Shown: one piece after another, positions 1 through 64,000 of the stretch
Layout: every line of letters begins with the position of its first letter
Numbering within the stretch: position 1 is the stretch's first letter
From: Kappaphycus alvarezii
Lineage: Eukaryota > Rhodophyta > Florideophyceae > Gigartinales > Solieriaceae
DNA: 64,000 bases
Reading direction: 5' to 3'
NCBI GenBank assembly: GCA_002205965.3
Contig: NADL03000608.1
Span: 434,001 to 498,000, forward strand
Position numbers and translations under genes: made by a program
Notes under the pieces: generated by a model
The model's input: the letters and a program-made list of their open reading frames with translations, nothing else
What the model was told of the DNA's origin: nothing
The model's database searches: none

Positions 1-690
1 CCTTCGTATTCTCCACGGCGATTCCTTTGACCTCTCGGCCCTGATCTCAAGCTCACTCGCCTCTATCCACGCCAAATAAAGCCTCCCCCGACAGTTTTCA
101 ACCCTTGTTGTGCTAGCTGGCCCCCGCGCTTCTTCTACTGCAGGTTTGCCTGACTTTCGCACAATCGCCACCGCTGAGATCTCGAAAGCCCTCCGCGCGA
201 AACTCCTGTCTTCTGTCGTCCTTTCATCAGGTGAAAGATCTCAGCTACTCCGCCGCTTCGCTTCCGCTGCCTTCTATAACGCTTCCCGACGGTGTAACAA
301 TCTCCAGCAGAGCCAGCTTGGTACGAGGGCCGCTCCTGAGATCTGGCGAACCGCAGTTTCCTCAGTGTCGGAATCCCCGACTTCTCTAGTTCACAACCCT
401 GTAGCCACTGCGCCGACGCCAACTTCAGCACAGTTCCGGTCCTCGGCCCCCTTGGTCACCATGCTTCTGTCTATCTTTGCGCACGCGGCTCCATCCGGCG
501 CCACGACATTGTCCGCGACCCTCTCATTCCCGAGCTATCCGAACTGTCAATAGGCGTACGTCCTGTGCGGAAATAGAACTTGCCACGAAGACTTACCTCA
601 ACCCTCCAACTCTCGCTGATGACTCGACATCTACATCCACGACACCCAGTTCTCCCCCGTTCCGCAGGGCTAAGACGTCACTGTGAATAG
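1..690 (+). pseudogene. LINE-type retrotransposon 3' relic (C-terminal domain)
   Basis: In the frame running through 451-570 the translation contains LGHHASVYLCARGS followed by RRHDIVRD. This is the GHHA...RH(D/N)..RD signature that follows the reverse transcriptase in the LINE family found elsewhere in this window (compare 60,540-62,095). The frame hits a stop near 570 and coding-like sequence continues in other frames to about 690. Upstream of 400 only low-complexity Ser/Ala-rich translation is seen, so the RT core is either outside the window or lost. No intact ORF remains. Family assignment rests on this short motif, so confidence is moderate. Confidence 0.45.
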
Positions 691-1516
691 ACCCTAGTCC
701 ACTCCATACGCTAAGCAACGAAATCATGCGCCCCTCGCTGCACCTGCTGCATCTGAGCCCGTGAAACCTCTCCGATATGGTCACCTCTGTTCCGACCTAG
801 GGATAACTTTACCCAATGGGCTTTGACATTTGCGGTTCTGCCGGGTCCGGTGCAGAACGAGGCCTTTCAAAGTTTACGGCATACTTCGCTCGATTATTAG
901 TTCTCTCATACAACGACGAACTATGGTCGCGATCAACCAACGAGAGCTAAACCGCTCCTGGCTTGGATAGCTCCTTAATTTCTGAGGGATGTTAGTCGTC
1001 CCCCCCCTTCATGTTTGGTAAAGGTTTCCTCTTTACCTTTATTCGTTGCCTCACTCGTGTCAAAGAAATACATGTCTTTGTTAGGTCCAGCCGGGGCCGT
1101 ACGGTCCCCTCGTAATGTATTTTAGTAAAGGTCACCATTTCCCCTTTGTTGCAGTATTCCTTGAAATTCACTAGGGAGCGTGCTAAAGTTTTCCTGGATA
1201 GACAGTAGTACGCAGACTCATGGCCATTCTTGTCATCCATCACGCGCGGGGTCCTCAGAGCTAATGCAACAGAGAGTAGAGATGATACACTAAAGCAACT
1301 GTGATTTTCCAGTATTTTCTGTCATGTCGTTACTCACATTTTGTCCGTCACCAAGATTTTGCACAAACAGGAATGTAACATGGCAGAAAACGTGCAAAGA
1401 CATCATTACGTGGAGCAGATCAACTTGAGATTAACAGTTCTTCCCTGTCGGCGACCCAGCATGACTACAGCCTGGGGTGGGGAGGGGAGAGCAACGAGTT
1501 TCATCCTCGGGTGGTG
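691..1516. other. Intergenic, no supported gene
   Basis: Short open frames exist on both strands (for example 992-1243 minus), but none has a recognisable domain or convincing composition. A C-rich run lies near 1000. I see no repeat structure. Confidence 0.4.
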
Positions 1517-1525
1517 TATAAAAAA
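1517..1525 (+). promoter_or_regulatory. Candidate TATA box upstream of the 1730 ORF
   Basis: TATAAAAAA lies about 205 bases before the ATG at 1730, within GGTGTATAAAAAAGCC. A pyrimidine-rich stretch follows (1545-1640). The distance allows a leader of roughly 170-180 nt. It is the clearest TATA element next to a plausible gene here, but no transcription start is known. Confidence 0.4.
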
Positions 1526-1729
1526 GCCGCGACCGTGTTAATTCACGCGTCTCCTCGCCCAACTCACTCATTAACTCCCTCGCAAAAGTTTTCGACGTTT
1601 CACGGCCATCAAATTTATCTGTTCTTCCCACTCCGAATTCAGAACCGCAAAGGTGCGTTCTTTGAAACGAGGTCTGCGGCATCTCTTCGAGGTTGTTTTC
1701 CTCAAACAATCATCACATGACCATTCATC

Positions 1730-2341
1730 ATGGTCAGATCAACTCAAACTTTCCGTACTTCCCAATATCTGTCTCTCGAGTACAACATTTCGTCCACAAG
1801 TAGCGAAACCGCCAAGGGCGTACTTCGTCGGGGAAAGAGGTCTTTCCGTGAGTTCTTCTCGGTGGCCAAGGACACCAGAAAGGATAAGATTAACGCCTGT
1901 CTGCGCTCTTTACGAGAAAGATTCCGAAGACTGAATGAAAGTGCTTTCCGCCTCGTTATCATGATAATGTTGAGCTCCCCAAAAGAGACTATACCACTTC
2001 TTGTGAAAGCTATATTAGACAACTTTCCTTTTGAAATCTATTTCACGTACAATCCTCCTCCAGCACAAACACAAGATCAGTGGGAATGGCAGAGCACTTC
2101 CGATAGTAGCCTAGGTTTGTCATCGTGTGGAAGCTGGAGTTCGTTCTGGCATCGGACAGGGAGCGGGTGCGCAGCGCCTCCACCTCCACATGGCAATCTG
2201 TTTTTGAGGTCTTTTTCGGGTAAGTCAGGAGGCCATGAAGAATTCAACTCTATGTCCAGTCTGTGTGACATTAATGCCAGCGATACTGTGGAGGATCAGA
2301 GGCCATTGCTGGCAAACTCATTCCATGTTGAAAGGCGGTGA
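1730..2341 (+). CDS. Hypothetical protein, basic N-terminal half
   Basis: A 203-residue open frame that I do not recognise. Residues 1-75 are strongly basic, with repeated Arg/Lys pairs and an amphipathic look (SETAKGVLRRGKRSFREFF). A short hydrophobic stretch follows around residues 76-105. The C-terminal half is rich in Ser, Gly, Trp and Pro and looks disordered. The start at 1730 is the first ATG of the frame and is preceded by a TATA-like element at 1517. No signal peptide or catalytic motif is evident. There are no operon-like neighbours; the next gene, at 3015-4055, is on the other strand. It could be a lineage-specific small nuclear or nucleic-acid-binding protein, but nothing in the sequence proves function, and chance ORF status is not excluded. 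Confidence 0.4.
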   Translation: MVRSTQTFRTSQYLSLEYNISSTSSETAKGVLRRGKRSFREFFSVAKDTRKDKINACLRSLRERFRRLNESAFRLVIMIMLSSPKETIPLLVKAILDNFPFEIYFTYNPPPAQTQDQWEWQSTSDSSLGLSSCGSWSSFWHRTGSGCAAPPPPHGNLFLRSFSGKSGGHEEFNSMSSLCDINASDTVEDQRPLLANSFHVERR

Positions 2342-3014
2342 AGAGTGTGCCGGCATGAGGACGGCAAGTGGACACATTTCCGTGGTTTGTTTACGAGGAA
2401 TTTCGACTACTAGACATATCTTTCCTATCGCGCCAAAGGGATTGCAATCTTCGGACATCTGCTCCGTTACAATTTAACAAATGGCTGTTTCATGCCTACC
2501 GCAATACGAACGAATTGCGAGTGGCATCCGCAGCCTATAAAGATCACCAAAACGATACAGGATCACAAAGGTCAACCGCGTGTTACAAGGCGAGCAAAAG
2601 CGCAAACCCCATTCTAATCCTAGGCTGCTATTGAGCCCCTGCCGTTCACCTGTGGCGTAATTGTCTCATAGTAGATCATTCAGTCCTCAACAGTGATCCC
2701 TGTCGGCCGTAACGTGGCCTTTCGAGCGAAGAGAAATTCCGAGGGAGACAAGACTTGTACGTGTCCCCATGCCCTGAGGCATTCCATCGTAGATTGTTAT
2801 CAGAAAATTACAAGATGGCATCGAGTCCATTTCAACGTTGCGAGAATGTCGAAGCGCCTATCGCTGCCGTGAAGAAAAAGAAAACTATTATGACGGTGGT
2901 CTGCAATTCGACGTCATGGTGCGTTCCTAGTGAACCAGGCGCCTGAATAATGTAACCATTCAGTTGAAAATGCAAAGAGCACAAAATTGGTTGTAGGCAT
3001 CAGAGTTTGGTGGT
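2342..3014. other. Intergenic, no supported gene
   Basis: Holds the 3' flanks of the 1730 ORF and of the HNH gene, which converge here. Only short unremarkable ORFs are present and no repeats were noticed. Confidence 0.4.
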
Positions 3015-4055
3015 CTACTGCTCCTCGACATCCATACTCTGACTCCAATAGATGTAGTCCCTCCAACTTTCATGCAAGTATTGCGGCGGAAACTTCCTCG
3101 CATTCTCCTGTAGCATAATATTGGACGGTTCCCTTGGTGCAGACCTCAAGGCCATACCCTTCAAATCCTTCAACAAGAACCTGCCTTTACGATGATTGCA
3201 AGCGATACAAGCGGTGACAACATTCTCCCAATTGGTCTTGCCTCCTAGACACCTCGGCACCACATGATCAAAAGTCAATTCCTGGGTTGGAAACTTTTGG
3301 CCGCAATACTGACATGAAAACTGATCCCTCAGAAACACATTGAAGCGTGTAAAGGCCGGCCGTTTGGACGCCATAGGCTGATAGCGTTTCAAACTAATCA
3401 CACTAGGCAACGGAAAAATCATACTCGGACTCCTCACGCCAACATCATAAGTAGCAACCACGGTAACACGATCCAAAAACACCGCCTTGACAACCTCCTG
3501 CCACGGCCACAAACTCAGCGGCATATAACTGAGTGGCGAGAAATCCGCATTCAGAACCAGCGCCGGGCAACTCTCCGGGCGCAAGTCGGACATCTTTGTA
3601 AAAGTCTTTGCGGCGACATGAGGCTTGACACGGTCCCAGTCATGGCCAGCAGCGGTGGACAAGTGGCGGGAGGCTGCGGAAGAGGAGCGTGCGCGCTTGG
3701 CGGTGCGTTTGTTCTTGGAGGTACGCGGTTTTGAGGGGCGTTGGACGGGGGTTGTGGAATTTGGATTGGGACGTGGTGGTGGTAGGGGAGATGAAGATCG
3801 GGCGCGTGCGGTCCATGGGGATGCAAAGGCGGGACGGGTGGCTGTGGTTGTGATGAGGAGGGACATTGTGGGGGAGTGGCGGTAGCGCAGGGGCTTTGGG
3901 AGGAGGGGGTGTGACGCTGGGGACGCATGTGTCGATGGGATGGTACCCTTTGAAGGGTATTGCGAGTGTTGTTGGGGTTTTGGAGGTTGGATGCATGGAG
4001 GAATCTGCGGTGGTATGTATGCCACCCACTGGGTGTTGGAGAAGGCTGTAGTCAT
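3015..4055 (-). CDS. HNH endonuclease-family protein, probably plastid-targeted
   Basis: A 346-residue protein with a C-terminal HNH domain at about residues 235-300. Paired cysteines C248/C251 and C283/C286 would hold a structural zinc; D263-H264 sits in TFDHVVPRCLGG, with N278 in NWENVV and N287-H288 in CNHRKG, matching the H-N-H metal and catalytic positions. The preceding region (LVLNADFSPLSYMPLSLWPW) and the tail LHESWRDYIYW resemble the HNH proteins shared by cyanobacteria and plant plastids. Residues 1-150 are Pro/Ser/Thr/Arg-rich, lack acidic residues and fit a transit peptide. Met64 (codon ending at 3866), beginning MSLLITTTATRPAFASP, is an attractive alternative start; the longer ORF is given because it is open. 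Single exon. Expected activity is metal-dependent DNA nicking or cleavage in the plastid; the substrate is unknown. Well supported as a gene, function by family only. Confidence 0.85.
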   Translation of the reverse strand: MTTAFSNTQWVAYIPPQIPPCIQPPKPQQHSQYPSKGTIPSTHASPASHPLLPKPLRYRHSPTMSLLITTTATRPAFASPWTARARSSSPLPPPRPNPNSTTPVQRPSKPRTSKNKRTAKRARSSSAASRHLSTAAGHDWDRVKPHVAAKTFTKMSDLRPESCPALVLNADFSPLSYMPLSLWPWQEVVKAVFLDRVTVVATYDVGVRSPSMIFPLPSVISLKRYQPMASKRPAFTRFNVFLRDQFSCQYCGQKFPTQELTFDHVVPRCLGGKTNWENVVTACIACNHRKGRFLLKDLKGMALRSAPREPSNIMLQENARKFPPQYLHESWRDYIYWSQSMDVEEQ

Positions 4056-4689
4056 TCTGAATTGGTCAGCACGGTTTTTTGAGAATTGTGCTGAATGAGG
4101 CGTGTGGCATTGGGCAGCGAATCAGAGGTGACAATGGGCAAAATGTGGGGGAATATCTTGTGCAAAAAGGCATCTTCGCCTTCACCATGGCCACTCGTTT
4201 CAAAAATTCACAGCATGTATCTCGGTCTGTTGCCCCATTTTTGGGCCATACAAACTCTGCCACGTGTCTCTCATGCCCAATGGCGTTTGACACGCACTAT
4301 TCATTCAGGAGAGCATGCCGACCTCCACGTGCCTTGTATTGGTTGGTCAATAGTTACTTGTGAGAATGCATGGTTTTGTCATGACCCCACCTGTTGGCAG
4401 GGGCACTCCATTCAGCTCATCACAAGTGTACAGTATATACCGCTGCCTGTAGCCCAGTAATACTGTATTTCTAGTTCAAACTGTGTCTGTTCGTACACCG
4501 ACTGGCCCGACTATTCGCCAAAGATCTAACCGCATGTTCCAAGTTGGCTACACTCCCATGCATGAATTCGTCGGACTTTGAATGAATTCATTCCTGAATT
4601 CGGATCGCAGAGCGTGCAAACGTTGTTGACATCCACGACATTCACTGTAATTCTGTAAAGTACAGCACCGCACAGTACAGTACCATACA
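4056..4689. other. Intergenic upstream of the HNH gene
   Basis: Probable promoter side of the minus-strand HNH gene. It contains scattered CAGTA/TACAG motifs near 4425-4440 and 4655-4690 that resemble the dispersed GTACAGT repeat seen at 30,458. No coding signal. Confidence 0.4.
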
Positions 4690-4694
4690 GTTTA

Positions 4695-4942
4695 TGTGTT
4701 AGCCAGTAGTTAGTCGACTCATTTAGGGTACACGTGTAGTACGATTGTGCTGGTCGGCTCGTCGGTTTCCGCCGCTTGGCCCCGACGAACTTTTACCCAT
4801 TACTTAAACCGGGGCACATCTGCCCCCAGAGTAAACAGGTAACCGAAGGAACATCAACTGCATTTTACCACGACATCGAACCACCGTTCTATTGTGAGTT
4901 GCAGTTTCCCCTTCGTGTCCCAACCAGTCGTTGTCTACAACA
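4695..4942 (+). repeat. 5' LTR of copia A
   Basis: Starts TGTGTTAGCCAG and ends GTCTACAACA. It matches 9990-10237 except for three substitutions. TSD GTTTA precedes it at 4690-4694. Confidence 0.95.
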
Positions 4943-5196
4943 TTCCGGAATTAGTAGCAACGCTGCTGCTTTGACTTTTCTTTTTTTCAACCCCCGGCTG
5001 TCTCGACACGAGACGACTTTGCTGCAACGTCGTGAAGCGACTTGTGTGTGGTAGCTTGCTAACTCCTTGACGACGCCTGTCTTCCATCCCAAAACACACA
5101 AGCGTGAATCGGCCTCAGTATTGCGCCAACGTGATACGAACCGGACGAAGACTTGGAACTTGGATGACCCTCTTGGAAATCAACTAGCCTCCAAAC

Positions 5197-7257
5197 ATGC
5201 CTTATGAGTCACAGATTAAGGCCACTTTGGCACATGATCAGGACCTACAACACCTTCTCACTCTTTGGGATGACTTGGAAAAGCCAACCTTGCTAGAAGC
5301 CATCATGGAAACACTGTCCGCCAAGATCTTAGCTTCGCTCAGTGCGAGTGTAGTGTATGAATTTCGCAACTACCTTCACACGAAGGAAGTTGATATTGCA
5401 GAATTGGATGAGGATGGAAACCCGAAGCCTTCATTATGGTGCCTGGCCGGACTGCTACTCCCTGATCAACGTGACCAAGTCCGTGAGTACATTAACACTG
5501 GCTCCATCACCGGTGCCACACCCTCAACAACTGGTGTACACCACATCACCATACCCAACGACCCGAATGGTACTTCATACCACAGTGGAACCAAACCTGG
5601 AAAGCCAAGCGACATCACAGGAAAGTTCAACCATGATGATCAGAAGTACAGTGGACGAATCGACCAACCATTCCCCCGCTTCGAGATAACATATCGACGT
5701 CTTGTAAACACTCACCGTATTTCGCAAGCGGATGCAAAGAACTGTCTCGCATGTATGTTCACTGGACCTGCCCTGAAATGGTACCAAGACTATGTTGAAA
5801 ACCAGGTGGAGGATCTTGATGAAGCCTTCAAGAAACTCAACATGCACTTCAACAATGATGCTGTCAAGACCCGCGCCCGTGCAGAATGGTCTAAGATACA
5901 CTACCGCCTCTATCAACCGGACCTCCAACCTGATGCGGATAGCTTGTTCAAGATGCGTTCTCGGATGTCGGAACTTCAGGACATTGTACCAACAGCCTTC
6001 CGTGGACCAGAACATGACCTTGCGCAGTTCAAAGATGCAATGACGAACGTACCGTTCGCGGAGATGATCTTATCACAGATGCCCAAGTCAAGCATCGACC
6101 TTGAGAATAAATTGCAACTTCGTATAGAGGAACTAAACAAGGATAAGGTCGTTACTAAACCAGAACATGCATCGCCAACTTCTGTTGCCGAGATCCAGAA
6201 GGGATTGGCGGAACTTCTCAACGTTGGAAGATCTTATGGGAACCGCCCGAACTATCGTCAAAATCGAAATCACTACAAAGGCCGATATCCTAATCGGGAC
6301 CATGCTCGCCATCACCCAAAGAATACCCATTATGGATCACGCCATGGTAGATACAACGGATCGAATCGCCAAAATGCAGTGCGCAAGAACCCGATCGATC
6401 CGAAGACTGGAAAGCCGGCAAAGTGTGACTTTTGCGAATCGGTCACGCATTTTTGGAAGGACTGTCCAGACACTCCACCCGATGCTAAGCTGAAGCATCA
6501 GATACAACTTATTGGACTTGACGGAGACTCTGTAGAAAGCATACTCAACTTAGCAACTGACCTCGCTACGGACAATGACCAGTATGACAGATCCCCTTCA
6601 TCACACTATGAACCCGACTCCGACTTCCACCCCGGAGATGGTGAGGACTCTGACGATGAAAGTGCCAACTCCGTTCACTTCGCTGACCATGACGAAGAAC
6701 GAGATATCAACTTCGTCTCTGACTTCACATCCTCGCTGCATGAGCAACTATGCGACAATGCAATTCGTCACTCACTCCGTGCCGAACCCAACCCAATTGT
6801 CTATGACCATGCTGCTGAAGAGATCAACACATCTGATCTTATATCAATGTGGTCCAAGGCACGCCGTCGGAAGTTGATGAAGCGAGCAGGGAAATATCGC
6901 AAGCGAGAAATCATTGTCGAGGATCCTAGAGGTGTACTCAAACCGATCAATCATGCCATCTACAGCGAAGACGACTTCATAGGAATATGCACGGATATTG
7001 GAGCTTCTACTGCTTGCTCTGGACTGGATCAGTACAAGGCCTACTGCAAGGTGACAAGTTCTCCAGTTCAACTGAAACCCTCATCACACATTCTAAAGTT
7101 CGGTGGTAAGCGACACAGGTCTCTGGGAATTTCAACCATCCGCGTACCTATTTCAGACAGTGCTTTCTTCCAGTACGAGTGCGACGTTGTTAAGGTTGAT
7201 GTAACCAATGCTACTGGGACTCCCTCAAATGGATGCGAATGGTGTTTACGTGAATAA
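5197..7257 (+). CDS. Gag-protease polyprotein of copia A
   Basis: An uninterrupted 686-residue ORF starting 254 bases after the 5' LTR. The N-terminal 330 residues are a Gag-type helical region with no close landmark. A basic Arg/His/Asn/Tyr-rich linker (about 340-405) precedes a CCHC zinc knuckle at C410-C413-H418-C423 (CDFCESVTHFWKDC), which would bind element RNA. An acidic stretch (about 465-505) follows. The aspartic-protease motif is at D600 (TDIGASTACSG); Ile replaces the usual Ser/Thr of D-S/T-G. The ORF stops in the protease region and integrase follows in another frame. That this half is fully open while pol is fragmented is unusual and suggests selection on Gag or recent mobilisation in trans. 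Confidence 0.85.
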   Translation: MPYESQIKATLAHDQDLQHLLTLWDDLEKPTLLEAIMETLSAKILASLSASVVYEFRNYLHTKEVDIAELDEDGNPKPSLWCLAGLLLPDQRDQVREYINTGSITGATPSTTGVHHITIPNDPNGTSYHSGTKPGKPSDITGKFNHDDQKYSGRIDQPFPRFEITYRRLVNTHRISQADAKNCLACMFTGPALKWYQDYVENQVEDLDEAFKKLNMHFNNDAVKTRARAEWSKIHYRLYQPDLQPDADSLFKMRSRMSELQDIVPTAFRGPEHDLAQFKDAMTNVPFAEMILSQMPKSSIDLENKLQLRIEELNKDKVVTKPEHASPTSVAEIQKGLAELLNVGRSYGNRPNYRQNRNHYKGRYPNRDHARHHPKNTHYGSRHGRYNGSNRQNAVRKNPIDPKTGKPAKCDFCESVTHFWKDCPDTPPDAKLKHQIQLIGLDGDSVESILNLATDLATDNDQYDRSPSSHYEPDSDFHPGDGEDSDDESANSVHFADHDEERDINFVSDFTSSLHEQLCDNAIRHSLRAEPNPIVYDHAAEEINTSDLISMWSKARRRKLMKRAGKYRKREIIVEDPRGVLKPINHAIYSEDDFIGICTDIGASTACSGLDQYKAYCKVTSSPVQLKPSSHILKFGGKRHRSLGISTIRVPISDSAFFQYECDVVKVDVTNATGTPSNGCEWCLRE

Positions 7258-7269
7258 CATCACCCGGCA

Positions 7270-10008
7270 ACTCATTCACCAATACGATGGATGACCTCCC
7301 CTAGCTCACATCAACGGTCATCTATTCATTCAGTTGACCACGAAGTGATGTTCACGGATGCAGAGCTGCGAAAGCTTCACTGGCAATTCTTTCACCCCAG
7401 TGTCGGCCGTCTATATGGACTGCTGAAGCGAGCAAGACCTGAAGAGGTAGGACCTGAAACGAAGAAGGCTATAAAGGAGATCACAGACGCTTGCAAGACA
7501 TGTACCGAGCTGAAGCGGCGACCGTTACCCTTTGTTGTTTCTATTCCTGAGGAAGGCTTGTATTCAATCGATGCGTAATCATTGATCTCTACTACCTGGA
7601 CGGACGCCCTACCCTTTCGATCATCGACAAGGATACTAGCTACTTGGCCTCTAACTTCCTCCCCACATCACTACGGAAGCTGTATGGAGTTCCTTCCTTC
7701 TCACATGGGTTAACACTTATGCTGGATGGCCTGATGCAGTGTCACGTGAATCTGGATCCCAACTTCGCTCCCGCAACTTTCAGCAGTATCTCGAAGGCTC
7801 AGGTGTCGCGTCAACGCAACTGGTGTAGAGTCTCATCACTCCTTGGGCAAAGGCGAACAAGTTCATGACTCTATCCGACGCACCTACAAGAAGGTTCGAG
7901 CAACCTTTCCGACCGTCTCCCAAGAACATGCACTAAGCATAGCCGTCAAAGCATACAATGATACGGCTAATGTTAATGGACTCGTCCCATCGTTGTTGGT
8001 CTTCGGGATCATGCCACGTATCCACATTGGGAGCGAGGAGCTACCTGATCAAGAGACCCGTTTCAAAGCAATGACCGAAGCGCGGAATGAGATGGAGACC
8101 ATTATGATCAGCGTCGAATCGACGTGGCACTCAAGAAACGGACACCTTCCGCTGCAAACCGTACCTACCAACCCGGCGACGAGTAATGGTCTATCGTGAA
8201 CGTTACCAAGAGCAGAATGTGAACAAGTGGGTCGGACCTTTCAAGGTTATCAAGCAAGTGGAAAAGATTTTGACCGTGAAGGACAAGGAACGCGAAGTGG
8301 AGTACAACATCGATCAAGTCAAGCCTTACATTGCTCCTGCTGTACAGTTCGCGAATGTTCTTAGCGATCTTGTCAAACCTGCACAGAGACACGAAAGATA
8401 TCTTCATCACTGAAATTCTTCCCATCAATGATCCTCGTGGTAAGGACCCACGCTTCGCAGAAGCCAAACTCAAAGAGCTTCAGGGACTCATTAGTCGCGG
8501 CATGTTCAAGGTTTGTCTCAAGAAGGACATTCCAAAAGATGCAAACATTCTGGGTACTCGTTTCGCTCTCACGATCAAGAATCTAGAAACTGATGAACCT
8601 CTCTTCAAGGCTCGTCTGATTGCACAAGGTCACAAGGATAAGGACAAGGACTTTATCATCAACTCCGTCACTACGTTGCACAAGCATAGTGTTCGTCTTA
8701 TGGCCTGTCTTGCTGCTACCTTTGGTTTTGATATGTGGTCTCAAGATGTCACTCAAGCATACACGCAGGCAACGTACCAACTACTTCGGGACGTCTTCAT
8801 ACGCCCTGTTAAGGAATTCGTGACATGCAACTTCCTGCAGATGCCCTATTGAAACTGCTGGTACCCTCTACGGAACCCCAGATGCTGGAGACTATTGGGA
8901 ACTGACCTTCAAAAACCATCACACGGAGGACTTACAGATGAAGCCCACCGTAATGGACAGTAGTCTCTTTGTCCACCATACTGAGAAGGATGGGAAGAAA
9001 GTTCTGAACGGACTCTCTGGTACTGTTTTTGATGATGCATTACAATTCGGAACAGAGGATTTCAAGAAGCTTACCGAGTTGACTGGTCACAAATTTGATT
9101 CAAAGCCTCGTGAATACGGAAGTACAAACTTCACTGGAATCCGTATCAAAAAACCGGAAAAGAGTTTCACATGTCACAAATTGACTATATCAACAAACTT
9201 AAGCCTCTTTCGAAAGACTGTTCGATGACCGACTTCCGTTCATCCAGAGGTGGTATCTCATGGATCCTACACACCAGACCGGACATCGCATTCAACATCG
9301 CTCAACTTTCACAAGTCACGGAAGATAAGCTGGATGATGAAGCAGTTCGCACGGTGAACAAGGTCGTCACCCATCTACAGAGTACCAAACATCGCACCAT
9401 GAAGTTTGTACCCCTGGACATCGAATCATTGCACGTCGCTGTGTACACCGATAGCTCCTTCACGAACAATTTGGACCTCACATCACAATTGGGCGTTGTA
9501 GTGCTTTGCGGATGCCAACAAAAGCTGCAACCTTCTGCATTAAACTCATACAAAGCACGTCGTGTTACGAGATCTGTCCTTGGAGCAGAGCTTTACTCCT
9601 TCGCAGATGGATTTGATTTTGCTTTCTCAATGCAACACGATCTTAACTTCATTCTCAACCGAGATGTTGCTATCAAGATGTACACTGACAGCAAGAGTCT
9701 TTTCGACATACTTGTTACCGCAGTTACATTCCGAAAAGCGTTTGATGATTGACTTAAGTTCTCTTCGAGATGCATATGACAGAGGTGAAATATCGGATGT
9801 TGCTTGGATCAGATCCGAATTTAACCCCGCGGACGCTATGACCAAGCTAATCAAGTCGGACGTTCTGGACAAGATCATGGACCATAACGTTATTGACCAC
9901 CCCGTTGAACAGTGGGTCGTGAAAAAACTGCAAAGTCCATTGGTAGTTCAACTGCTTAGTCGCCTAAATTCGCGACAAACTAGAGGGACTGTGTTAGCCA
10001 GTAGTTAG
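7270..10008 (+). pseudogene. Degenerate pol (integrase, RT, RNase H) of copia A
   Basis: Pieces of pol occur in order but in shifting frames. The integrase HHCC zinc region (LRKLHWQFFHP ... CKTC) lies at 7350-7510. The integrase core lies at about 7580-8140, including a GVESHHSLGKGE stretch where most copia integrases have a QNG-ER motif. RT N-terminal sequence (FKARLIAQGH, MWSQDVTQAYTQA) lies at 8400-8820 and the RT palm at 8850-9220. RNase H and C-terminal sequence (HTRPDIAFNIAQLSQ, YTDSKSLFD, TK) lies at 9170-10008. At least six frame changes are needed. The RT active site reads VFDD where related copies have YVDD. Non-functional as read. Confidence 0.85.
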
Positions 10009-10237
10009 TCGACTCATTTAGGGTACACGTGTAGTACGATTGTGCTGGTCGGCTCGTCGGTTTCCGCCGCTTGGCCCCGACGAACTTTTACCCATTGCTT
10101 AAACCGGGGCACATCTGCCCCCAGAGTAAAGAGGTAACCGAAGGAACATCAACTGCATTTTACCACGACATCGAACCACCGTTCTGTTGTGAGTTGCAGT
10201 TTCCCCTTCGTGTCCCAACCAGTCGTTGTCTACAACA
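9990..10237 (+). repeat. 3' LTR of copia A
   Basis: Differs from the 5' LTR at three bases. It is followed by TSD GTTTA at 10238-10242. The pol frame runs a few codons into this LTR before its stop at 10008. Confidence 0.95.
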
Positions 10238-10242
10238 GTTTA

Positions 10243-11700
10243 CTATGCTCGAGTAGGACAAGGGCCATAAATCTGGGAGAACATTTCCCGCTGCTTCCGG
10301 TCGAAGCTGACAGCCATAGCTTTAGATAGGTTTGGGGAGAGCGTTCGCAACAGATAGATGAACTTACAGGCACTAGAACAGAATCGATGGAGGTGGCAGG
10401 CCAGCTGCGCGTCATCGAGATCCCAAAGTCGAGAGAAGACGCGAGCAATGCCCTTTGACGTGATTCGAAGAACTCCGTGACGTAGGTAATAGAGCCGATG
10501 GACGAGTCGGGAACAGTAAATCTCCCAAAGTTGGAGAAAGGGCAAAGCAGAGGAAGGTCAGGGAGATTAGCGGAACGTGCGGAGACGTGTGTTCTGGAGA
10601 GGTTTAAGGTGAAACCGATCTCTGCCCCATTCTCTAGGAGAAAACAGAGTGCATCAGAAGCAGAGCCTCCGGAGACAAATATGTTCTCATCATCAGAATA
10701 CAAGGAATTCAAGGGGGGGCTGTACCGCTCCTGGAAAGACAGAAGAAGAGGGTAGAGGGCAATTGAAAAGAGTAGGTTCAAGTCTATCTAGAGATTGTAA
10801 AGTGACCGAAGGAGAGGTTAGAGATCCCTCCGTAGCACCAGTGGACCCAGCGAGCGATGCCGGGTGCACGCTGAATGACTTATCAAGGATGAGTTGACGC
10901 GAGATGCTGTTGAAGGCGTTACGGGCGTCTATTTGCAAAAGGACATGATGGGAAAATTCAGGACGGGACATGAGGCGTCGAGTCGCATGAAAGATTGCAT
11001 CAGTGCCGTTCCCTACACCGACCCCAAGCTGGTGATGAAGGAGGTAAGATGAAAGCTGGCGGGAGGCCTTGTATGCGAGGACACGAGCAATCAGGCGACG
11101 GAGCAGTAAGCCAACGACGTTATGGCGAATGCCGTTGGGCTTTCGGAGGCCGGTTAGTCGGCCACTACAGAAGAAGGGCGCCATGAATCCGACAGGACCC
11201 ATCACAGCACATGTTCAAGAACTTTGTGAGCATGTGCAAGCAGTCGTGCTGAGGATGAAGGCCACCCGCTGGTTAGAGTAGAACCCGTAGCAACCCTGGG
11301 GAGAGGCTGTCTGCGCCTTGCGCTGTCGAGGAGTCCGGACTGTATATCGCTCGAAGAATATCCAGAACGTAGAAGGTCATAGCAGAAGGGAGACGAAGGC
11401 GTGGCTGGGGATAACAGGGGACGGGCTCGAAGGATGGAGAGATTAAAGGGCACTGAAGTTGTCTGCGGTTAGAGGGACGGGGGTAGCTGTCTGCAATAGG
11501 GCGGCAGTGGCCCGGAAAGGGCTACCGCGATAGAGGAAGCACCAGCAGCTTTGCAGGGGGCTATGAGGGGGCGGCAGATGGTGAGGGTCGGAGGGCGAGT
11601 CGAGAAAAATGGAGAGGGCCTCATGGAAAAGTTCATCGAAAAATCCATCTTCTGCCATTCAAATACGTTTGCAGAGGCTTGAGTATGTTTCAAGGCGACA
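10243..11700 (-). pseudogene. LINE-type non-LTR reverse transcriptase relic
   Basis: Minus-strand frames give RT blocks in order. A KPNGIRHNVVGLLLRRLIAR block lies at about 11,120, then LGVGVGNGTDAIFHATRRL, then LLQIDARNAFNSISR near 10,910, then a WVHWCYGG stretch in another frame, then LLFSIALYPLL, then YSDDENIFVSGG near 10,680 as the active-site box. The expected QQGDP motif between the Tyr-Gly block and LLFS is missing and the frame changes there, so a small deletion is likely. Further RT-thumb-like sequence reaches 10,260, where the copia A insertion abuts. This belongs to the same family as 60,540-62,095. It is not intact. Confidence 0.75.
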
Positions 11701-13470
11701 AAGGCGTGGAATTGTGTGCTTGCAACGACTGAAGACGAGTTTTGGAATGAAGAGGAGCTCTAGAAAAACACGATCGCGTTGGTTTCTGGAGTTTGCGGAT
11801 ATGACACGATGAATGGCACCATAATAAATGTCATCAGCGGCAGCCCGTACAGGGCAGAGTTTATAGCGGAGAACGGGAATAGAAGAAGAAAAAATATTTG
11901 AAAACGTGAGAGCAGGGGAACAGGAGGGAGGAGCGGGGTCAGAGGCGGAGCCTGGAGCGGCAGCCTCGATTGAAATAATATTATTAGACTCCATTTTGTT
12001 TATCGTACATATTGACGGAACCTTCAGAAGCTGAAATATGCTCGAGCACCCCAAAGGAGTTTGAGTGTGAAGAAGTGATGCGGGAAGAGGGTGGTGCAGG
12101 CCCGCTTACCGGGGCATAAGGGGAGAATAAGAGGCGTGAACGAGGTTCCAACCGTCGGACGTCGAAATTTGAGGATGACGAATCTCAGCATGTGGAGAAC
12201 GGCGACGCTTGAGGAACGATTGAAGAGAAGGGGCCGTTGGTAGTGCAGGCGCCGATGAGACATCAATCACCGTAGAGAGGTTGGAGATAATGGCGGCATC
12301 GGTCTTGTGGAGGGACTAGGCAAAGGCAGGAGCCGGGAACTAAGTTCAGGAACAATCTTCGAGGCGAGAATTATAGGCACGAAGACCGGGCCAAAGGGAC
12401 TGCGGTTCGTCGGTGAAAACGTCGATGGAGATGTTGATAGTTTCCGAAAAGGACAGATCAGGGGGAAAAAGTTGTCGGACGGCCAAGGGAGGTCCTGGAA
12501 AGCGGTGCATGCAGGCCAAAGGGAATCAAGGTCTCGATCAGTTGCGTAGACGTAGAATCTCGAAGGATTGGTGGAAGTGATGATGGATCAGGATCCTAGA
12601 ATCCCCCGGTGGCGAGCGCCCGGCGGAACTGGGATGGATCACGGAAGGCAAGTCTGGATGGGACAGTAACGCAAAAGAAGCGCGGAGTTTTCACCGAAAG
12701 GCCTCGGGCCGCACGACAAGTGGAACCCCCAAATGTCCTGGAAAGCCGGTATCTGCGAGCGGCGAGTGTGTAGTGAGGCCAGCTTGGCCCAGAATCGGAA
12801 TTTTTGTGGTCAGCGGCGGGACAGCGGGGATCTATACGGCCTGAAGTTACGGGCGTGGGGTAGTCTGATACGGAGGTGCAGAAGATGAATCGGAAGCGAG
12901 CGAAGGGGCGCTTGCAGCAAACGAGGAGAGAATGGAAAGCATAGCGCGGAACTGGGTGCTGTTCTAAAGAGAAGGAAGGAGGGCCTGAATGGTGGGAGAC
13001 CGGACGCGTCCGAAATAAAGGAGCCCGAGTCTGCGGAGCTGAGTTAACGGAGTCTCCCAGAATGGAGACGGATCTCACCAGGAAGTCGAGCGCTGCGTGG
13101 GTCAATGCAACCGAGCAATATTGAAACTGGGAGGAGGCAAGTTTGGGAGGTATGATGGGAAGGGCCGAGCATCGAAGCATAGCCAATGAAATAGCGTGTG
13201 GGAGATTTCAAAATCGAGGTCAGCCAATGGGGGAGCAGGAGGTAGATCACAAGTCCCGGAGGACATCGCGCACGATGGCGGTAGGGGAAGGAGTGTGAGA
13301 GCAGGGCGAACGGAGACGGAGGATCCTGGAAAGGTACGGATCTGGGGAAGTGCGCGCAGCGGAGTTACTGCGCGGGAACGTGAAGGGCGTGAGAGAGAGG
13401 AAATAGAGCGTCGAGAAGAGGAAACCAGGAGAGTTTTACGTCAACATCAGGAAAGGCCAATGTATCAATG
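11701..13470 (-). other. Possible 5' part of the LINE relic, unassigned
   Basis: Several medium minus-strand frames (for example 12,596-13,186, 196 residues) are Ser/Arg/Pro-rich with no recognised motif. Position and strand would suit the N-terminal region of the LINE at 10,243-11,700. On the plus strand near 13,370-13,470 an Arg/Glu-rich frame is probably compositional. No domain evidence, so this is tentative. Confidence 0.25.
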
Positions 13471-14173
13471 AGGTAAAGGCCATTCCTTACCAACCTATCA
13501 GAAAAAATTCAGAAAACACACATTTCCAAGTATTTTATGTTACATTTGGATGAGGGTCTCGCGCATTGCGTGCTACTTGTAAAGCTCTGCGAGAAGGGCA
13601 AGTTAAATAGTCGCGCAAATGGCGGCGCCAAGAGTTCTCATAAGAGCTCGTCTATGGAATTTCTCCGAGGCGTACACAGGATTGTAGGTTGGGGGTGATA
13701 CTGTGTTGCGCGTACATCTCCCAAGCCGCGATAGAAGGATAATCCATGGATTTTGTTGTGATCAACTGAGGTGCGGTGAACATTTATTTGCCTCCTGACT
13801 AAAAGCCGCGTGAAGAGCCAAGTGACCAATTTTGACCATCCAGTTAGTTCATAACTTAGTAGTCGGTCAATGAGTGTAGACTCCAGAATCATTAGAGTCG
13901 TAGCGGACGCAGCTGATTGCCAACCGATGCCATGGGGGTTCAGTTGCTGATAAACAAGGAGGGTTCGCTATATTTTCCTCCCGTAAGCGTGGAAAACAGG
14001 GTTCTTTATAGGCTAGAATTGTTCTGATATAATTTACGCATTTGTCAGTAGATGAACGCGAACGTATGGGCATGTGGTATAAGTGCCCGCTTCTACAGTA
14101 CACCATAAACCCGTACTGAATTCCAGTTAATTTGAAGCTTGATATTTGTCAGATGAAGTTTTCAGAGGCAATT
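13471..14173. other. Intergenic, no supported gene
   Basis: AT-richer sequence with only short ORFs. No repeats or RNA genes recognised. Confidence 0.4.
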
Positions 14174-14175
14174 TA

Positions 14176-15792
14176 CAGTGTGCGAAAAATGAACTTGTGC
14201 GAACGCCCAAAACCAAGAACCCCACTCCAGACCATTGAAAATTTATTAGAAAAATAAAAGTCTGAATTCAGCTGAAAATGTATAGTAAAATCACAGCTAA
14301 TATTTTATAAAATTAATAGACTTGCTCGGAGCAGGCGTAGGAGGAAAAATTTAAACTCAGCAGCAACGAAATTACAAACAGTACAAGAAAAAAACTTTCA
14401 CTTTACACACTTTTCAGTACTTTGTAGCGCCCCCTTTCGCATCAATCACCGTTAACATGCTCCTTGGAAGGCTATGGTAGAGCTTCAAAATGTAGCTGCT
14501 ATCAATTGTAGCCCATGCATACTCAATCACAGCCTTTAATTTTGCCACACTGCCAAAAGACTTTCCGCGCACATAAATGCGACAAGCCAGCAAGCCCCAG
14601 GCATTTTCAATAATATTCAGGTCTGGGGACTTTTCTGGCCACTGTAGAACCCTAAAGCCGCGCGTAGATAAAAAATAATGCGTATCCTGTGACCTGTGAA
14701 TGCTCGCGCCATCCTGCTGAAAAGTCCAGGTCGTAGTCTCTCCGAACATTTCGGCCGCCCATGAAAAAAAAAAAGAATCCAAAGTCGTGCAGAGCTTAGT
14801 GTAGTCCTGCTTACCTGAAATAAAGACCAGCGGTGAAGTTTCATAAAAGCTAATCACGGCCCAAATCATGGCAGACCCCCCCTTTTGGCGAGTCTGAAAA
14901 CGATGCGGCTCTTTCCTTAGATAATTCCAGTACATTGGTGGTAACTTTATGGCATCAGTAAGTCAGTAACATTGCAAATCCATATGGCCCATCGAGGTTA
15001 AACATCTCCTAATCTGAAAAAACCACACGAGTCCAAAAAAAATCACCCTTAGAAATAAATCAACGAGCCCACTGTAGTCTTCTGTTTTTGTGCTCATTAG
15101 TCATCGCAGGGACCCGGTTTACTCGACGGTAGCGGAAATGCGGCGAGCTTGGTAGTAGCTGCTGCACACGGCGGACAGTAATTTAGTTTTAGAGCCGCTT
15201 TGATCTGCGATGCAGTTGATTTACCCATTGAAGCCATTCGGAATATTTGGCAACGGTCGAATTCTGAAATCTTCTTTGCATTCTTGGGCGTTTCCGTTCT
15301 GCGCCGGTGAGTGCGCTTCATTAAAAAGTTCTGAGCGGTTCCCGCATTACGCCCTAGAGTCTCCGCGATAGCCTTCACAGGGATTTGTTCCCTATCGCCA
15401 CGATCTGCCCCTTCTCGAAGTCTGTAAGGTACTTTCCTTTCGGCATTTTGGGGCTGACCTTGTTCTGCAGTGATCTACTCTAGAGGCTACTACAAGATTG
15501 GCTGTTGTCTAAATAGGATTTGAAGTCTATATCTGTTTGCTTCCGCGGGAGTTGATGTTGGTTTTCCCAGGATTAGCTTTTTGTATCATTTGTAGTTTCG
15601 TTTAATTTAGTAGGGGTTCTCTAGTTTTTTTAGTTTGGTGCAAACAGGCGGTCTAGTTTGTTTCTTACTGACCAACTGCATCTTGAAGGAATGCAGAGGG
15701 AATATAATGGTGGTAGTTGTGAAGGAATTGAGTCATTTGATGGCACTGTTCATGAAAAAGTGACTCAACACAAAATCATTTTTCGCACACTG
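14176..15792 (-). mobile_element. Tc1/mariner DNA transposon 1
   Basis: A 1617-bp element flanked by TA dinucleotides (14174-14175 and 15793-15794). The ends are inverted copies beginning CAGTGTGCGAAAAATGA; the next few bases (xxTTGTG) also match, giving about 24 bp with two mismatches. It encodes one minus-strand transposase relic. TA target duplication and CAGT termini are typical of the superfamily. Confidence 0.9.
14414..15446 (-). pseudogene. Tc1/mariner transposase, disrupted
   Basis: Read from an ATG at 15,446 (MPKGKYLTDFEKGQIVA), the N-terminal helix-turn-helix half ends in a frameshift near 15,380 and continues at 15,378-15,097 (HTH: MGKSTASQIKAALKL). The catalytic half shows the VVFSD box near 15,020, with an in-frame TAG directly after the first Asp, before EMFNLDGP. 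The second block FQQDGASIHR lies at about 14,720 and the third SPDLNIIENAWG near 14,620. A C-terminal frame runs to 14,414. The catalytic acidic residues appear preserved, so inactivation rests on a few point lesions: a copy not long dead. It would have cut and pasted the element at TA sites. Confidence 0.85.
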
Positions 15793-18024
15793 TAGTATTA
15801 TCGAACCTACAACTCAACTCAACCCTAGTATTGAGCGAATCAGCAATTGCATATTATTTTTAACAGGGAGGAAAATTGGGTGTTTTAATAATTGAAATAT
15901 AGTTATCCTATGTTCCAAAGCGCGTCAAGTGATTGGTACGAGTGGTCGGCGTGGGGGGAACCAAGAACGGAATTAATCCGGTTCTAAGTCGCTAGAGAAG
16001 GCTGGCGTTTATGACTGTACCTTTTGTTTACTCTTCAAAACGATACTTTACGTACGCACAAATAAATAAAACCCTGCAAACACGTGTACATGGCCACCTC
16101 TCCTTCAGGCCCCCTACCTCACTTCTCCCCCTAATCTGATCTCAACCCTACAAATCAAACTCGTCACACTTCCCCACAATACCCGTCCAAACGAAAGGCG
16201 CGCCACGCAAAAAACCCTGATTGAAACGATGAACGCGAAGAGTACGTCATCCCCAAACAACGTCGATACTGGAACGATGCAGAGCACCATGCCCACCGAC
16301 CTCTACGTCATCTGGTACCTGCATGACTATCCCCAACCCTAAACCACCCTCGCGCGGCACGGCCGCAAATGGACGTAAATGGAACTCAATCAAGCATATA
16401 TCAGCCTCCAAGACCCCTGTCCAATTTCGGCCAGCGATTTTCCGTCTCGAGCGACAACGAGAATGCCACCGTGCCGCCAACCGCGCCGCCACCACCACCT
16501 CATTCGCCGTCCCCTATCCCACGTCATCATGTACGACACCGCCCCTGTCTCACCCCGACCCACCGCACATGACCTTTACTACCATACCATGGTCCCATGA
16601 CACACGCACTCATGTCTATATTACAACCACCACCACAACACTAACACTTGATTCTCCTATGCCACCCTAAAGCAGATCGGTAGCTGGGGTGCTGCAAAGG
16701 ATAGCGGAACTTGGATTGTGAGTGGGTTGATGGCGGGATCCTTTCCCGAAACCAAGCAACCTGGCTCCTTTTATACGCATTTCTAGACAGCAGCAGACCT
16801 ATATTAGGTTTGACTACACAGTACTGGAACAATCTAAACAACAATAGACACTCTAAGCTGAAGTAGACTAAATGCCATAACGGCTACTGTAGACGTCTCT
16901 AGAAAAACCAATGACATAGTAGAAATCTCTAGAACATAGAAATGTCACGGCAATGCATAAATCGTGTCACAGCAATGCATAAATCATGCCAGTGTGGCGA
17001 CCACACATGACAGTACACGACGCTTCTTGTCGTGTATTGTACACACCCTCCTTCCACCCCCATTCCGCCCACACTAACCCCTTGCACGCGCTCAGATTGG
17101 CTTCGAATGCACCAACAGCATTACCAGTGGTACTATCTCCCACCCTCGCACAAATAACAACTGCTGTACCCGCCAACGACTCCACTGCTCTCGCTGCCCA
17201 TACCGAAATCTACATCCCTCCTGTTTCCACACCGGCCGCCCTCACATCACCTGGTACTACCACGTAAAGGCCTGCCCTCTAAATGCCACCCGTCAAGTCC
17301 CACTGATGCTCTTGAATTTTTAGTCCGCTGACCTTGCGCTCCCCGTCCTTGCCTAAAGATTGTAACGCGCGGCTTCAAGCGAGACAAAGCCACCCGAACC
17401 ATTCCTCCCCGTATCCCCACACCTACCCCACACCTACATAACTTGCCTGATCGCTCCCCACTCTCCCAAGTCACGGCCGCAAACAGAGTTCCATGAAGCT
17501 AATTTTAGCCTCAAAAACCACTGAACAGATTCTGCTCACGCTAATCTCGTGTTGGGTGTCCAAACCATCAATAAATGCAGTATACGCATTTATTACCAGA
17601 AAAAAATTTAGACCTCTTAGCTTGATAATGTGCCTCAAATTATCGACAGCCGAGCATAGGGATAGGGGCTACCGAAACCCCTTCCATACCCTACAGCTGC
17701 AGCTACGGCTCCAGAAAAATATTGCCACCAAACAATGAACGAATTAATCGATATGACAGACCTAGAGTTTCAGGCATTAAAAAGTTATCGAATGAAAAAG
17801 TTCGTCAAGCGTCCAAACTGTTGACGGAGTTCTAGAGGGTAATGAATCTCAAAGGTCTCGAGGAGCTAGATGAAAACACTTCAAATATTGTTGTTACTTT
17901 GCTACATCGTTACGAGGGCATGGGTGAGGGCAACGAAAGTTGCATAAAAAAGAAGATGGTGCCCTAGGAATTATTGCTAGCTTGAGGTGAGTCTACCGAT
18001 TAACTGGACACCGCAGTAAATAGG
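15793..18024. other. Intergenic, weak ORFs only
   Basis: The 16,320-16,670 region has overlapping plus-strand frames rich in Pro, Thr and Ser, and 16,986-17,267 encodes a 93-residue frame, but neither has domains. Base runs and composition suggest decayed sequence. Adjacent partial repeats of AATGCATAAATC-like sequence occur at 16,950-16,990. No RNA gene recognised. Confidence 0.35.
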
Positions 18025-18943
18025 ATGTTGGAAGACAAACGTACGGCACGATGCTGGTTTCAGAGAACCCCCTCGACAATAAACTTGAAATTGACTCATT
18101 CAGGCTGTCACACAAGAAGCATCTCGTTGAAATCGGGGCGACTACGAAGCATGCTGCCCTTATTCCTATTTCCTACATTGTTGATCACGCGCATCAATTT
18201 TGGTTGCCACAAAACAATTTTGATATCCGAGATGGCGAGTTACATGCTCTACTTTTGGTTGGAATAAACTGTGGGCCGCGCTATGTTTAAATTAACGAGA
18301 TAAAACTGGAAGCTTTTACATACAACAAACATCAAGTTTCCTTTAGAGTCGTAGAAAGCACTAAACATAATTTGAATGGAATCAATTACAGACTGTAAGC
18401 CTGGCCTGGTGCCCACTTTTCTGATATTGCAGTCATGGGCCCATTTTGGCAGTATTAGACTGGCTTGAGGTGCGAGGAGATATAGATGGTTAAATTTTCT
18501 GTGATGTTTATGGTAGCGGCGAATCCCGTCAGAGATTCCGGCATTCAGACTCTTGGCCAGCGGAGAAGTTTAAAAGATTCTTTCAGGCCAGACTGATTGC
18601 GCATGGAATGTCTCCTGTGGAAGCGAAGGAGTGCGCAGTACACAGTTTGAAGCGAATGTGTGTGCAACTCTGACGCACGCTGGGCATGACAGATAGGTGT
18701 ATAATGGAACGGATTAAGACGGAGGGGTCGTATTATTTTTTTCAGTACTCCGAAAATTTCAACATGTTCCAGCCTCCGCGCCCACCCTCCATGTCTATTG
18801 AAGAGTCAATTGAGCACTATGTTAATGAGACTAACGTTCAGAGGGTGGACAGTGTCGGTGAGGCCTCCTATGCTGAAATTGTGGATTGGCACTTGAGTAT
18901 CGAGGAAGGAGAAGTTTGGAGTGTGGTTTGCTGTGTTAAATGA
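18025..18943 (+). pseudogene. Tyrosine recombinase pseudogene (Crypton- or DIRS-type)
   Basis: Two frames together resemble the catalytic domain of a tyrosine recombinase. The first frame (18,051-18,290) ends in DGELHALLLVGINCGPRYV, a good match to the box I pattern in which the Arg of GPR is catalytic. It continues past a TAA with INEIKLEAFTYN and further stops. After a frame change, AEKFKRFFQARLIAHG and HSLKRMCVQL supply the H-x-x-R box; about 35 residues later the tract SYYFFQYSEN offers the nucleophilic Tyr. The frame stays open to a stop at 18,943. The N-terminal DNA-binding half is not recognised. Crypton and DIRS recombinases share this layout, so I cannot separate them. Not functional as read. 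Confidence 0.55.
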
Positions 18944-19229
18944 TACAAGCAACTTGGAGAGAGTCTCTACTGCCTAAAGATGTCCCAATGCACAAGCATA
19001 GACAGCGTCATTAATTTTATTTATAGAAAGCTCCGAAAGCAAGCCACTGAATTTGCTAGGAACATGTGCTATGATGCGGGTGTCTGTCATAAACTTTTGT
19101 TCGACTAGAGTCTGATACTGTGACGCAGGAATGTTTTCTGGTGTTTCTGGGCAACAGTCTCCCGGGACTGGGATCTGTGTAGGAATGTCTCCGGAGACCA
19201 TACGAGGAGATCTTTCCGGCTAACGCCCT

Positions 19230-19400
19230 CGACCTGCACCGAAAGTCTACAAAATCTTAAACAAGGTAGTCGCAGAGTCCGTTGGCAAGAGAGCTTGAAA
19301 GAAACTAATTTCGGATTATTGGGTGTAACCGAAAGTGATGGAAACCCTTGGCGATATCGAACGAGAACATTAGATCGGCTTGTTTGAGAATGCACCAATT
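19230..19400 (-). pseudogene. DIRS/Ngaro-like reverse transcriptase fragment
   Basis: The minus-strand translation contains FSFDIAKGFHHFRLHP, matching the FSFDIAKGYHHF block of the DIRS-like element at 47.3-50.6 kb (minus strand near 49,040). Nucleotide similarity is visible over about 120 bases around the shared TTGGCGATATCGAA. Only this RT block survives. Confidence 0.6.
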
Positions 19401-19579
19401 GCTACAGATTTAGACCTCAACAAATAGGCTTGCTTAGGAAAATCATTAGCATTTCAAGCGTGTAAAACGTGGCCAATTGCTCCCCTTGCGACCTTGCTGC
19501 TGCTGTCTGCATTGTTATTCGTTGTCTTGTCACTCTCATAAGGTGATAACAGCTCGAAACTGAGTTTGTGTGCTTTTAG

Positions 19580-19631
19580 AGTGATATGTACGAAAAAGGG
19601 AAAAAGTTTTCCCTTTTTCGTACATATCACT
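19580..19631. repeat. Perfect palindrome, 25-bp arms
   Basis: Arms 19,580-19,604 and 19,607-19,631 are exact reverse complements (first arm begins AGTGATATGTACGAAAAAGG) with a 2-base spacer. It would form a long hairpin in single-stranded DNA or RNA. It is not the end of a recognised gene. Confidence 0.9.
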
Positions 19632-21129
19632 GGGAAACCTTTTTCTCTTACAACGCAAAATTATGCACAGGATTGCATTAAAACAAAGACTTCTATGCAA
19701 GTTTATTGTGCTTCCTTTATTCTTCCAAGATAAGAATTTGCCGATCCGGATATCCAAGTTTTAGTCAGCAATACGTTTATTCAGGCCAAAAAAGTATCCA
19801 CTGCTTTATTTATCAGTCTCTTTCCACTCTAGACGGGTTTATCTTTTGTTTACATGAGCTGGAAACAAATAGTAGACATAATATAACTCTTTTACCAAAT
19901 AGGAGCTCTGAAGAACATTTCAGGAAGTCTTCAATCGTTTATTGTCTATAATTATATATATATATGGAAAAATGGCTTGTACCATTATGAGCTCGCTGAT
20001 CATCTGGTTGGATCCAGTTTGAGATGGGGCTATTGCAGCAATTGCTCATCTGCATGCAGAGAGGCTTGTTTTGCAAGGGAACTGGGAAATCGAAATGCCT
20101 TCGAGCCAAGTGTGAAGGAATCTAGTAGTGGAGCCTTGGTAGAGCTCGGGGACCCTCTGGTTGAAGGCTCTTGTGAAGCTAGGGCTTTTTTAACCAAACC
20201 GAATGCGAGGGACTCTAAGAATGAAGGATCGTTAGTCAAGTATAGATTGTGAAGGAAACTTGGGTTTAAGCCTCTTTCTTCTTTTTGATTATTTGCGAAA
20301 TCGTGCATTGGTACTGTACTGTCCGTTACTGATCACAGTACAGACGACATCAGCCGCTTGATACCTTATTGATCGCTCCGATCTCTCCAGAAAGCACTTC
20401 GTACCTCGGGCTCATTTCGGCACATGAGGTGGTGTGGAGGAGGGCAACAAATGCAGCCCACGCATGGGGCCCTAGGGGAAGACTGACGTGGTGACTATTG
20501 CCTTTTGTTTTTCCTGCGCCCACCTAGTGTTTTATCTGTGCTCACCTTGGGTTTATCCTTTATCCCAGACGTTTTCCACCTTTTTCTATCTCTCTCTCTC
20601 GCCTAGCTACGGCTAATCACACACCTTCTCGTGTATCCCTCAAAGCCCACAGGATACCACATTCATACATATTGAGCTTGCAGCAACTCTACCTCGATTG
20701 GGGTTCAACAAAAAACACGATAGGCAATAAATCTCGTGAGAATCTTCACTCCTAGGGCCTTTCCTCTATTCAGCCCGTTATGTAAGACGCAGATGAAATC
20801 TTTATGGCCTTCGAGGCTGGCTAATTAAAGGCTGGTCAATTGAGTGGCTAATTGGCCGTTCGAAAGGACCACTCTACCCTGTCTGCCAATCAATAGAACT
20901 CTGTCAGTTGTCAAGAACCCATATATGCAGCTTTCGCGGCCAACTCTTGGCATCTCCGAGGAGCAAAAAGAGTTCAATACAGCTATGACCTCGTTAAGTG
21001 TTAGAGTGGAATGAAGATATATTTCACAGAGCGTAGCCAGAAAGAAAGAAGTTAATGCATTCTAATGTACAGTATTATTGCGAAAAAGACATTTATGTCT
21101 ATTTATGGGGTTAACGGGGTTTTTATTAT
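19632..21129. other. Intergenic, includes a (TA)n run
   Basis: A TATATATA run lies at about 19,952-19,965. ORFs of about 90 residues at 19,977-20,308 overlap on both strands and lack domains. At 20,410-20,760 the sequence has a TC-run and A-rich ending that could be part of an old LTR, but I found no partner or TSD. Confidence 0.35.
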
Positions 21130-21593
21130 GCCTCGTCCCGCGTACGGACTTTAGTTCAGCCGACATCCTCCTCATGCAAACCACCCGTGACCCTGGAGCT
21201 GGCCTCCCGGACCGGCCCATCGCATGTGACGTCGCCTTGACGTCCCCATTTAAGCAGTCCTCACTCACGAAAGTGACGCAAGTCGCCGGTGGGGCTGTCG
21301 CCCTCACTCACCAACGCAAGGTCCTACACTTACGACATAAGCTGTCAAGGCGTCTGGTGCCCCCCTCCCAGCCCTTCCGCGACCAGGGCTTCCAATTCCA
21401 GCCCCTGGTTTTTGATTCTCTCGGGGCCTCTTCTCCAGAGACTGTGTTATGTATCGAAGAGTTTGTACCCGTGTTTCTAGGAAATCCCACACTTCGGACG
21501 CTACTATCCGCACGCACATCTCTCAGCGTATCAGTTGCGCCTTGTGGTCGTCAGTGGCTATGGCCATCCTGTCGCGGGCCCCACTGTACGTGA
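21130..21593 (+). pseudogene. LINE C-terminal domain relic (plus strand)
   Basis: The frame starting at 21,078 encodes SADILLMQTTRDPG, then IACDVALTSPF, then a Lys-containing helix (HQRKVLHLRHK) and FQFQPLVFDSLGASS. This is the order RPAD/RPD, DV(T/A), K, F-PLV..(S/T)LG(G/A) seen after the RT in this LINE family (compare 21,707-22,423 and 60,550-60,800). The spacing D...D...K suggests the restriction-like endonuclease fold used by REL-type LINEs; that is inference. The piece is 5'-truncated and has no RT attached. Confidence 0.6.
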
Positions 21594-22423
21594 CCGATTT
21601 GGTCCATCCAGGTAGCGCTTAACCGATTAGTCGGTCAGTTAGTGCGCACTCTACATAATGAGTAAATATCTCTGTCAGGGTCAATAGTACAGTAGGTGAG
21701 GTTTAGCTAGAGATTACGGAGACGGCGCATAATTTCGCAGCGACTGATATACTCCGAGAGCGGAATTTCTCTGGAACCAACTTGCTGTGGCATGACGATT
21801 CTACCAAAATTCCTTCCAACTCCTTCCAACAGGCAACTGGCGTTATTCTGGACGAGTCCCGCCGCGTGAAGAGCGAACAGTGTTTGCCGCGTCTCAGCAA
21901 CCGGAACAGCTGCACGTACGGCAATGGCAGTCGCAACCCGGTCGGCGAAGTCCCGAGCAGCCGGGTGCCAGCCCCCCAGTGTGGAGAGTAGAAGGGCAAG
22001 AAAGCGATATCCAGTACCCTTTGCTCTAATTAGTTCAGCAAAGCCAGTGTCCTTGCTAAGGCGGACATGGTTAAGTGGCTTGAGCGGGTATCGCGCAAGG
22101 GAGGGGAGGCGGACGGGAGTCAAGGGATGGATGGCGGTTACGTCGTAATTATCTGTGCCCCCGTTCTCTCCAAGCGCCTTGATGTCCGGGCGAACTGCAT
22201 GGCTGCGTCGTGGGGGCTTGAGGACGGGGGTGCTGGGCGGTTTTGGAGAAGTCTTCGGCAAATCACCATGTTTGCCAGTCATGCCGCCACCCACGGGTGG
22301 ATCCCACAGCGCGTGGTCACCATAGTGATCCGTAAGTGTCGTGCATCCCCCCTTGTGGCATTTCGAAGCAGGAGGGAACAGTGGTACCCGGCAGTAGAAC
22401 TGAAAACACGTTTTGTAATTGCT

Positions 22424-22788
22424 TGTCAGCAACAAATCGGGGAATAGTCTCAGAGGGAAGGAGTGCCGAGACTCGTGAGGATCGGAATAGAAACTGTGGC
22501 CTCCTTACCGCTGCCGGGCGGGAGGCTTTACTCAACTCGAATGACTATATATACGCTTTAAACATCACTCAGTGCTCGCCATTCCTGGCCTTCTATGAGA
22601 CTTTCATCCCAAGGGATCTTGTCCACACACGTCTTCTTCACCACTCTGAACCACAGATTACCTAGCAGTGCTCGATGTCAGCAATGCTAACGAGACTCCT
22701 TTGATTCCGTCTGTTCAGCGGGGCTCACTGTATGATAAGTATCACACATTGGACAACGATGACACGTTGATCCTAGTGTCTCCCAACA
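22424..22788 (-). repeat. 3' LTR of copia B
   Basis: 365 bp, partner of 26,966-27,309. It contains an extra stretch around 22,590-22,640 absent from the other LTR. TATATATACG near 22,545 is a possible promoter element. Confidence 0.93.
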
Positions 22789-22803
22789 TGCCCCCTTCGT
22801 TGT

Positions 22804-24353
22804 TCAATGTTGAATCACTTTCCCAATGGCTTCCGTCTTCAATCCAATGCTGTCGCAGTTACGACTGAGCTTAATCCTTTCCACAGGCTTGGTCATCACA
22901 TCAGCTGCCATGTGCGAAGTAGGAACGTACTCGATACTTACAAAACCCTTCTTAATGTAGTCCTTTGTCAGGTGGTACGCGATACCAATATGTTTCGTGC
23001 GATTGGAAATGATACAATCTTTTGCCAGACCAATAGCACCTTCATTGTCAGCGAACAGCGGGAAACTGGCATTTGAAGCTGTTAATAACAGCTCACCGCA
23101 TAAACCTCGAATCCATAGTGCTTCCTTCACGGCGGCAGCTTGAGCAATGTACTCAGCCTCAAGAGATGATGCCGCAACCACTCTCTGCAACTTAGACCTC
23201 CACGCGAATGCAGTACCTCCAATAAGAAAACAATAGCCACCCGTTGACTTCCTACTTAGCAAATCTCCGCCCCAGTCCGCATCCGTAAAGCCACATACAT
23301 AAGATCCTCCCTCGTATCTGAGGCTTAACCCCTTTGTCCCGCGCAAATACCTCAGAATATTCTTGGCTGCATTCCAGTGCACTGCGCCATAATTGTGCAT
23401 ATACCGAGCCAAAAGCGAGACTGAATAACATATGTCGGGCCGAGTTGTCATAGACAAGTACATCAATGACCCAATCAGTTCACGATACGGTACATCTGGA
23501 CACTCTGTTTCTTCATTACAGCAGCATCTTGCCAGCAGTGAGGGGACTTTGGGCCTCATGGGAGTCAACAGTACTGTAGCAGTTTCCATATTGAACGTTT
23601 GAAGTAGCGCTGATATGTATTGTTCCTGACTCAGCCTCACAAGTCTTTTGTGTCCCCTTTCATAACGTATCTTGATACCAAGAAATAGGTTGGCCGAACC
23701 GAGATTTCGTATCTCAAACTCCTTCTCAAGATGCCCCCTGATTGCATGCACCTGGTCTGGCAGTTTGGCTGCAATTAGAACATCATCGACATAAATCAAT
23801 AGTAACAGGCGATAGCCCCCATCATCACGAAAATAAAGGCTGGGGTCATATGAGGACTGAATAAAACCCAGACGGTTAACCAAATACGAGTTCAGCTTGT
23901 TGTACCACGCACGTGCCCCCTGCTTCAGGCCATATAGGGCTTTCAATAACCGCCATGCCTTACCATACCAGAGATGGTAACCGAATTCATCTCTAAGCTC
24001 GTCCGGCAGCTCCGGAGGAACCATATAAATCTCAACGTCAAGTGGTGACCGAATAAATGCCGTCTTAATGTCCACATGTTCTATGATGTAATCATTGGCG
24101 ACTGCCATCCCATTAGCAGTCGGAACGTCTCATACCTTACGACTGGAGAATAAACATCAAAGTAGTCCGTGCCACGGACTTGTGAGAATCCTCGCGCGAC
24201 GAGGCGCGCTTTGTATCGAACAACGTCTCCCTCACTGTTCCGTTTCAGATCAAAAACCCACTTGCATGAGACCAAGTTACGACCAGGCGGTGGGGCCTCA
24301 AGCTTAAACGTGTTCAGCTGTACAATAGGACTGCATCTCACTCCTAATTGCAT
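22804..24353 (-). pseudogene. Copia B reverse transcriptase-RNase H
   Basis: The RT starts in the 24,353-24,081 frame (CKWVFDLKRN, YKARLVARGFSQ, YSPVVRYETFRLL), shifts frame through a few extra bases near 24,105, and then runs 434 residues without a stop. That frame has HVDIKTAFI, LYGLKQGARAW, the intact active site IYVDDVLIAA near 23,790, and the connection region PYRELIGSLMYL. RNase H motifs follow: TDADWGGD, SSLEAEYIA and DNEGAIGLAKD. Only one frameshift separates the two ORFs, so this is almost a working polymerase. It would copy element RNA in virus-like particles. Confidence 0.9.
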
Positions 24354-25617
24354 CTACCCAATGGTCCCGCTCTGGGTGCTTCAGTGCTTCCTCCATTGAA
24401 AGGGGAACGGAGGTACTAGATAAACTGGAAAACCCAGTACCTGTCATCAAAGCAAACCATGCAGCATCCTTGTACCTATGTGGAGGGCCCGGTTTTGCTC
24501 TCTCTGATCGGCGCGTGACTGGAGGGGTGTATGTAAGCCTTCCCTCATCAATTTCAGGCATATCACGATCTCCTGCTGCTTCCGTTTCAGCACCACTAGC
24601 ACCCCTAACTATAGTGCTTACGCGGGACTCCCCCGCAAGGATAGTTGCCTCCGGATCGTCTTCACTGCCAAAAGCTGCTTCTCTAGTACCACTCTCAACT
24701 ATTCCAGATACTCCCTTTTCCGGTACAAGCTTCTCAATAAACGTCACGTCACGGCTTACTACAACCTCTTCCTTGCTGGGGAGATAAATGCGATAAGCAT
24801 TTCCTGACTCGTACCCAACATGGATCCCCTCCAGGGCCTTCGGATCGAACTTGTTCCGCTTATACTTCGTGGGCTGCAAGACATACACCTTAGACCCGAA
24901 CACACGGATGTTTGCAATGTTCGGTTTCCTGCCGTTAAGCACTTCATATGGCGTCTTTTTCCCAAATACAGGTGATGTACCCTTGTTCAGCACTCTATTG
25001 CGAACATAGTTGGCGGTGTTGACCGCTTCAGCCCAGAAGCGTCGGTATTCGTTGGCCTTATCGCCTTGTATAGAGGCAAGCTCCGCGACGATGGCCCTTC
25101 CACGCTCGACTAAGGTGCGGTTCAGTCTCTCGGCTTTGCCGTTTGACTCCGGAGAATATGCGGAAGTAGTTTCATGGCTAATACCCTTGTCATCAAGGAA
25201 CTTCTGCAGAGCTGTGGAAAAATACTCGGTTCCTCGATCTGTCCTCACCCTCTGCACGCCATTGGTTGACTTCCTGTCAATCTGATTGATAATCTTAATA
25301 AAACTCCGCGCAGTATCTGATTTTTGTTTCAGAAACGCCACCCACGAGCCAGCACTGGCATCATCTAATACTGTCAATATGTATTCTGCATTACCCAAAG
25401 ATGGCGGTTCCACCTTCCCTACCAAATCGGCATGGACCAATTCCCCAATTTCGCTCACCTGTGACTGTACCGGTTTGTGTGGAGCAGCGGTTGCTTTCCC
25501 AGATTTGCATTCCGCGCATATCTCATATGACACCCTCTGTGACTTGGCATCATGTAGTCCATCGACTACATCGTGTCTGATCATATCCTTGATCACGTCG
25601 CAATTCACATGTGTCAA
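24304..25617 (-). CDS. Copia B integrase ORF
   Basis: A 437-residue frame that begins inside the integrase zinc region (LTHVN preserved only in this frame; the CAEC pair near residue 35). The catalytic core follows: VHADLVGKVEPP, RTDRGTEYFS, and SPESNGKAERLNRTL, supplying the D, D and E acidic residues in D-D-35-E order. A GKKTPYEVLNGRKP stretch and the SKVYV / GIHVGYES tail are typical of copia. It is separated from Gag-protease by an extra dinucleotide near 25,620 and from RT by one extra base near 24,330. In the intact element it would be part of one polyprotein. Confidence 0.88.
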   Translation of the reverse strand: MTHVNCDVIKDMIRHDVVDGLHDAKSQRVSYEICAECKSGKATAAPHKPVQSQVSEIGELVHADLVGKVEPPSLGNAEYILTVLDDASAGSWVAFLKQKSDTARSFIKIINQIDRKSTNGVQRVRTDRGTEYFSTALQKFLDDKGISHETTSAYSPESNGKAERLNRTLVERGRAIVAELASIQGDKANEYRRFWAEAVNTANYVRNRVLNKGTSPVFGKKTPYEVLNGRKPNIANIRVFGSKVYVLQPTKYKRNKFDPKALEGIHVGYESGNAYRIYLPSKEEVVVSRDVTFIEKLVPEKGVSGIVESGTREAAFGSEDDPEATILAGESRVSTIVRGASGAETEAAGDRDMPEIDEGRLTYTPPVTRRSERAKPGPPHRYKDAAWFALMTGTGFSSLSSTSVPLSMEEALKHPERDHWVDAIRSEMQSYCTAEHV

Positions 25618-26945
25618 TCTCCTGTGTGAATCAGCTCGATGTTAACAGATCCCTTGGTAGGCGCTCCATCTGAGATGAGGAAAGCATTCCCACCAGTTAC
25701 GACATTCACACCATCTAACTCTGAAATTCGATGAGCTTGAGAGCTTCCTACCATGACTACCTGTTCTCCAGACTTCACAATAAAGCTATCCCGTCCGGGA
25801 GGGAACTCTACCCCCAGTCCACCTCTCTGCATAGCAGTCAACGAAATTAAATTCGTCCGTGCAGTCGGGATGTACGCCACGTCCTTCAGGGTAATCGGCG
25901 TTACCGTGTCCCCAACTTGACACATGATATTCACTGTACCGACGAACTTGCTTGCCATGCCACCGTCACCCTCCATTGCAGTGTCGACGGTGCTGCTCAC
26001 TTCCCGCACATCCTGAAAATAGGATCTGTGCTTACATATGTGCCTAGAAGCACAACTGTCCACAAACCATTTGCGGTTGAAGTCTCCAACAGACTGATGA
26101 TTGTTCCCTGTAACCGTCATAAACGCAATGTTCGCCTGGTCTCCGTTGCTTGCTCCAGGGCCACTCTCTTTGTTATCCCTCTCATTTAATCCCGGCTTGA
26201 ACTTCTCGGATGCGGGATTCCGAAAACAATTCCTACGAATGTGCCCTTTCTTGCCACAATAATGACACTTAACATTAGGGTTCTTCTTCGACTTTCTCAT
26301 GTCCTTGCTAAATCGACCGGACATGAAGGCCTTACTGTCTTCTTCTCCCCGTGCATTGAGTCCCGAATTCGATCTCAATTCCTCCTCACGGACCTCTAGC
26401 TTGGCCATAATCTGAGGAAACGTAAGCTTCTCCTGCTCACGTAGAATTGCCTTAATTGTTCCAAAAGTCTCAGGCAGGCCTTCCAGCAGGGCAAACTTTT
26501 TGTCAAACTCGGACAACTCGAATCCGCTCGCTGCAAGCTCGTTCTCAATCTTAATGATTAAACTGGCATATTCCTGTATGCTTTGATCCTGGCTCTTGCG
26601 CATGCTCAGCAATTTACGCCTCAATGTGGCCTGTGTGGCCTGCGCTTGACTCTGATTCATCTGCTTGAGAGTGTCCCATACATCTTTCGGTCGATCCTTC
26701 GAAATCACGGAAACTACATAGCGCGAGTCGATATTAAGGATGATCTCTGCCATTGCCTGCCGACTCCTTTGACTGTACCTCTTCTTGTCCTCATCGCTTG
26801 CGTCCTCGGCCATAGAGTTAGTGCCATCAACATACTCCCATAACCCTTTAGCCTCCAAGATCAGCTGTACCTGCGTAGCCCATACAAGATAGTTCTCACC
26901 TGTAAGCTTGTCAATAACGTACTTAGTGTTCATACTTGACGTCAT
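25614..26945 (-). CDS. Copia B Gag-protease ORF
   Basis: Starting at the ATG at 26,945 (an upstream in-frame ATG at 26,960 overlaps the candidate primer-binding site). The N terminus LTGENYLVWATQVQ is the copia Gag (UBN2-type) pattern. A CCHC knuckle (CHYCGKKGHIRRNC) lies near 26,250. The protease motif reads WFVDSCASRHI near 26,060: the Gly of the D-S-G-A triad is Cys, which should abolish protease activity. The frame ends at 25,614 just before integrase because of the extra dinucleotide. Confidence 0.88.
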   Translation of the reverse strand: MTSSMNTKYVIDKLTGENYLVWATQVQLILEAKGLWEYVDGTNSMAEDASDEDKKRYSQRSRQAMAEIILNIDSRYVVSVISKDRPKDVWDTLKQMNQSQAQATQATLRRKLLSMRKSQDQSIQEYASLIIKIENELAASGFELSEFDKKFALLEGLPETFGTIKAILREQEKLTFPQIMAKLEVREEELRSNSGLNARGEEDSKAFMSGRFSKDMRKSKKNPNVKCHYCGKKGHIRRNCFRNPASEKFKPGLNERDNKESGPGASNGDQANIAFMTVTGNNHQSVGDFNRKWFVDSCASRHICKHRSYFQDVREVSSTVDTAMEGDGGMASKFVGTVNIMCQVGDTVTPITLKDVAYIPTARTNLISLTAMQRGGLGVEFPPGRDSFIVKSGEQVVMVGSSQAHRISELDGVNVVTGGNAFLISDGAPTKGSVNIELIHTGD

Positions 26946-26965
26946 ATGGGCTGGGCCCATAACCC

Positions 26966-27309
26966 TGTCAGCAACAAATCGGGGAATAGTCTCAGAGGGA
27001 AGGAGTGCCGAGACTCGTGAGGATCGGAATAGAAACTGTGGCCTCCTTACCGCTGCCGGGCGGGAGGCTTTACTCAACTCGAATGACTATATATACGCTT
27101 TAAACATCACTCAGTACTCGCCATTCCCCTTCCTTTTCCAAGGGATCTTGACGTCTTCTTCACCACTCTGAACCACAGATTACCTAGCAGTGCTCGATGT
27201 CAGCAATGCTAACGAGACTCCTTTGATCCGTCTGTTCAGCGGGGCTCACTGTATGATAAGTATCACACATTGGACAACGATGACACGTTGATCCTAGTGT
27301 CTCCCAACA
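26966..27309 (-). repeat. 5' LTR of copia B
   Basis: 344 bp. Ends TGTTGGG and TGACA on the minus strand. TSD TTGCT follows at 27,310-27,314. Confidence 0.93.
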
Positions 27310-27577
27310 TTGCTGTCCGAGATTAAGTACCCAAGCCTGGAGGCGGTTGACATGAAAGCCAGTCCTCGCAAGCATCCCCTGACGACGAAGCTCGGAATGC
27401 GGCGGTCTTCTCATCCCCCTTTGGCATAGCATCCAAGCCATTTTCCTTAACTGGGCGGGCAAGTTGCCCCTGCTCAAACCGCTGCACCGAGTCTATCGCC
27501 GTGATGGGGTTAGTTTACTGCGAATGGTGCAAAGGTTGAGGGTCCTATGAATTTGCATTCAAACCATGTGACAGGAT

Positions 27578-28022
27578 CTAAAATGCAAATGATGGAGCGT
27601 GTCTACCAGCTAGAAAATGGCTGATAGCCCAGTCAATAAGCAGGCCGCGTTGGAGGTGAACATCAACGCGGCGCGTTGTTGAAGGAGAATCCCCCAAACC
27701 CTGGAATATTGCCCAGGGCTCGGCTGGCGACCAATGGGGCCAAATCCTTGATGTGAGAGAACGCATCAGGATGTCACCCTCCGAGTGTGGAGATAGGATC
27801 GAGAACGAGACTGTTCCTACCAGATAATCCGGGTATAAACCCCTGGTGTTTTCGTAGCTTGTCCTCGTGGGCTGCGTTCAAGCTCTTAAGGTGGTTAAAG
27901 GTTCTCGTGTACTTCAAAATTGGGGACACGGGTGGTTGATTTACTGTAAAAGGTATGCTGGCTGATACCCAGTCAACTTGTATGGTAGTGAGCATGTACG
28001 TGAAATGTTGCGGCCGGCGCAT
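27578..28022 (-). pseudogene. LINE C-terminal tail relic
   Basis: Minus-strand frames give LDPISTLGG followed, in another frame, by HPDAFSHIKDLAPLVASRAL. This corresponds to the LLSTLGGWHPAARDFADRVA block at 21.7-22.4 kb, so it is a separate copy of the same LINE tail. Short and frame-shifted. Confidence 0.45.
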
Positions 28023-28093
28023 ATGGGACTCTACTCTGCCAGCAAGAAGAGGGAGGAGCCAGCAAGCAAAAAAGTTGAATTGAAGATTACTGC

Positions 28094-28511
28094 CTATGCG
28101 GATCGTCGCTGTAAAAGAATACCTAGCACCCTCGAAACCGATTCCATTACGCGACTGGCGACAATTCTTACGGACTCCTTGAAGGCGGCAAACGGCGCCG
28201 CCCTAGGGCAGCCTATGAGCGTTGATATGGGGACAGGAATTAGCCTTCTTTTCCCTGGCAACTCAGCGAGAACACCTTGGCATTTCCGCTTTTTCTGCGC
28301 TTGGTCTGCGTCGAGGCTCGTGAGTGGGATCAACTTCTTCGCTCTGGCAGGAGGGGGTAAGAGGTTTGACGAAGGTTACGTCAAAGTAGTCCGTGCGGCC
28401 AACAGCTCTCATCGCCTTGATGTCCGGCCTTTCCCTGTACTGGTTGTGTAACCGAGGGTAAGTGAATGGATTTCGGGCGTTCTTTGCAAGGTCATTTCCT
28501 AGGAGGGTCAC
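28094..28511 (-). pseudogene. LINE C-terminal tail relic, second copy
   Basis: Contains RPDIKAMRAVGRTDYFDVTF (near 28,400), which closely matches RPDIKALGENGGTDNYDVTA of the LINE at 21.7-22.4 kb. Further on, PVPISTLIGC and FAAFKESVRIVASRVMES match the STLGGWHP tail. Several frame changes. With the 27,578-28,022 piece it shows repeated LINE 3' ends side by side. Confidence 0.55.
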
Positions 28512-30457
28512 CTAGTTGTTATTGCAAGAACTGCGACCACAGCCATAACGAGAGTGCGGCAAAAGGTCCCCGTAGATACCCAGCATTTGAGGACACCCTG
28601 CCTTTGGATAAGGAGTATCAGGGTCGACTGTAAAATTAATCAACTGCGACGAAAACAGACCTAAAAAGGGAGTATTCGGGTGAAGCAGGTATTTCTTTCA
28701 TATAGTGGAGGATTACAGTTCTACTGCCATCAGCTATGTTTCAAAGTCATTTGCTATTTACTATTTACCTAATGCCTAGCTAGTTGTAGGCGGATAAATC
28801 ATAGTTTAATGGGTTTCTTCCTTTAAAAGCAATCATGGTGGTGAATTATCTTCCATGCAATAGGTCTCATTATCTTGTAGTTTCTATCAGCAAAATCATT
28901 GTCCAGGACCCAATGCCTAGCCCGTACCGCTCCCTTGCTTCATTATTTTGTTGTAAGCCCCTATACATCCCGCACCGTCCCCGCCTCCGCCAAACATCCA
29001 GGAGGGGCCACGATCGGCATCGAGGCTCTCAAGACCCGTCGATACGCCGGCCTTTGTAACATTATACATGCGAAATTCCACCCCTGGGTCTGGATACTCA
29101 TGGTGGTCTTGGAAAGCACGCCCAAGTGGTTCTGGTCCTCCTTGCCTCTCACTTTGCCCGCTGACGAGGTACGAACTCCTTTTCCGAATACCTCCGACTC
29201 CTGACGACGATGTCCTCCCTCACGCTGCAACTCACGGCTCACGCCGATTGTCGCCGCTCTCTAGCACTGACCACTGCCTAACATTGGTCCCTGGTTACCC
29301 AATAAAGCTTGATCTTCTTCTTGAATCATTACAAGGTTATTCTTGAACAAGTCGATTGTGGTGGTCTGGAAAACCATGGGATAGATCAGATATATCTTCC
29401 AATAGTAAACCACCCAAACCTTTTCCTTGTTCAATAATCGTTCCAAATATTTCTCCGCACGGTCATTTTCCTTTCGCATGCTTTTCCTCTCATGGGGAAA
29501 GTGTGGTTGGATTACTGGGAGTGGTGCAGAGGTTGGGACTCTCTGAACTTGTGTTGAAACCATCCGTCTTATTGTGGTGGGAAATACGTATGATGCATTT
29601 TTTTTGAAGATTTTGCCATACCTTTGCTGTTTTTCTTAAATATCTGTATGAACGTACTCACTCTACTAAGAAATAGCAACGATATTTTCTCTAGATCCGC
29701 TGCTGGTTCGTTTTAAAACTCCCAGCCATTCGAAGTAGAAATGGCAACCATTTGAAAGCAGTCCATTCACTGTCACAACAGTGGTGAAATACAGAAAGTC
29801 GTGCACTAAACTATTCCTCTGCATGTGCACATGTAGGCATTGATGTCCACCCCTTGTCCATCGATAGTTACGGGCAGATTAGCGACTCTGGCCTTAGAGC
29901 GCTCCACAACCACAACAAATTGATCGCACAATGTCGCGACATGGACCCGTGCGCCGAGTTCCATGGCCTAAGTAGACTTGTCTCAGTGTTTGTCCTCCGT
30001 TACACCCCTGTTCGGATGAATCACGGCAACATGCGCGATACCGTAATACACGTGGCGAATCGTAGCCTTTTGTCCTGAATCTGTGCTGGGCTCAACTTTT
30101 CTGGAAATAGAGAGGTGGATTCTGTCTGTATTGAGTGATTTATCATTACACTGTAAGCAACAAAGATTTGCGAAGATGGTTGCACCGGCTCCTGAGACTC
30201 TTGTTGCAACATGCTGTACTACACGATACTGCGATACTGCGAATAAAAGCATTCAAGGCGGAAAGGAACGCGCAACCTGACGACGGTGAGGGGTGCATTT
30301 TCAAGTTATGGTACAGGGTATCGAGAGGCATGGAGATGCGTACAGTACTGTACAGTATGTGTACTGGTATACTGTAATCCAATCGTCAGTGTATAGTGTA
30401 CAGTAGTCAACGATTACGGTGTCAGCGATTAAAAGGTGCTTTGGTGACCTTTTCATT
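28512..30457. other. Intergenic, possible LINE scrap on the plus strand
   Basis: On the plus strand at 28,990-29,200, IEALKTRRYAGLCNIIHAKF has a Lys-rich look similar to the endonuclease-tail helix of the LINEs, but no second motif confirms it. The remainder has only short ORFs. CAGTA/TACTG motifs cluster from 30,335 to 30,420. Confidence 0.3.
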
Positions 30458-30520
30458 GTACAGTACAGTACAGTACAGTACAGTACAGTGTACAGTGTAC
30501 TGTACAGTGTACTGTACAGT
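30458..30520. repeat. GTACA-type short tandem/palindromic repeat
   Basis: Repeated GTACAGTACAGT units give way to GTGTACTGTACAGTGTACTG. Because GTAC and TACTGTACAGTA are self-complementary, much of the tract can fold back. ACCTTTT at 30,448-30,454 and AAAAGGT at 30,521-30,527 flank it as an inverted pair. Confidence 0.85.
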
Positions 30521-30980
30521 AAAAGGTATTATGCCTGAGTTCTGTACAGAACACTCCAAAGACAGCCAAAGCGGGCTTGCAGACGTTACCGGGTGAATTG
30601 TCGACGCACTGTTTATCCAAAGCACCAATTAGTTCTTCTAAGACAGCAGGCACTCACACGCATCCCTCGTTACCCAACCACCCCAACACGTAGCAACATG
30701 TTCTCCATGCTGCTCCCTCTCGCACGCCTCCGCCTCTGCCACTCGCCATTGCCATGAAAGAGTATACGACCCATAGATATGCCTTGATGGCATGAAAACG
30801 TATGCCATAACCCAACAATCCTAATCGAGGTTACAATCTATTCCTCCCTTCGTTCAAACTCCACCGCCCTACCCCCCGTCAACAAAACCATCACCACCTC
30901 TTATTTCCCCGTACCCCACACACTCTTCCCACCCCCCCACTTCACCCTACTGCACAGCCCCACTCCCCCCCCTCCTCACC

Positions 30981-32504
30981 ATGACCGACCGTTTCCCCAA
31001 CGGCTCATTCATCCAACTCACTGACTTTCTCGGTCTACCTTACTTTGTATTCGTAACCCAAGATTACAACCTACGCAACGCCAGCAAGGGCATGGACGTT
31101 GCATCCTTTGTCCGCCCTTGGATTGGCATTGCCCCCGAGTCGGGTCCCTTCTTCACCCTCGTTCCCTACGTCGACAACCTCGTCCTCGCCGTCCTTCTCC
31201 TTCTCTCGCTTCTTCTCCTCGAGCTTCTCGTCGCTTCTCTGCCCCCGCTTTTCCCCGCCCTTGCACCCCCTACGCTATTTTCCTTTCTCCTCACCCCTCC
31301 GCACCCTCCGCCACACCCGCCCAATTCTTTTGAATCTCGATCCTTCCGTTTCGCACTGACAGCCCCTGTGCTGTTGGGCCTGTTTACCCTGTCTTTGCAG
31401 CTGGCCATTTTGACCTTGAGTGGCCCTCACACACACCGTGTCTCTAATGCTGTGTCTACACTGCAGTTGACACAACCTTTCAATCCGGATTGGAATGCCG
31501 TCTGGAATCACTCCCTCATCCTTTCCAATCAGCCCTGCTTGTCGCTCTCCTTTCTCCGCGTCTCTCAGGATCTTACTTCCGTTACCACCTGCCTGTCTTC
31601 AACATTGCCCCCCTCATTCACTCAGTTCCAACTAACAAATGATATCATCCAGGTAAACATCTCATCTCGTCTCCATGTCTATGGAGCCGAACATGAGGTA
31701 CGCTTGGGCAACATGACCGCCACGTTTTCCGCCCGCGCCCTCATGAACTTGAATGACTTGAAAATGCGACTGCTTGAACAACGATTACGGGAACATGATG
31801 TCGACATTGAAATGGCAATTGTCCATCGCCAAATCATAGCGTATTTGTATTCCGCATATCGCCGTGAAACAGGCGATGACAGTTTGAGTTTAGAGAGGTT
31901 GAACATGCTGGATTTCGGCACACTTTCAGTCAAAGAGGGACCAGTCGAGCAGGTGCTCAGGGTGGACGAGGGCAGGGAACTCGTCGTCGTGAGAAGTGTA
32001 GTTTATGAGACGGTTCTGAGTGGCGTTATTCCGGGTGGAGACGCTGCCTTGAGATTTGCAGGCAACGTCTTGAGAAGTGCCATTGCTGTGGAGCATGTCG
32101 AGGGCGCAGTAACCGATTTAGTAGTTGGCGTGGGCAAAGTCATGGCGGAAGCGGTGGTGTGGACTGAGAGTGGGAGGAAGTTGAATTGGTTGGGAATGTT
32201 GGTCACCGTATCGGTGGTGGCACTGGTAGCAGCGGTTGCCAGAGCCGTGGTTCGCGTCATGATCAAGTTGAGGCAGAGGAGGAAGGGGAGGGAACGAGGT
32301 GGAAGGTTGATGGGGGTGTCGGAGATGGATGAAAGAGGAATGTTTACAGGGAGGGTGGTGAACGTAGGATATGTCAGGGGAGAGGAGGACGGTGAAAAGG
32401 ACTACAAAATTGGGGCCGAGGTAGGGGAAACAAGGCAGAGATATGAAGAGGAATATGAACATGGCATTACGGGGAGAGGAGGTGAGTACGACTACCGAAG
32501 GTAG
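30981..32504 (+). CDS. Predicted three-pass membrane protein, family member 1
   Basis: A 507-residue single-exon protein that I do not recognise. The ATG follows a C-rich leader (CTCCTCACCATGACC). Predicted membrane segments lie at about residues 65-95 (very Leu-rich), 123-147 and 402-428. Between the second and third is a domain of about 250 residues with Asn-x-Ser/Thr sites and two cysteines (NQPC at 183-186 and C204), plausibly extracytoplasmic and disulfide-linked. The C-terminal 80 residues are basic then Glu/Gly-rich. It is clearly homologous to 54,571-56,115: shared blocks include Q-P-F/I-N-P-D-W-N, NQPC, H-V/A-Y-G-A-E/D-H, a helical I-A-Y-L-Y-S block (281-302), AALRF (355-359) and RKLNW (399-403). 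Conservation across two diverged copies supports a real gene. A receptor, adhesion or transport role cannot be chosen from sequence. Confidence 0.85.
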   Translation: MTDRFPNGSFIQLTDFLGLPYFVFVTQDYNLRNASKGMDVASFVRPWIGIAPESGPFFTLVPYVDNLVLAVLLLLSLLLLELLVASLPPLFPALAPPTLFSFLLTPPHPPPHPPNSFESRSFRFALTAPVLLGLFTLSLQLAILTLSGPHTHRVSNAVSTLQLTQPFNPDWNAVWNHSLILSNQPCLSLSFLRVSQDLTSVTTCLSSTLPPSFTQFQLTNDIIQVNISSRLHVYGAEHEVRLGNMTATFSARALMNLNDLKMRLLEQRLREHDVDIEMAIVHRQIIAYLYSAYRRETGDDSLSLERLNMLDFGTLSVKEGPVEQVLRVDEGRELVVVRSVVYETVLSGVIPGGDAALRFAGNVLRSAIAVEHVEGAVTDLVVGVGKVMAEAVVWTESGRKLNWLGMLVTVSVVALVAAVARAVVRVMIKLRQRRKGRERGGRLMGVSEMDERGMFTGRVVNVGYVRGEEDGEKDYKIGAEVGETRQRYEEEYEHGITGRGGEYDYRR

Positions 32505-34744
32505 GGGCTGGTGCGTATTGCAGGTTTGAAGTTAGACGTTATGACGGGGACAGTGGATAGTTTCGACATGCGGAACGATCGATATATCCGGCAGATGGTG
32601 TCAATAATGTCGAAAGGCCCCCTGCAATATTGCACAACGACGTAAGGCTGGGAAATGTTCAGTTGGATCGAGTTGGATTCGTTCCTGTTGCAAATTCGGC
32701 GAATTCCGAGATACGCGATGTTCACCGTCATCGCCGTGCAGAGGGGCCCAGGGTGTGATTGCCATAGCGATTGAGGATGAGATCAACTATGTTCGCCGTT
32801 GTATTGTTGTGGAAGAAAAGTGATTCCTGTGCCTGACGAATGGGATAGACTAGGGAAGGCGAGTACTGGCCAAGCATGGCATACCCAGTGAATGGAACGG
32901 GACAAGCTGAAATCGAAGTTGCGGTCGTATAAAGTGCCGTCGGTAAGGATAAGTTCTCAGCGGGCTCACTTGCGCCCCTGGTCTGGGATTTCCTCCCAGC
33001 TCTCAGTTATAGGATCCACCCTTGGAAGAAGAGTGGCTTTTGTACGATCAGTGGTGTGGAAAGGCAATACCATCTTGATTGTCGCATGCATTTGGGCGCA
33101 GCACTGGTCTTGTGGAATTATGGAGTGGTTAAATGAGGATGTCCGCCGGCCTGAGCTGAGCATTTTGGACGAGTTGGAATTTGAAGTCACAGTCATGCGC
33201 GGCGGCGGGCTCAGCAATCAGTGTGAGCGCACTCGTGACAGAGTTGCGGCGGTGGATGAAACTAACGCTCAGGCGAAAAGGTAGGCGGCGCAGAGTCCCG
33301 GAAAGGCAACTACTCTGTTGCAACAGTGTTGATATTTCGGCAATAAACTGTCTGCGACGGAAGACAGCCCGAGGTGGTTCTGCACCATGGTAGTCCTGCA
33401 GGTGGCTGGTGCTTTGCAGACGTTCTTCGGACATGCTTGAGGAATGATGCGGCAGTGCCCCGTCTAACGGAACGGGTAGCCCAACTATACGCTGCCAGAC
33501 TTAATTATCGATGCGGTGAGCGGGAGCTTCGGGAGGATTCAACGTCGTAATCCATCCAGTGAGCCCTCGTTGTTGCGCCAGCTTTGATCAGTGTATGCTT
33601 TGGTGGGTGCGGCAGCGAGAACGGTTGGGTCAAGTGGCTGTTAGTTGGCGTAGAGTGGTTAGTCGGACACATTACGCGGGAAACCACATAGTGACATGCT
33701 GATTCGTCCGAATAAAATGTGCCAGTCTCCTTGGCGTTCAAGATCAAGGTTTGCAGAGCCTCAGTGCGAGGATTCCGTGTCGGTCCCTCCGGGCGAGTGC
33801 GGCGTCGATGACGCAGATTGTGCGACAACGTGAAAGGGGTGCATCGCTTATGGGGAGCCATTGCTGGGCAAAGCAACCTTGTGTTAATCCACGAACGTCT
33901 ACATTGACTCGAACGATGGTTCTCGCTGTTGCAATAGCCTGAGGCTAAACATCTCCAATGCTGTAAACGGTTCAATAGGGTGTGAGAAATCGAGGGTCAG
34001 GTCGCGTTGTGTGATGTCTGTCAACAGGAACGAAAACTCCACTTGCCCTTTGGCCTTTGTCTTTTAGCCCTCAGCAATCTTGTCTATCGCTTGGCCCGTG
34101 GTGATCCCACCTTCCCTCGTTTCGGCTCCGTCACGCTTCTTCCCCTCCGACCTCGCCCACACAAGATTCGGTCAAAAACCTTTGGCTCGTCTCCGACTAT
34201 TCACCCAAGTGTTGCTTCTTGCGACCCTCTCAAACCCCCCAGCTACTTCTTTGCCCCTTCCCAGCTCGTCAACGGCATTTCATTAGGCCTCGACGCCATC
34301 GTGATCGCGTCGAGGCTGAATGTTTATGGCACGCACATGTTTACGCGCAGCCGCGGCAGCAACGCGGAGAACGTTGTGGCCTCTGTTTACGAGAACAACC
34401 TTTTGACGCATTCTTGTGATAGCAGATGCTACGTGTCCTCGGTGCCCACGCCTCTCCTTGCCTCGTTTCATTAAGTTGATCTGTTTCCGTGCCCTATCTC
34501 CCCTCTTTGTTACCTCCGCCACTCGCCCCTTTTGTTCCACCCAGGAGGGCCCGCAGCACGGAGGCTCCTTGTGCTGAAACCTCTTGGTCATGTCTCCGCC
34601 GAGTGTGACCTTTTGCTGAGCCGCTGGTATGTGAACGACGGCAAGCGAATCCAAATTCCAGAGGTTGCCGTGACGCCTCGGATCCTGCAGACGACAAGTC
34701 TAGAGGTCCAGCTAAAGAGCATCAACACCTCCAAGTGCCTTCTG

Positions 34745-34803
34745 GCCTGGGAGCCTCGACGGGCACCGATGTGGCACATCGGTGCCCGTCGAGGCTCCCA
34801 GGC
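34745..34803. repeat. Perfect palindrome, 29-bp arms
   Basis: Arms 34,745-34,773 and 34,775-34,803 are exact reverse complements around one central base. The left arm begins GCCTGGGAGCCTCGACGG. It is GC-rich and would form a very stable hairpin. It interrupts a coding-like frame. Confidence 0.92.
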
Positions 34804-35737
34804 TCCGATTGCTAGCGTTCTTGTCTGCTTAGTCACTAGACGCGACAATGTAATGCTCGGCGCAACTCTTGGCTCGGACCACTGCAAACGTCAGCAAATT
34901 ACGTCTTGCATTCGCGGTTTCCAAACTGTCAGGAACCTGCGGCGCGCACCCCTTTCCATGTCCACCGCGTCACCGCATCCGCATGCCAAGTTGAACACAT
35001 TTGACGGCCCTTGCCCCCCTACGTCATCCTCTCCCTCTCCTTCCAGTTCGATGCCCCACCAGATAGCGGCGTATGCTCGCCTCAGGCATGCCCCAATAAC
35101 CCCGACCGCTCGCTCACAGATCAAATTCCCTATCAGGTTTTAGTGGCCAGATTCCAACCCTTAACCAGAACAACCCACGCCTCCTATGCTGCCAGCCTCA
35201 TGGCCTCCGCCGAGTCGCGCGTCCGTGGCCCTAATAACTCTCCCGTTTCCAATTACAGCGGCATTGTCCGTTCCCTGCCCCGTTGTCACCTGGACCGTAT
35301 CCCGATCGCCCCAGGCCCCGTAGCCTAAATCGCCTTGATTCCGAAGCTGTCGCCCAGGGCACTGAACGGCCCTAAGCTTATCTATCTTAGATGCTGCATA
35401 TAGTCACCGCCCATACCTTATAGCAGGATGACCATTGGGACGCCCGCCCCAACCCTAGACACCATGGCGCTGAGCCATTCCGACCCCACGCCCGTTGCGA
35501 CTGGCTCCACTCCCCTGACGCTTCCGCCTTCCTTACTACCCACCCCTCTGACCCATCTCTGCTCCCCCATGGCGCCTGGTCTGCAACGCTGCGCAGTCAC
35601 CAAAACCTCCTAGTCTTCGAAATGTCGGTCTCCTAGCTCTGCTGCAACCACGGCCACGCATCCGCGGACTGCCGAGCCGCGCACGCCACCATCAGCATGC
35701 CTGGCCTGAGCGTTGCGCAAGAGCACGATACTATTCT

Positions 35738-35811
35738 AAACCAGCGGTCTTGAAGACAATGCTGGTCAATACTATTGTATTGACCAGCATTGTCTTCAAG
35801 ACCGCTGGTTT
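35738..35811. repeat. Perfect palindrome, 35-bp arms
   Basis: Arms 35,738-35,772 and 35,777-35,811 are exact reverse complements with a 4-base spacer (TATT). The left arm begins AAACCAGCGGTCTTGAAG. It is the longest of the three palindromes in this window. Confidence 0.92.
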
Positions 35812-36480
35812 CGCATGTCAGCAGGAGATTGCGCTCCGAATCCCTTTCACAACCACTCCTCCAGATGATATCCTTACGCAACCAAGCCCTTTTCGCATGA
35901 CGTTCCGCCAGATACACCCACCGCATTTAACCAATACGGTACGCTCTCCGCAAGCCCCGACCTGAATCGCATACTCCGCTCCAAAGACAACAAGTTAAGT
36001 CGAGGTTGGCAACGCTACCCAATGGCGGACTTTTCAGGGCGGAACGTTTGCGACGCGCCATGTCCAATGAGACTTTTCTCGGCTTGCCTTCCGACACTCT
36101 CACAGCTTGGTCCCTGCGCTCGTTTAGTTTCATAGATGGAGATGTCAAACAGACAGCTGTTGAGAGCGCTCAGGGAAAGAGATTTACAATACATGTTGCG
36201 TCAAGACAATACATACTAGTATTTCAATAAAATTCAGCCATGCCGGCTGCAGGCCCTCTCCTTGCCATTTTCTGCGGTGGAAATCAATTGCATCACAACA
36301 ATCGTCTGGATCAACAGTCACCATTGCTCTCTTCCTATTACTCTTCCAAACCGCAAAGCAATCCTCTCTATCACCTGATTTTAAGATCCGCATCCGCGTA
36401 AGCATCTACCTCTGCCACCCCTACCATCGCTCCTCAGCAATCCTCTCTCAACCCACAACAGCAACATACCCAAAACCACC

Positions 36481-37140
36481 ATGGCCCTTCGTCTCGCCTT
36501 CACGCAATCCCTCCCTCTCACGCGCCTCTCCTTCCGCCGCGCCATAACCCCCCTCCCATCCCGCCTTTCCGATATCCAACTCGCTCCCACCTACCCACTT
36601 CACAATACCCCCTCTTTCCACATGTCCACTTCCCCGACGCCCCCACCTCCCACCCGCACAACCGCACCCTCCACAGCCCCCACCCCTCCTCGCTCCTCCC
36701 CCTCCACCCCACAAACCTTCCCCATCACGCTCCTCTACGACGGCGACTGCCCTCTCTGTCTCAAAGAAATATCATTCCTCCGCAACCGCCAGTCCCGTCT
36801 CAACCTATCCAATCTCCACTTTACCGACATTGCAAACCCGCAATATGACCCTTCCAAGCATGCCAACATCGACTATCAAACCGCAATGGGTGTCATCCAT
36901 GCAATCACTGCCGACGGTCAAGTCATAACCGGTGTTCCAGTCTTCCGTCTCGCGTACGAGGCAGTAGGCCTCGGATGGGTATATGCAATCACAAAGTTAA
37001 AACCAATAGGCTGGGTCACTGAAAAACTGTACGACTTTTGGGCAGACAAACGGCTGGCATGGACAGGAAGAGGTGATATGCAAGCCATCATGGATTTGAG
37101 GAGGGATAAGATAGAACAAGGTTGCAAGCGCACGGAATAA
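36481..37140 (+). CDS. DCC-family (DUF393) thiol-disulfide protein, probably organellar
   Basis: A 219-residue single-exon protein. Residues 1-80 are rich in Ser, Thr, Pro and Arg and nearly free of acidic residues, consistent with a plastid or mitochondrial targeting peptide. The mature domain starts near residue 81 (PITLLYDGDCPLC). D87-G88-D89-C90-P91-L92-C93 is the D-x-D-C-P-x-C motif that names the DCC family; C90 and C93 are the expected redox pair. The body (IDYQTAMGVIHAIT, VFRLAYEAVGLGW) and the C-terminal WTGRGD region fit the family, whose usual length is about 130-150 residues. The ATG sits in a good context (AAAACCACCATGGCC). The family is thought to act in thiol-disulfide exchange; substrate unknown. 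It converges with the gene at 37,221, only about 80 bases away. Confidence 0.88.
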   Translation: MALRLAFTQSLPLTRLSFRRAITPLPSRLSDIQLAPTYPLHNTPSFHMSTSPTPPPPTRTTAPSTAPTPPRSSPSTPQTFPITLLYDGDCPLCLKEISFLRNRQSRLNLSNLHFTDIANPQYDPSKHANIDYQTAMGVIHAITADGQVITGVPVFRLAYEAVGLGWVYAITKLKPIGWVTEKLYDFWADKRLAWTGRGDMQAIMDLRRDKIEQGCKRTE

Positions 37141-37220
37141 ACCACGCGGACCCGTCATGAATACACCAACGGGGAAAACCAGGGGATGGGAACTGGAGGA
37201 CTACAGCAGTGCAAGCTGCA

Positions 37221-37673
37221 TCACGTGTCTTGACAACAATTCCCGCCTCCCAATGTGCGCCGGTACTCCGACACACGCCTGAAACACAACGCCGCAGGCG
37301 GTTGAGTCGGGCCTTGTGTCGCTGCAGGCTCACAATGCATCGGCAAGCTCCAAGTTGGCGACGGATGGAATATGGTATGTAAAAGTGGCTTACACGGGTG
37401 TTGATTGTCGATTGAGAGAGAGAGGCCTGCGATGACAAGGGTGGAGGCTAGGAATCCGAGTAGCGTTGTGGCTACGATGCGAGGGCCGTATACCCCGTTT
37501 GCATCCGGTGGGGATGGATCCTCGGTTACTGGGGGATCATCTTGGGGTGGGGAATCGGGCAGTTGCTCTTGTTCGTCTTCTGGTTGGCCGCGGATGGAGT
37601 GGACGGGTTTTGTGTGGAGGAGGAAGAGGAGGAGGAGGAGGAGGAGGAGGGTGAGTCGGGGGGTGTGTGGCAT
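37221..37673 (-). CDS. Small protein with signal peptide and one membrane helix
   Basis: Starting at the ATG at 37,673 (MPHTPRLTLLLLLLLLFLLH), the N terminus is a strong signal peptide with a Leu run and a likely cut after PVHS. A Pro/Asp/Glu/Gln-rich stretch of about 45 residues follows, then a hydrophobic segment (VATTLLGFLASTLVIAGLSL). The frame remains open upstream to 37,748, but the internal Met fits the signal peptide best. After SIDNQHPCK the tail loses character. A GTAAGC donor at 37,393-37,388 and a TTTCAG acceptor ending at 37,279 would remove 115 bases and give a different Cys-containing tail overlapping the DCC gene; this is unproven. The product would be a type I membrane or secreted protein of unknown role. 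Confidence 0.55.
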   Translation of the reverse strand: MPHTPRLTLLLLLLLLFLLHTKPVHSIRGQPEDEQEQLPDSPPQDDPPVTEDPSPPDANGVYGPRIVATTLLGFLASTLVIAGLSLSIDNQHPCKPLLHTIFHPSPTWSLPMHCEPAATQGPTQPPAALCFRRVSEYRRTLGGGNCCQDT

Positions 37674-38256
37674 TTTTTCTTTGAGTTTGGGTTGCGGAGG
37701 TTTGGGGGATGAGGTGGTGATTGTGCGGTGATGGTGCGGTGAGGGCAAGGAGGGTCGGTTGGTTGATAAAGTAATACTAGCATATGTATGCCGTTGGATT
37801 TACACTGGTTGTTCCTTATTTGCATTACTGTTTGTTTTCATCAACTTTTTTTGCCAAAGATTTGGATGCAATCCGGTCTTGGTTAGTAGGCATTCTGCAT
37901 CACCCCTTTTCTGTAAGCTGTTGTAAATGCGGCATTGTAATTCGCTCAAATTTGTGCTGCTTTTGTTGTGATGAACAGCTGTCCATTTCAAGTCCATTTG
38001 TAGCTTTATTGGAACGAAACAACCGAGACAGACTGTCCATATTAGAAAACAGTATGCAAGAAGCTAGCAAATGCACAAGAGAAAATAAACAGAGGTAACC
38101 GTCTACGTGTCGTCAGGTAATAGGCAAAAAACGCTAAAAACCTCTGCCAACACTTACCCCGACATCACCGGCAAACTCGAGAAATCACAGTCGAACCAGC
38201 AGCCGGCACATCCCTCCTGGATACGCCTATCCTCCCCACCACGCCCACCACCAGCC

Positions 38257-38497
38257 ATGAGCATTCTTACAGTCCATAATATGGCCCGGCTCGACCGGCA
38301 AAACTATGCCCCGTGGCTCCTATTCGTACAAGGCGCGACCGAGTCCATCCAAGCACGCGATCACATCACGAAAGATCCTCACCCGCCTACCTACCCGGCT
38401 CTTCAAGCCGCTTTCGGCGACAAAAAGGACGTTATCCCAAGCGTTCTAATCGAATCGATAAAACTAGATATATCCAATCAAATCATTGAACCATACA
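38257..38497 (+). pseudogene. Copia D Gag, first part
   Basis: Frame from the ATG at 38,257 (open upstream to 38,107). LDRQNYAPWLLFVQGA is the copia Gag N-terminal pattern (L..NY..W). The frame is broken at 38,498 by copia C and continues at 43,651-43,786 when the insertion and one TSD are removed; the continuation ends at a stop at 43,784-43,786. Confidence 0.75.
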
Positions 38498-38545
38498 TGT
38501 CGCTGGACACCAGTTGAGGGCGTCAGTGCGAACTGTAAGCCAAGT
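38498..38545 (-). repeat. 3' LTR remnant of copia C
   Basis: 48 bp, 47 identical to the inner end of the 5' LTR (43,277-43,324). It is the terminal stub left by a deletion that began in RNase H. Confidence 0.85.
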
Positions 38546-41045
38546 TACAGCATATAGATGGATTGGGATGACAGCACCAGGATGCAACCGACGTAGGTCC
38601 TCAGCCAATGTGTAGGCAGTGTCAAACAAGTCCGTGAAGGCGATAAGCTCAGCAGCCATGACTGATCTCGTAACACGGCGGCTTTTGTAAAACTTGAACA
38701 CAATCGGTACAGCACGGTCTTGACCGTCAACAAGGAAGACCACATATCCCAGCTGTGATGACAAGTCCCGGTTGCTTGCGAATGATGCATCCGAGAAGCC
38801 AACCATCCTCAATGATGTGCGGTCCAGCTGCGGGAACGTGATTGCCACTGCATTGTCGCGAGAGTAGCAGACAAGACTATTGGTCTTCTTGACAACATCC
38901 TTCCGCTCGGAGTCGAAGACGTCGCGAGTGACCTGATTGAACTGAGAGACTTCATAGAGGCAACCAGGACGGCTATGCGAAAGCCACATAAGCTTTATGC
39001 GAACTGACGCAAACTGCGAGAACGTAGCATCCGACGGAAGTGGTCTCAACTGACGAATGTACCCACATTGGTCCAGCTTGAGAATGACATCGTGTAGAGA
39101 TAAACGAAAGCCGGTGAATGTGCACGGAGGGTGAATATCCTTGGACATATCGAAACGTGCCCTTGTGGCTTCACAAAGAATGCAAACTCAGCGTTACCAG
39201 CGCGGAGCATGTCGTCAACATACGATCCTGAAAATCCCTGCAGCACCCCATCCTGCAGCCGGAAGTAACATGCAGGGTCGGAGTGAAGAGGTACCACGCC
39301 TAGATCAGAGCGGTGGTGCTCATCCAAAGTCTCATACCAAAGATCACCAGATTCCGAGTCCGTAGAGAGCGCGGAGTAGCAAAAGTGCCTCGTCATCGGC
39401 GAGCTCAAACTCCGGAGGAGGGTTGCGGATGTACACATCCCTGTTCAAGGGCTTGGACGACTGGAGGTAGGCTTGCGAGACATTTGAGGTCCATGTGCTA
39501 AAGCCATGAGAAGCGGCAATACCCAACAATAGACGGACAGAAGCAGGTTGGATGGTTTGCGTGAAGTGAACCAACAGCCTCTTGAGCTTGTCTCGATGGT
39601 CTCCAATAACAAATCGTGCCTTGCTTTGTCTTGTCGTACTCGGTTGACTTGATAGCAAGCACAAAACGACCTGGTAGTACATTCCCATAAGATGGTATAT
39701 CCTTCTTCAGAATGACCCTGAAGGTCCCGCGGTCATCAGACTCTGAATCTCCTTTAGCTTGGCGGCATTCATCTGCGGAGAGGAGGCGCGAGGGTCGTCA
39801 ACAGGGACAATCTCCGTGAGGAGAGTTTCCTGAGCATATGAAGAAAAGAGAGCACCGCGAAGGTCCTTGAAGAAGGATGTCGAAGCCTGCTCAGCGCTCA
39901 GATACGGCTTGACTTGAGCCTGGACGAAAGGTCGTGCAGGTGAATTTGGTAAATCCTGCACGAAGAAGAGCTTCTTCTCGCGATCCACGGCCTGGACAAC
40001 AAACGGACCAATCCACTCTCCGATCTGGTTCTCCACCTTCTTCTCCTGCCACACCAACACCTTCTGTACAACATTCAGTGCGACATTGGCCGAGGGCGGC
40101 ACTGAGTGGCGAAGTGCTCGCTTGATCCTCATGCTTGTCATGTGCCGTTCTATCTCCTTCCTTGCGGCAGTAGCCAGTCGAGCGCGACTCTCGAGGGATG
40201 CTCTGGGATCAGCAGCACAATCGGTGTACAGACGGGTAGAAGGATATTCACCGAAGACGAGAGCAGACGGCACAATGCTTCAGGACCAAGGGTGTCGTTG
40301 AGATCCTTAACAGTAATGGCCAACCGAGTAGAGCGGGAGACATTGGGATAATCAAGCTCAGCTTGCGGTAGTTTGCGAAGAGGTTGATGACAGCGTTCAC
40401 CGATACCTAAGCTTGAATGTGCTTCAATCCCTGTCCGTTCGACTTCGACCTTGCTAGCGGCCCCAATGCTGACAAATAATTCCCCAAAAGCAGAACCTTG
40501 ATCCATAATGATCCTGTGGGGAAGTCCGGTGCAGATTGCCGCCCAGCACTCCAAGAAAGTTGCCCAAATGGTCTTAGTTTCGACATCAGGAAGGAATGCA
40601 GCAGCACTAAAGCTTGTACCTTCGTCGACAACGTGCAGAACAGGCCTACCATCAATGTACATGATGTCCATTCACACGCGTTCATTGAACTTGACATTCT
40701 CAGCCCCGAACGTGACCTTGAAGCGAGTAGAGCCGGCTTGGATCCGTTGACACGCATCAAACCTCCCGGAGAGATCTTGCAAAGTTGCGAGTGTGTCCGG
40801 CGAAGTGTCCTCCGGTTTAGCATGGCGGAGCAAATTGTAAAGCTTGCTAGCTGACGGATGAGCGAACTGGCGATGAAGCTTGCCAAGTTGCTGGATCGTG
40901 TAAAAGAGAGGCTTTGCAACAGACAATGCAACATAAACATGGCCATTGTAGCGACTCATGGGAACACTCCACCAAGTGTACACCTTCGACTGACCAGAAG
41001 GGCTCGGGATTTCCGAACACTTCACAAGCTCGTTGCAGACCGTGT
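38546..41045 (-). pseudogene. Degenerate pol of copia C (integrase, RT, RNase H)
   Basis: The integrase zinc region (LHRQFAHPSASKLYNLLRHA; the first Cys of the CxxC pair is lost) lies at about 40,700-40,930. The integrase core lies at 40,150-40,671, with MDIMYIDGRPVLHVVD, IIMDQGSAFGE and GIEAHSSLGIGER carrying D, D and E. The integrase tail lies at 39,900-40,150 (TEIVPVDDPRASSPQ precedes RT). RT lies at 39,046-39,690 with FSTWTSNVSQAYLQS and the intact active site SGSYVDDMLRAG. RNase H lies at 38,546-39,148 (SRPGCLYEVSQFNQVT, DASFASNRDLSSQLG, SVMAAELIAF). Several frameshifts separate these pieces. The third integrase motif is the GIEAH-SLG-GER type also seen in copia A. Confidence 0.85.
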
Positions 41046-41241
41046 TTGGAGTTAGCGAGTGATCACCAACACATCCAGTCCAAGGAGGGCAGGCACGTTG
41101 GCGGCGACAACATCAAAAGTGATGCAGATTGGCGGTATGCCACTCGGGGTGGAGAGAGGGAGATCGATAACCCTAGTGATTGGAATGTCGAATAAGCGAA
41201 TCTGAAACGCTTACAAGACTTACGAAGAGGCTTTGGCTTGA

Positions 41242-43243
41242 TCATGGCTTGTGCGAAGATTCCACGTAGTTCTTGAATTCAACTACAGAGGCAGGGGCAC
41301 CAGTGTCCATACAAAATCCTGGAGATGCAATAGAAGCCTTGCGTGATCTTCCAGGAAGAGAAAGGGCATACACCTTCGAGAGATTGTATTGTGTGAACAC
41401 CTGAGGACGCCGGGAACAGCTGTGCGGTATGTGATGAAACACGCATTCGGGCGGCGAGGGTAGCTGTTGCGCCTTGCCGCCCTACTGAAAATCCTGACTG
41501 GGACCGTTGCCCAGTAGTGCCTGCCCCTGACACATAGCACCGCTAAGATAATAATTGCGGCGCAAGCGGCATCAACCTCGTCAAGGTGGTTGACAGCAGG
41601 TGCGTCCTGCGAATTGTCGTCCTGGCTCACGAGGCTTTCGAAGAGCTCAGCCTCGGTGGGCGTCATTAGTAGACTCAATAGGCGAGTGGTTCGAGTCGTT
41701 CTCCTGCGCTTAACGAGAGAGTTCAGACATCCGGCCAAGTCGGTCGCGAGGTCATGTACGATGTTGACCGCGGGCGTACCGTTCCGGAGCCTGACTACGA
41801 ACTCGATTAGCGGCACTGCCACCGGACAATCGCGCTTGAAATGCTTGTCCGAGCCACAGGTATGACAACGCATCAGGGTGCCATCAAGTCCAGGGGGTTC
41901 TTCCCAGGTGCTCGGAGGTTGTTCCGGCGAGGGTAAGACGGCTTCCTACAACATGGGAAACGTCCGTACTGTTGATACATCGTCTCAGGAACACCAGTGA
42001 CCTGCGATCCACGTTCAGTCTCCTCCTCGTGTAGTTGAAAACCTTCACGAAGGGCAGTGACAAAAGTGTTAAACGTGAACTTTCCGGTGGTAATCTGACA
42101 AACAGCACGGGAAGCCCAGGAGTGTCCAATCACAGCAGAGCGTAGGAAGAGGATCTTGTTAGAGTCATGCCGGAAGTTCGGCGGACACTGCGGCGTCAAC
42201 GCGTTGATGCGATCGACGATGCTTGTGAGTATCCATGACGTGCTAGAGATGTCCTTCTCACGCATGAACTTGTCGATCCGGAGCTTCTAGAGCTCGGACT
42301 GCACAGCGAGCTGACGAGCATCTGAGTCGTACTCCTTCCGCATCATTGGGACAGTTTTTCGTAGTCCATCTCGTGAGTAGCGTTCTGGATAAAGAACGTA
42401 CGAGCCGGGCCAGAGAAAGCATTGACGAAGAAAGATGCCTTCTGACTGACCGATAACTCCAACTGCTTGGCACAGATGTTGCAGTCCCTGATGACGAAAT
42501 CGATGGACTGAGTCATGTCACCAGAAAACTTGGAGTCGCGGAAGTACTGCTGAACAGATGCAGCCTTCTTCAGACCATCACCCAACGTGTGGTCTCCATG
42601 GGAGGTCGTGAAGGTCCGGATACGTCAGCCGGGGAACTTGAAATCGAGTTACCAGTCTGTGTGCCCTTGTCCCTGACACTCTCCGTCTCCTTCTCCAGAG
42701 GAGCATGAGAGTCGCCAACCAGATCAGGATGATGCTTTTCTTCAGCAGCCTGGCTAGCGTGCCTCGGAGGGGCAGGTCAGGAGACACCAGAATCAGACAA
42801 ACCGGCTGCACGTTGCGAAGCACGACCTATCTGGTTGAGCCTGAGGAAATCAGCACCAAGGGAATAGCGAGCCAAACGTGAGACATGGCAACCTTTTTCG
42901 TCACGTATCTGCGGCTCCAGCTCTTGAAAGTGTCCACGGGTGTGGTCAAAACCTTGTAGAATAGTGAGACTTATTTGAGTACCATGACGGGGAAGGCGGG
43001 TTGTTCGAAGTACTTGGCGTTGAACAGAGCATGTATAGGAGGCAGAAGTGAACGGAGGTGATTTCCGATCGCCTCTGACGTGTACTCTTCTCCAACAGGG
43101 TAGCTTGTCAAGATTCTGACTGCGGTACCCTTCATACTTCTGCCGATGTCGGAGCGTGGTGAGAACGATGTGCACTTGCGAAGAAGGCGAGAATGCTTGT
43201 TCTCACGATCCGCTGCGGAGGCGGCTCGAGTACCCGTCGACAT
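41242..43243 (-). pseudogene. Degenerate Gag-protease of copia C
   Basis: Begins at the ATG at 43,243 (MSTGTRAASAADRENKHS), 33 bases after the 5' LTR. Gag pieces lie at 42,777-43,243, 42,343-42,585 and 41,873-42,265 in different frames. A CCHC knuckle (CHTCGSDKHFKRDC) is at 41,826-41,870. The protease motif FCMDTGAPASVV near 41,300 keeps the D-T-G-A residues. Frame breaks make it non-coding as read. Confidence 0.75.
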
Positions 43244-43276
43244 TTTGCCCGGAACGGTGACTCAGCAAATCCGGAT

Positions 43277-43650
43277 TGTCGCTGGACACAAGTTGAGGGC
43301 GTCAGTGCGAACTGTAAGCCAAGTCAAAGCGGGGAGACGCGCTGAGATAGAGACGTCGACGGGCGGAAAAGGCTCGGCGTGTGCGGAAGCGAGCGAGAGC
43401 GCAAAGGGCGAAACTACGCAGCGACATAGTGAAGCAAAGCGACGAGATGCGTCTGGTTTACTTCGGTCCCCCTTAGCCCCCTTTCCGAAACATCCCGCCT
43501 GGAGCGAGCTGGCTAAGTACACAGCAAGTGAAAGAACAGCTTACAAAAACTCCTGAAAACTAATTAAAATTTGCTGGCTGACAAAATGTGCGCGAAATAG
43601 CGCATAGTGCGGTCGGGTGAACGTTCCACGGCGCGAGGGCCGCGTCGACA
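43277..43650 (-). repeat. 5' LTR of copia C
   Basis: 374 bp. Its outer end is placed by the TG start (TGTCGACG on the minus strand) immediately next to the TSD copy ATACA at 43,651-43,655, and is confirmed by the restored reading frame of the host Gag. Confidence 0.85.
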
Positions 43651-45203
43651 ATACAATATCCTCACGACACTTCAGTTCATCCAAGACGTTCAACCTTACC
43701 TTGATACGACTCAATCGAGTGACCATAAATATCTCAAGTCGCTTGCAGAGCACATGAGGTTCACATATTACATGAAAATAACATAATTCGCAGTAAAATA
43801 CGAATTTGTGCACGCAAAGAAAGAATCAGTGCTTCCGAAATGTTAGCAGCGAAGTACCGAGACATTACAGATACTGCCATTACTGTCGACTTTAGGATTT
43901 CAGTAATACGATTAAACCCTAAGAAAGCGCACATTGGCGTGCATATGCTACCAATCAAACCGAATGACGCAAATGATACCGTTGACAAGTGCAATGATTT
44001 CAACCTGTTTGTCTCAATCACACCAAAGGGCACCAGCAGCAATCAAATACCGCAAAATGAAGTTACTACCGGCGCTGCAATAGCAGAGCTACTGAAGTAG
44101 ATAACAATTACTCACCAAGGCAACCGCCCCCCCGAAGCCGCTTCACTCTATGCAAACATCACGTGTCGTTAGGCTTCAATAACACACGCCATATAGACGA
44201 GCAGTGACATGATCCGAACCATCCCAGGCACAAAAAAGGGAATTCTGCAGCCAAAGAAGTAACCACCGATTGCTCTAAACTCGCACAGCAAGTACGCTAC
44301 CTCCTTGTGAAGCCGTCCCAGAGTCCACTGGGAACCACCAAGCCTCCGGGAAAATTTTTTTTCTTGACTCAGCAGCCCACCCAACCCTACTCACACACTC
44401 CACTTACTCTATGTCACCCCTTTCACTCCAAATCTCACCCACCACTGCGACCAATGAACACTCCTCATGCACACATGCGGGTCCCACCACCATAAATACG
44501 AATATGAATAGATTCATCTCCGTGCCCTCCCTTGCAAACAAGAGCATTAACCATAACTTGATGTCGGTGAAAGCTCTCACCGCCCTCTATGGTCCCGTAA
44601 TTTTTAGCCAGAATCGAGCAATCATCACCCAGACGTCACCAAAGAAAAAAAAACTATTGTCACTGCAACATGGAACAGGAATCTACAAGGATACATAATG
44701 AAGAACTACTCCCGCCCAATAGCCAAATTATCACCTACACCAATGATTTTCAATCTTAAAAGGAAACTGAGAACCACATTTTATCAACTCACACCCCGAA
44801 CATTCCTCAAGCAACGAGTAGAAACACCACCTCCCCTCCCCAGAAGAAGGCAAGTTAAATCAAGACCATAGTCTCCAACATACCCAATCTACCCCTACCG
44901 CCATCTCGCTCACGACGTCGCCCAACCACTCAACCATCCCAGCTTGCAAAGTTAACGCATGATTGGCACCTCATCCTCAACCATGCCACCCCTCGTGCAG
45001 TCCAAACTATGGCCAGGGAAAACATCCCCCTATTCTCCCCAAAGAGCTCACCAACACTCTTCCAGCTATAAAATGCAAACCCTGCAAGAATTCAAAGCTT
45101 ACCAAGGTCCCCCACAAACCTAGACCCAAGCACTACATAATAGGCAGCTACATTAGCTCCGAAAAATGCGGTCCGATAACCCCTAACTCCAAACACTGAC
45201 AAG
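43651..45203 (+). pseudogene. Copia D Gag end, protease and integrase zinc region
   Basis: After the Gag continuation (to 43,786), a further 87-residue frame at 43,840-44,100 may be Gag. Near 44,140-44,230 a CKHH ... H pattern resembles a Gag zinc motif. The protease relic reads FFLDSAAHPTLL near 44,365: Ala replaces the Gly of D-S-G. NHNLMSVKALTALYG follows (44,550), then DWHLILNHATPRAVQ (about 44,960) and CKPCKNSKLTKVP (45,080), the H-H-C-C integrase zinc site. The frame reaches CGPITPNSKH then TGA at 45,197-45,199, next to the insertion at 45,204. Confidence 0.7.
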
Positions 45204-45959
45204 TGTAGAGCAATAGCACCATTATTGATTTGAAAAGTCAATGTGTATTTTATAGTAGGTGGCGCGTGCCACACTGTTACTGTACCACGGTAATTACAGT
45301 TTATATACAGTGGCCCTCTAGGCCCATGGTCGAGACCCTATCGGGATGGTGGCGGTCAAATACCTGGACCTGATATTTATTTTGGGCTAACCAACTAATA
45401 GAGAGACACTTGTCCTACCTACTGGCTAGTAACTTTAACGTAGTATTTATTATGGTGCGAGGTCGTACCACCACTAGTAAAGGTACCGGAGATACCGTCT
45501 TCTTCACCGTTTTTCGGTTTCGGCTCTAGTTGTTGCTCCTGCATCCCGGGTTCCCTTTTCGTTAAGGCGCCACGCGTGCAGCTATAGTAGCTACTATCCC
45601 CTTCGGCCCCCGCCTGCCAGCTTGGATATTTGAGCTCGTCGCGCTGCGTCAGGTTCATACCATTTCCTTTTTTTTTGTCCTATTGGAAGGACTGTATCCT
45701 TCGTCCCTTTGAGCGGAGGACGTGTATCCGTGGCCACTGCCCTTTTACGTTGCGCTTTGCGCTGCGTTACATTCAGGCGTGGTCCGTGTTCTTTCTTTGG
45801 CTCTTTGCGTTGCCCTTTTCCCTTGTGCTTGTGCGCGTCTTTCCCCATTTTCTTTTCGAGAACATTTTTGACTCTAATAGTCAGGTTGCCGTCGATCCAA
45901 TACGGATCGCTTTTCCCGGTTCGCATCTAGAACACCCCCATCGTGCCTGTCGCACTACA
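45204..45959. mobile_element. LTR-like (solo LTR) insertion in copia D integrase
   Basis: A 756-bp block that starts TGTAGAGC and ends GCACTACA, so the ends TGTAG/CTACA are inverted copies. It is flanked by ACAAG at 45,199-45,203 and 45,960-45,964. Removing it and one TSD copy joins CGPITPNSKH, one TGA codon and QEHFLTFIDTESRI in the same frame, exactly as a copia integrase should read. A TATATA lies near 45,299. No pol domain is present inside; a Lys/Arg-rich minus-strand frame of 110 residues (45,594-45,926) is probably fortuitous. Best explained as a solo LTR of an element family with no full copy here. Confidence 0.8.
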
Positions 45960-46960
45960 ACAAGAACACTTCCTCACATTTATAGACACGGAGAGTCGAA
46001 TACTCACAGTTTACTTCCTTACGAAAAGGGATGACATGGGCAAGTACACTCCTATTCACATGGCAGAACTACATACCAAGCATGGTATATCCCAAAGACC
46101 ATCAGAGTTGATAACGCAAAGGAATTCACGTCAACCGCATTATGCAACCTCCTCAACAAGAAGGATACCGAACTGAACCCCAGAACAACATATCAGCCTC
46201 AAGAAAACAGCAAATCGGAGGGAATCAATCTAATACCACTCAATGCTACCAGATCTGCGCTCGAAAATACCCATCTACCAACCAACTTCAGGGAAGATGC
46301 CCTCAGTGATGCAGCATTCACATAAAACTTAATGAAATACTCCAGCACTGGCCAGACCCCCGCAACAATATGGCACCAAACCACTGCACACAACCCCAGC
46401 TCTACATATTAGGCCAAATAGGTCATGTTCCGATACAAAATCCAAAAATGGAGCTATAAACGAGAGCCAAACTAGTAAAATACATGTACCCGCTGGACGG
46501 CAACCTCATTTGAGTCTGGCATCCCGAAACCGACAGCTATATTCAAGTCTGTGTCGTCGACTTCAAGCCCTACGACCTCACCCTCAATCTATCATTTACC
46601 ACTTTTATGGCAATCCGGACAACATCGGCAAGACTGCCCACCCCATGACGAACAACAAAACACCTATTCAGATGCAGCCCCAAGGGCAGATTCCCATGAA
46701 AAAGAGCTAGATACATTACAAAGAAACAAACCCTTAGATGGATCTACAACCACTGCGTCCCCAAACCAGCAAAGATCATCCCATTGAATATGAAATATTG
46801 ATTAAAACACGGCCCGTCTCTCCACATTGAACGTAAGACACGACGTTCCGTTGGCGGTGACTGAATGAAGCCATACCTGCACTTTGACCCCAACCAGACG
46901 TCCTTATGCATGGCAGAAAAGCCAATATACGTATGTAGAGCAATTGGCACTCACACTGTA
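45960..46960 (+). pseudogene. Copia D integrase core and C-terminal relic
   Basis: FLTFIDTESRILTVYFLT (45,970) matches the copia integrase core. AKLVKYMYPLDGNLI and VWHPETDSYIQVCVVDF (46,470-46,565) match the C-terminal domain that precedes RT. Beyond 46,570 the frames carry only linker-like sequence until the match is lost near 46,960, close to the DIRS-like insertion. Confidence 0.65.
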
Positions 46961-47277
46961 CTGCCATCGGCAGAGCTGATTTTGGTGATCTTTTTTTTGA
47001 TCTGATTCACTGCTAACCAGCAGGCACTGTACTGTACAGTAAGGGCAATTTTCTTTTGTCGCCCACTATTATTCCTGGTACTGTATACTCACCCGATGGG
47101 GCTTGAGGGCTTGCAATCTGGACCACTCGGCCCCCAAATTGTACCTGATATTTTCGCAGGTGAAAGGCATCTATTGGGCCAAATGTCGAGTTTACATCTC
47201 TCTAACTTGGATCTCCCTAACTTGGCTGACCTTAACTCCACTCACCCCGCCGTCGTAGATAACCCTAACCTAGTTAA

Positions 47278-48131
47278 CTAGCATTTATACCCAGCACTTA
47301 CGCGAGATTCATCAAAGAGCCACGCCAGATAGCGAAGTAAAGGACCTTCGGAGCTCTCCAGTGGGTCGATTCCATCGTGCGAGCAAAAAGTAACCCATTT
47401 CTTCCATAGTATCTCATTCGAGCGCCAGGTGTTCGGGGTACGTGCCTTTGGCATGATCCGTGCAATAGTATTCCCACCAGAAGTATTCCCTATTCCGGCT
47501 GCTGTAAGCACAGATTGCTGGAGAGTTATTGCGAGCGGTAGCGATCGTGCTTCTTCTGCGAGATTTTCCAGACGGCGATATTCCACGGCGGGACGGGCAT
47601 CGACGGCGGAGCCCACAGAGGCTGTAGGTAGAGGTTGTCGGCGGCGAATACGTGTAGCCGTGACAGTTGGCGCAGGTTGAGAAACCATGATTGAGCGGGC
47701 CAATACGGCGTGACCAATATTCCTGCGGCCTGTTCCTTGATGATCTTGGATACGACGAGTGGTATCAACTTGAGAGGCGGGTTCCAAAAATTGACTTCGG
47801 ATTGCCAATCCTGGGAGAGCGCGTCTACGACGAGGGAGCCAGGAGACGCAAACTCGCTGTTGTATCTCGTGCAGATGCGATTGGTGTTGTCTGCAAATCT
47901 GTCGATTGTTGGCGGGAAAGATTCGAGTAGTGGCTGAAGGGGCTCGGTATTGATCCCCCAATCGTCGAGTGTCTGAAGGCGTGACAGTCGGTCGGCAAAA
48001 CGATTGACTGCCGAGGGCAGATACTGTGATTCGATGGTGATCCCGAGCTTGAGAAGCAAGCGGTGTAGCGAACGGAGCTCTCTCATTAAGGGCCGTGACT
48101 TGGTGTTCATCGCATTGAGCATCGATACCAC
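47278..48131 (-). pseudogene. DIRS-like RNase H end and truncated tyrosine recombinase
   Basis: 48,131-47,526 encodes SQYLPSAVNRFADRLSRL, TIDRFADNTNRICTRYNSEF and VNFWNPPLKLIPLVVSKI, the characteristic RNase H tail of DIRS elements, followed by PYWPAQSWFLNLRQL. In an overlapping frame (47,278-47,961) the end reads MPKARTPNTWRSNEILWKKW and PLLRYLAWLFDESRVSAGYKC, the core-binding domain of a tyrosine recombinase, then stops. None of the catalytic R, H-x-x-R or Y boxes is found downstream. A GTAAGT at 47,301-47,296 (minus strand) sits just before the stop and could be a splice donor, or the catalytic half may simply be deleted. Confidence 0.7.
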
Positions 48132-48144
48132 CGCCTGATTGTCC

Positions 48145-49441
48145 TCAAAAATCTTGAGATTGAGTCCCGTTCTTCAGCAACGACGCGAAGGCCCGAATAT
48201 TGTCCGTGACGGCCCGTAGTTCCAAGAAAGTTATTGGCTTGACTCGCAGTACGGGGTCCCAGAGTCCGCGAGCCTCCCAACAACCCTGTATCCCTGGCCT
48301 CAGATCCGATCCCAATTCCTCCCTGACCGACTCCCGTCGACGCGTCTGAGTGTAGAGCCAATGTTGGCTGTGGGTAGCGATAGGCCTTTCTGGAGGATTG
48401 GTAGTGAGGTCCCTCCAGAAGCGCAGGTCCCGAAGAGCGGCGTGTAGAAGCCTCACGCGTTTCCCCGTCTTGCTCAGATTCGTCTTGAGAGAGTCGTAAA
48501 TTGATCGGTGTAGAACCGGGCGAGGGGCATAGCGAGCGAGCATGAGATAGCGACGCCTGCGAAGTGGCGTAGCAGTGTATACGTCGACTAGTCGGCGATT
48601 GCGGCTGCTTGGCGTAATAGTTGCCGGGCAATACCTCGCAACTTTTCCATCCTTCGAGCCGTAATCCAAAACTAGACGGTCTGTATCGATTAGAAATCCC
48701 AAATGCTCGATCTGCCTCGTCCTTCCCAGTGACCTTTGTCCTCCTTTCTCTGAAGTCCACACGAGCGGAGCAGAGAATCGATCTGTCGGCGGGCCTTGTT
48801 GAGGCGCGAAGGACGGTTTAGAGCCACCAAGAAGTCGTCCATGTAGGGATGGATTCGGAGACGTAAGGTTTCCCGGACATATTGAACGAAAGGTCGCATG
48901 AACTTGATGAAGTAGGCGGGAGAGAGTTTCCACCGAAAGGGAGGGCAACGCAGCGAAAGTAGCGATGGTCTACTTTGAAGACGAACCAATTTCGAATATC
49001 GGGGTGTAGACAAAATGGTGGTAACCTTTGGCGATATCGAAAGAAAACATCATGTCGGATTCTGGAGGTCAGTGCGAACCCTTCTAATGTTTCCATGCGA
49101 ACTGGGATATCCCGAAATAGGGTAGATTGCCGAGAAAGATTGACCACGAGCCGCTTCTTTTCCGCTGAAGTTGTCACAAAGGCGTTGGAGATAGGGAAGC
49201 CAGCTTGGTGTAAGGAAAGAGCGGTCGACTCGGAAATTTCTTCGTAACTGCGACGGTGGAGCGCATCCGATATTGCTGAATCGAAGAATTCCCGGTCTTG
49301 GGGATCGATGGGATTTGAGGGAGTTGGAATTTTGTGCGTGAAAGGGAGGTTGTGATGGGTTTTTCGTAGACCCCAAACCGTAGAGCGCGGACGAGGAATT
49401 TCGAGGCGCCGAGGGTTTCGGCCCAGAAGGGAGCGGCGCAC
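48145..49441 (-). pseudogene. DIRS-like reverse transcriptase
   Basis: RT blocks occur over three frames: FVTTSAEKKRLVVNLSRQS (about 49,175), FSFDIAKGYHHF (about 49,040), FKVDHRYFRCVALPFGGN (48,960), YMDDFLVALNRP as the intact active site near 48,840, and EHLGFLIDTD near 48,690. RNase H sequence with LHSDAST (about 48,365) and FLELRAVTDNIRAF (about 48,210) follows. Frameshifts occur near 48,930 and 48,760. Confidence 0.8.
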
Positions 49442-49798
49442 TGGGTATTGCGCCAGAGGACGTGGGACATAGGGACAGAAATAAAGAGTCGCGGAGGCGA
49501 CGCTTTAGTTGGACTTAGAGTCCTTGGAACCTTTTCCGGACTGATTCTTGCGAGGTCGAGAGCCTTGAGCGGCCTGTTTGTTGCACTCCTTCGCGTATGC
49601 CTGGGAGCGCAATTCAGCGAACTTGTCCTCAGTTGAGCGATAGAGCTCAGAAGAATACGGGTAGTCGTCTTCACGAAGGTAGCGCTGGAGCAGGATAGCT
49701 TCGGACTTTCCGGACTCGACAGATCAGTAAAGAAGTCGGTCCGTTCCAGAACGCGGCTGTAAGTGGCCTCCAAGTAGTGGTGTAGAACAGAGAAGAAC

Positions 49799-50344
49799 TC
49801 AGTAGCGGCGATATGTTTGTTCTGGAGGGCCTCGGTGACCCGTGAGCGCAGGCGATGGCGGTCTCACAGTTGTGCCCAACGTTCCAGAGTACTTCGCTTC
49901 CCACCCGTCACGAACGTCAGCGGCCTTGATGCGACCGAAAAGACCTTCTGGTTCCGGAATGAACCTCTTGGCGGGATAGGGAGCGACGGAGCTAGGACGC
50001 TGGTACTTGTTGAGTTTGCCGACCTCAGCGTATTCCTGGCGGGTAGCGAGTGTGTCGGCAACTGCGGTTGCAGAGGGCGTGGGCAGTGTGGCAGTGAACT
50101 GAAGAACGCCCGTTTTGTAAGCCTCAGCGGCAGTTGAGGGCTTGACGGTAGGATCAGATGCCGGTGGATCTGAAGCGGCGGCGGCGGCAGGCTCTGCGGC
50201 AGGAGGGTTCGACGGTCCAGCGGAAGCTTGGAGCAAGTTGACAATCTGCGAGAGCTGGGTTTCGATGCCGGTGACCTTGTTCTCGAGGGTATGGAGGCGA
50301 GAAGCGTCGGACTGCGAGGATTCAGAGGAGGTGGCATGGGACAT
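49799..50344 (-). pseudogene. DIRS-like Gag ORF
   Basis: A 181-residue frame starting MSHATSSESSQSDASRL. A heptad-like segment (LENKVTGIETQLSQIVNLLQ) suggests a coiled coil. An Ala/Pro-rich linker follows, then KRFIPEPEGLFGRIKAADV. It precedes the RT on the same strand, as Gag does in DIRS elements. The frame changes near 49,850 and coding-like sequence continues to about 49,450. No zinc knuckle seen. Confidence 0.55.
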
Positions 50345-50640
50345 GGTTGATGTGCAAGTGTGATAGTCGACCTAGACAGATTCGTCGGAGCTGGTTCGAG
50401 GGATGAGAACAAGCGACGACTTGAGGAACCAGAAGTTGCGCTAGAGGTTTTCAAGTTGGCGGTTATATAGCCCTGTTGAACCGGTCTTGATCGTGGTCCA
50501 AGTCCCCTTGCGCAAGCGGTACGGCCTACGTAGAAACCAGGAAGCATATGCGGCCGCGGCAGCGAGTGTAGGGTGTACAACGGTAAGCTGCCTACGTGGC
50601 CATCATAAAAGGTGCTTACAGTCAATTGATGCAACCGTGA

Positions 50641-51383
50641 CCGCGTGACTTATCCGGAGTGGCAGATCAAGGCCACGTTCAACCCCCCTTCTCATATTCA
50701 CCCATAATTTTCCAATTAAAGTACCGAATTAAACATAGAGAAAAACCAAATCAAAGGATTTGCTTCGAGACTGCGGTTACAAGCGGTTACCCACTAGGGC
50801 CCCAGATTAAACAGCCACCTCGGTGTTGGCTCTGAACTTGACTCCCAACCTCCGGCTTTGCGCAAACCTTTCCACCGGCAACTTTGGCTATAGCCACGTT
50901 TATCCGCCCGGGTCCCCCTTTCTATTCCCCCCTCTCTATCCAATATTACAATACCTCTTTTGTTGTTTATTTGTGGTACTGACTCAGGCTTGGCGTCCCG
51001 GACTCCGGCGTCTATATACAAATAGGAACTACAAGTTTGTCGTTGGTGACAACATCCTTATCTCCAGAGGAAATATTCAGCACTGCTGACCCACTACTAC
51101 ATTTTCTTTGTCTATTATTACACCCCTGGTGTATACGATTCTTTGGAATCGATCCTTATCAAGGTTCTAGCATTCCGCGGACCACGGCCCGGCCTTACAA
51201 CCCGGAGGACAAGTATACCGTCCAGCCCTCCAAGGAATTACCCCCGCTCTTCCAACTCCATTTCTCCTCGCCGTCGGCGAGCTGTGCTACTGCATCGCAG
51301 GGTGCTTAAAGAGAAAGAGGGACAGCGAACACCCTGTGGGTCTTCGTGTGTGTGTGTTGGGTTTCTCATTGTCTGACGGTGTT
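50641..51383. other. Unassigned insert between the DIRS-like element and copia D
   Basis: Sequence with LTR-like properties (CTATATACAAATAG near 51,010; GT-run near 51,345) but no partner copy or TSD found. It may be the 5' terminal part of the DIRS-like element or another solo LTR. Confidence 0.35.
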
Positions 51384-52792
51384 CCGTTCCTAGACGAGAA
51401 GAACTGCGCACTGCGCATTGCACTAAAACGTATACTCATCCCCTTGGCTGCCCAATACAATTGGCATATCGGCCACCTCGATATAACCGCTGTCTACCTA
51501 AACGAACCTTACCCACATGACATACCCGCCTTTGTACAAGAACAAACCTGATTCAACGGAACTTAGAAACATCCGAGACAAACTGCGTCATTCTCCGCAA
51601 CCTCTATGGCACCCCTACAGCTGCAAGCAACTACTACAGAGGCCTTGTGGCGGACCTTCAAAAACATAGCTACCACCCAGGCCACCCCGACGCATGTCTA
51701 TTTACTAAAATGGACAACGGGAACCCAGTTCTAGTGGCTATCAGAATGGATGATTTTCTCCTTGCTTCACCAAGCCAAAATCCTATCGAATAACTCTACA
51801 CATTGCTCCAAAAGAAGAACAAAATATCCAACTTAGGTAACTGAAATGGAATTTCAATATGGCGGATAACGGCGACATATATGTATATCCCAGCGACATG
51901 TCGTCCAAGTCCTGCTGCACAAAACCAGAATGACGCTCTGCACTCCTCGAAAATACAAATCCCCTGAACAAAAATTGGACCCCATTCATGTCTGGTCAGC
52001 ATAAAAAAGTTCAAAAACATACTAGGTGACCTCACCTTTTTCACTTACAGCACCAGGACGGATATATAATTCGCATTCAATAAACTACCAGAGCATCTGC
52101 ACCAAAACACACCTGTTCACCTTCAAATACTAAATTTATTTATCCAATACCGCAACATTACGCCAAAACATGCAATAAACTACCCCAAGAGATCACACAA
52201 CTAACATGAAGGCCACACAATCTTATCATACACCGACATAGACTACGCCAATGCCAGGGACCGCAAACCACGCACGGAAATAATACATATAGCTGGGGGT
52301 TCTCCAGTGACTTTGACCAGGGCCAAACATCCGATTGTATCAAAATTGACATTCAAGGCCGAGAATGTGGCAACAGATGACGCGGTTCAGCAAGCGCTAA
52401 GGCTCTAGGCCTCATAATCGACTACCGCATCCCAGGTAAACTCCCTGTCAACATATATATTGGCAACACAAGTGCGAATACAGGTTGCGAACAGTCAAAA
52501 AACCACCAAAGGAAGGAAAATAATCGACACAGAATTTCACCATCTCGCGTACATTGCCAACAAGGGACGTATACTGGTAACATACATCTCCACGCAACAC
52601 AACATAGCAGATTCACTCACAAAGGCTCTTGGTCTAGTCAAACAAGCCAAAGATGTAGCTCCAATTCGCAGTGTACCCCTCCGATCGATCCAAACGATGC
52701 ACAAGAGTAGCCACAACCTCAATCACAGGCCAACTCCGATAAGTGACTCAACTCATTGCTACCTTAATTCTCTCGTGCTCACCCGGGACTGA
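51384..52792 (+). pseudogene. Copia D reverse transcriptase-RNase H relic
   Basis: LAAQYNWHIGHLDITAVYLN (51,450) is the copia RT block with the first catalytic Asp. NLYGTPTAASNYYRGL (51,600) matches the LYG.....W region. The active site reads AIRMDDFLLAS near 51,745, with RMDD in place of YVDD. Sequence from 51,790 to 52,450 is badly decayed. The RNase H end is recognisable at 52,460-52,680 (DTEFHHLAYIANKG, YISTQHNIADSLTKAL). Confidence 0.75.
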
Positions 52793-52919
52793 CAAAGCAA
52801 CCAAGAACAATCAACGAAAACGGAAATCAAGGTTGCAATTGACGAAGCAACCAAGAAAAACTGTCCATCGTAGAAAACAGTGCATAGGCAGCTAGCAAAT
52901 GCACAAGTGAAACTAAACA

Positions 52920-53834
52920 TAGGAAACAGTATACTTTCCGTCAAATTGTAATTCCAAAGTTGAATCACCGCTCTCCGTAGCGAACGGCTTCCTGGTCTCT
53001 TCTCCCCCCTGGGCTCCTCCGTGCGTTTATTTAATAACCTAGCAAAAAGGACCATTCGTCCCAACAAAGGTCCAGTTGTAACATCCGAGCTCACCTCGAG
53101 TTGCGGACCATATCTCTGTCTAATTAGGACCGACGTGTCCAAGCTGGTACCGGTTTACACTGCTTCTCACTCTCAGGGGCGATCTATCAATAGTTGGTGG
53201 TTCGAAATCGAAAATTGGAAAAGTCGTCAGTTTTCATCATTTCAACATTTCCACTGCGTGCTCTATTCTATGAAAATCGGAAATGAGTTTTGCATTCTAC
53301 CTCCACTGCCCATCGCAAGCTACATTGGGTTTTCAACTTATCACTTGTTTGCTGGGGAAATCTTTTAGATTTCCCGACATGGACGAAAAATGGAAATCGG
53401 GAAGGGACAAGTGGACTGTTTTTACTGGCCGAAATTGCCAGATGTATTTTCCGATTTCATAATTTCCAGCGATTTCATTTTCATAGATCGGCCTTCAGAT
53501 CTAACGTTGATGTTTTCGGGTGGTTATCACTGTACGCACTGTAGGCCTTGCTCGATAGATTTCGGTTTGTAAATCCGATTTTTTCCGACTAGGCTTGGGA
53601 TCATTCGCAAATTTAAATTCAAATTAATGGATCAATCGAGGAATCCTTAGTGAACTCAAAAGTTTTCTTTTCCCGCGAAAACCGACATTTTTACGGAAAC
53701 CGACAGCGCAGTACATTCTGTATTTCTAGGATTTCGCACTAACCATCTTGCGCAACTCAAAACGAATGAGCGATACCCGTTATCAAACGCCTGGACGCTT
53801 TCCTCACGTGACTGCGACATGAAACCGTCTCAAA
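52920..53834. other. Intergenic, GAAATCGG-rich stretch
   Basis: From 53,190 to 53,720 the motif GAAATCGG and its complement CCGATTTC recur (for example 53,273, 53,390 and 53,449), with AT-rich spacers, giving overlapping self-complementary possibilities. No gene or clear terminal inverted repeat could be fixed. Confidence 0.35.
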
Positions 53835-54470
53835 ATGCCTGCTGTAATTGCCAAACGTCGCCGCCGCCACCGTCCGTTTGCGCGCAAGCGCTTGCAACGT
53901 AATCGTCACGACACCTCGTCGCAGGGGCAGACGCTCGTGTTGCCGCCTGCTTTGCGTCGCCGACTCGACGCATTACATCTGCCAAGTCCTGATGATCATC
54001 AGGACATGACACATCCATCCATGTCACACCACGCGGCCAACGACCTATCGCTTCCGCCCTCAATTTCAGGGCCTGGACCGCGCTCAGAGTCTGAGGAACA
54101 ACGGAATAATGGTGCTTGTGAGGTTGTGTCATCGCAGGAGGATGTTCGCGTCAGGGAGTTGCGTGCTTGTACTGGTATTACGGTCCGGATGCCGAGGCTA
54201 GTGTGGATCTCGGGCCATTTCGTTCAAGTCAGATGAGTGAGGGCTTGGCTTCAGTGTTGGGGTCCCGTATTTCTGAGGAAAGAGTTGGTTCCGCCGGAAA
54301 GCGAGTGTGGAGGAGCTTGATTGACGAATTGGAGGATGCTGCTACGGAACATGACTCACCTGATACACATGTTTGCAGTTTTTGACCAATATGCCAAGGG
54401 GTGTTTGGAAGCTAGGGGAATAATTGACCCTCCTCACATTGATGTGCGTGGTTCAAAACGACTGTTAGTT
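53835..54470 (+). CDS. Hypothetical protein, frame-broken or spliced
   Basis: The first frame (53,835-54,236) starts MPAVIAKRRRRHRPFARKRL, a strongly basic N terminus like a nuclear or nucleolar signal, and continues Ser/Pro/His-rich. From about 54,140 a second frame carries YWYYGPDAEASVDLGPFRSS and GKRVWRSLIDELEDAATEHD to 54,385, and a third frame continues LEARGIIDPPHIDVRG to about 54,470. The order suggests one protein interrupted by frameshifts or by short introns (TCATCGCAG before 54,139 would suit an acceptor). I do not recognise a domain. It ends about 100 bases from the convergent gene at 54,571. Confidence 0.35.
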
Positions 54471-54570
54471 GAACAAAACAAAGCTATTTCCACCTCTTGG
54501 CTTTCACCTACAGCCCATGAGCGCTTTCCTATACTTGCAGGCTATGATAACACAATTTTGTCAGCTGTTG

Positions 54571-56115
54571 TCAGATATGATAATCCCCTTTGCTCGGGGC
54601 AGGATATTCCCCCGTTTTTGTCGAGAGTCTCTCTCCAACCAACTCTGTCCCGAGGGACCTTATTCGCATGCTCCGTTCTCGAAACTCACGCTCCCCATCA
54701 TCCTCTCTGGCCTCCGTCAGAATCGAGACTCCCGCACTCTCTTTCCGCCCGTCTCCCGCAACCTCCAATTCGTCCGTTGCTTTCAACCATATTCTCGTAA
54801 ACAACACCGCTACCCCCAACACCCCATTGATCACCAACAATGCCACCCAGTTCAACTTGCGCCTCCGCTCCGACCACAATACTGCCTCCGCCGCAGTTAC
54901 CCCAACACCGGCTATCAAATCGTTGACATCATTCGCTCTGACCTGGACGCCAATCATACCCTTGAAAAACGCCTGGCCAAACCGAAGGGCCGCCAACCCC
55001 CGCGGCATAACCCCACGAAACCTTGTCTCAAACCGAACCGAAGTCGTCTGAAACACACTGTTGCCTCCATCGGTCTGCGATACCGCCCTGACAGCACCAC
55101 TCCCTTCACGAAGCTGCTCAACTTGCAATTCTTGCAACTGCTCCAAAGTCAAGGATGAATCGCCTGTCATTCGCACATAGGATGAGTATAAATAGGCAAA
55201 AAACTGCTGATGAATAACAAGCATTTGGCGATTGATGCGGAATAGTTGGGAGCGTTGTTTCATGAGGCGTTCCTGCATGTCATCCAAGGAAAAATAGGAA
55301 CGGGCGACAAATTCTACGGATTGACCGTCAATGGTCAGGACATGGTCGGCACCGTAGGCATGTATGTCGGATATGATGGAGGCGGTGAGTATGGTGTCGG
55401 GTTGGACGGGTTGGTATGGCTCGAAGCGATTGGCGGGGAGAGTGGAGGTGAGACAGTTATTGAGCCTTGTGCGACCGGAGCCTGAATTGATAATGTTGAC
55501 GGTAACGCAGGGTTGGTTGATTAGTTTTCGGCTGGCATTCCAGACGGTGTTCCAGTCAGGATTGATGGGTTGGATAATCTCAAACGCTCGTTCAGAGTTG
55601 AGGACTGGGTGAACGGAACGGTAGGAAAAGGCTATGACCAAAAATTGGAATGCCAATAGCACAGTAACAATCAGGATGCCAAGGATGCAGGCGGTCAGAG
55701 TGTTGCGGGTACGCAAACGGGGCTGGTGAGTCATATCATTCTTGTTTTTCCGGGTAACCACGCGGTCGAACCGAAAGTGACGCACATTTTGAATGTTGCG
55801 GTACAAGGAGAGGGAGAGGGGAGAGACGGTACCGTGACGCGAGGAAAGGAGAAGGGAAAACGTCAGGGTTTCAGCGAGAAGAAATATAAACAGGATAAGT
55901 ATGGCGAGAACAAATGGGTTGAGGTCGCCATCCATAGCATCTGAGAAAAATTCATCGCCACGCGTAACAAGCGGGACTCGGATGTATGGGTCGAGGAAAG
56001 AGATGACGCCCTCACCGGCCGATGGATGTATTGCGAACAAAGAGGGAGAGGGGTGTGAATATAAAGTAGGGGCCTTCAGCGTCGTTTGTAGTTGTGTACA
56101 TTGGGAGCGTTGCAT
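54571..56115 (-). CDS. Predicted three-pass membrane protein, family member 2
   Basis: A 514-residue single-exon protein, paralogue of 30,981-32,504. Membrane segments lie at about residues 67-91, 139-164 and 422-443. The domain between the second and third carries IQPINPDWNTVWN (181-193), NQPC (200-203), C221, IHAYGADH (251-258), FFAYLYSSYVRMTGDSSLTL (305-324), AALRF (375-379) and RKLNW (419-423), all shared with the other copy in the same order. The first Met is preferred because residues 38-48 (SFLDPYIRV) align with SFVRPWIGI in the paralogue; Met61 would lose this. The C terminus is charged and rich in Glu, Arg and Gly. Overall identity looks low outside these blocks, so duplication is old. 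Function unknown; it may act at the plasma membrane or an endomembrane. Confidence 0.85.
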   Translation of the reverse strand: MQRSQCTQLQTTLKAPTLYSHPSPSLFAIHPSAGEGVISFLDPYIRVPLVTRGDEFFSDAMDGDLNPFVLAILILFIFLLAETLTFSLLLSSRHGTVSPLSLSLYRNIQNVRHFRFDRVVTRKNKNDMTHQPRLRTRNTLTACILGILIVTVLLAFQFLVIAFSYRSVHPVLNSERAFEIIQPINPDWNTVWNASRKLINQPCVTVNIINSGSGRTRLNNCLTSTLPANRFEPYQPVQPDTILTASIISDIHAYGADHVLTIDGQSVEFVARSYFSLDDMQERLMKQRSQLFRINRQMLVIHQQFFAYLYSSYVRMTGDSSLTLEQLQELQVEQLREGSGAVRAVSQTDGGNSVFQTTSVRFETRFRGVMPRGLAALRFGQAFFKGMIGVQVRANDVNDLIAGVGVTAAEAVLWSERRRKLNWVALLVINGVLGVAVLFTRIWLKATDELEVAGDGRKESAGVSILTEAREDDGEREFRERSMRIRSLGTELVGERLSTKTGEYPAPSKGDYHI

Positions 56116-56723
56116 CGAGTTTATTTTGGGTGGGTGGGAGCTGTGGGAAGGGGTTGGAAGGGAGCGGTGGATAAGAGTCGCGGAAGTTTCGGAGAGGGGG
56201 AGCTAAAAGGTGGCGGCGACGTCATTGATGCCGTGGAGCGGATGTGTACAGTACCGTGGCGAAAAGTGGGCACAACAAGACCTCGGGAAGGCATTTATCA
56301 CCGTACCGTAGAGGCGGTTTTTTGAACGAAATATTTGCAGATAGCGTTTCATTTCGTAAATGATTGCACCTCTGAATGACCTGTAACCACTTGTGGAAAG
56401 AAAAAGATCACAGCCTAGGCTTGGGGTTGACGTAGGACGTATCCCAACGTGGGATGCTATACGCTCACATGAAAGCATAGCCATATTTGTGTGGTTCTCT
56501 AATGGCTGGACATCTCATTTTTTTCTTCCCGTACCATCCGAACACTAGCGTTAGTTAGCAATGATCCCTTCATAGTTTCGCTGTTTCTATAATCACATTT
56601 CTGTACATTCCTGAAATCATAATGGGACACGTGTGGGTTCTTTACTGTAAGCAAAATTTCATGCTTGCATCCCAAGTTCATAACACCAAAGAGGGTCGCC
56701 TAACTCGTAGAATCCCGCTACAG
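56116..56723. other. Intergenic upstream of membrane protein 2
   Basis: Promoter side of the minus-strand gene. GTACAGTACC occurs near 56,246. Only short ORFs. The Tc1/mariner element 2 begins at its far end. Confidence 0.4.
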
Positions 56724-56725
56724 TA

Positions 56726-56922
56726 CAGTGGTGGCAATAAATATACGACAGTTGTCTATTTTGAACCACGGCCAAATATATTAAAGAAACATTGGGGTTT
56801 TCTATACAGAGGCAAAACTTTTAAAGAGCACTCGGAAACAGAAAACAAAGTTTAAAAAGATTAATATTCACTGAGATATGACCATCTGAGCCAAAAAAGC
56901 CTGGCAATAAATATAGCTACAC
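56726..56922 (+). repeat. Left inverted repeat of Tc1/mariner 2
   Basis: About 197 bp, imperfect inverse of 57,922-58,120. Outer site TGGCAATAAAT at 56,732-56,742, inner site TGGCAATAAATAT at 56,902-56,914. Confidence 0.85.
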
Positions 56923-57239
56923 TTCGATCGAAACAGCCGTTTCACGCCAAACAAACAGACCTATGAAGCTAGAAACTGGTATGTAAACTCGAAACAATCG
57001 CTTAAAGGGACCTTAACAGATAGACATCCGAATCAGCTCTCTCGGCTATCCCAAAAAATGCCTCGAAAGCCGTCCTTATTCCCTCTCGAAAAGGGCCTAA
57101 CATTCGCCTATTAAGCAGAGTGCCAGAGTATATCAGCCCCCGCAAGAAAGCTTGGACGATCAAGAGATATAGTAAGCCGCTTTGGTAAGGCTCCAAACCA
57201 ATACGGAGTCAAAAAAAGCCCCGGTCCCCCACCCAAACT

Positions 57240-57840
57240 CACCGCGTCTATGAAGCGTCGTGTTATCCGTATCGCATCTCAGGGTGAATTGGGGTCCGCT
57301 GGCTTGGTGAAATCATTGCAGTTGCCTGTTAAACCGCGCTACGTGCGAATGGTTCTTACAAATGGCATGACTTAGGGAAAGAGAACCAGTCGTTTTCGAA
57401 GCGGTAAAATGGGAGGGAAAGTATCATGGCATGGGCTTGCATTGCGAACGAGAAAATATCCTTTGTGGTTGTTCTAAACGGAAAATAGGATGATGCAAAG
57501 TACGTGAGGACTTTAGAAGATTTTTTCCTCCCATTTTCTGAAAATCTTCCGGTGCCTTGGGGAGTTATGCAAGATGGTGCGCCTCGTCATCGTTCTAAGG
57601 TAGCAAAGGACTGGCTCTCGGCTGAACCTATTTCGCTATTAGAGTGGCCTGCATACTCCCCTAGCCTTAATCCAATCGAAAATCTACGGGGGATTTTGGT
57701 AAGGGAGGTCTACGTGAACCAGCGCAAGTTTGAAGATGATAATTCGCTCACTGAATTCAGTTTTAGAGTGTGGTAGAATATTGATCCAACATTGTTGATG
57801 AAGCCAAAAAATCGATGCAGAAGCGCTAAGTATGTGTCCT
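57240..57840 (+). pseudogene. Tc1/mariner transposase relic (element 2)
   Basis: Multiple stops and frame changes before 57,500. The longest frame (57,504-57,776) carries MQDGAPRHRSKVAKDWL with the second catalytic Asp and LLEWPAYSPSLNPIENLRG, the W-P..SP.LNPIEN block with the third acidic residue. The N-terminal DNA-binding region is not legible. Dead copy. Confidence 0.8.
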
Positions 57841-57921
57841 AAAGGCGAATGAGAAGAAGACTGAATACTAAAAGTCTAATTGAGACTCTCTTATAGTTGG
57901 AAACTCAATATTTTCGGAGAC

Positions 57922-58120
57922 TGTAGCTATCTTTATTGCCAGGTATTTTTGACTCAAATGCTTCTATCTCAAGAAATATTAAAGCTTTTTAAACTTCTTT
58001 TTCAGATTTAGAATGCTCTTTAAAAGGTGTTTCCCTGTACAGAATAAGTAAAGTAAAAATTTAATATTTTTTGCAGTGGTTCGGAATACACAAACTGTCA
58101 TACATTTATTGCCACCACTG
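57922..58120 (-). repeat. Right inverted repeat of Tc1/mariner 2
   Basis: About 199 bp. The outer end GCCACCACTG abuts TA at 58,121. Inner site CTTTATTGCCA at 57,931-57,941. Confidence 0.85.
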
Positions 58121-58481
58121 TACAGTATGTAGCATCTTGCAGAGAAATTTTGCTGTACTTTAAAGTTCCGCGGCGGTCTTGTAGCAAGTTTGACCCGGAT
58201 TAACTCCGTTCCTTGGTTACCCCATGCCGACAACTTGTACCAATTATTTGATGCGTTTTGGAACATAGGCTAACCTATTTTTCAATCATTAGATCTCTAA
58301 CGCAGTTACCCAGCTTTGCAGTATAGATCCAACAAAATTTATATAAGTTCGGAAATTAAAGGAAGACTAGATCAAACGAGAAAAGATGCACCAAATACAG
58401 AATCACTGCTCACAATCAGATAAAATTTATTTCAAAATCAAATTAATACATCCCATCGAGAGGAAACAGCATGCAACATAG

Positions 58482-59826
58482 CTAGTCATCCAAATCGAAT
58501 TCGGGCTGGCTTTCCGGATATGGCGTTTTTTGCCGCTGACGCCCACGCAGCGCTCTGAGTGGAGTGGCACCACGGCGAGGAAAGCTCCCATTGGAGGACT
58601 CGAAATGTGCCTGCATGCGACTCGCTCGCTTGGCCCGGTACCCTGCCTGTACACGACGGCGCTTGGACAAGATGTCCTCTCCAATTGAGTAAAGCCTATT
58701 TTTCATCCTTGTATAGTGCTTGGCATCTCGAGCGTGCAGCTTGTTGTGCTTGATATGGAAGTTAGTGAGGGCCAAACACAATTCAAAATATTTGTCATAG
58801 TTGCTTTCGTTCCACTTCCATTTAGATGAAACAACAGCCCACCAGCTTGCCATACGCCCGAAAAAGGTTTCCACCAGAATCCTGTCTGACAAAATGTTCT
58901 TGTTCTCCTGCTCTTCTGCAATAGTAAGAAACCCATTAACAGGTTTCTTTTTAGGGTGTATGGCCCTACAAATCTCCTTAATTCCCTGATAACCTTTGTC
59001 GCACAATAAAGCCAAGGACTTCTGACCGTTAGAAATATGTTGTACCTCCAAATCATCAGACCGTTTAAAAAGCTGTTCCTTGTGAAATGAAATCATATTT
59101 CGAAAGATATCAAAATCTGACACGGACTCCGGGTAGTGCTCACTACAACCAATCGCCAAACCGTTTCGTAACACAGATACCTCGACCTTATAACCATACA
59201 GCTTATGTTTCCCGCTAAAATAAATCTTCCCTTCTTGTAAACTTCCTGTCGGTCTATAGCTCTGTTGAAATGTGACATCCGTAGCATATCTAGCGTGGAG
59301 AAAATTATCGAATGTATCCCGATTGATAACCAATTTTTTCTTGCCATACATACTAGCAGCTCTGGCTACCATCTCCTCGTATATCTTGTCTACGATTACA
59401 TCAAACAAACAAACAAACGGACACTTGTCGCTCAAAACTAGGAGCTTTTTGTTGAAAAAGACGTGGCATAAAATCCCATTGCCTTCCGCACTTAAGAACT
59501 GTAAGAACCATAAACAACATATCACGGCCTGTAAAGGGACTCTTTCGTCCACGTCCAACATTGAAGGTTGTTAAAACTTTGTCGGCAACTATGTTGTAAA
59601 TTCTGCCAAGCTCTTCTAAATTGAAATTGCACATTTGTACGATAGCTTGATTACCACCTTTTTCGTAGAACGTATCGGTAATTGGTGACCTTGAGTCGCA
59701 ATCCTCATCGGATTCATCGTGTATAGGGTTGCTTTCGTACTGATCCAAGCTATCTTCTCGGTCAACTGCGGCATCAGCTAGCAATCTGAGGGCATATGCG
59801 GCTGTGGTGGTGGTGAAGTTCTCCAT
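58482..59826 (-). pseudogene. DDE_Tnp_4-like transposase, one 4-bp slip from intact
   Basis: The N-terminal ORF (59,826-59,401) starts MENFTTTTAAYALRLL and contains VADKVLTTFNVGRGRKSPF and DMLFMVLTVLKCGRQWDF, a helical DNA-binding-like region. It ends in a (GTTT)4 tract at about 59,403-59,418; the rest continues in another frame to 58,482. The catalytic domain shows YATDVTFQQSYRP (first Asp), YFSGKHKLYGYKVEVSV, SVSDFDIFRNM, LLCDKGYQGIKEI (second Asp) and ILVETFFGRM (Glu), the DDE_Tnp_4 / Harbinger-like order. The tail is Arg-rich. Removing one GTTT unit would make one open frame, so this copy died recently by repeat slippage, or the sequence has an error there. Terminal inverted repeats were not identified. 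Confidence 0.82.
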
Positions 59827-60539
59827 TTTCGCTTGACCCCTGTTGGTAGTTGATGATGCCTGCTTACTACTACTTTATTGCGTCATTTCGTATATTGTCC
59901 ACTCTTTTTGTAGAACACTAGCTCTTTTCCCACCTACCCTTTGTTCAGCTTTGACTCCGGTGTTTGTAAATGTCATTCATATGGCGCCAAATATTCATCA
60001 ATTTTTTAAAAATTTTGTCATCTGCGATAGATGGTGCGCAAAGATATTTTCAACGTGCGCAATTCCATTTCACCGCCTGATTTGGTGGCACCTGGGTGTT
60101 ATGTACTAAGGTCTATTAAACACCCCAATTTTTCCCCTTTAATGAGTACAGTGTCGATCGTGTACAATACACACTGGAGGTCTGAATACACCTGATGTTC
60201 CTCGTCAGGCACGTGCTATGGGGCTCGCAATAGAGTCGCCATTGCAATAGAAGATCACAGTGTGCAGCTTATGCGCTGATAAAGACGTCTGCGGATCACT
60301 CCTGTGGTTGTGTTGAACTTCTCTGCGATGCGCGGATCAAGTCTTCTAGGAACAGAATAGAGGCGGCAGATGGGACACCCAAGGGACCAAAATCCAGGGG
60401 CTGAGACTTGAAGTTTGGTTCCTGAAGGGTGTTGTGCGTTGTGAAGGGGGCGGGATGCGGCTTACCAGTTGGCGCTCCAAGTCTTTGACTTTGTCTCGGT
60501 GGGCGATATCGGTGCCGTCGCCGTCCATTTGCGTCGCCC
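59827..60539. other. Intergenic, no supported gene
   Basis: Lies between the DDE transposase and the LINE relic. It probably includes the unlocated 5' end of the DDE transposon. No repeats fixed. Confidence 0.4.
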
Positions 60540-62095
60540 TTATGCGTACGCCTTATTTGAAAGGATAGACAACGATAGGTTCACAGGCTATGGGGCGGAA
60601 CTGTTGGCCAGTGGGCAGGGGCGGGGGTTGAACGAGCATGTCCGCAGGGCGGATATTCGCTCCCGGGACAAGAAGAGGGACCTCGTATTGGCAGTCAAGG
60701 CCCACCACGCGAGCAAAATGATAGGCGAAAGCGTTGCGTAGCGAGTTGTGGCGGTACGGGCGACTGAAGCCGGCAGGGCAGAGGTCCCCGAGTGCGTCCA
60801 TATTTTGGTTACAGTGGGCTCAGGTGAGCGGGCTGGAGTCATCATACACGGGGAGGCCGAGATGCCGGCGGAGCATGGTCTTCCAGTAGGCCGAGGACAC
60901 CACCGCTGTGGTTGTGGGATGGGCGATGAGAAAAGCGGTAGCGGGGTTGTTCCGGAATGTCAGGCCACGAATCCTGTGCTGAACGTCGTCGGTGCTGTGG
61001 TCGGCCGGGTTGTGACGTGTCGCCCACGAGTCGTCGCGCCAGTGGACCCTTGCCTGTACCTCTTGCTGCACACCATTTAGGTAGGTTTGGAGGTTGGATG
61101 GTTTGGCGGCAAGCAGGCATAGGTCAAAGGGGCCAAAGTCGACCTAGTACAGACGCCCGGGGATACATAGCATGAAGTCCCGGAGTCGGGACAAGGCTTG
61201 TCGGACCAGAAACGCCCTGTCGCCCAAGTATCGATAACCGAAGAGGGCGGCAGAACGTTGCGTGGTGTACGATGCCGATCTCTTGCGAGCCGGACCCGCG
61301 TCGATGATGCTAGCGGCAACCGACACGTGTAGGAGCGGGGAGATGAGGGTAAATCCCTGACCTCCCAGGCGGATGGGTAGCGTGGCTTGGTCCCATGTAG
61401 TATCTGACAGGGCGATCCCGTGGAACTCAGTGTAACACGACCTCTGCCGTGCGTCGAAGGCCTGTGCAGCATGGGACGCGTGTTGTGGGTCGGCGAGCCG
61501 AGACGCGTTTGTGACGAGGTATGCCGATGCGCAGAGCCGGTGCATGTGAAAACGGGCGCAGGGGTCACGAACGTGGGTCTCTAGTCTGAGGGTGCGGCGG
61601 CACCTATCATCCTTGCCCCGGAGGTATGCGTCGGCGAAGGCTTGGTTGCCGGTCTGTGCTCCCAGGAGCTCGAAGCCGTCGAGTGCGCACTCGGACAGAG
61701 GAAATTCGCGGAGAAAGTCCGTGCGGTCCGGCAGGAGCGTGTTAGGCCAGTGAATGCGCGTCTTCCTCGCGTTGGCATAGAGGTCGACAGCCGGACCCTC
61801 TACCTGAACGAGGCGGAGAGCTTGGCGCAGACCCTGGAGTGTCTCTATGAGGGACCCGTCGTCCGCGTACCATTGATTCAGCATAATGGTGCTGTCCTCG
61901 GCGGTTTTCCGGATAAGTGGTTGGATCGTGGGGGAGAACAGCAATATACTGGCTGCGTCGCCCTGCTGGGTGCCCTGAGCACTAATGGTGACCGTGTTCT
62001 GGCGATTCGGTATAAGCAACCGGGGCTGCGTGCGACCGTATATCATATTCACGAAGCGGGCCAGAGAAAGAGCGAGTGCTGAAAGTTGTGTACCG
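60540..62095 (-). pseudogene. LINE RT and C-terminal domain, 5'-truncated
   Basis: The best-preserved LINE here. A 302-residue frame (62,052-61,144) carries SAQGTQQGDAASILLFSPTI (the QQGDP region) and LNQWYADDGSLIETLQGL with the YADD active site near 61,870. The thumb follows (DLYANARKTRIHWP; RLGGQGFTLIS). After a stop at about 61,144 the domain continues in other frames to 60,553: NPATAFLIAH, then HCNQNMDALGDLCPAGF, RHNSLRNAFAYHF, and NIRPADMLVQPP. The Cys/His plus RHN plus RPAD order suggests a zinc region and restriction-like endonuclease, as in REL-type LINEs (inference). RT blocks upstream of QQGD are absent beyond 62,095, so the copy is 5'-truncated, the usual LINE outcome. Confidence 0.8.
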
Positions 62096-62339
62096 CACCA
62101 TAGCTCACAGACCTCGAGATGTTTTGCACTAGATCGAATACGAGAACCATTTTATCGGTATGCAGTTTATCGGTGGTTTGTTGTCGATCTATCGAGGATC
62201 GGACGATCACAGGCACGTTTTCTCTCATCCCTCCATCATGGACAAACGCAGTCCTTTATATCACGCCTAGCTGAGTATTAGTGTGGTATCGACCTGAATA
62301 ATGGCCGCTATTTACTCAGCATTGAGTAGCGCGGATATG

Positions 62340-62510
62340 GATCAGTGAAGTCGATACATACAGGCCACAACCGGGACTGATGATTCCTAACAGTAGGGAA
62401 TCGCCCGGTGTGGACAAAGTGGCGTCGATACGGAAAGGCTCCAGCCCGGACTGCGTGGCACCAATACAGACAGGTTCCAGCCCTGAATGCGGTGCAATGT
62501 CTTTAATTTC
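62340..62510. repeat. Degenerate tandem repeat, unit about 36 bp
   Basis: Three diverged units contain GATACGGAAAGGCTCCAGCC-like sequence followed by CGGACTGCGTGGC-like sequence. On the minus strand the best units read SGLEPVCIGAT and SGLEPFRIDAT in a 67-residue frame (62,316-62,519). No larger protein is visible. Confidence 0.55.
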
Positions 62511-62519
62511 ATTTACCAA

Positions 62520-64000
62520 GTTCCTGTATTAGGCTACGTTCACGCCCCGACGGCGATGTTTGAATACCTTTCGAGGAAATGCGATCAAGTTAATTCCGTA
62601 GTTCTATGAAGGCAGCGTCCTCTCGACTAGCAAGGCCAAAAGAAAAGTTGAAAGAGCGGGACGACCTGTTCAACCATATCCACTCAGTTCTTTTACAATT
62701 ACTCCCTCCTTCTACCTCTCCCAATAACCATCCTATCCTTTTAACCATTTTCCTTGTCTTAGCAGTGATTCAGCGCAGTTGACACAGCATTGACAAGCGA
62801 TCAACTCTGTTGAAAGAGTTGTGGGCGTCAAAGAGGACCGTAGCAACATGCGGAGCACATGGAAAACGACAAGGCAGAGTCCGTGTGTCATGGATGACCG
62901 CATCTATCCCGTCCTTGATACCATTGGCCGTTTGAAATGGCGCGAGAAAGTCTCAAGAATCATCGATGGCACCTAGGAGCAGCGTCTTGGTGACAATGCG
63001 GCGGAGGACCGATCCAACAGCGATGGGAGGTATTTTGTCCGGTTGCGGCCGTAGAGGGAGTAATGTTGCGGCAGCGAGCAGGGGCAGGACCGAGTCCGGC
63101 AGTTACACACGCGCAATCCGAGGTAACAACTTCTTCAGCACACCTTTGCCTCACACCACGGAGACCGGGCTGACCGACGTTTCAAGTAGCCAGTGGAACC
63201 AGCGTGCAGGTGTGCAGCTACCTTTTTGATGTACACAATTTGTGAGGTCGAGATATTGCTCGGCTCGAAAGGGTTCACCTTTTGTGACACTTTGATTCTT
63301 TTAATGCAACGGCTGTCCTTGATAAATTCAACGTTTTCCCCAGAGTGAAACTAGACACGCTGTTGGTATATGCAGACCCCGCCGCTAGATTCAAATCCTC
63401 GATGTCTGTCCCTGTCTCCGAAGGTCTCTTTTGTTCTTCATTTCGGTCGGCCTAGGATAAGATCTTCTCTGCGAGGCTTGATGTTCGAGGCGTGGCAGTT
63501 GCGGTTACGACCTTCTCGTGGTACGGCACTCCAGTCCCTTTAGATGCCGGACATCCTTGCCACCCTTTTTCCCCCGGTAGATGACGTGGTTGACTGGTGT
63601 TTATGCACGGGATTTGATCCCTGGAGGCCTTTTGTTTATCGGCACTGGGCGTTATCCCGAAGAATGAAGGTAATAAAAAATGTTACACCCCGCTTTCAAT
63701 CGTACAGAAAGACAAATCTAATACAGACTTTGACCTTTTGTCGGATTGGAAGAACTCGCAGCACAGAAAAACTTTGGCCGATATACTGGGTGTGGGGGTT
63801 TAGGCGCACTCCAGGTACTCGCTAGTTGAACTGTTGTTGTCGGTCTGGTCGGGTTGGTCGAGGCCCGAACACTCCACAGCCAAGGTATATATAGACTCCA
63901 CCAATTTTTGAAACCCCCTACAATAGTACTGCAATAAAATATTTTGACTAAAAATTGAGCACTGCAGTAGTAAAAAAATCTCTGGTTTCCCTCCTTTCCA
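62520..64000. other. Unassigned to the window end
   Basis: Only short frames (62,966-63,229 plus, 63,544-63,825 plus) without domains. Sequence near 62,820 (TTGAAAGAGTTGTGGGCGTC) hints at a decayed element, but nothing can be named. Confidence 0.35.

Follow-up and report, generated by a model that had tools for sequence, protein, structure and literature searches.

A family of predicted three-helix membrane proteins with linked gene pairs in a probable red-algal genome

Paired plant NLR immune receptors are intracellular proteins whose partner genes are linked head-to-head, while the T-cell receptor/CD3 complex is a multi-subunit receptor that is assembled via charged residues in its membrane helices. 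To our knowledge, few molecular parts of red-algal cell-surface recognition have been described. The family reported here resembles the paired plant NLRs in having two related partners encoded by divergent neighbouring genes, however, unlike the intracellular NLRs, its members are predicted three-helix membrane proteins that contain no known module by Pfam. It also resembles the T-cell receptor/CD3 complex in carrying charged residues in or at the ends of its membrane helices, but no immunoglobulin or signalling domain was detected by Pfam and there is no sequence relation between the two.

The window, by which we mean the whole 64,000-nucleotide stretch of DNA that was analyzed, carries two members of this family, P0001 and P0002. 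The genome searched was the window's own assembly (336.0 Mb, 884 contigs; G000). Seventeen phycobilisome-linker matches were found in this genome, several of them on megabase-size contigs, which indicates nuclear linker genes and makes it very probable that the organism is a red alga, a glaucophyte being the less likely alternative.

The window genes and the predicted layout of their products

The features of the window considered in this study are as follows.

30981..32504, plus strand: P0001, 507 aa, open throughout (ORF, hydropathy, dN/dS, sequons)
30502..34191, plus strand: stretch with P0001, syntenic with contig C760 (blocks of 89 and 92% identity)
31434..32150, plus strand: predicted exoplasmic domain of P0001 in alignment A3, with Cys186, Cys204 and H232-x2-G235-x2-H238
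54571..56115, minus strand: P0002, 514-aa ORF (ORF, hydropathy, comparison with C760)
53170..56690, minus strand: stretch with P0002, syntenic with C760 (about 92-93% identity)
54886..55611, minus strand: predicted exoplasmic domain of P0002 in alignment A3

The two ORFs, of 507 and 514 aa as reported in the first-pass annotation, are homologous and share 32% identity over a 505-position alignment (E 4e-68). The three-pass layout proposed for both is borne out by hydropathy, with strongly hydrophobic segments at aa 55-96, 124-149, and 400-431 of P0001 and at 60-92, 136-168, and 420-445 of P0002. In P0001, the exoplasmic domain is predicted at approximately aa 150-399 and the cytoplasmic tail at 432-507. 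The two conserved cysteines noted previously are likewise present in both proteins (186/204 in P0001 and 203/221 in P0002). Six sequence blocks had also been named (P-x-N-P-D-W-N, NQPC, YGA-x-H, AYLYS, AALRF, and RKLNW), each of which occurs once, and in order, in both proteins; contrary to the placement of the blocks in the loop between helices 2 and 3, RKLNW sits at the entrance of helix 3. As a definition of the family these blocks fail, most being private to the window pair and its sister copy. Among 26 aligned members, P-x-N-P-D-W-N and NQPC were found in 3 each, AYLYS and RKLNW in 4 each, AALRF in 7, and YGA-x-H in 17. Compared with its sister copy on C760 (L009), the P0002 ORF seems to be in the wrong frame for about its first 32 residues, because the N-terminus of L009 is family-like and similar words occur in another frame of the window.

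Topology was predicted from the distribution of N-glycosylation sequons and of charge. Sequons were counted in 19 of the 26 aligned members, seven near-duplicates having been dropped, and compared with 500 shuffles. The N-terminus holds 33 sequons vs. 15.2 in shuffles and the exoplasmic domain between helices 2 and 3 holds 61 vs. 36.1, numbers reached by none of the 500 shuffles in either case, whereas no excess is seen in loop 1-2 (5 vs. 4.5) or in the tail (5 vs. 3.6). The fraction of Lys+Arg is 0.18 in loop 1-2, 0.07 in the N-terminus, 0.10 in the exoplasmic domain, and 0.11 in the tail, the last being only slightly above the exoplasmic domain so that tail charge alone is not decisive. The sequon excess together with the Lys/Arg-rich loop 1-2 leads to a predicted N-out, C-in layout with two exoplasmic parts, in the order outward N-terminus, helix 1, cytoplasmic loop, helix 2, exoplasmic domain (~240 residues), helix 3, and cytoplasmic tail. 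Hydropathy and sequons predict three segments with an outward N-terminus for the family as a whole, and its proteins are probably N-glycosylated. The earlier claim of an extracytoplasmic loop fits this sequon excess, and the several N-glycosylation sites assigned to the loop were found in P0001 (three) but not in P0002 (one). We infer a sensing or binding role for the loop.

Eighteen columns are invariant in all 26 aligned members. Ten of these are kept in a remote relative on C467 and eight in another on C515, the latter read in two frames, and the eight columns common to both relatives are Cys186, Cys204, His232, Gly235, His238, Glu396, Arg399, and Arg421 (P0001 numbering). The hallmarks of the family are the two cysteines, an H-x2-G-x2-H motif, Glu396-x2-Arg399 before helix 3, and Arg421 at the end of helix 3, which is present in 26/26 members. 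Helix 1 is the most conserved region, with a mean pairwise identity of 53% vs. 35% for the exoplasmic domain (pairs above 85% left out). Position 81 in helix 1 is an acid in 24/26 members and Gln in two, and position 140 in helix 2 is Glu in 23/26 and Gln in three, namely the window pair and its copy; both remote relatives carry Ser at the conserved helix 1 position. Tyrosine is frequent near the end of the tail (6.0% of the last 30 residues vs. 2.4% overall). A Y-x2-G-A-E tail motif is found in P0001 and eight other rows, all eight belonging to class Y of the two classes described below, which amounts to 9/17 non-X rows and 0/9 X rows as read from the matches. A looser version of this pattern also matches a different site in X. 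AlphaFold models of the two window proteins have a pLDDT of 35.1, and in the model Cys186 and Cys204 are weakly placed (pLDDT 35) at opposite ends of a beta hairpin.

In agreement with the initial impression that no known family is involved, no convincing match emerged from Pfam, NCBIfam, PHROGs, or PDB sequences. Pfam returned no family for the window pair at E 0.1 and none for the remote relatives, and its best match among the 26 members was GIDE (E 0.051, in 3/26). The best NCBIfam match was a cation/H+ antiporter subunit G model (E 0.0035, in 2/26 members), and PHROGs gave no match with the two window proteins as queries. Among PDB sequences, the A1 profile found nothing at E ≤ 1, and the exoplasmic-domain profile A3 found seven histone H2B sequences (best E 0.53) that we read as chance. 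As the library matches are confined to one to three of the 26 members each and are not family-wide, they are read as noise. No relative was found on IMG/VR viral contigs scanned with two single members, a scan that detects close relatives only, nor in a genome-contig collection scanned with one single member, nor in a phage collection searched with P0001 by tblastn. The accessible portions of the literature on the organism, the family, and its function, including those of PMC11766507 and PMC12567131, hold no description of such a family that we recognized. Within these searches, and with the literature taken in those portions, we rate the family as undescribed; its general kind, multigene membrane proteins, is familiar, and the pairing of two classes is unusual.

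Family size, doubled copies, and selection

The first-pass annotation had described two copies of a gene, however, searches of the genome itself revealed about 25 distinct core genes. With P0001 as query at least 60 matching stretches were obtained, and with a class-X query at least 79. A single gene can yield several stretches, and gene counts are lower bounds for which the best candidates were scored. Once duplicated copies were collapsed and loci read one by one, at least about 25 distinct core genes remained, comprising nine of class X, 11 of class Y, and five outside these classes or unplaced (P0001, P0002, the plus-strand gene on C519, and two genes at C509:1.44 Mb). In addition to the core, there are two remote relatives, one on C467/C668 with 16-24% identity to core members and one at C515:45 kb, and one further broken fragment of the family on C26. 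The extent of the family is known here from the ~25 genes of one genome. A “pair of copies” in a single window can thus be one locus of a far larger family.

By the author's count, collinear stretches supply a second copy of 22 genes out of 25; none was counted for the X gene on C487 or for either C12 gene. Blocks carrying family genes are 88-97% identical between copies, in a listing that took in only blocks of at least 85% identity and at least 300 nt. The counterpart of the window is C760, which matches it in ordered blocks of 78-94% identity, is without transposon stretches present in the window, and has a frame-broken copy of P0001. Of 21 comparisons between a gene and its sister copy, 16 showed frame-shifting indels, almost all one or two bases long, and a single in-frame stop was found across all 21. 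Two other gene types served as controls. The dyskerin (Cbf5) gene, which adjoins one family pair, is intact as far as fetched on C509 and broken over several frames on C122, and RNA polymerase large-subunit matches also occur in whole and broken forms. Because these genes are similarly doubled and broken, we infer from the two control types that the doubling in the family reflects uncollapsed haplotypes or homeologs and that most of its frame breaks are likely to be assembly errors.

Both window genes and the family are under purifying selection, as had been claimed from the intact ORFs. Compared with their C760 copies, P0001 has a dN/dS of 0.10 and P0002 of 0.32, and rather than lying near 1 the ratio is 0.10-0.40 in all 21 gene-vs.-sister comparisons, three of which, being drawn from a single trio, are not independent; the pooled value for 18 comparisons is 0.21. 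By region (18 comparisons), the pooled ratio is lowest in helix 3 (0.10), followed by helix 1 (0.13), loop 1-2 (0.18), the exoplasmic domain (0.20), the N-terminus (0.23), the tail (0.25), and helix 2 (0.39). The tail of P0002 alone gives 0.59, on 12 changes. Between the two gene copies, dN/dS gives no sign of diversifying selection on the exoplasmic domain, which speaks against a fast arms-race receptor.

Linked gene pairs and the two classes

Most members of the family are linked to another, with eleven loci carrying two or more linked members, namely C515/C509a, C16/C9, C523/C537, C181/C149, C446/C745, C792/C35 (three genes), C761/C107, C12, C519/C100, C509b/C122, and the window (C604/C760). 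Nine of these are head-to-head, one is same-strand, and one, the window, is tail-to-tail. The probability of at least 9/11 head-to-head is 0.00013 under independent and equal orientations (entered by hand), although the orientations are not independent because pairs descend from pairs. Start-to-start spacing is ~0.3 to 1.4 kb at the tight loci C519, C515, C181, C761, and C509b, whereas at the remaining loci it is ~4-55 kb, which is too far for one promoter. Unpaired members are found at C641/C211 and C487, and a third copy of one X gene lies alone on C652, near a contig end. There was no sign of a third gene common to the loci, with no ORF group reaching more than six sources among 477 non-family ORFs from 38 sources (37 loci and the window); one member of the widest such group (window 21707-22504) has no Pfam match.

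In a 30-row tree, class X forms a clade with support of 98/98 and class Y one with 87/88 (93/97 without the C519 gene). In the first tree, which had 48 rows and included many fragments, a single long, divergent row fell in with X at a fork supported by 37/34; without that row the support was 85/88. X and Y are both present at 8/8 loci with classified genes. The chance of this outcome if eight X and nine Y genes are dealt randomly is 0.016, however, it becomes 0.23 when five young loci count as one, and pairing of X with Y beyond chance is weakly supported once shared descent is allowed for. The young X and the young Y branches group similarly by locus and, with the X-Y split older than the loci, X and Y seem to have been duplicated together as a pair. 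C792 departs from this pattern, in that X has a deep Y branch as its head-to-head neighbour, whereas its match by tree among the Y genes lies ~34 kb away. The C519 partner may belong to X, a placement that was not rejected (AU p 0.17).

The window pair forms its own clade (100/99) on long branches. A reading of this pair as X+Y was rejected, with AU tests against placement in X giving p 0.0011 for P0001 and 0.0031 for P0002, values obtained on long branches for which long-branch attraction is possible. The window pair is an exception, being tail-to-tail with neither gene in X.

What the pairs may encode

Our main reading, to which we give a probability of roughly 0.4, is that each gene pair encodes a heteromeric membrane complex of the cell surface whose binding unit faces outward. 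Partners X and Y of one locus would be co-expressed and would assemble through their membrane helices, which keep an acid or Gln in helices 1 and 2 and an invariant Arg in helix 3. The exoplasmic domains of the partners would form a single binding unit facing outward, the tails may signal or anchor inside the cell, and the gene pair would have been duplicated as a unit. The window pair would be a side branch of long standing, with the partner roles taken by two tail-to-tail genes outside X.

A competing account that deserves serious, if tentative, consideration is that the protein acts alone or as a homomer (as a receptor, an adhesin, or a membrane-anchored scaffold), and that the pairs are the leftover of an ancient inverted duplication copied as a block. 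The loci with distant or differently oriented pairs, the unpaired members, and the P of 0.23 with young loci collapsed all fit such a history. Nonetheless, X and Y are still linked at every one of the eight classified loci, and the partners of both classes are conserved where dN/dS was measured.

It is unlikely, to our minds, that the heteromer is instead a channel or transporter, with a polar path lined or gated by the acids buried in helices 1 and 2 together with the helix 3 Arg, and with the exoplasmic domain as a cap or regulator. The strong conservation of helix 1, the Glu/Asp/Gln at position 81 and Glu/Gln at position 140, the low dN/dS of helices 3 and 1, and the weak NCBIfam match to the cation/H+ antiporter subunit model would suit this function. 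However, that match is confined to two of the 26 members, Pfam gave no scoring channel family, the helix 1 position is Ser in both remote relatives, and helix 2, one of the proposed lining helices, has the highest dN/dS of any region. Less probable again is an exoplasmic metal site or catalytic centre built from Cys186, Cys204, His232, and His238, in place of a binding domain that has a simple disulfide. All 26 members share these four residues and Gly235, as do both remote relatives, one of them read in two frames, but the hairpin-end position of the two cysteines in the low-confidence model (pLDDT 35) suits a disulfide and no metal-site family was matched.

That the genes are envelope-like and derive from an integrated virus or mobile element is highly improbable. 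In favour of such an origin, retroelements abound in the window and each gene is a single uninterrupted ORF. Yet no relatives were found in IMG/VR (two members), the phage collection (P0001), or PHROGs (window proteins), the loci are syntenic between copies and are not dispersed repeats, one pair adjoins the dyskerin gene, and no repeat of at least 60 nt frames the window pair. Chance ORFs or decaying pseudogenes, which the many frame-broken second copies and the indels in 16/21 comparisons might bring to mind, are scarcely credible given a dN/dS of 0.10-0.40 throughout, one in-frame stop in 21 comparisons, and the similar doubling and breakage of the dyskerin and RNA polymerase large-subunit genes.

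A broader and more speculative proposal, which we hold to be possible but doubtful, is that red algae have a dedicated surface-recognition system of obligate two-protein membrane complexes that are encoded by divergent X/Y pairs at about ten loci and fall outside the known receptor, channel, and adhesin families. As a conserved, multigene, pair-linked, and probably glycosylated group of membrane proteins, the family offers a concrete candidate for a role in recognition, adhesion, or transport.

Elements and other reading frames in the window

The two membrane protein family genes of the window, P0001 and P0002, lie among the following features (window coordinates):

3015-4055 (-), HNH endonuclease domain ORF, 346 aa (Pfam PF14279, E 6e-17)
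4695-10237, probable LTR element (direct repeats and an enclosed ORF)
22424-27310, Copia-type LTR element (near-identical terminal repeats)
36481-37140 (+), DCC1-like thiol-disulfide oxidoreductase ORF (Pfam PF04134, E 1.5e-23)
54517-55158 (+), ORF of 213 codons antisense to P0002
58482-59561 (-), DDE_Tnp_4 transposase ORF (Pfam, E 3e-17)

The direct repeats of the probable LTR element (248 nt, 99% identity, spaced 5.3 kb apart) enclose an ORF at 5197-7257 with Gag-like and zinc-knuckle Pfam matches, both of which are weak. The Copia-type element carries three ORFs with gag, integrase and reverse transcriptase, and was passed over in the alignment of the window with C760, the syntenic contig. 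The C760 copy has no counterpart of the segment 56690-60409, which is next to P0002 and holds the transposase ORF. The oxidoreductase ORF is located between P0001 and P0002, and a similar ORF is present in C760. A Pfam search with the antisense ORF returned no matches, and we infer that this frame is probably a by-product of codon usage.

An apparently uncollapsed assembly

The genome assembly looks uncollapsed across many contigs. Pooled dS between copies of the family genes was 0.084, and frame breaks are frequent in their second copies; the second copies of the dyskerin and RNA polymerase subunit genes are likewise often frame-broken.

Remote relatives of the family

Two loci hold remote relatives:

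L047 1067-2527, remote family relative
L051 775-2386, remote family relative, read in two frames

Both retain the two Cys, H-x2-G-x2-H and E-x2-R, and they probably represent an older branch of the superfamily.
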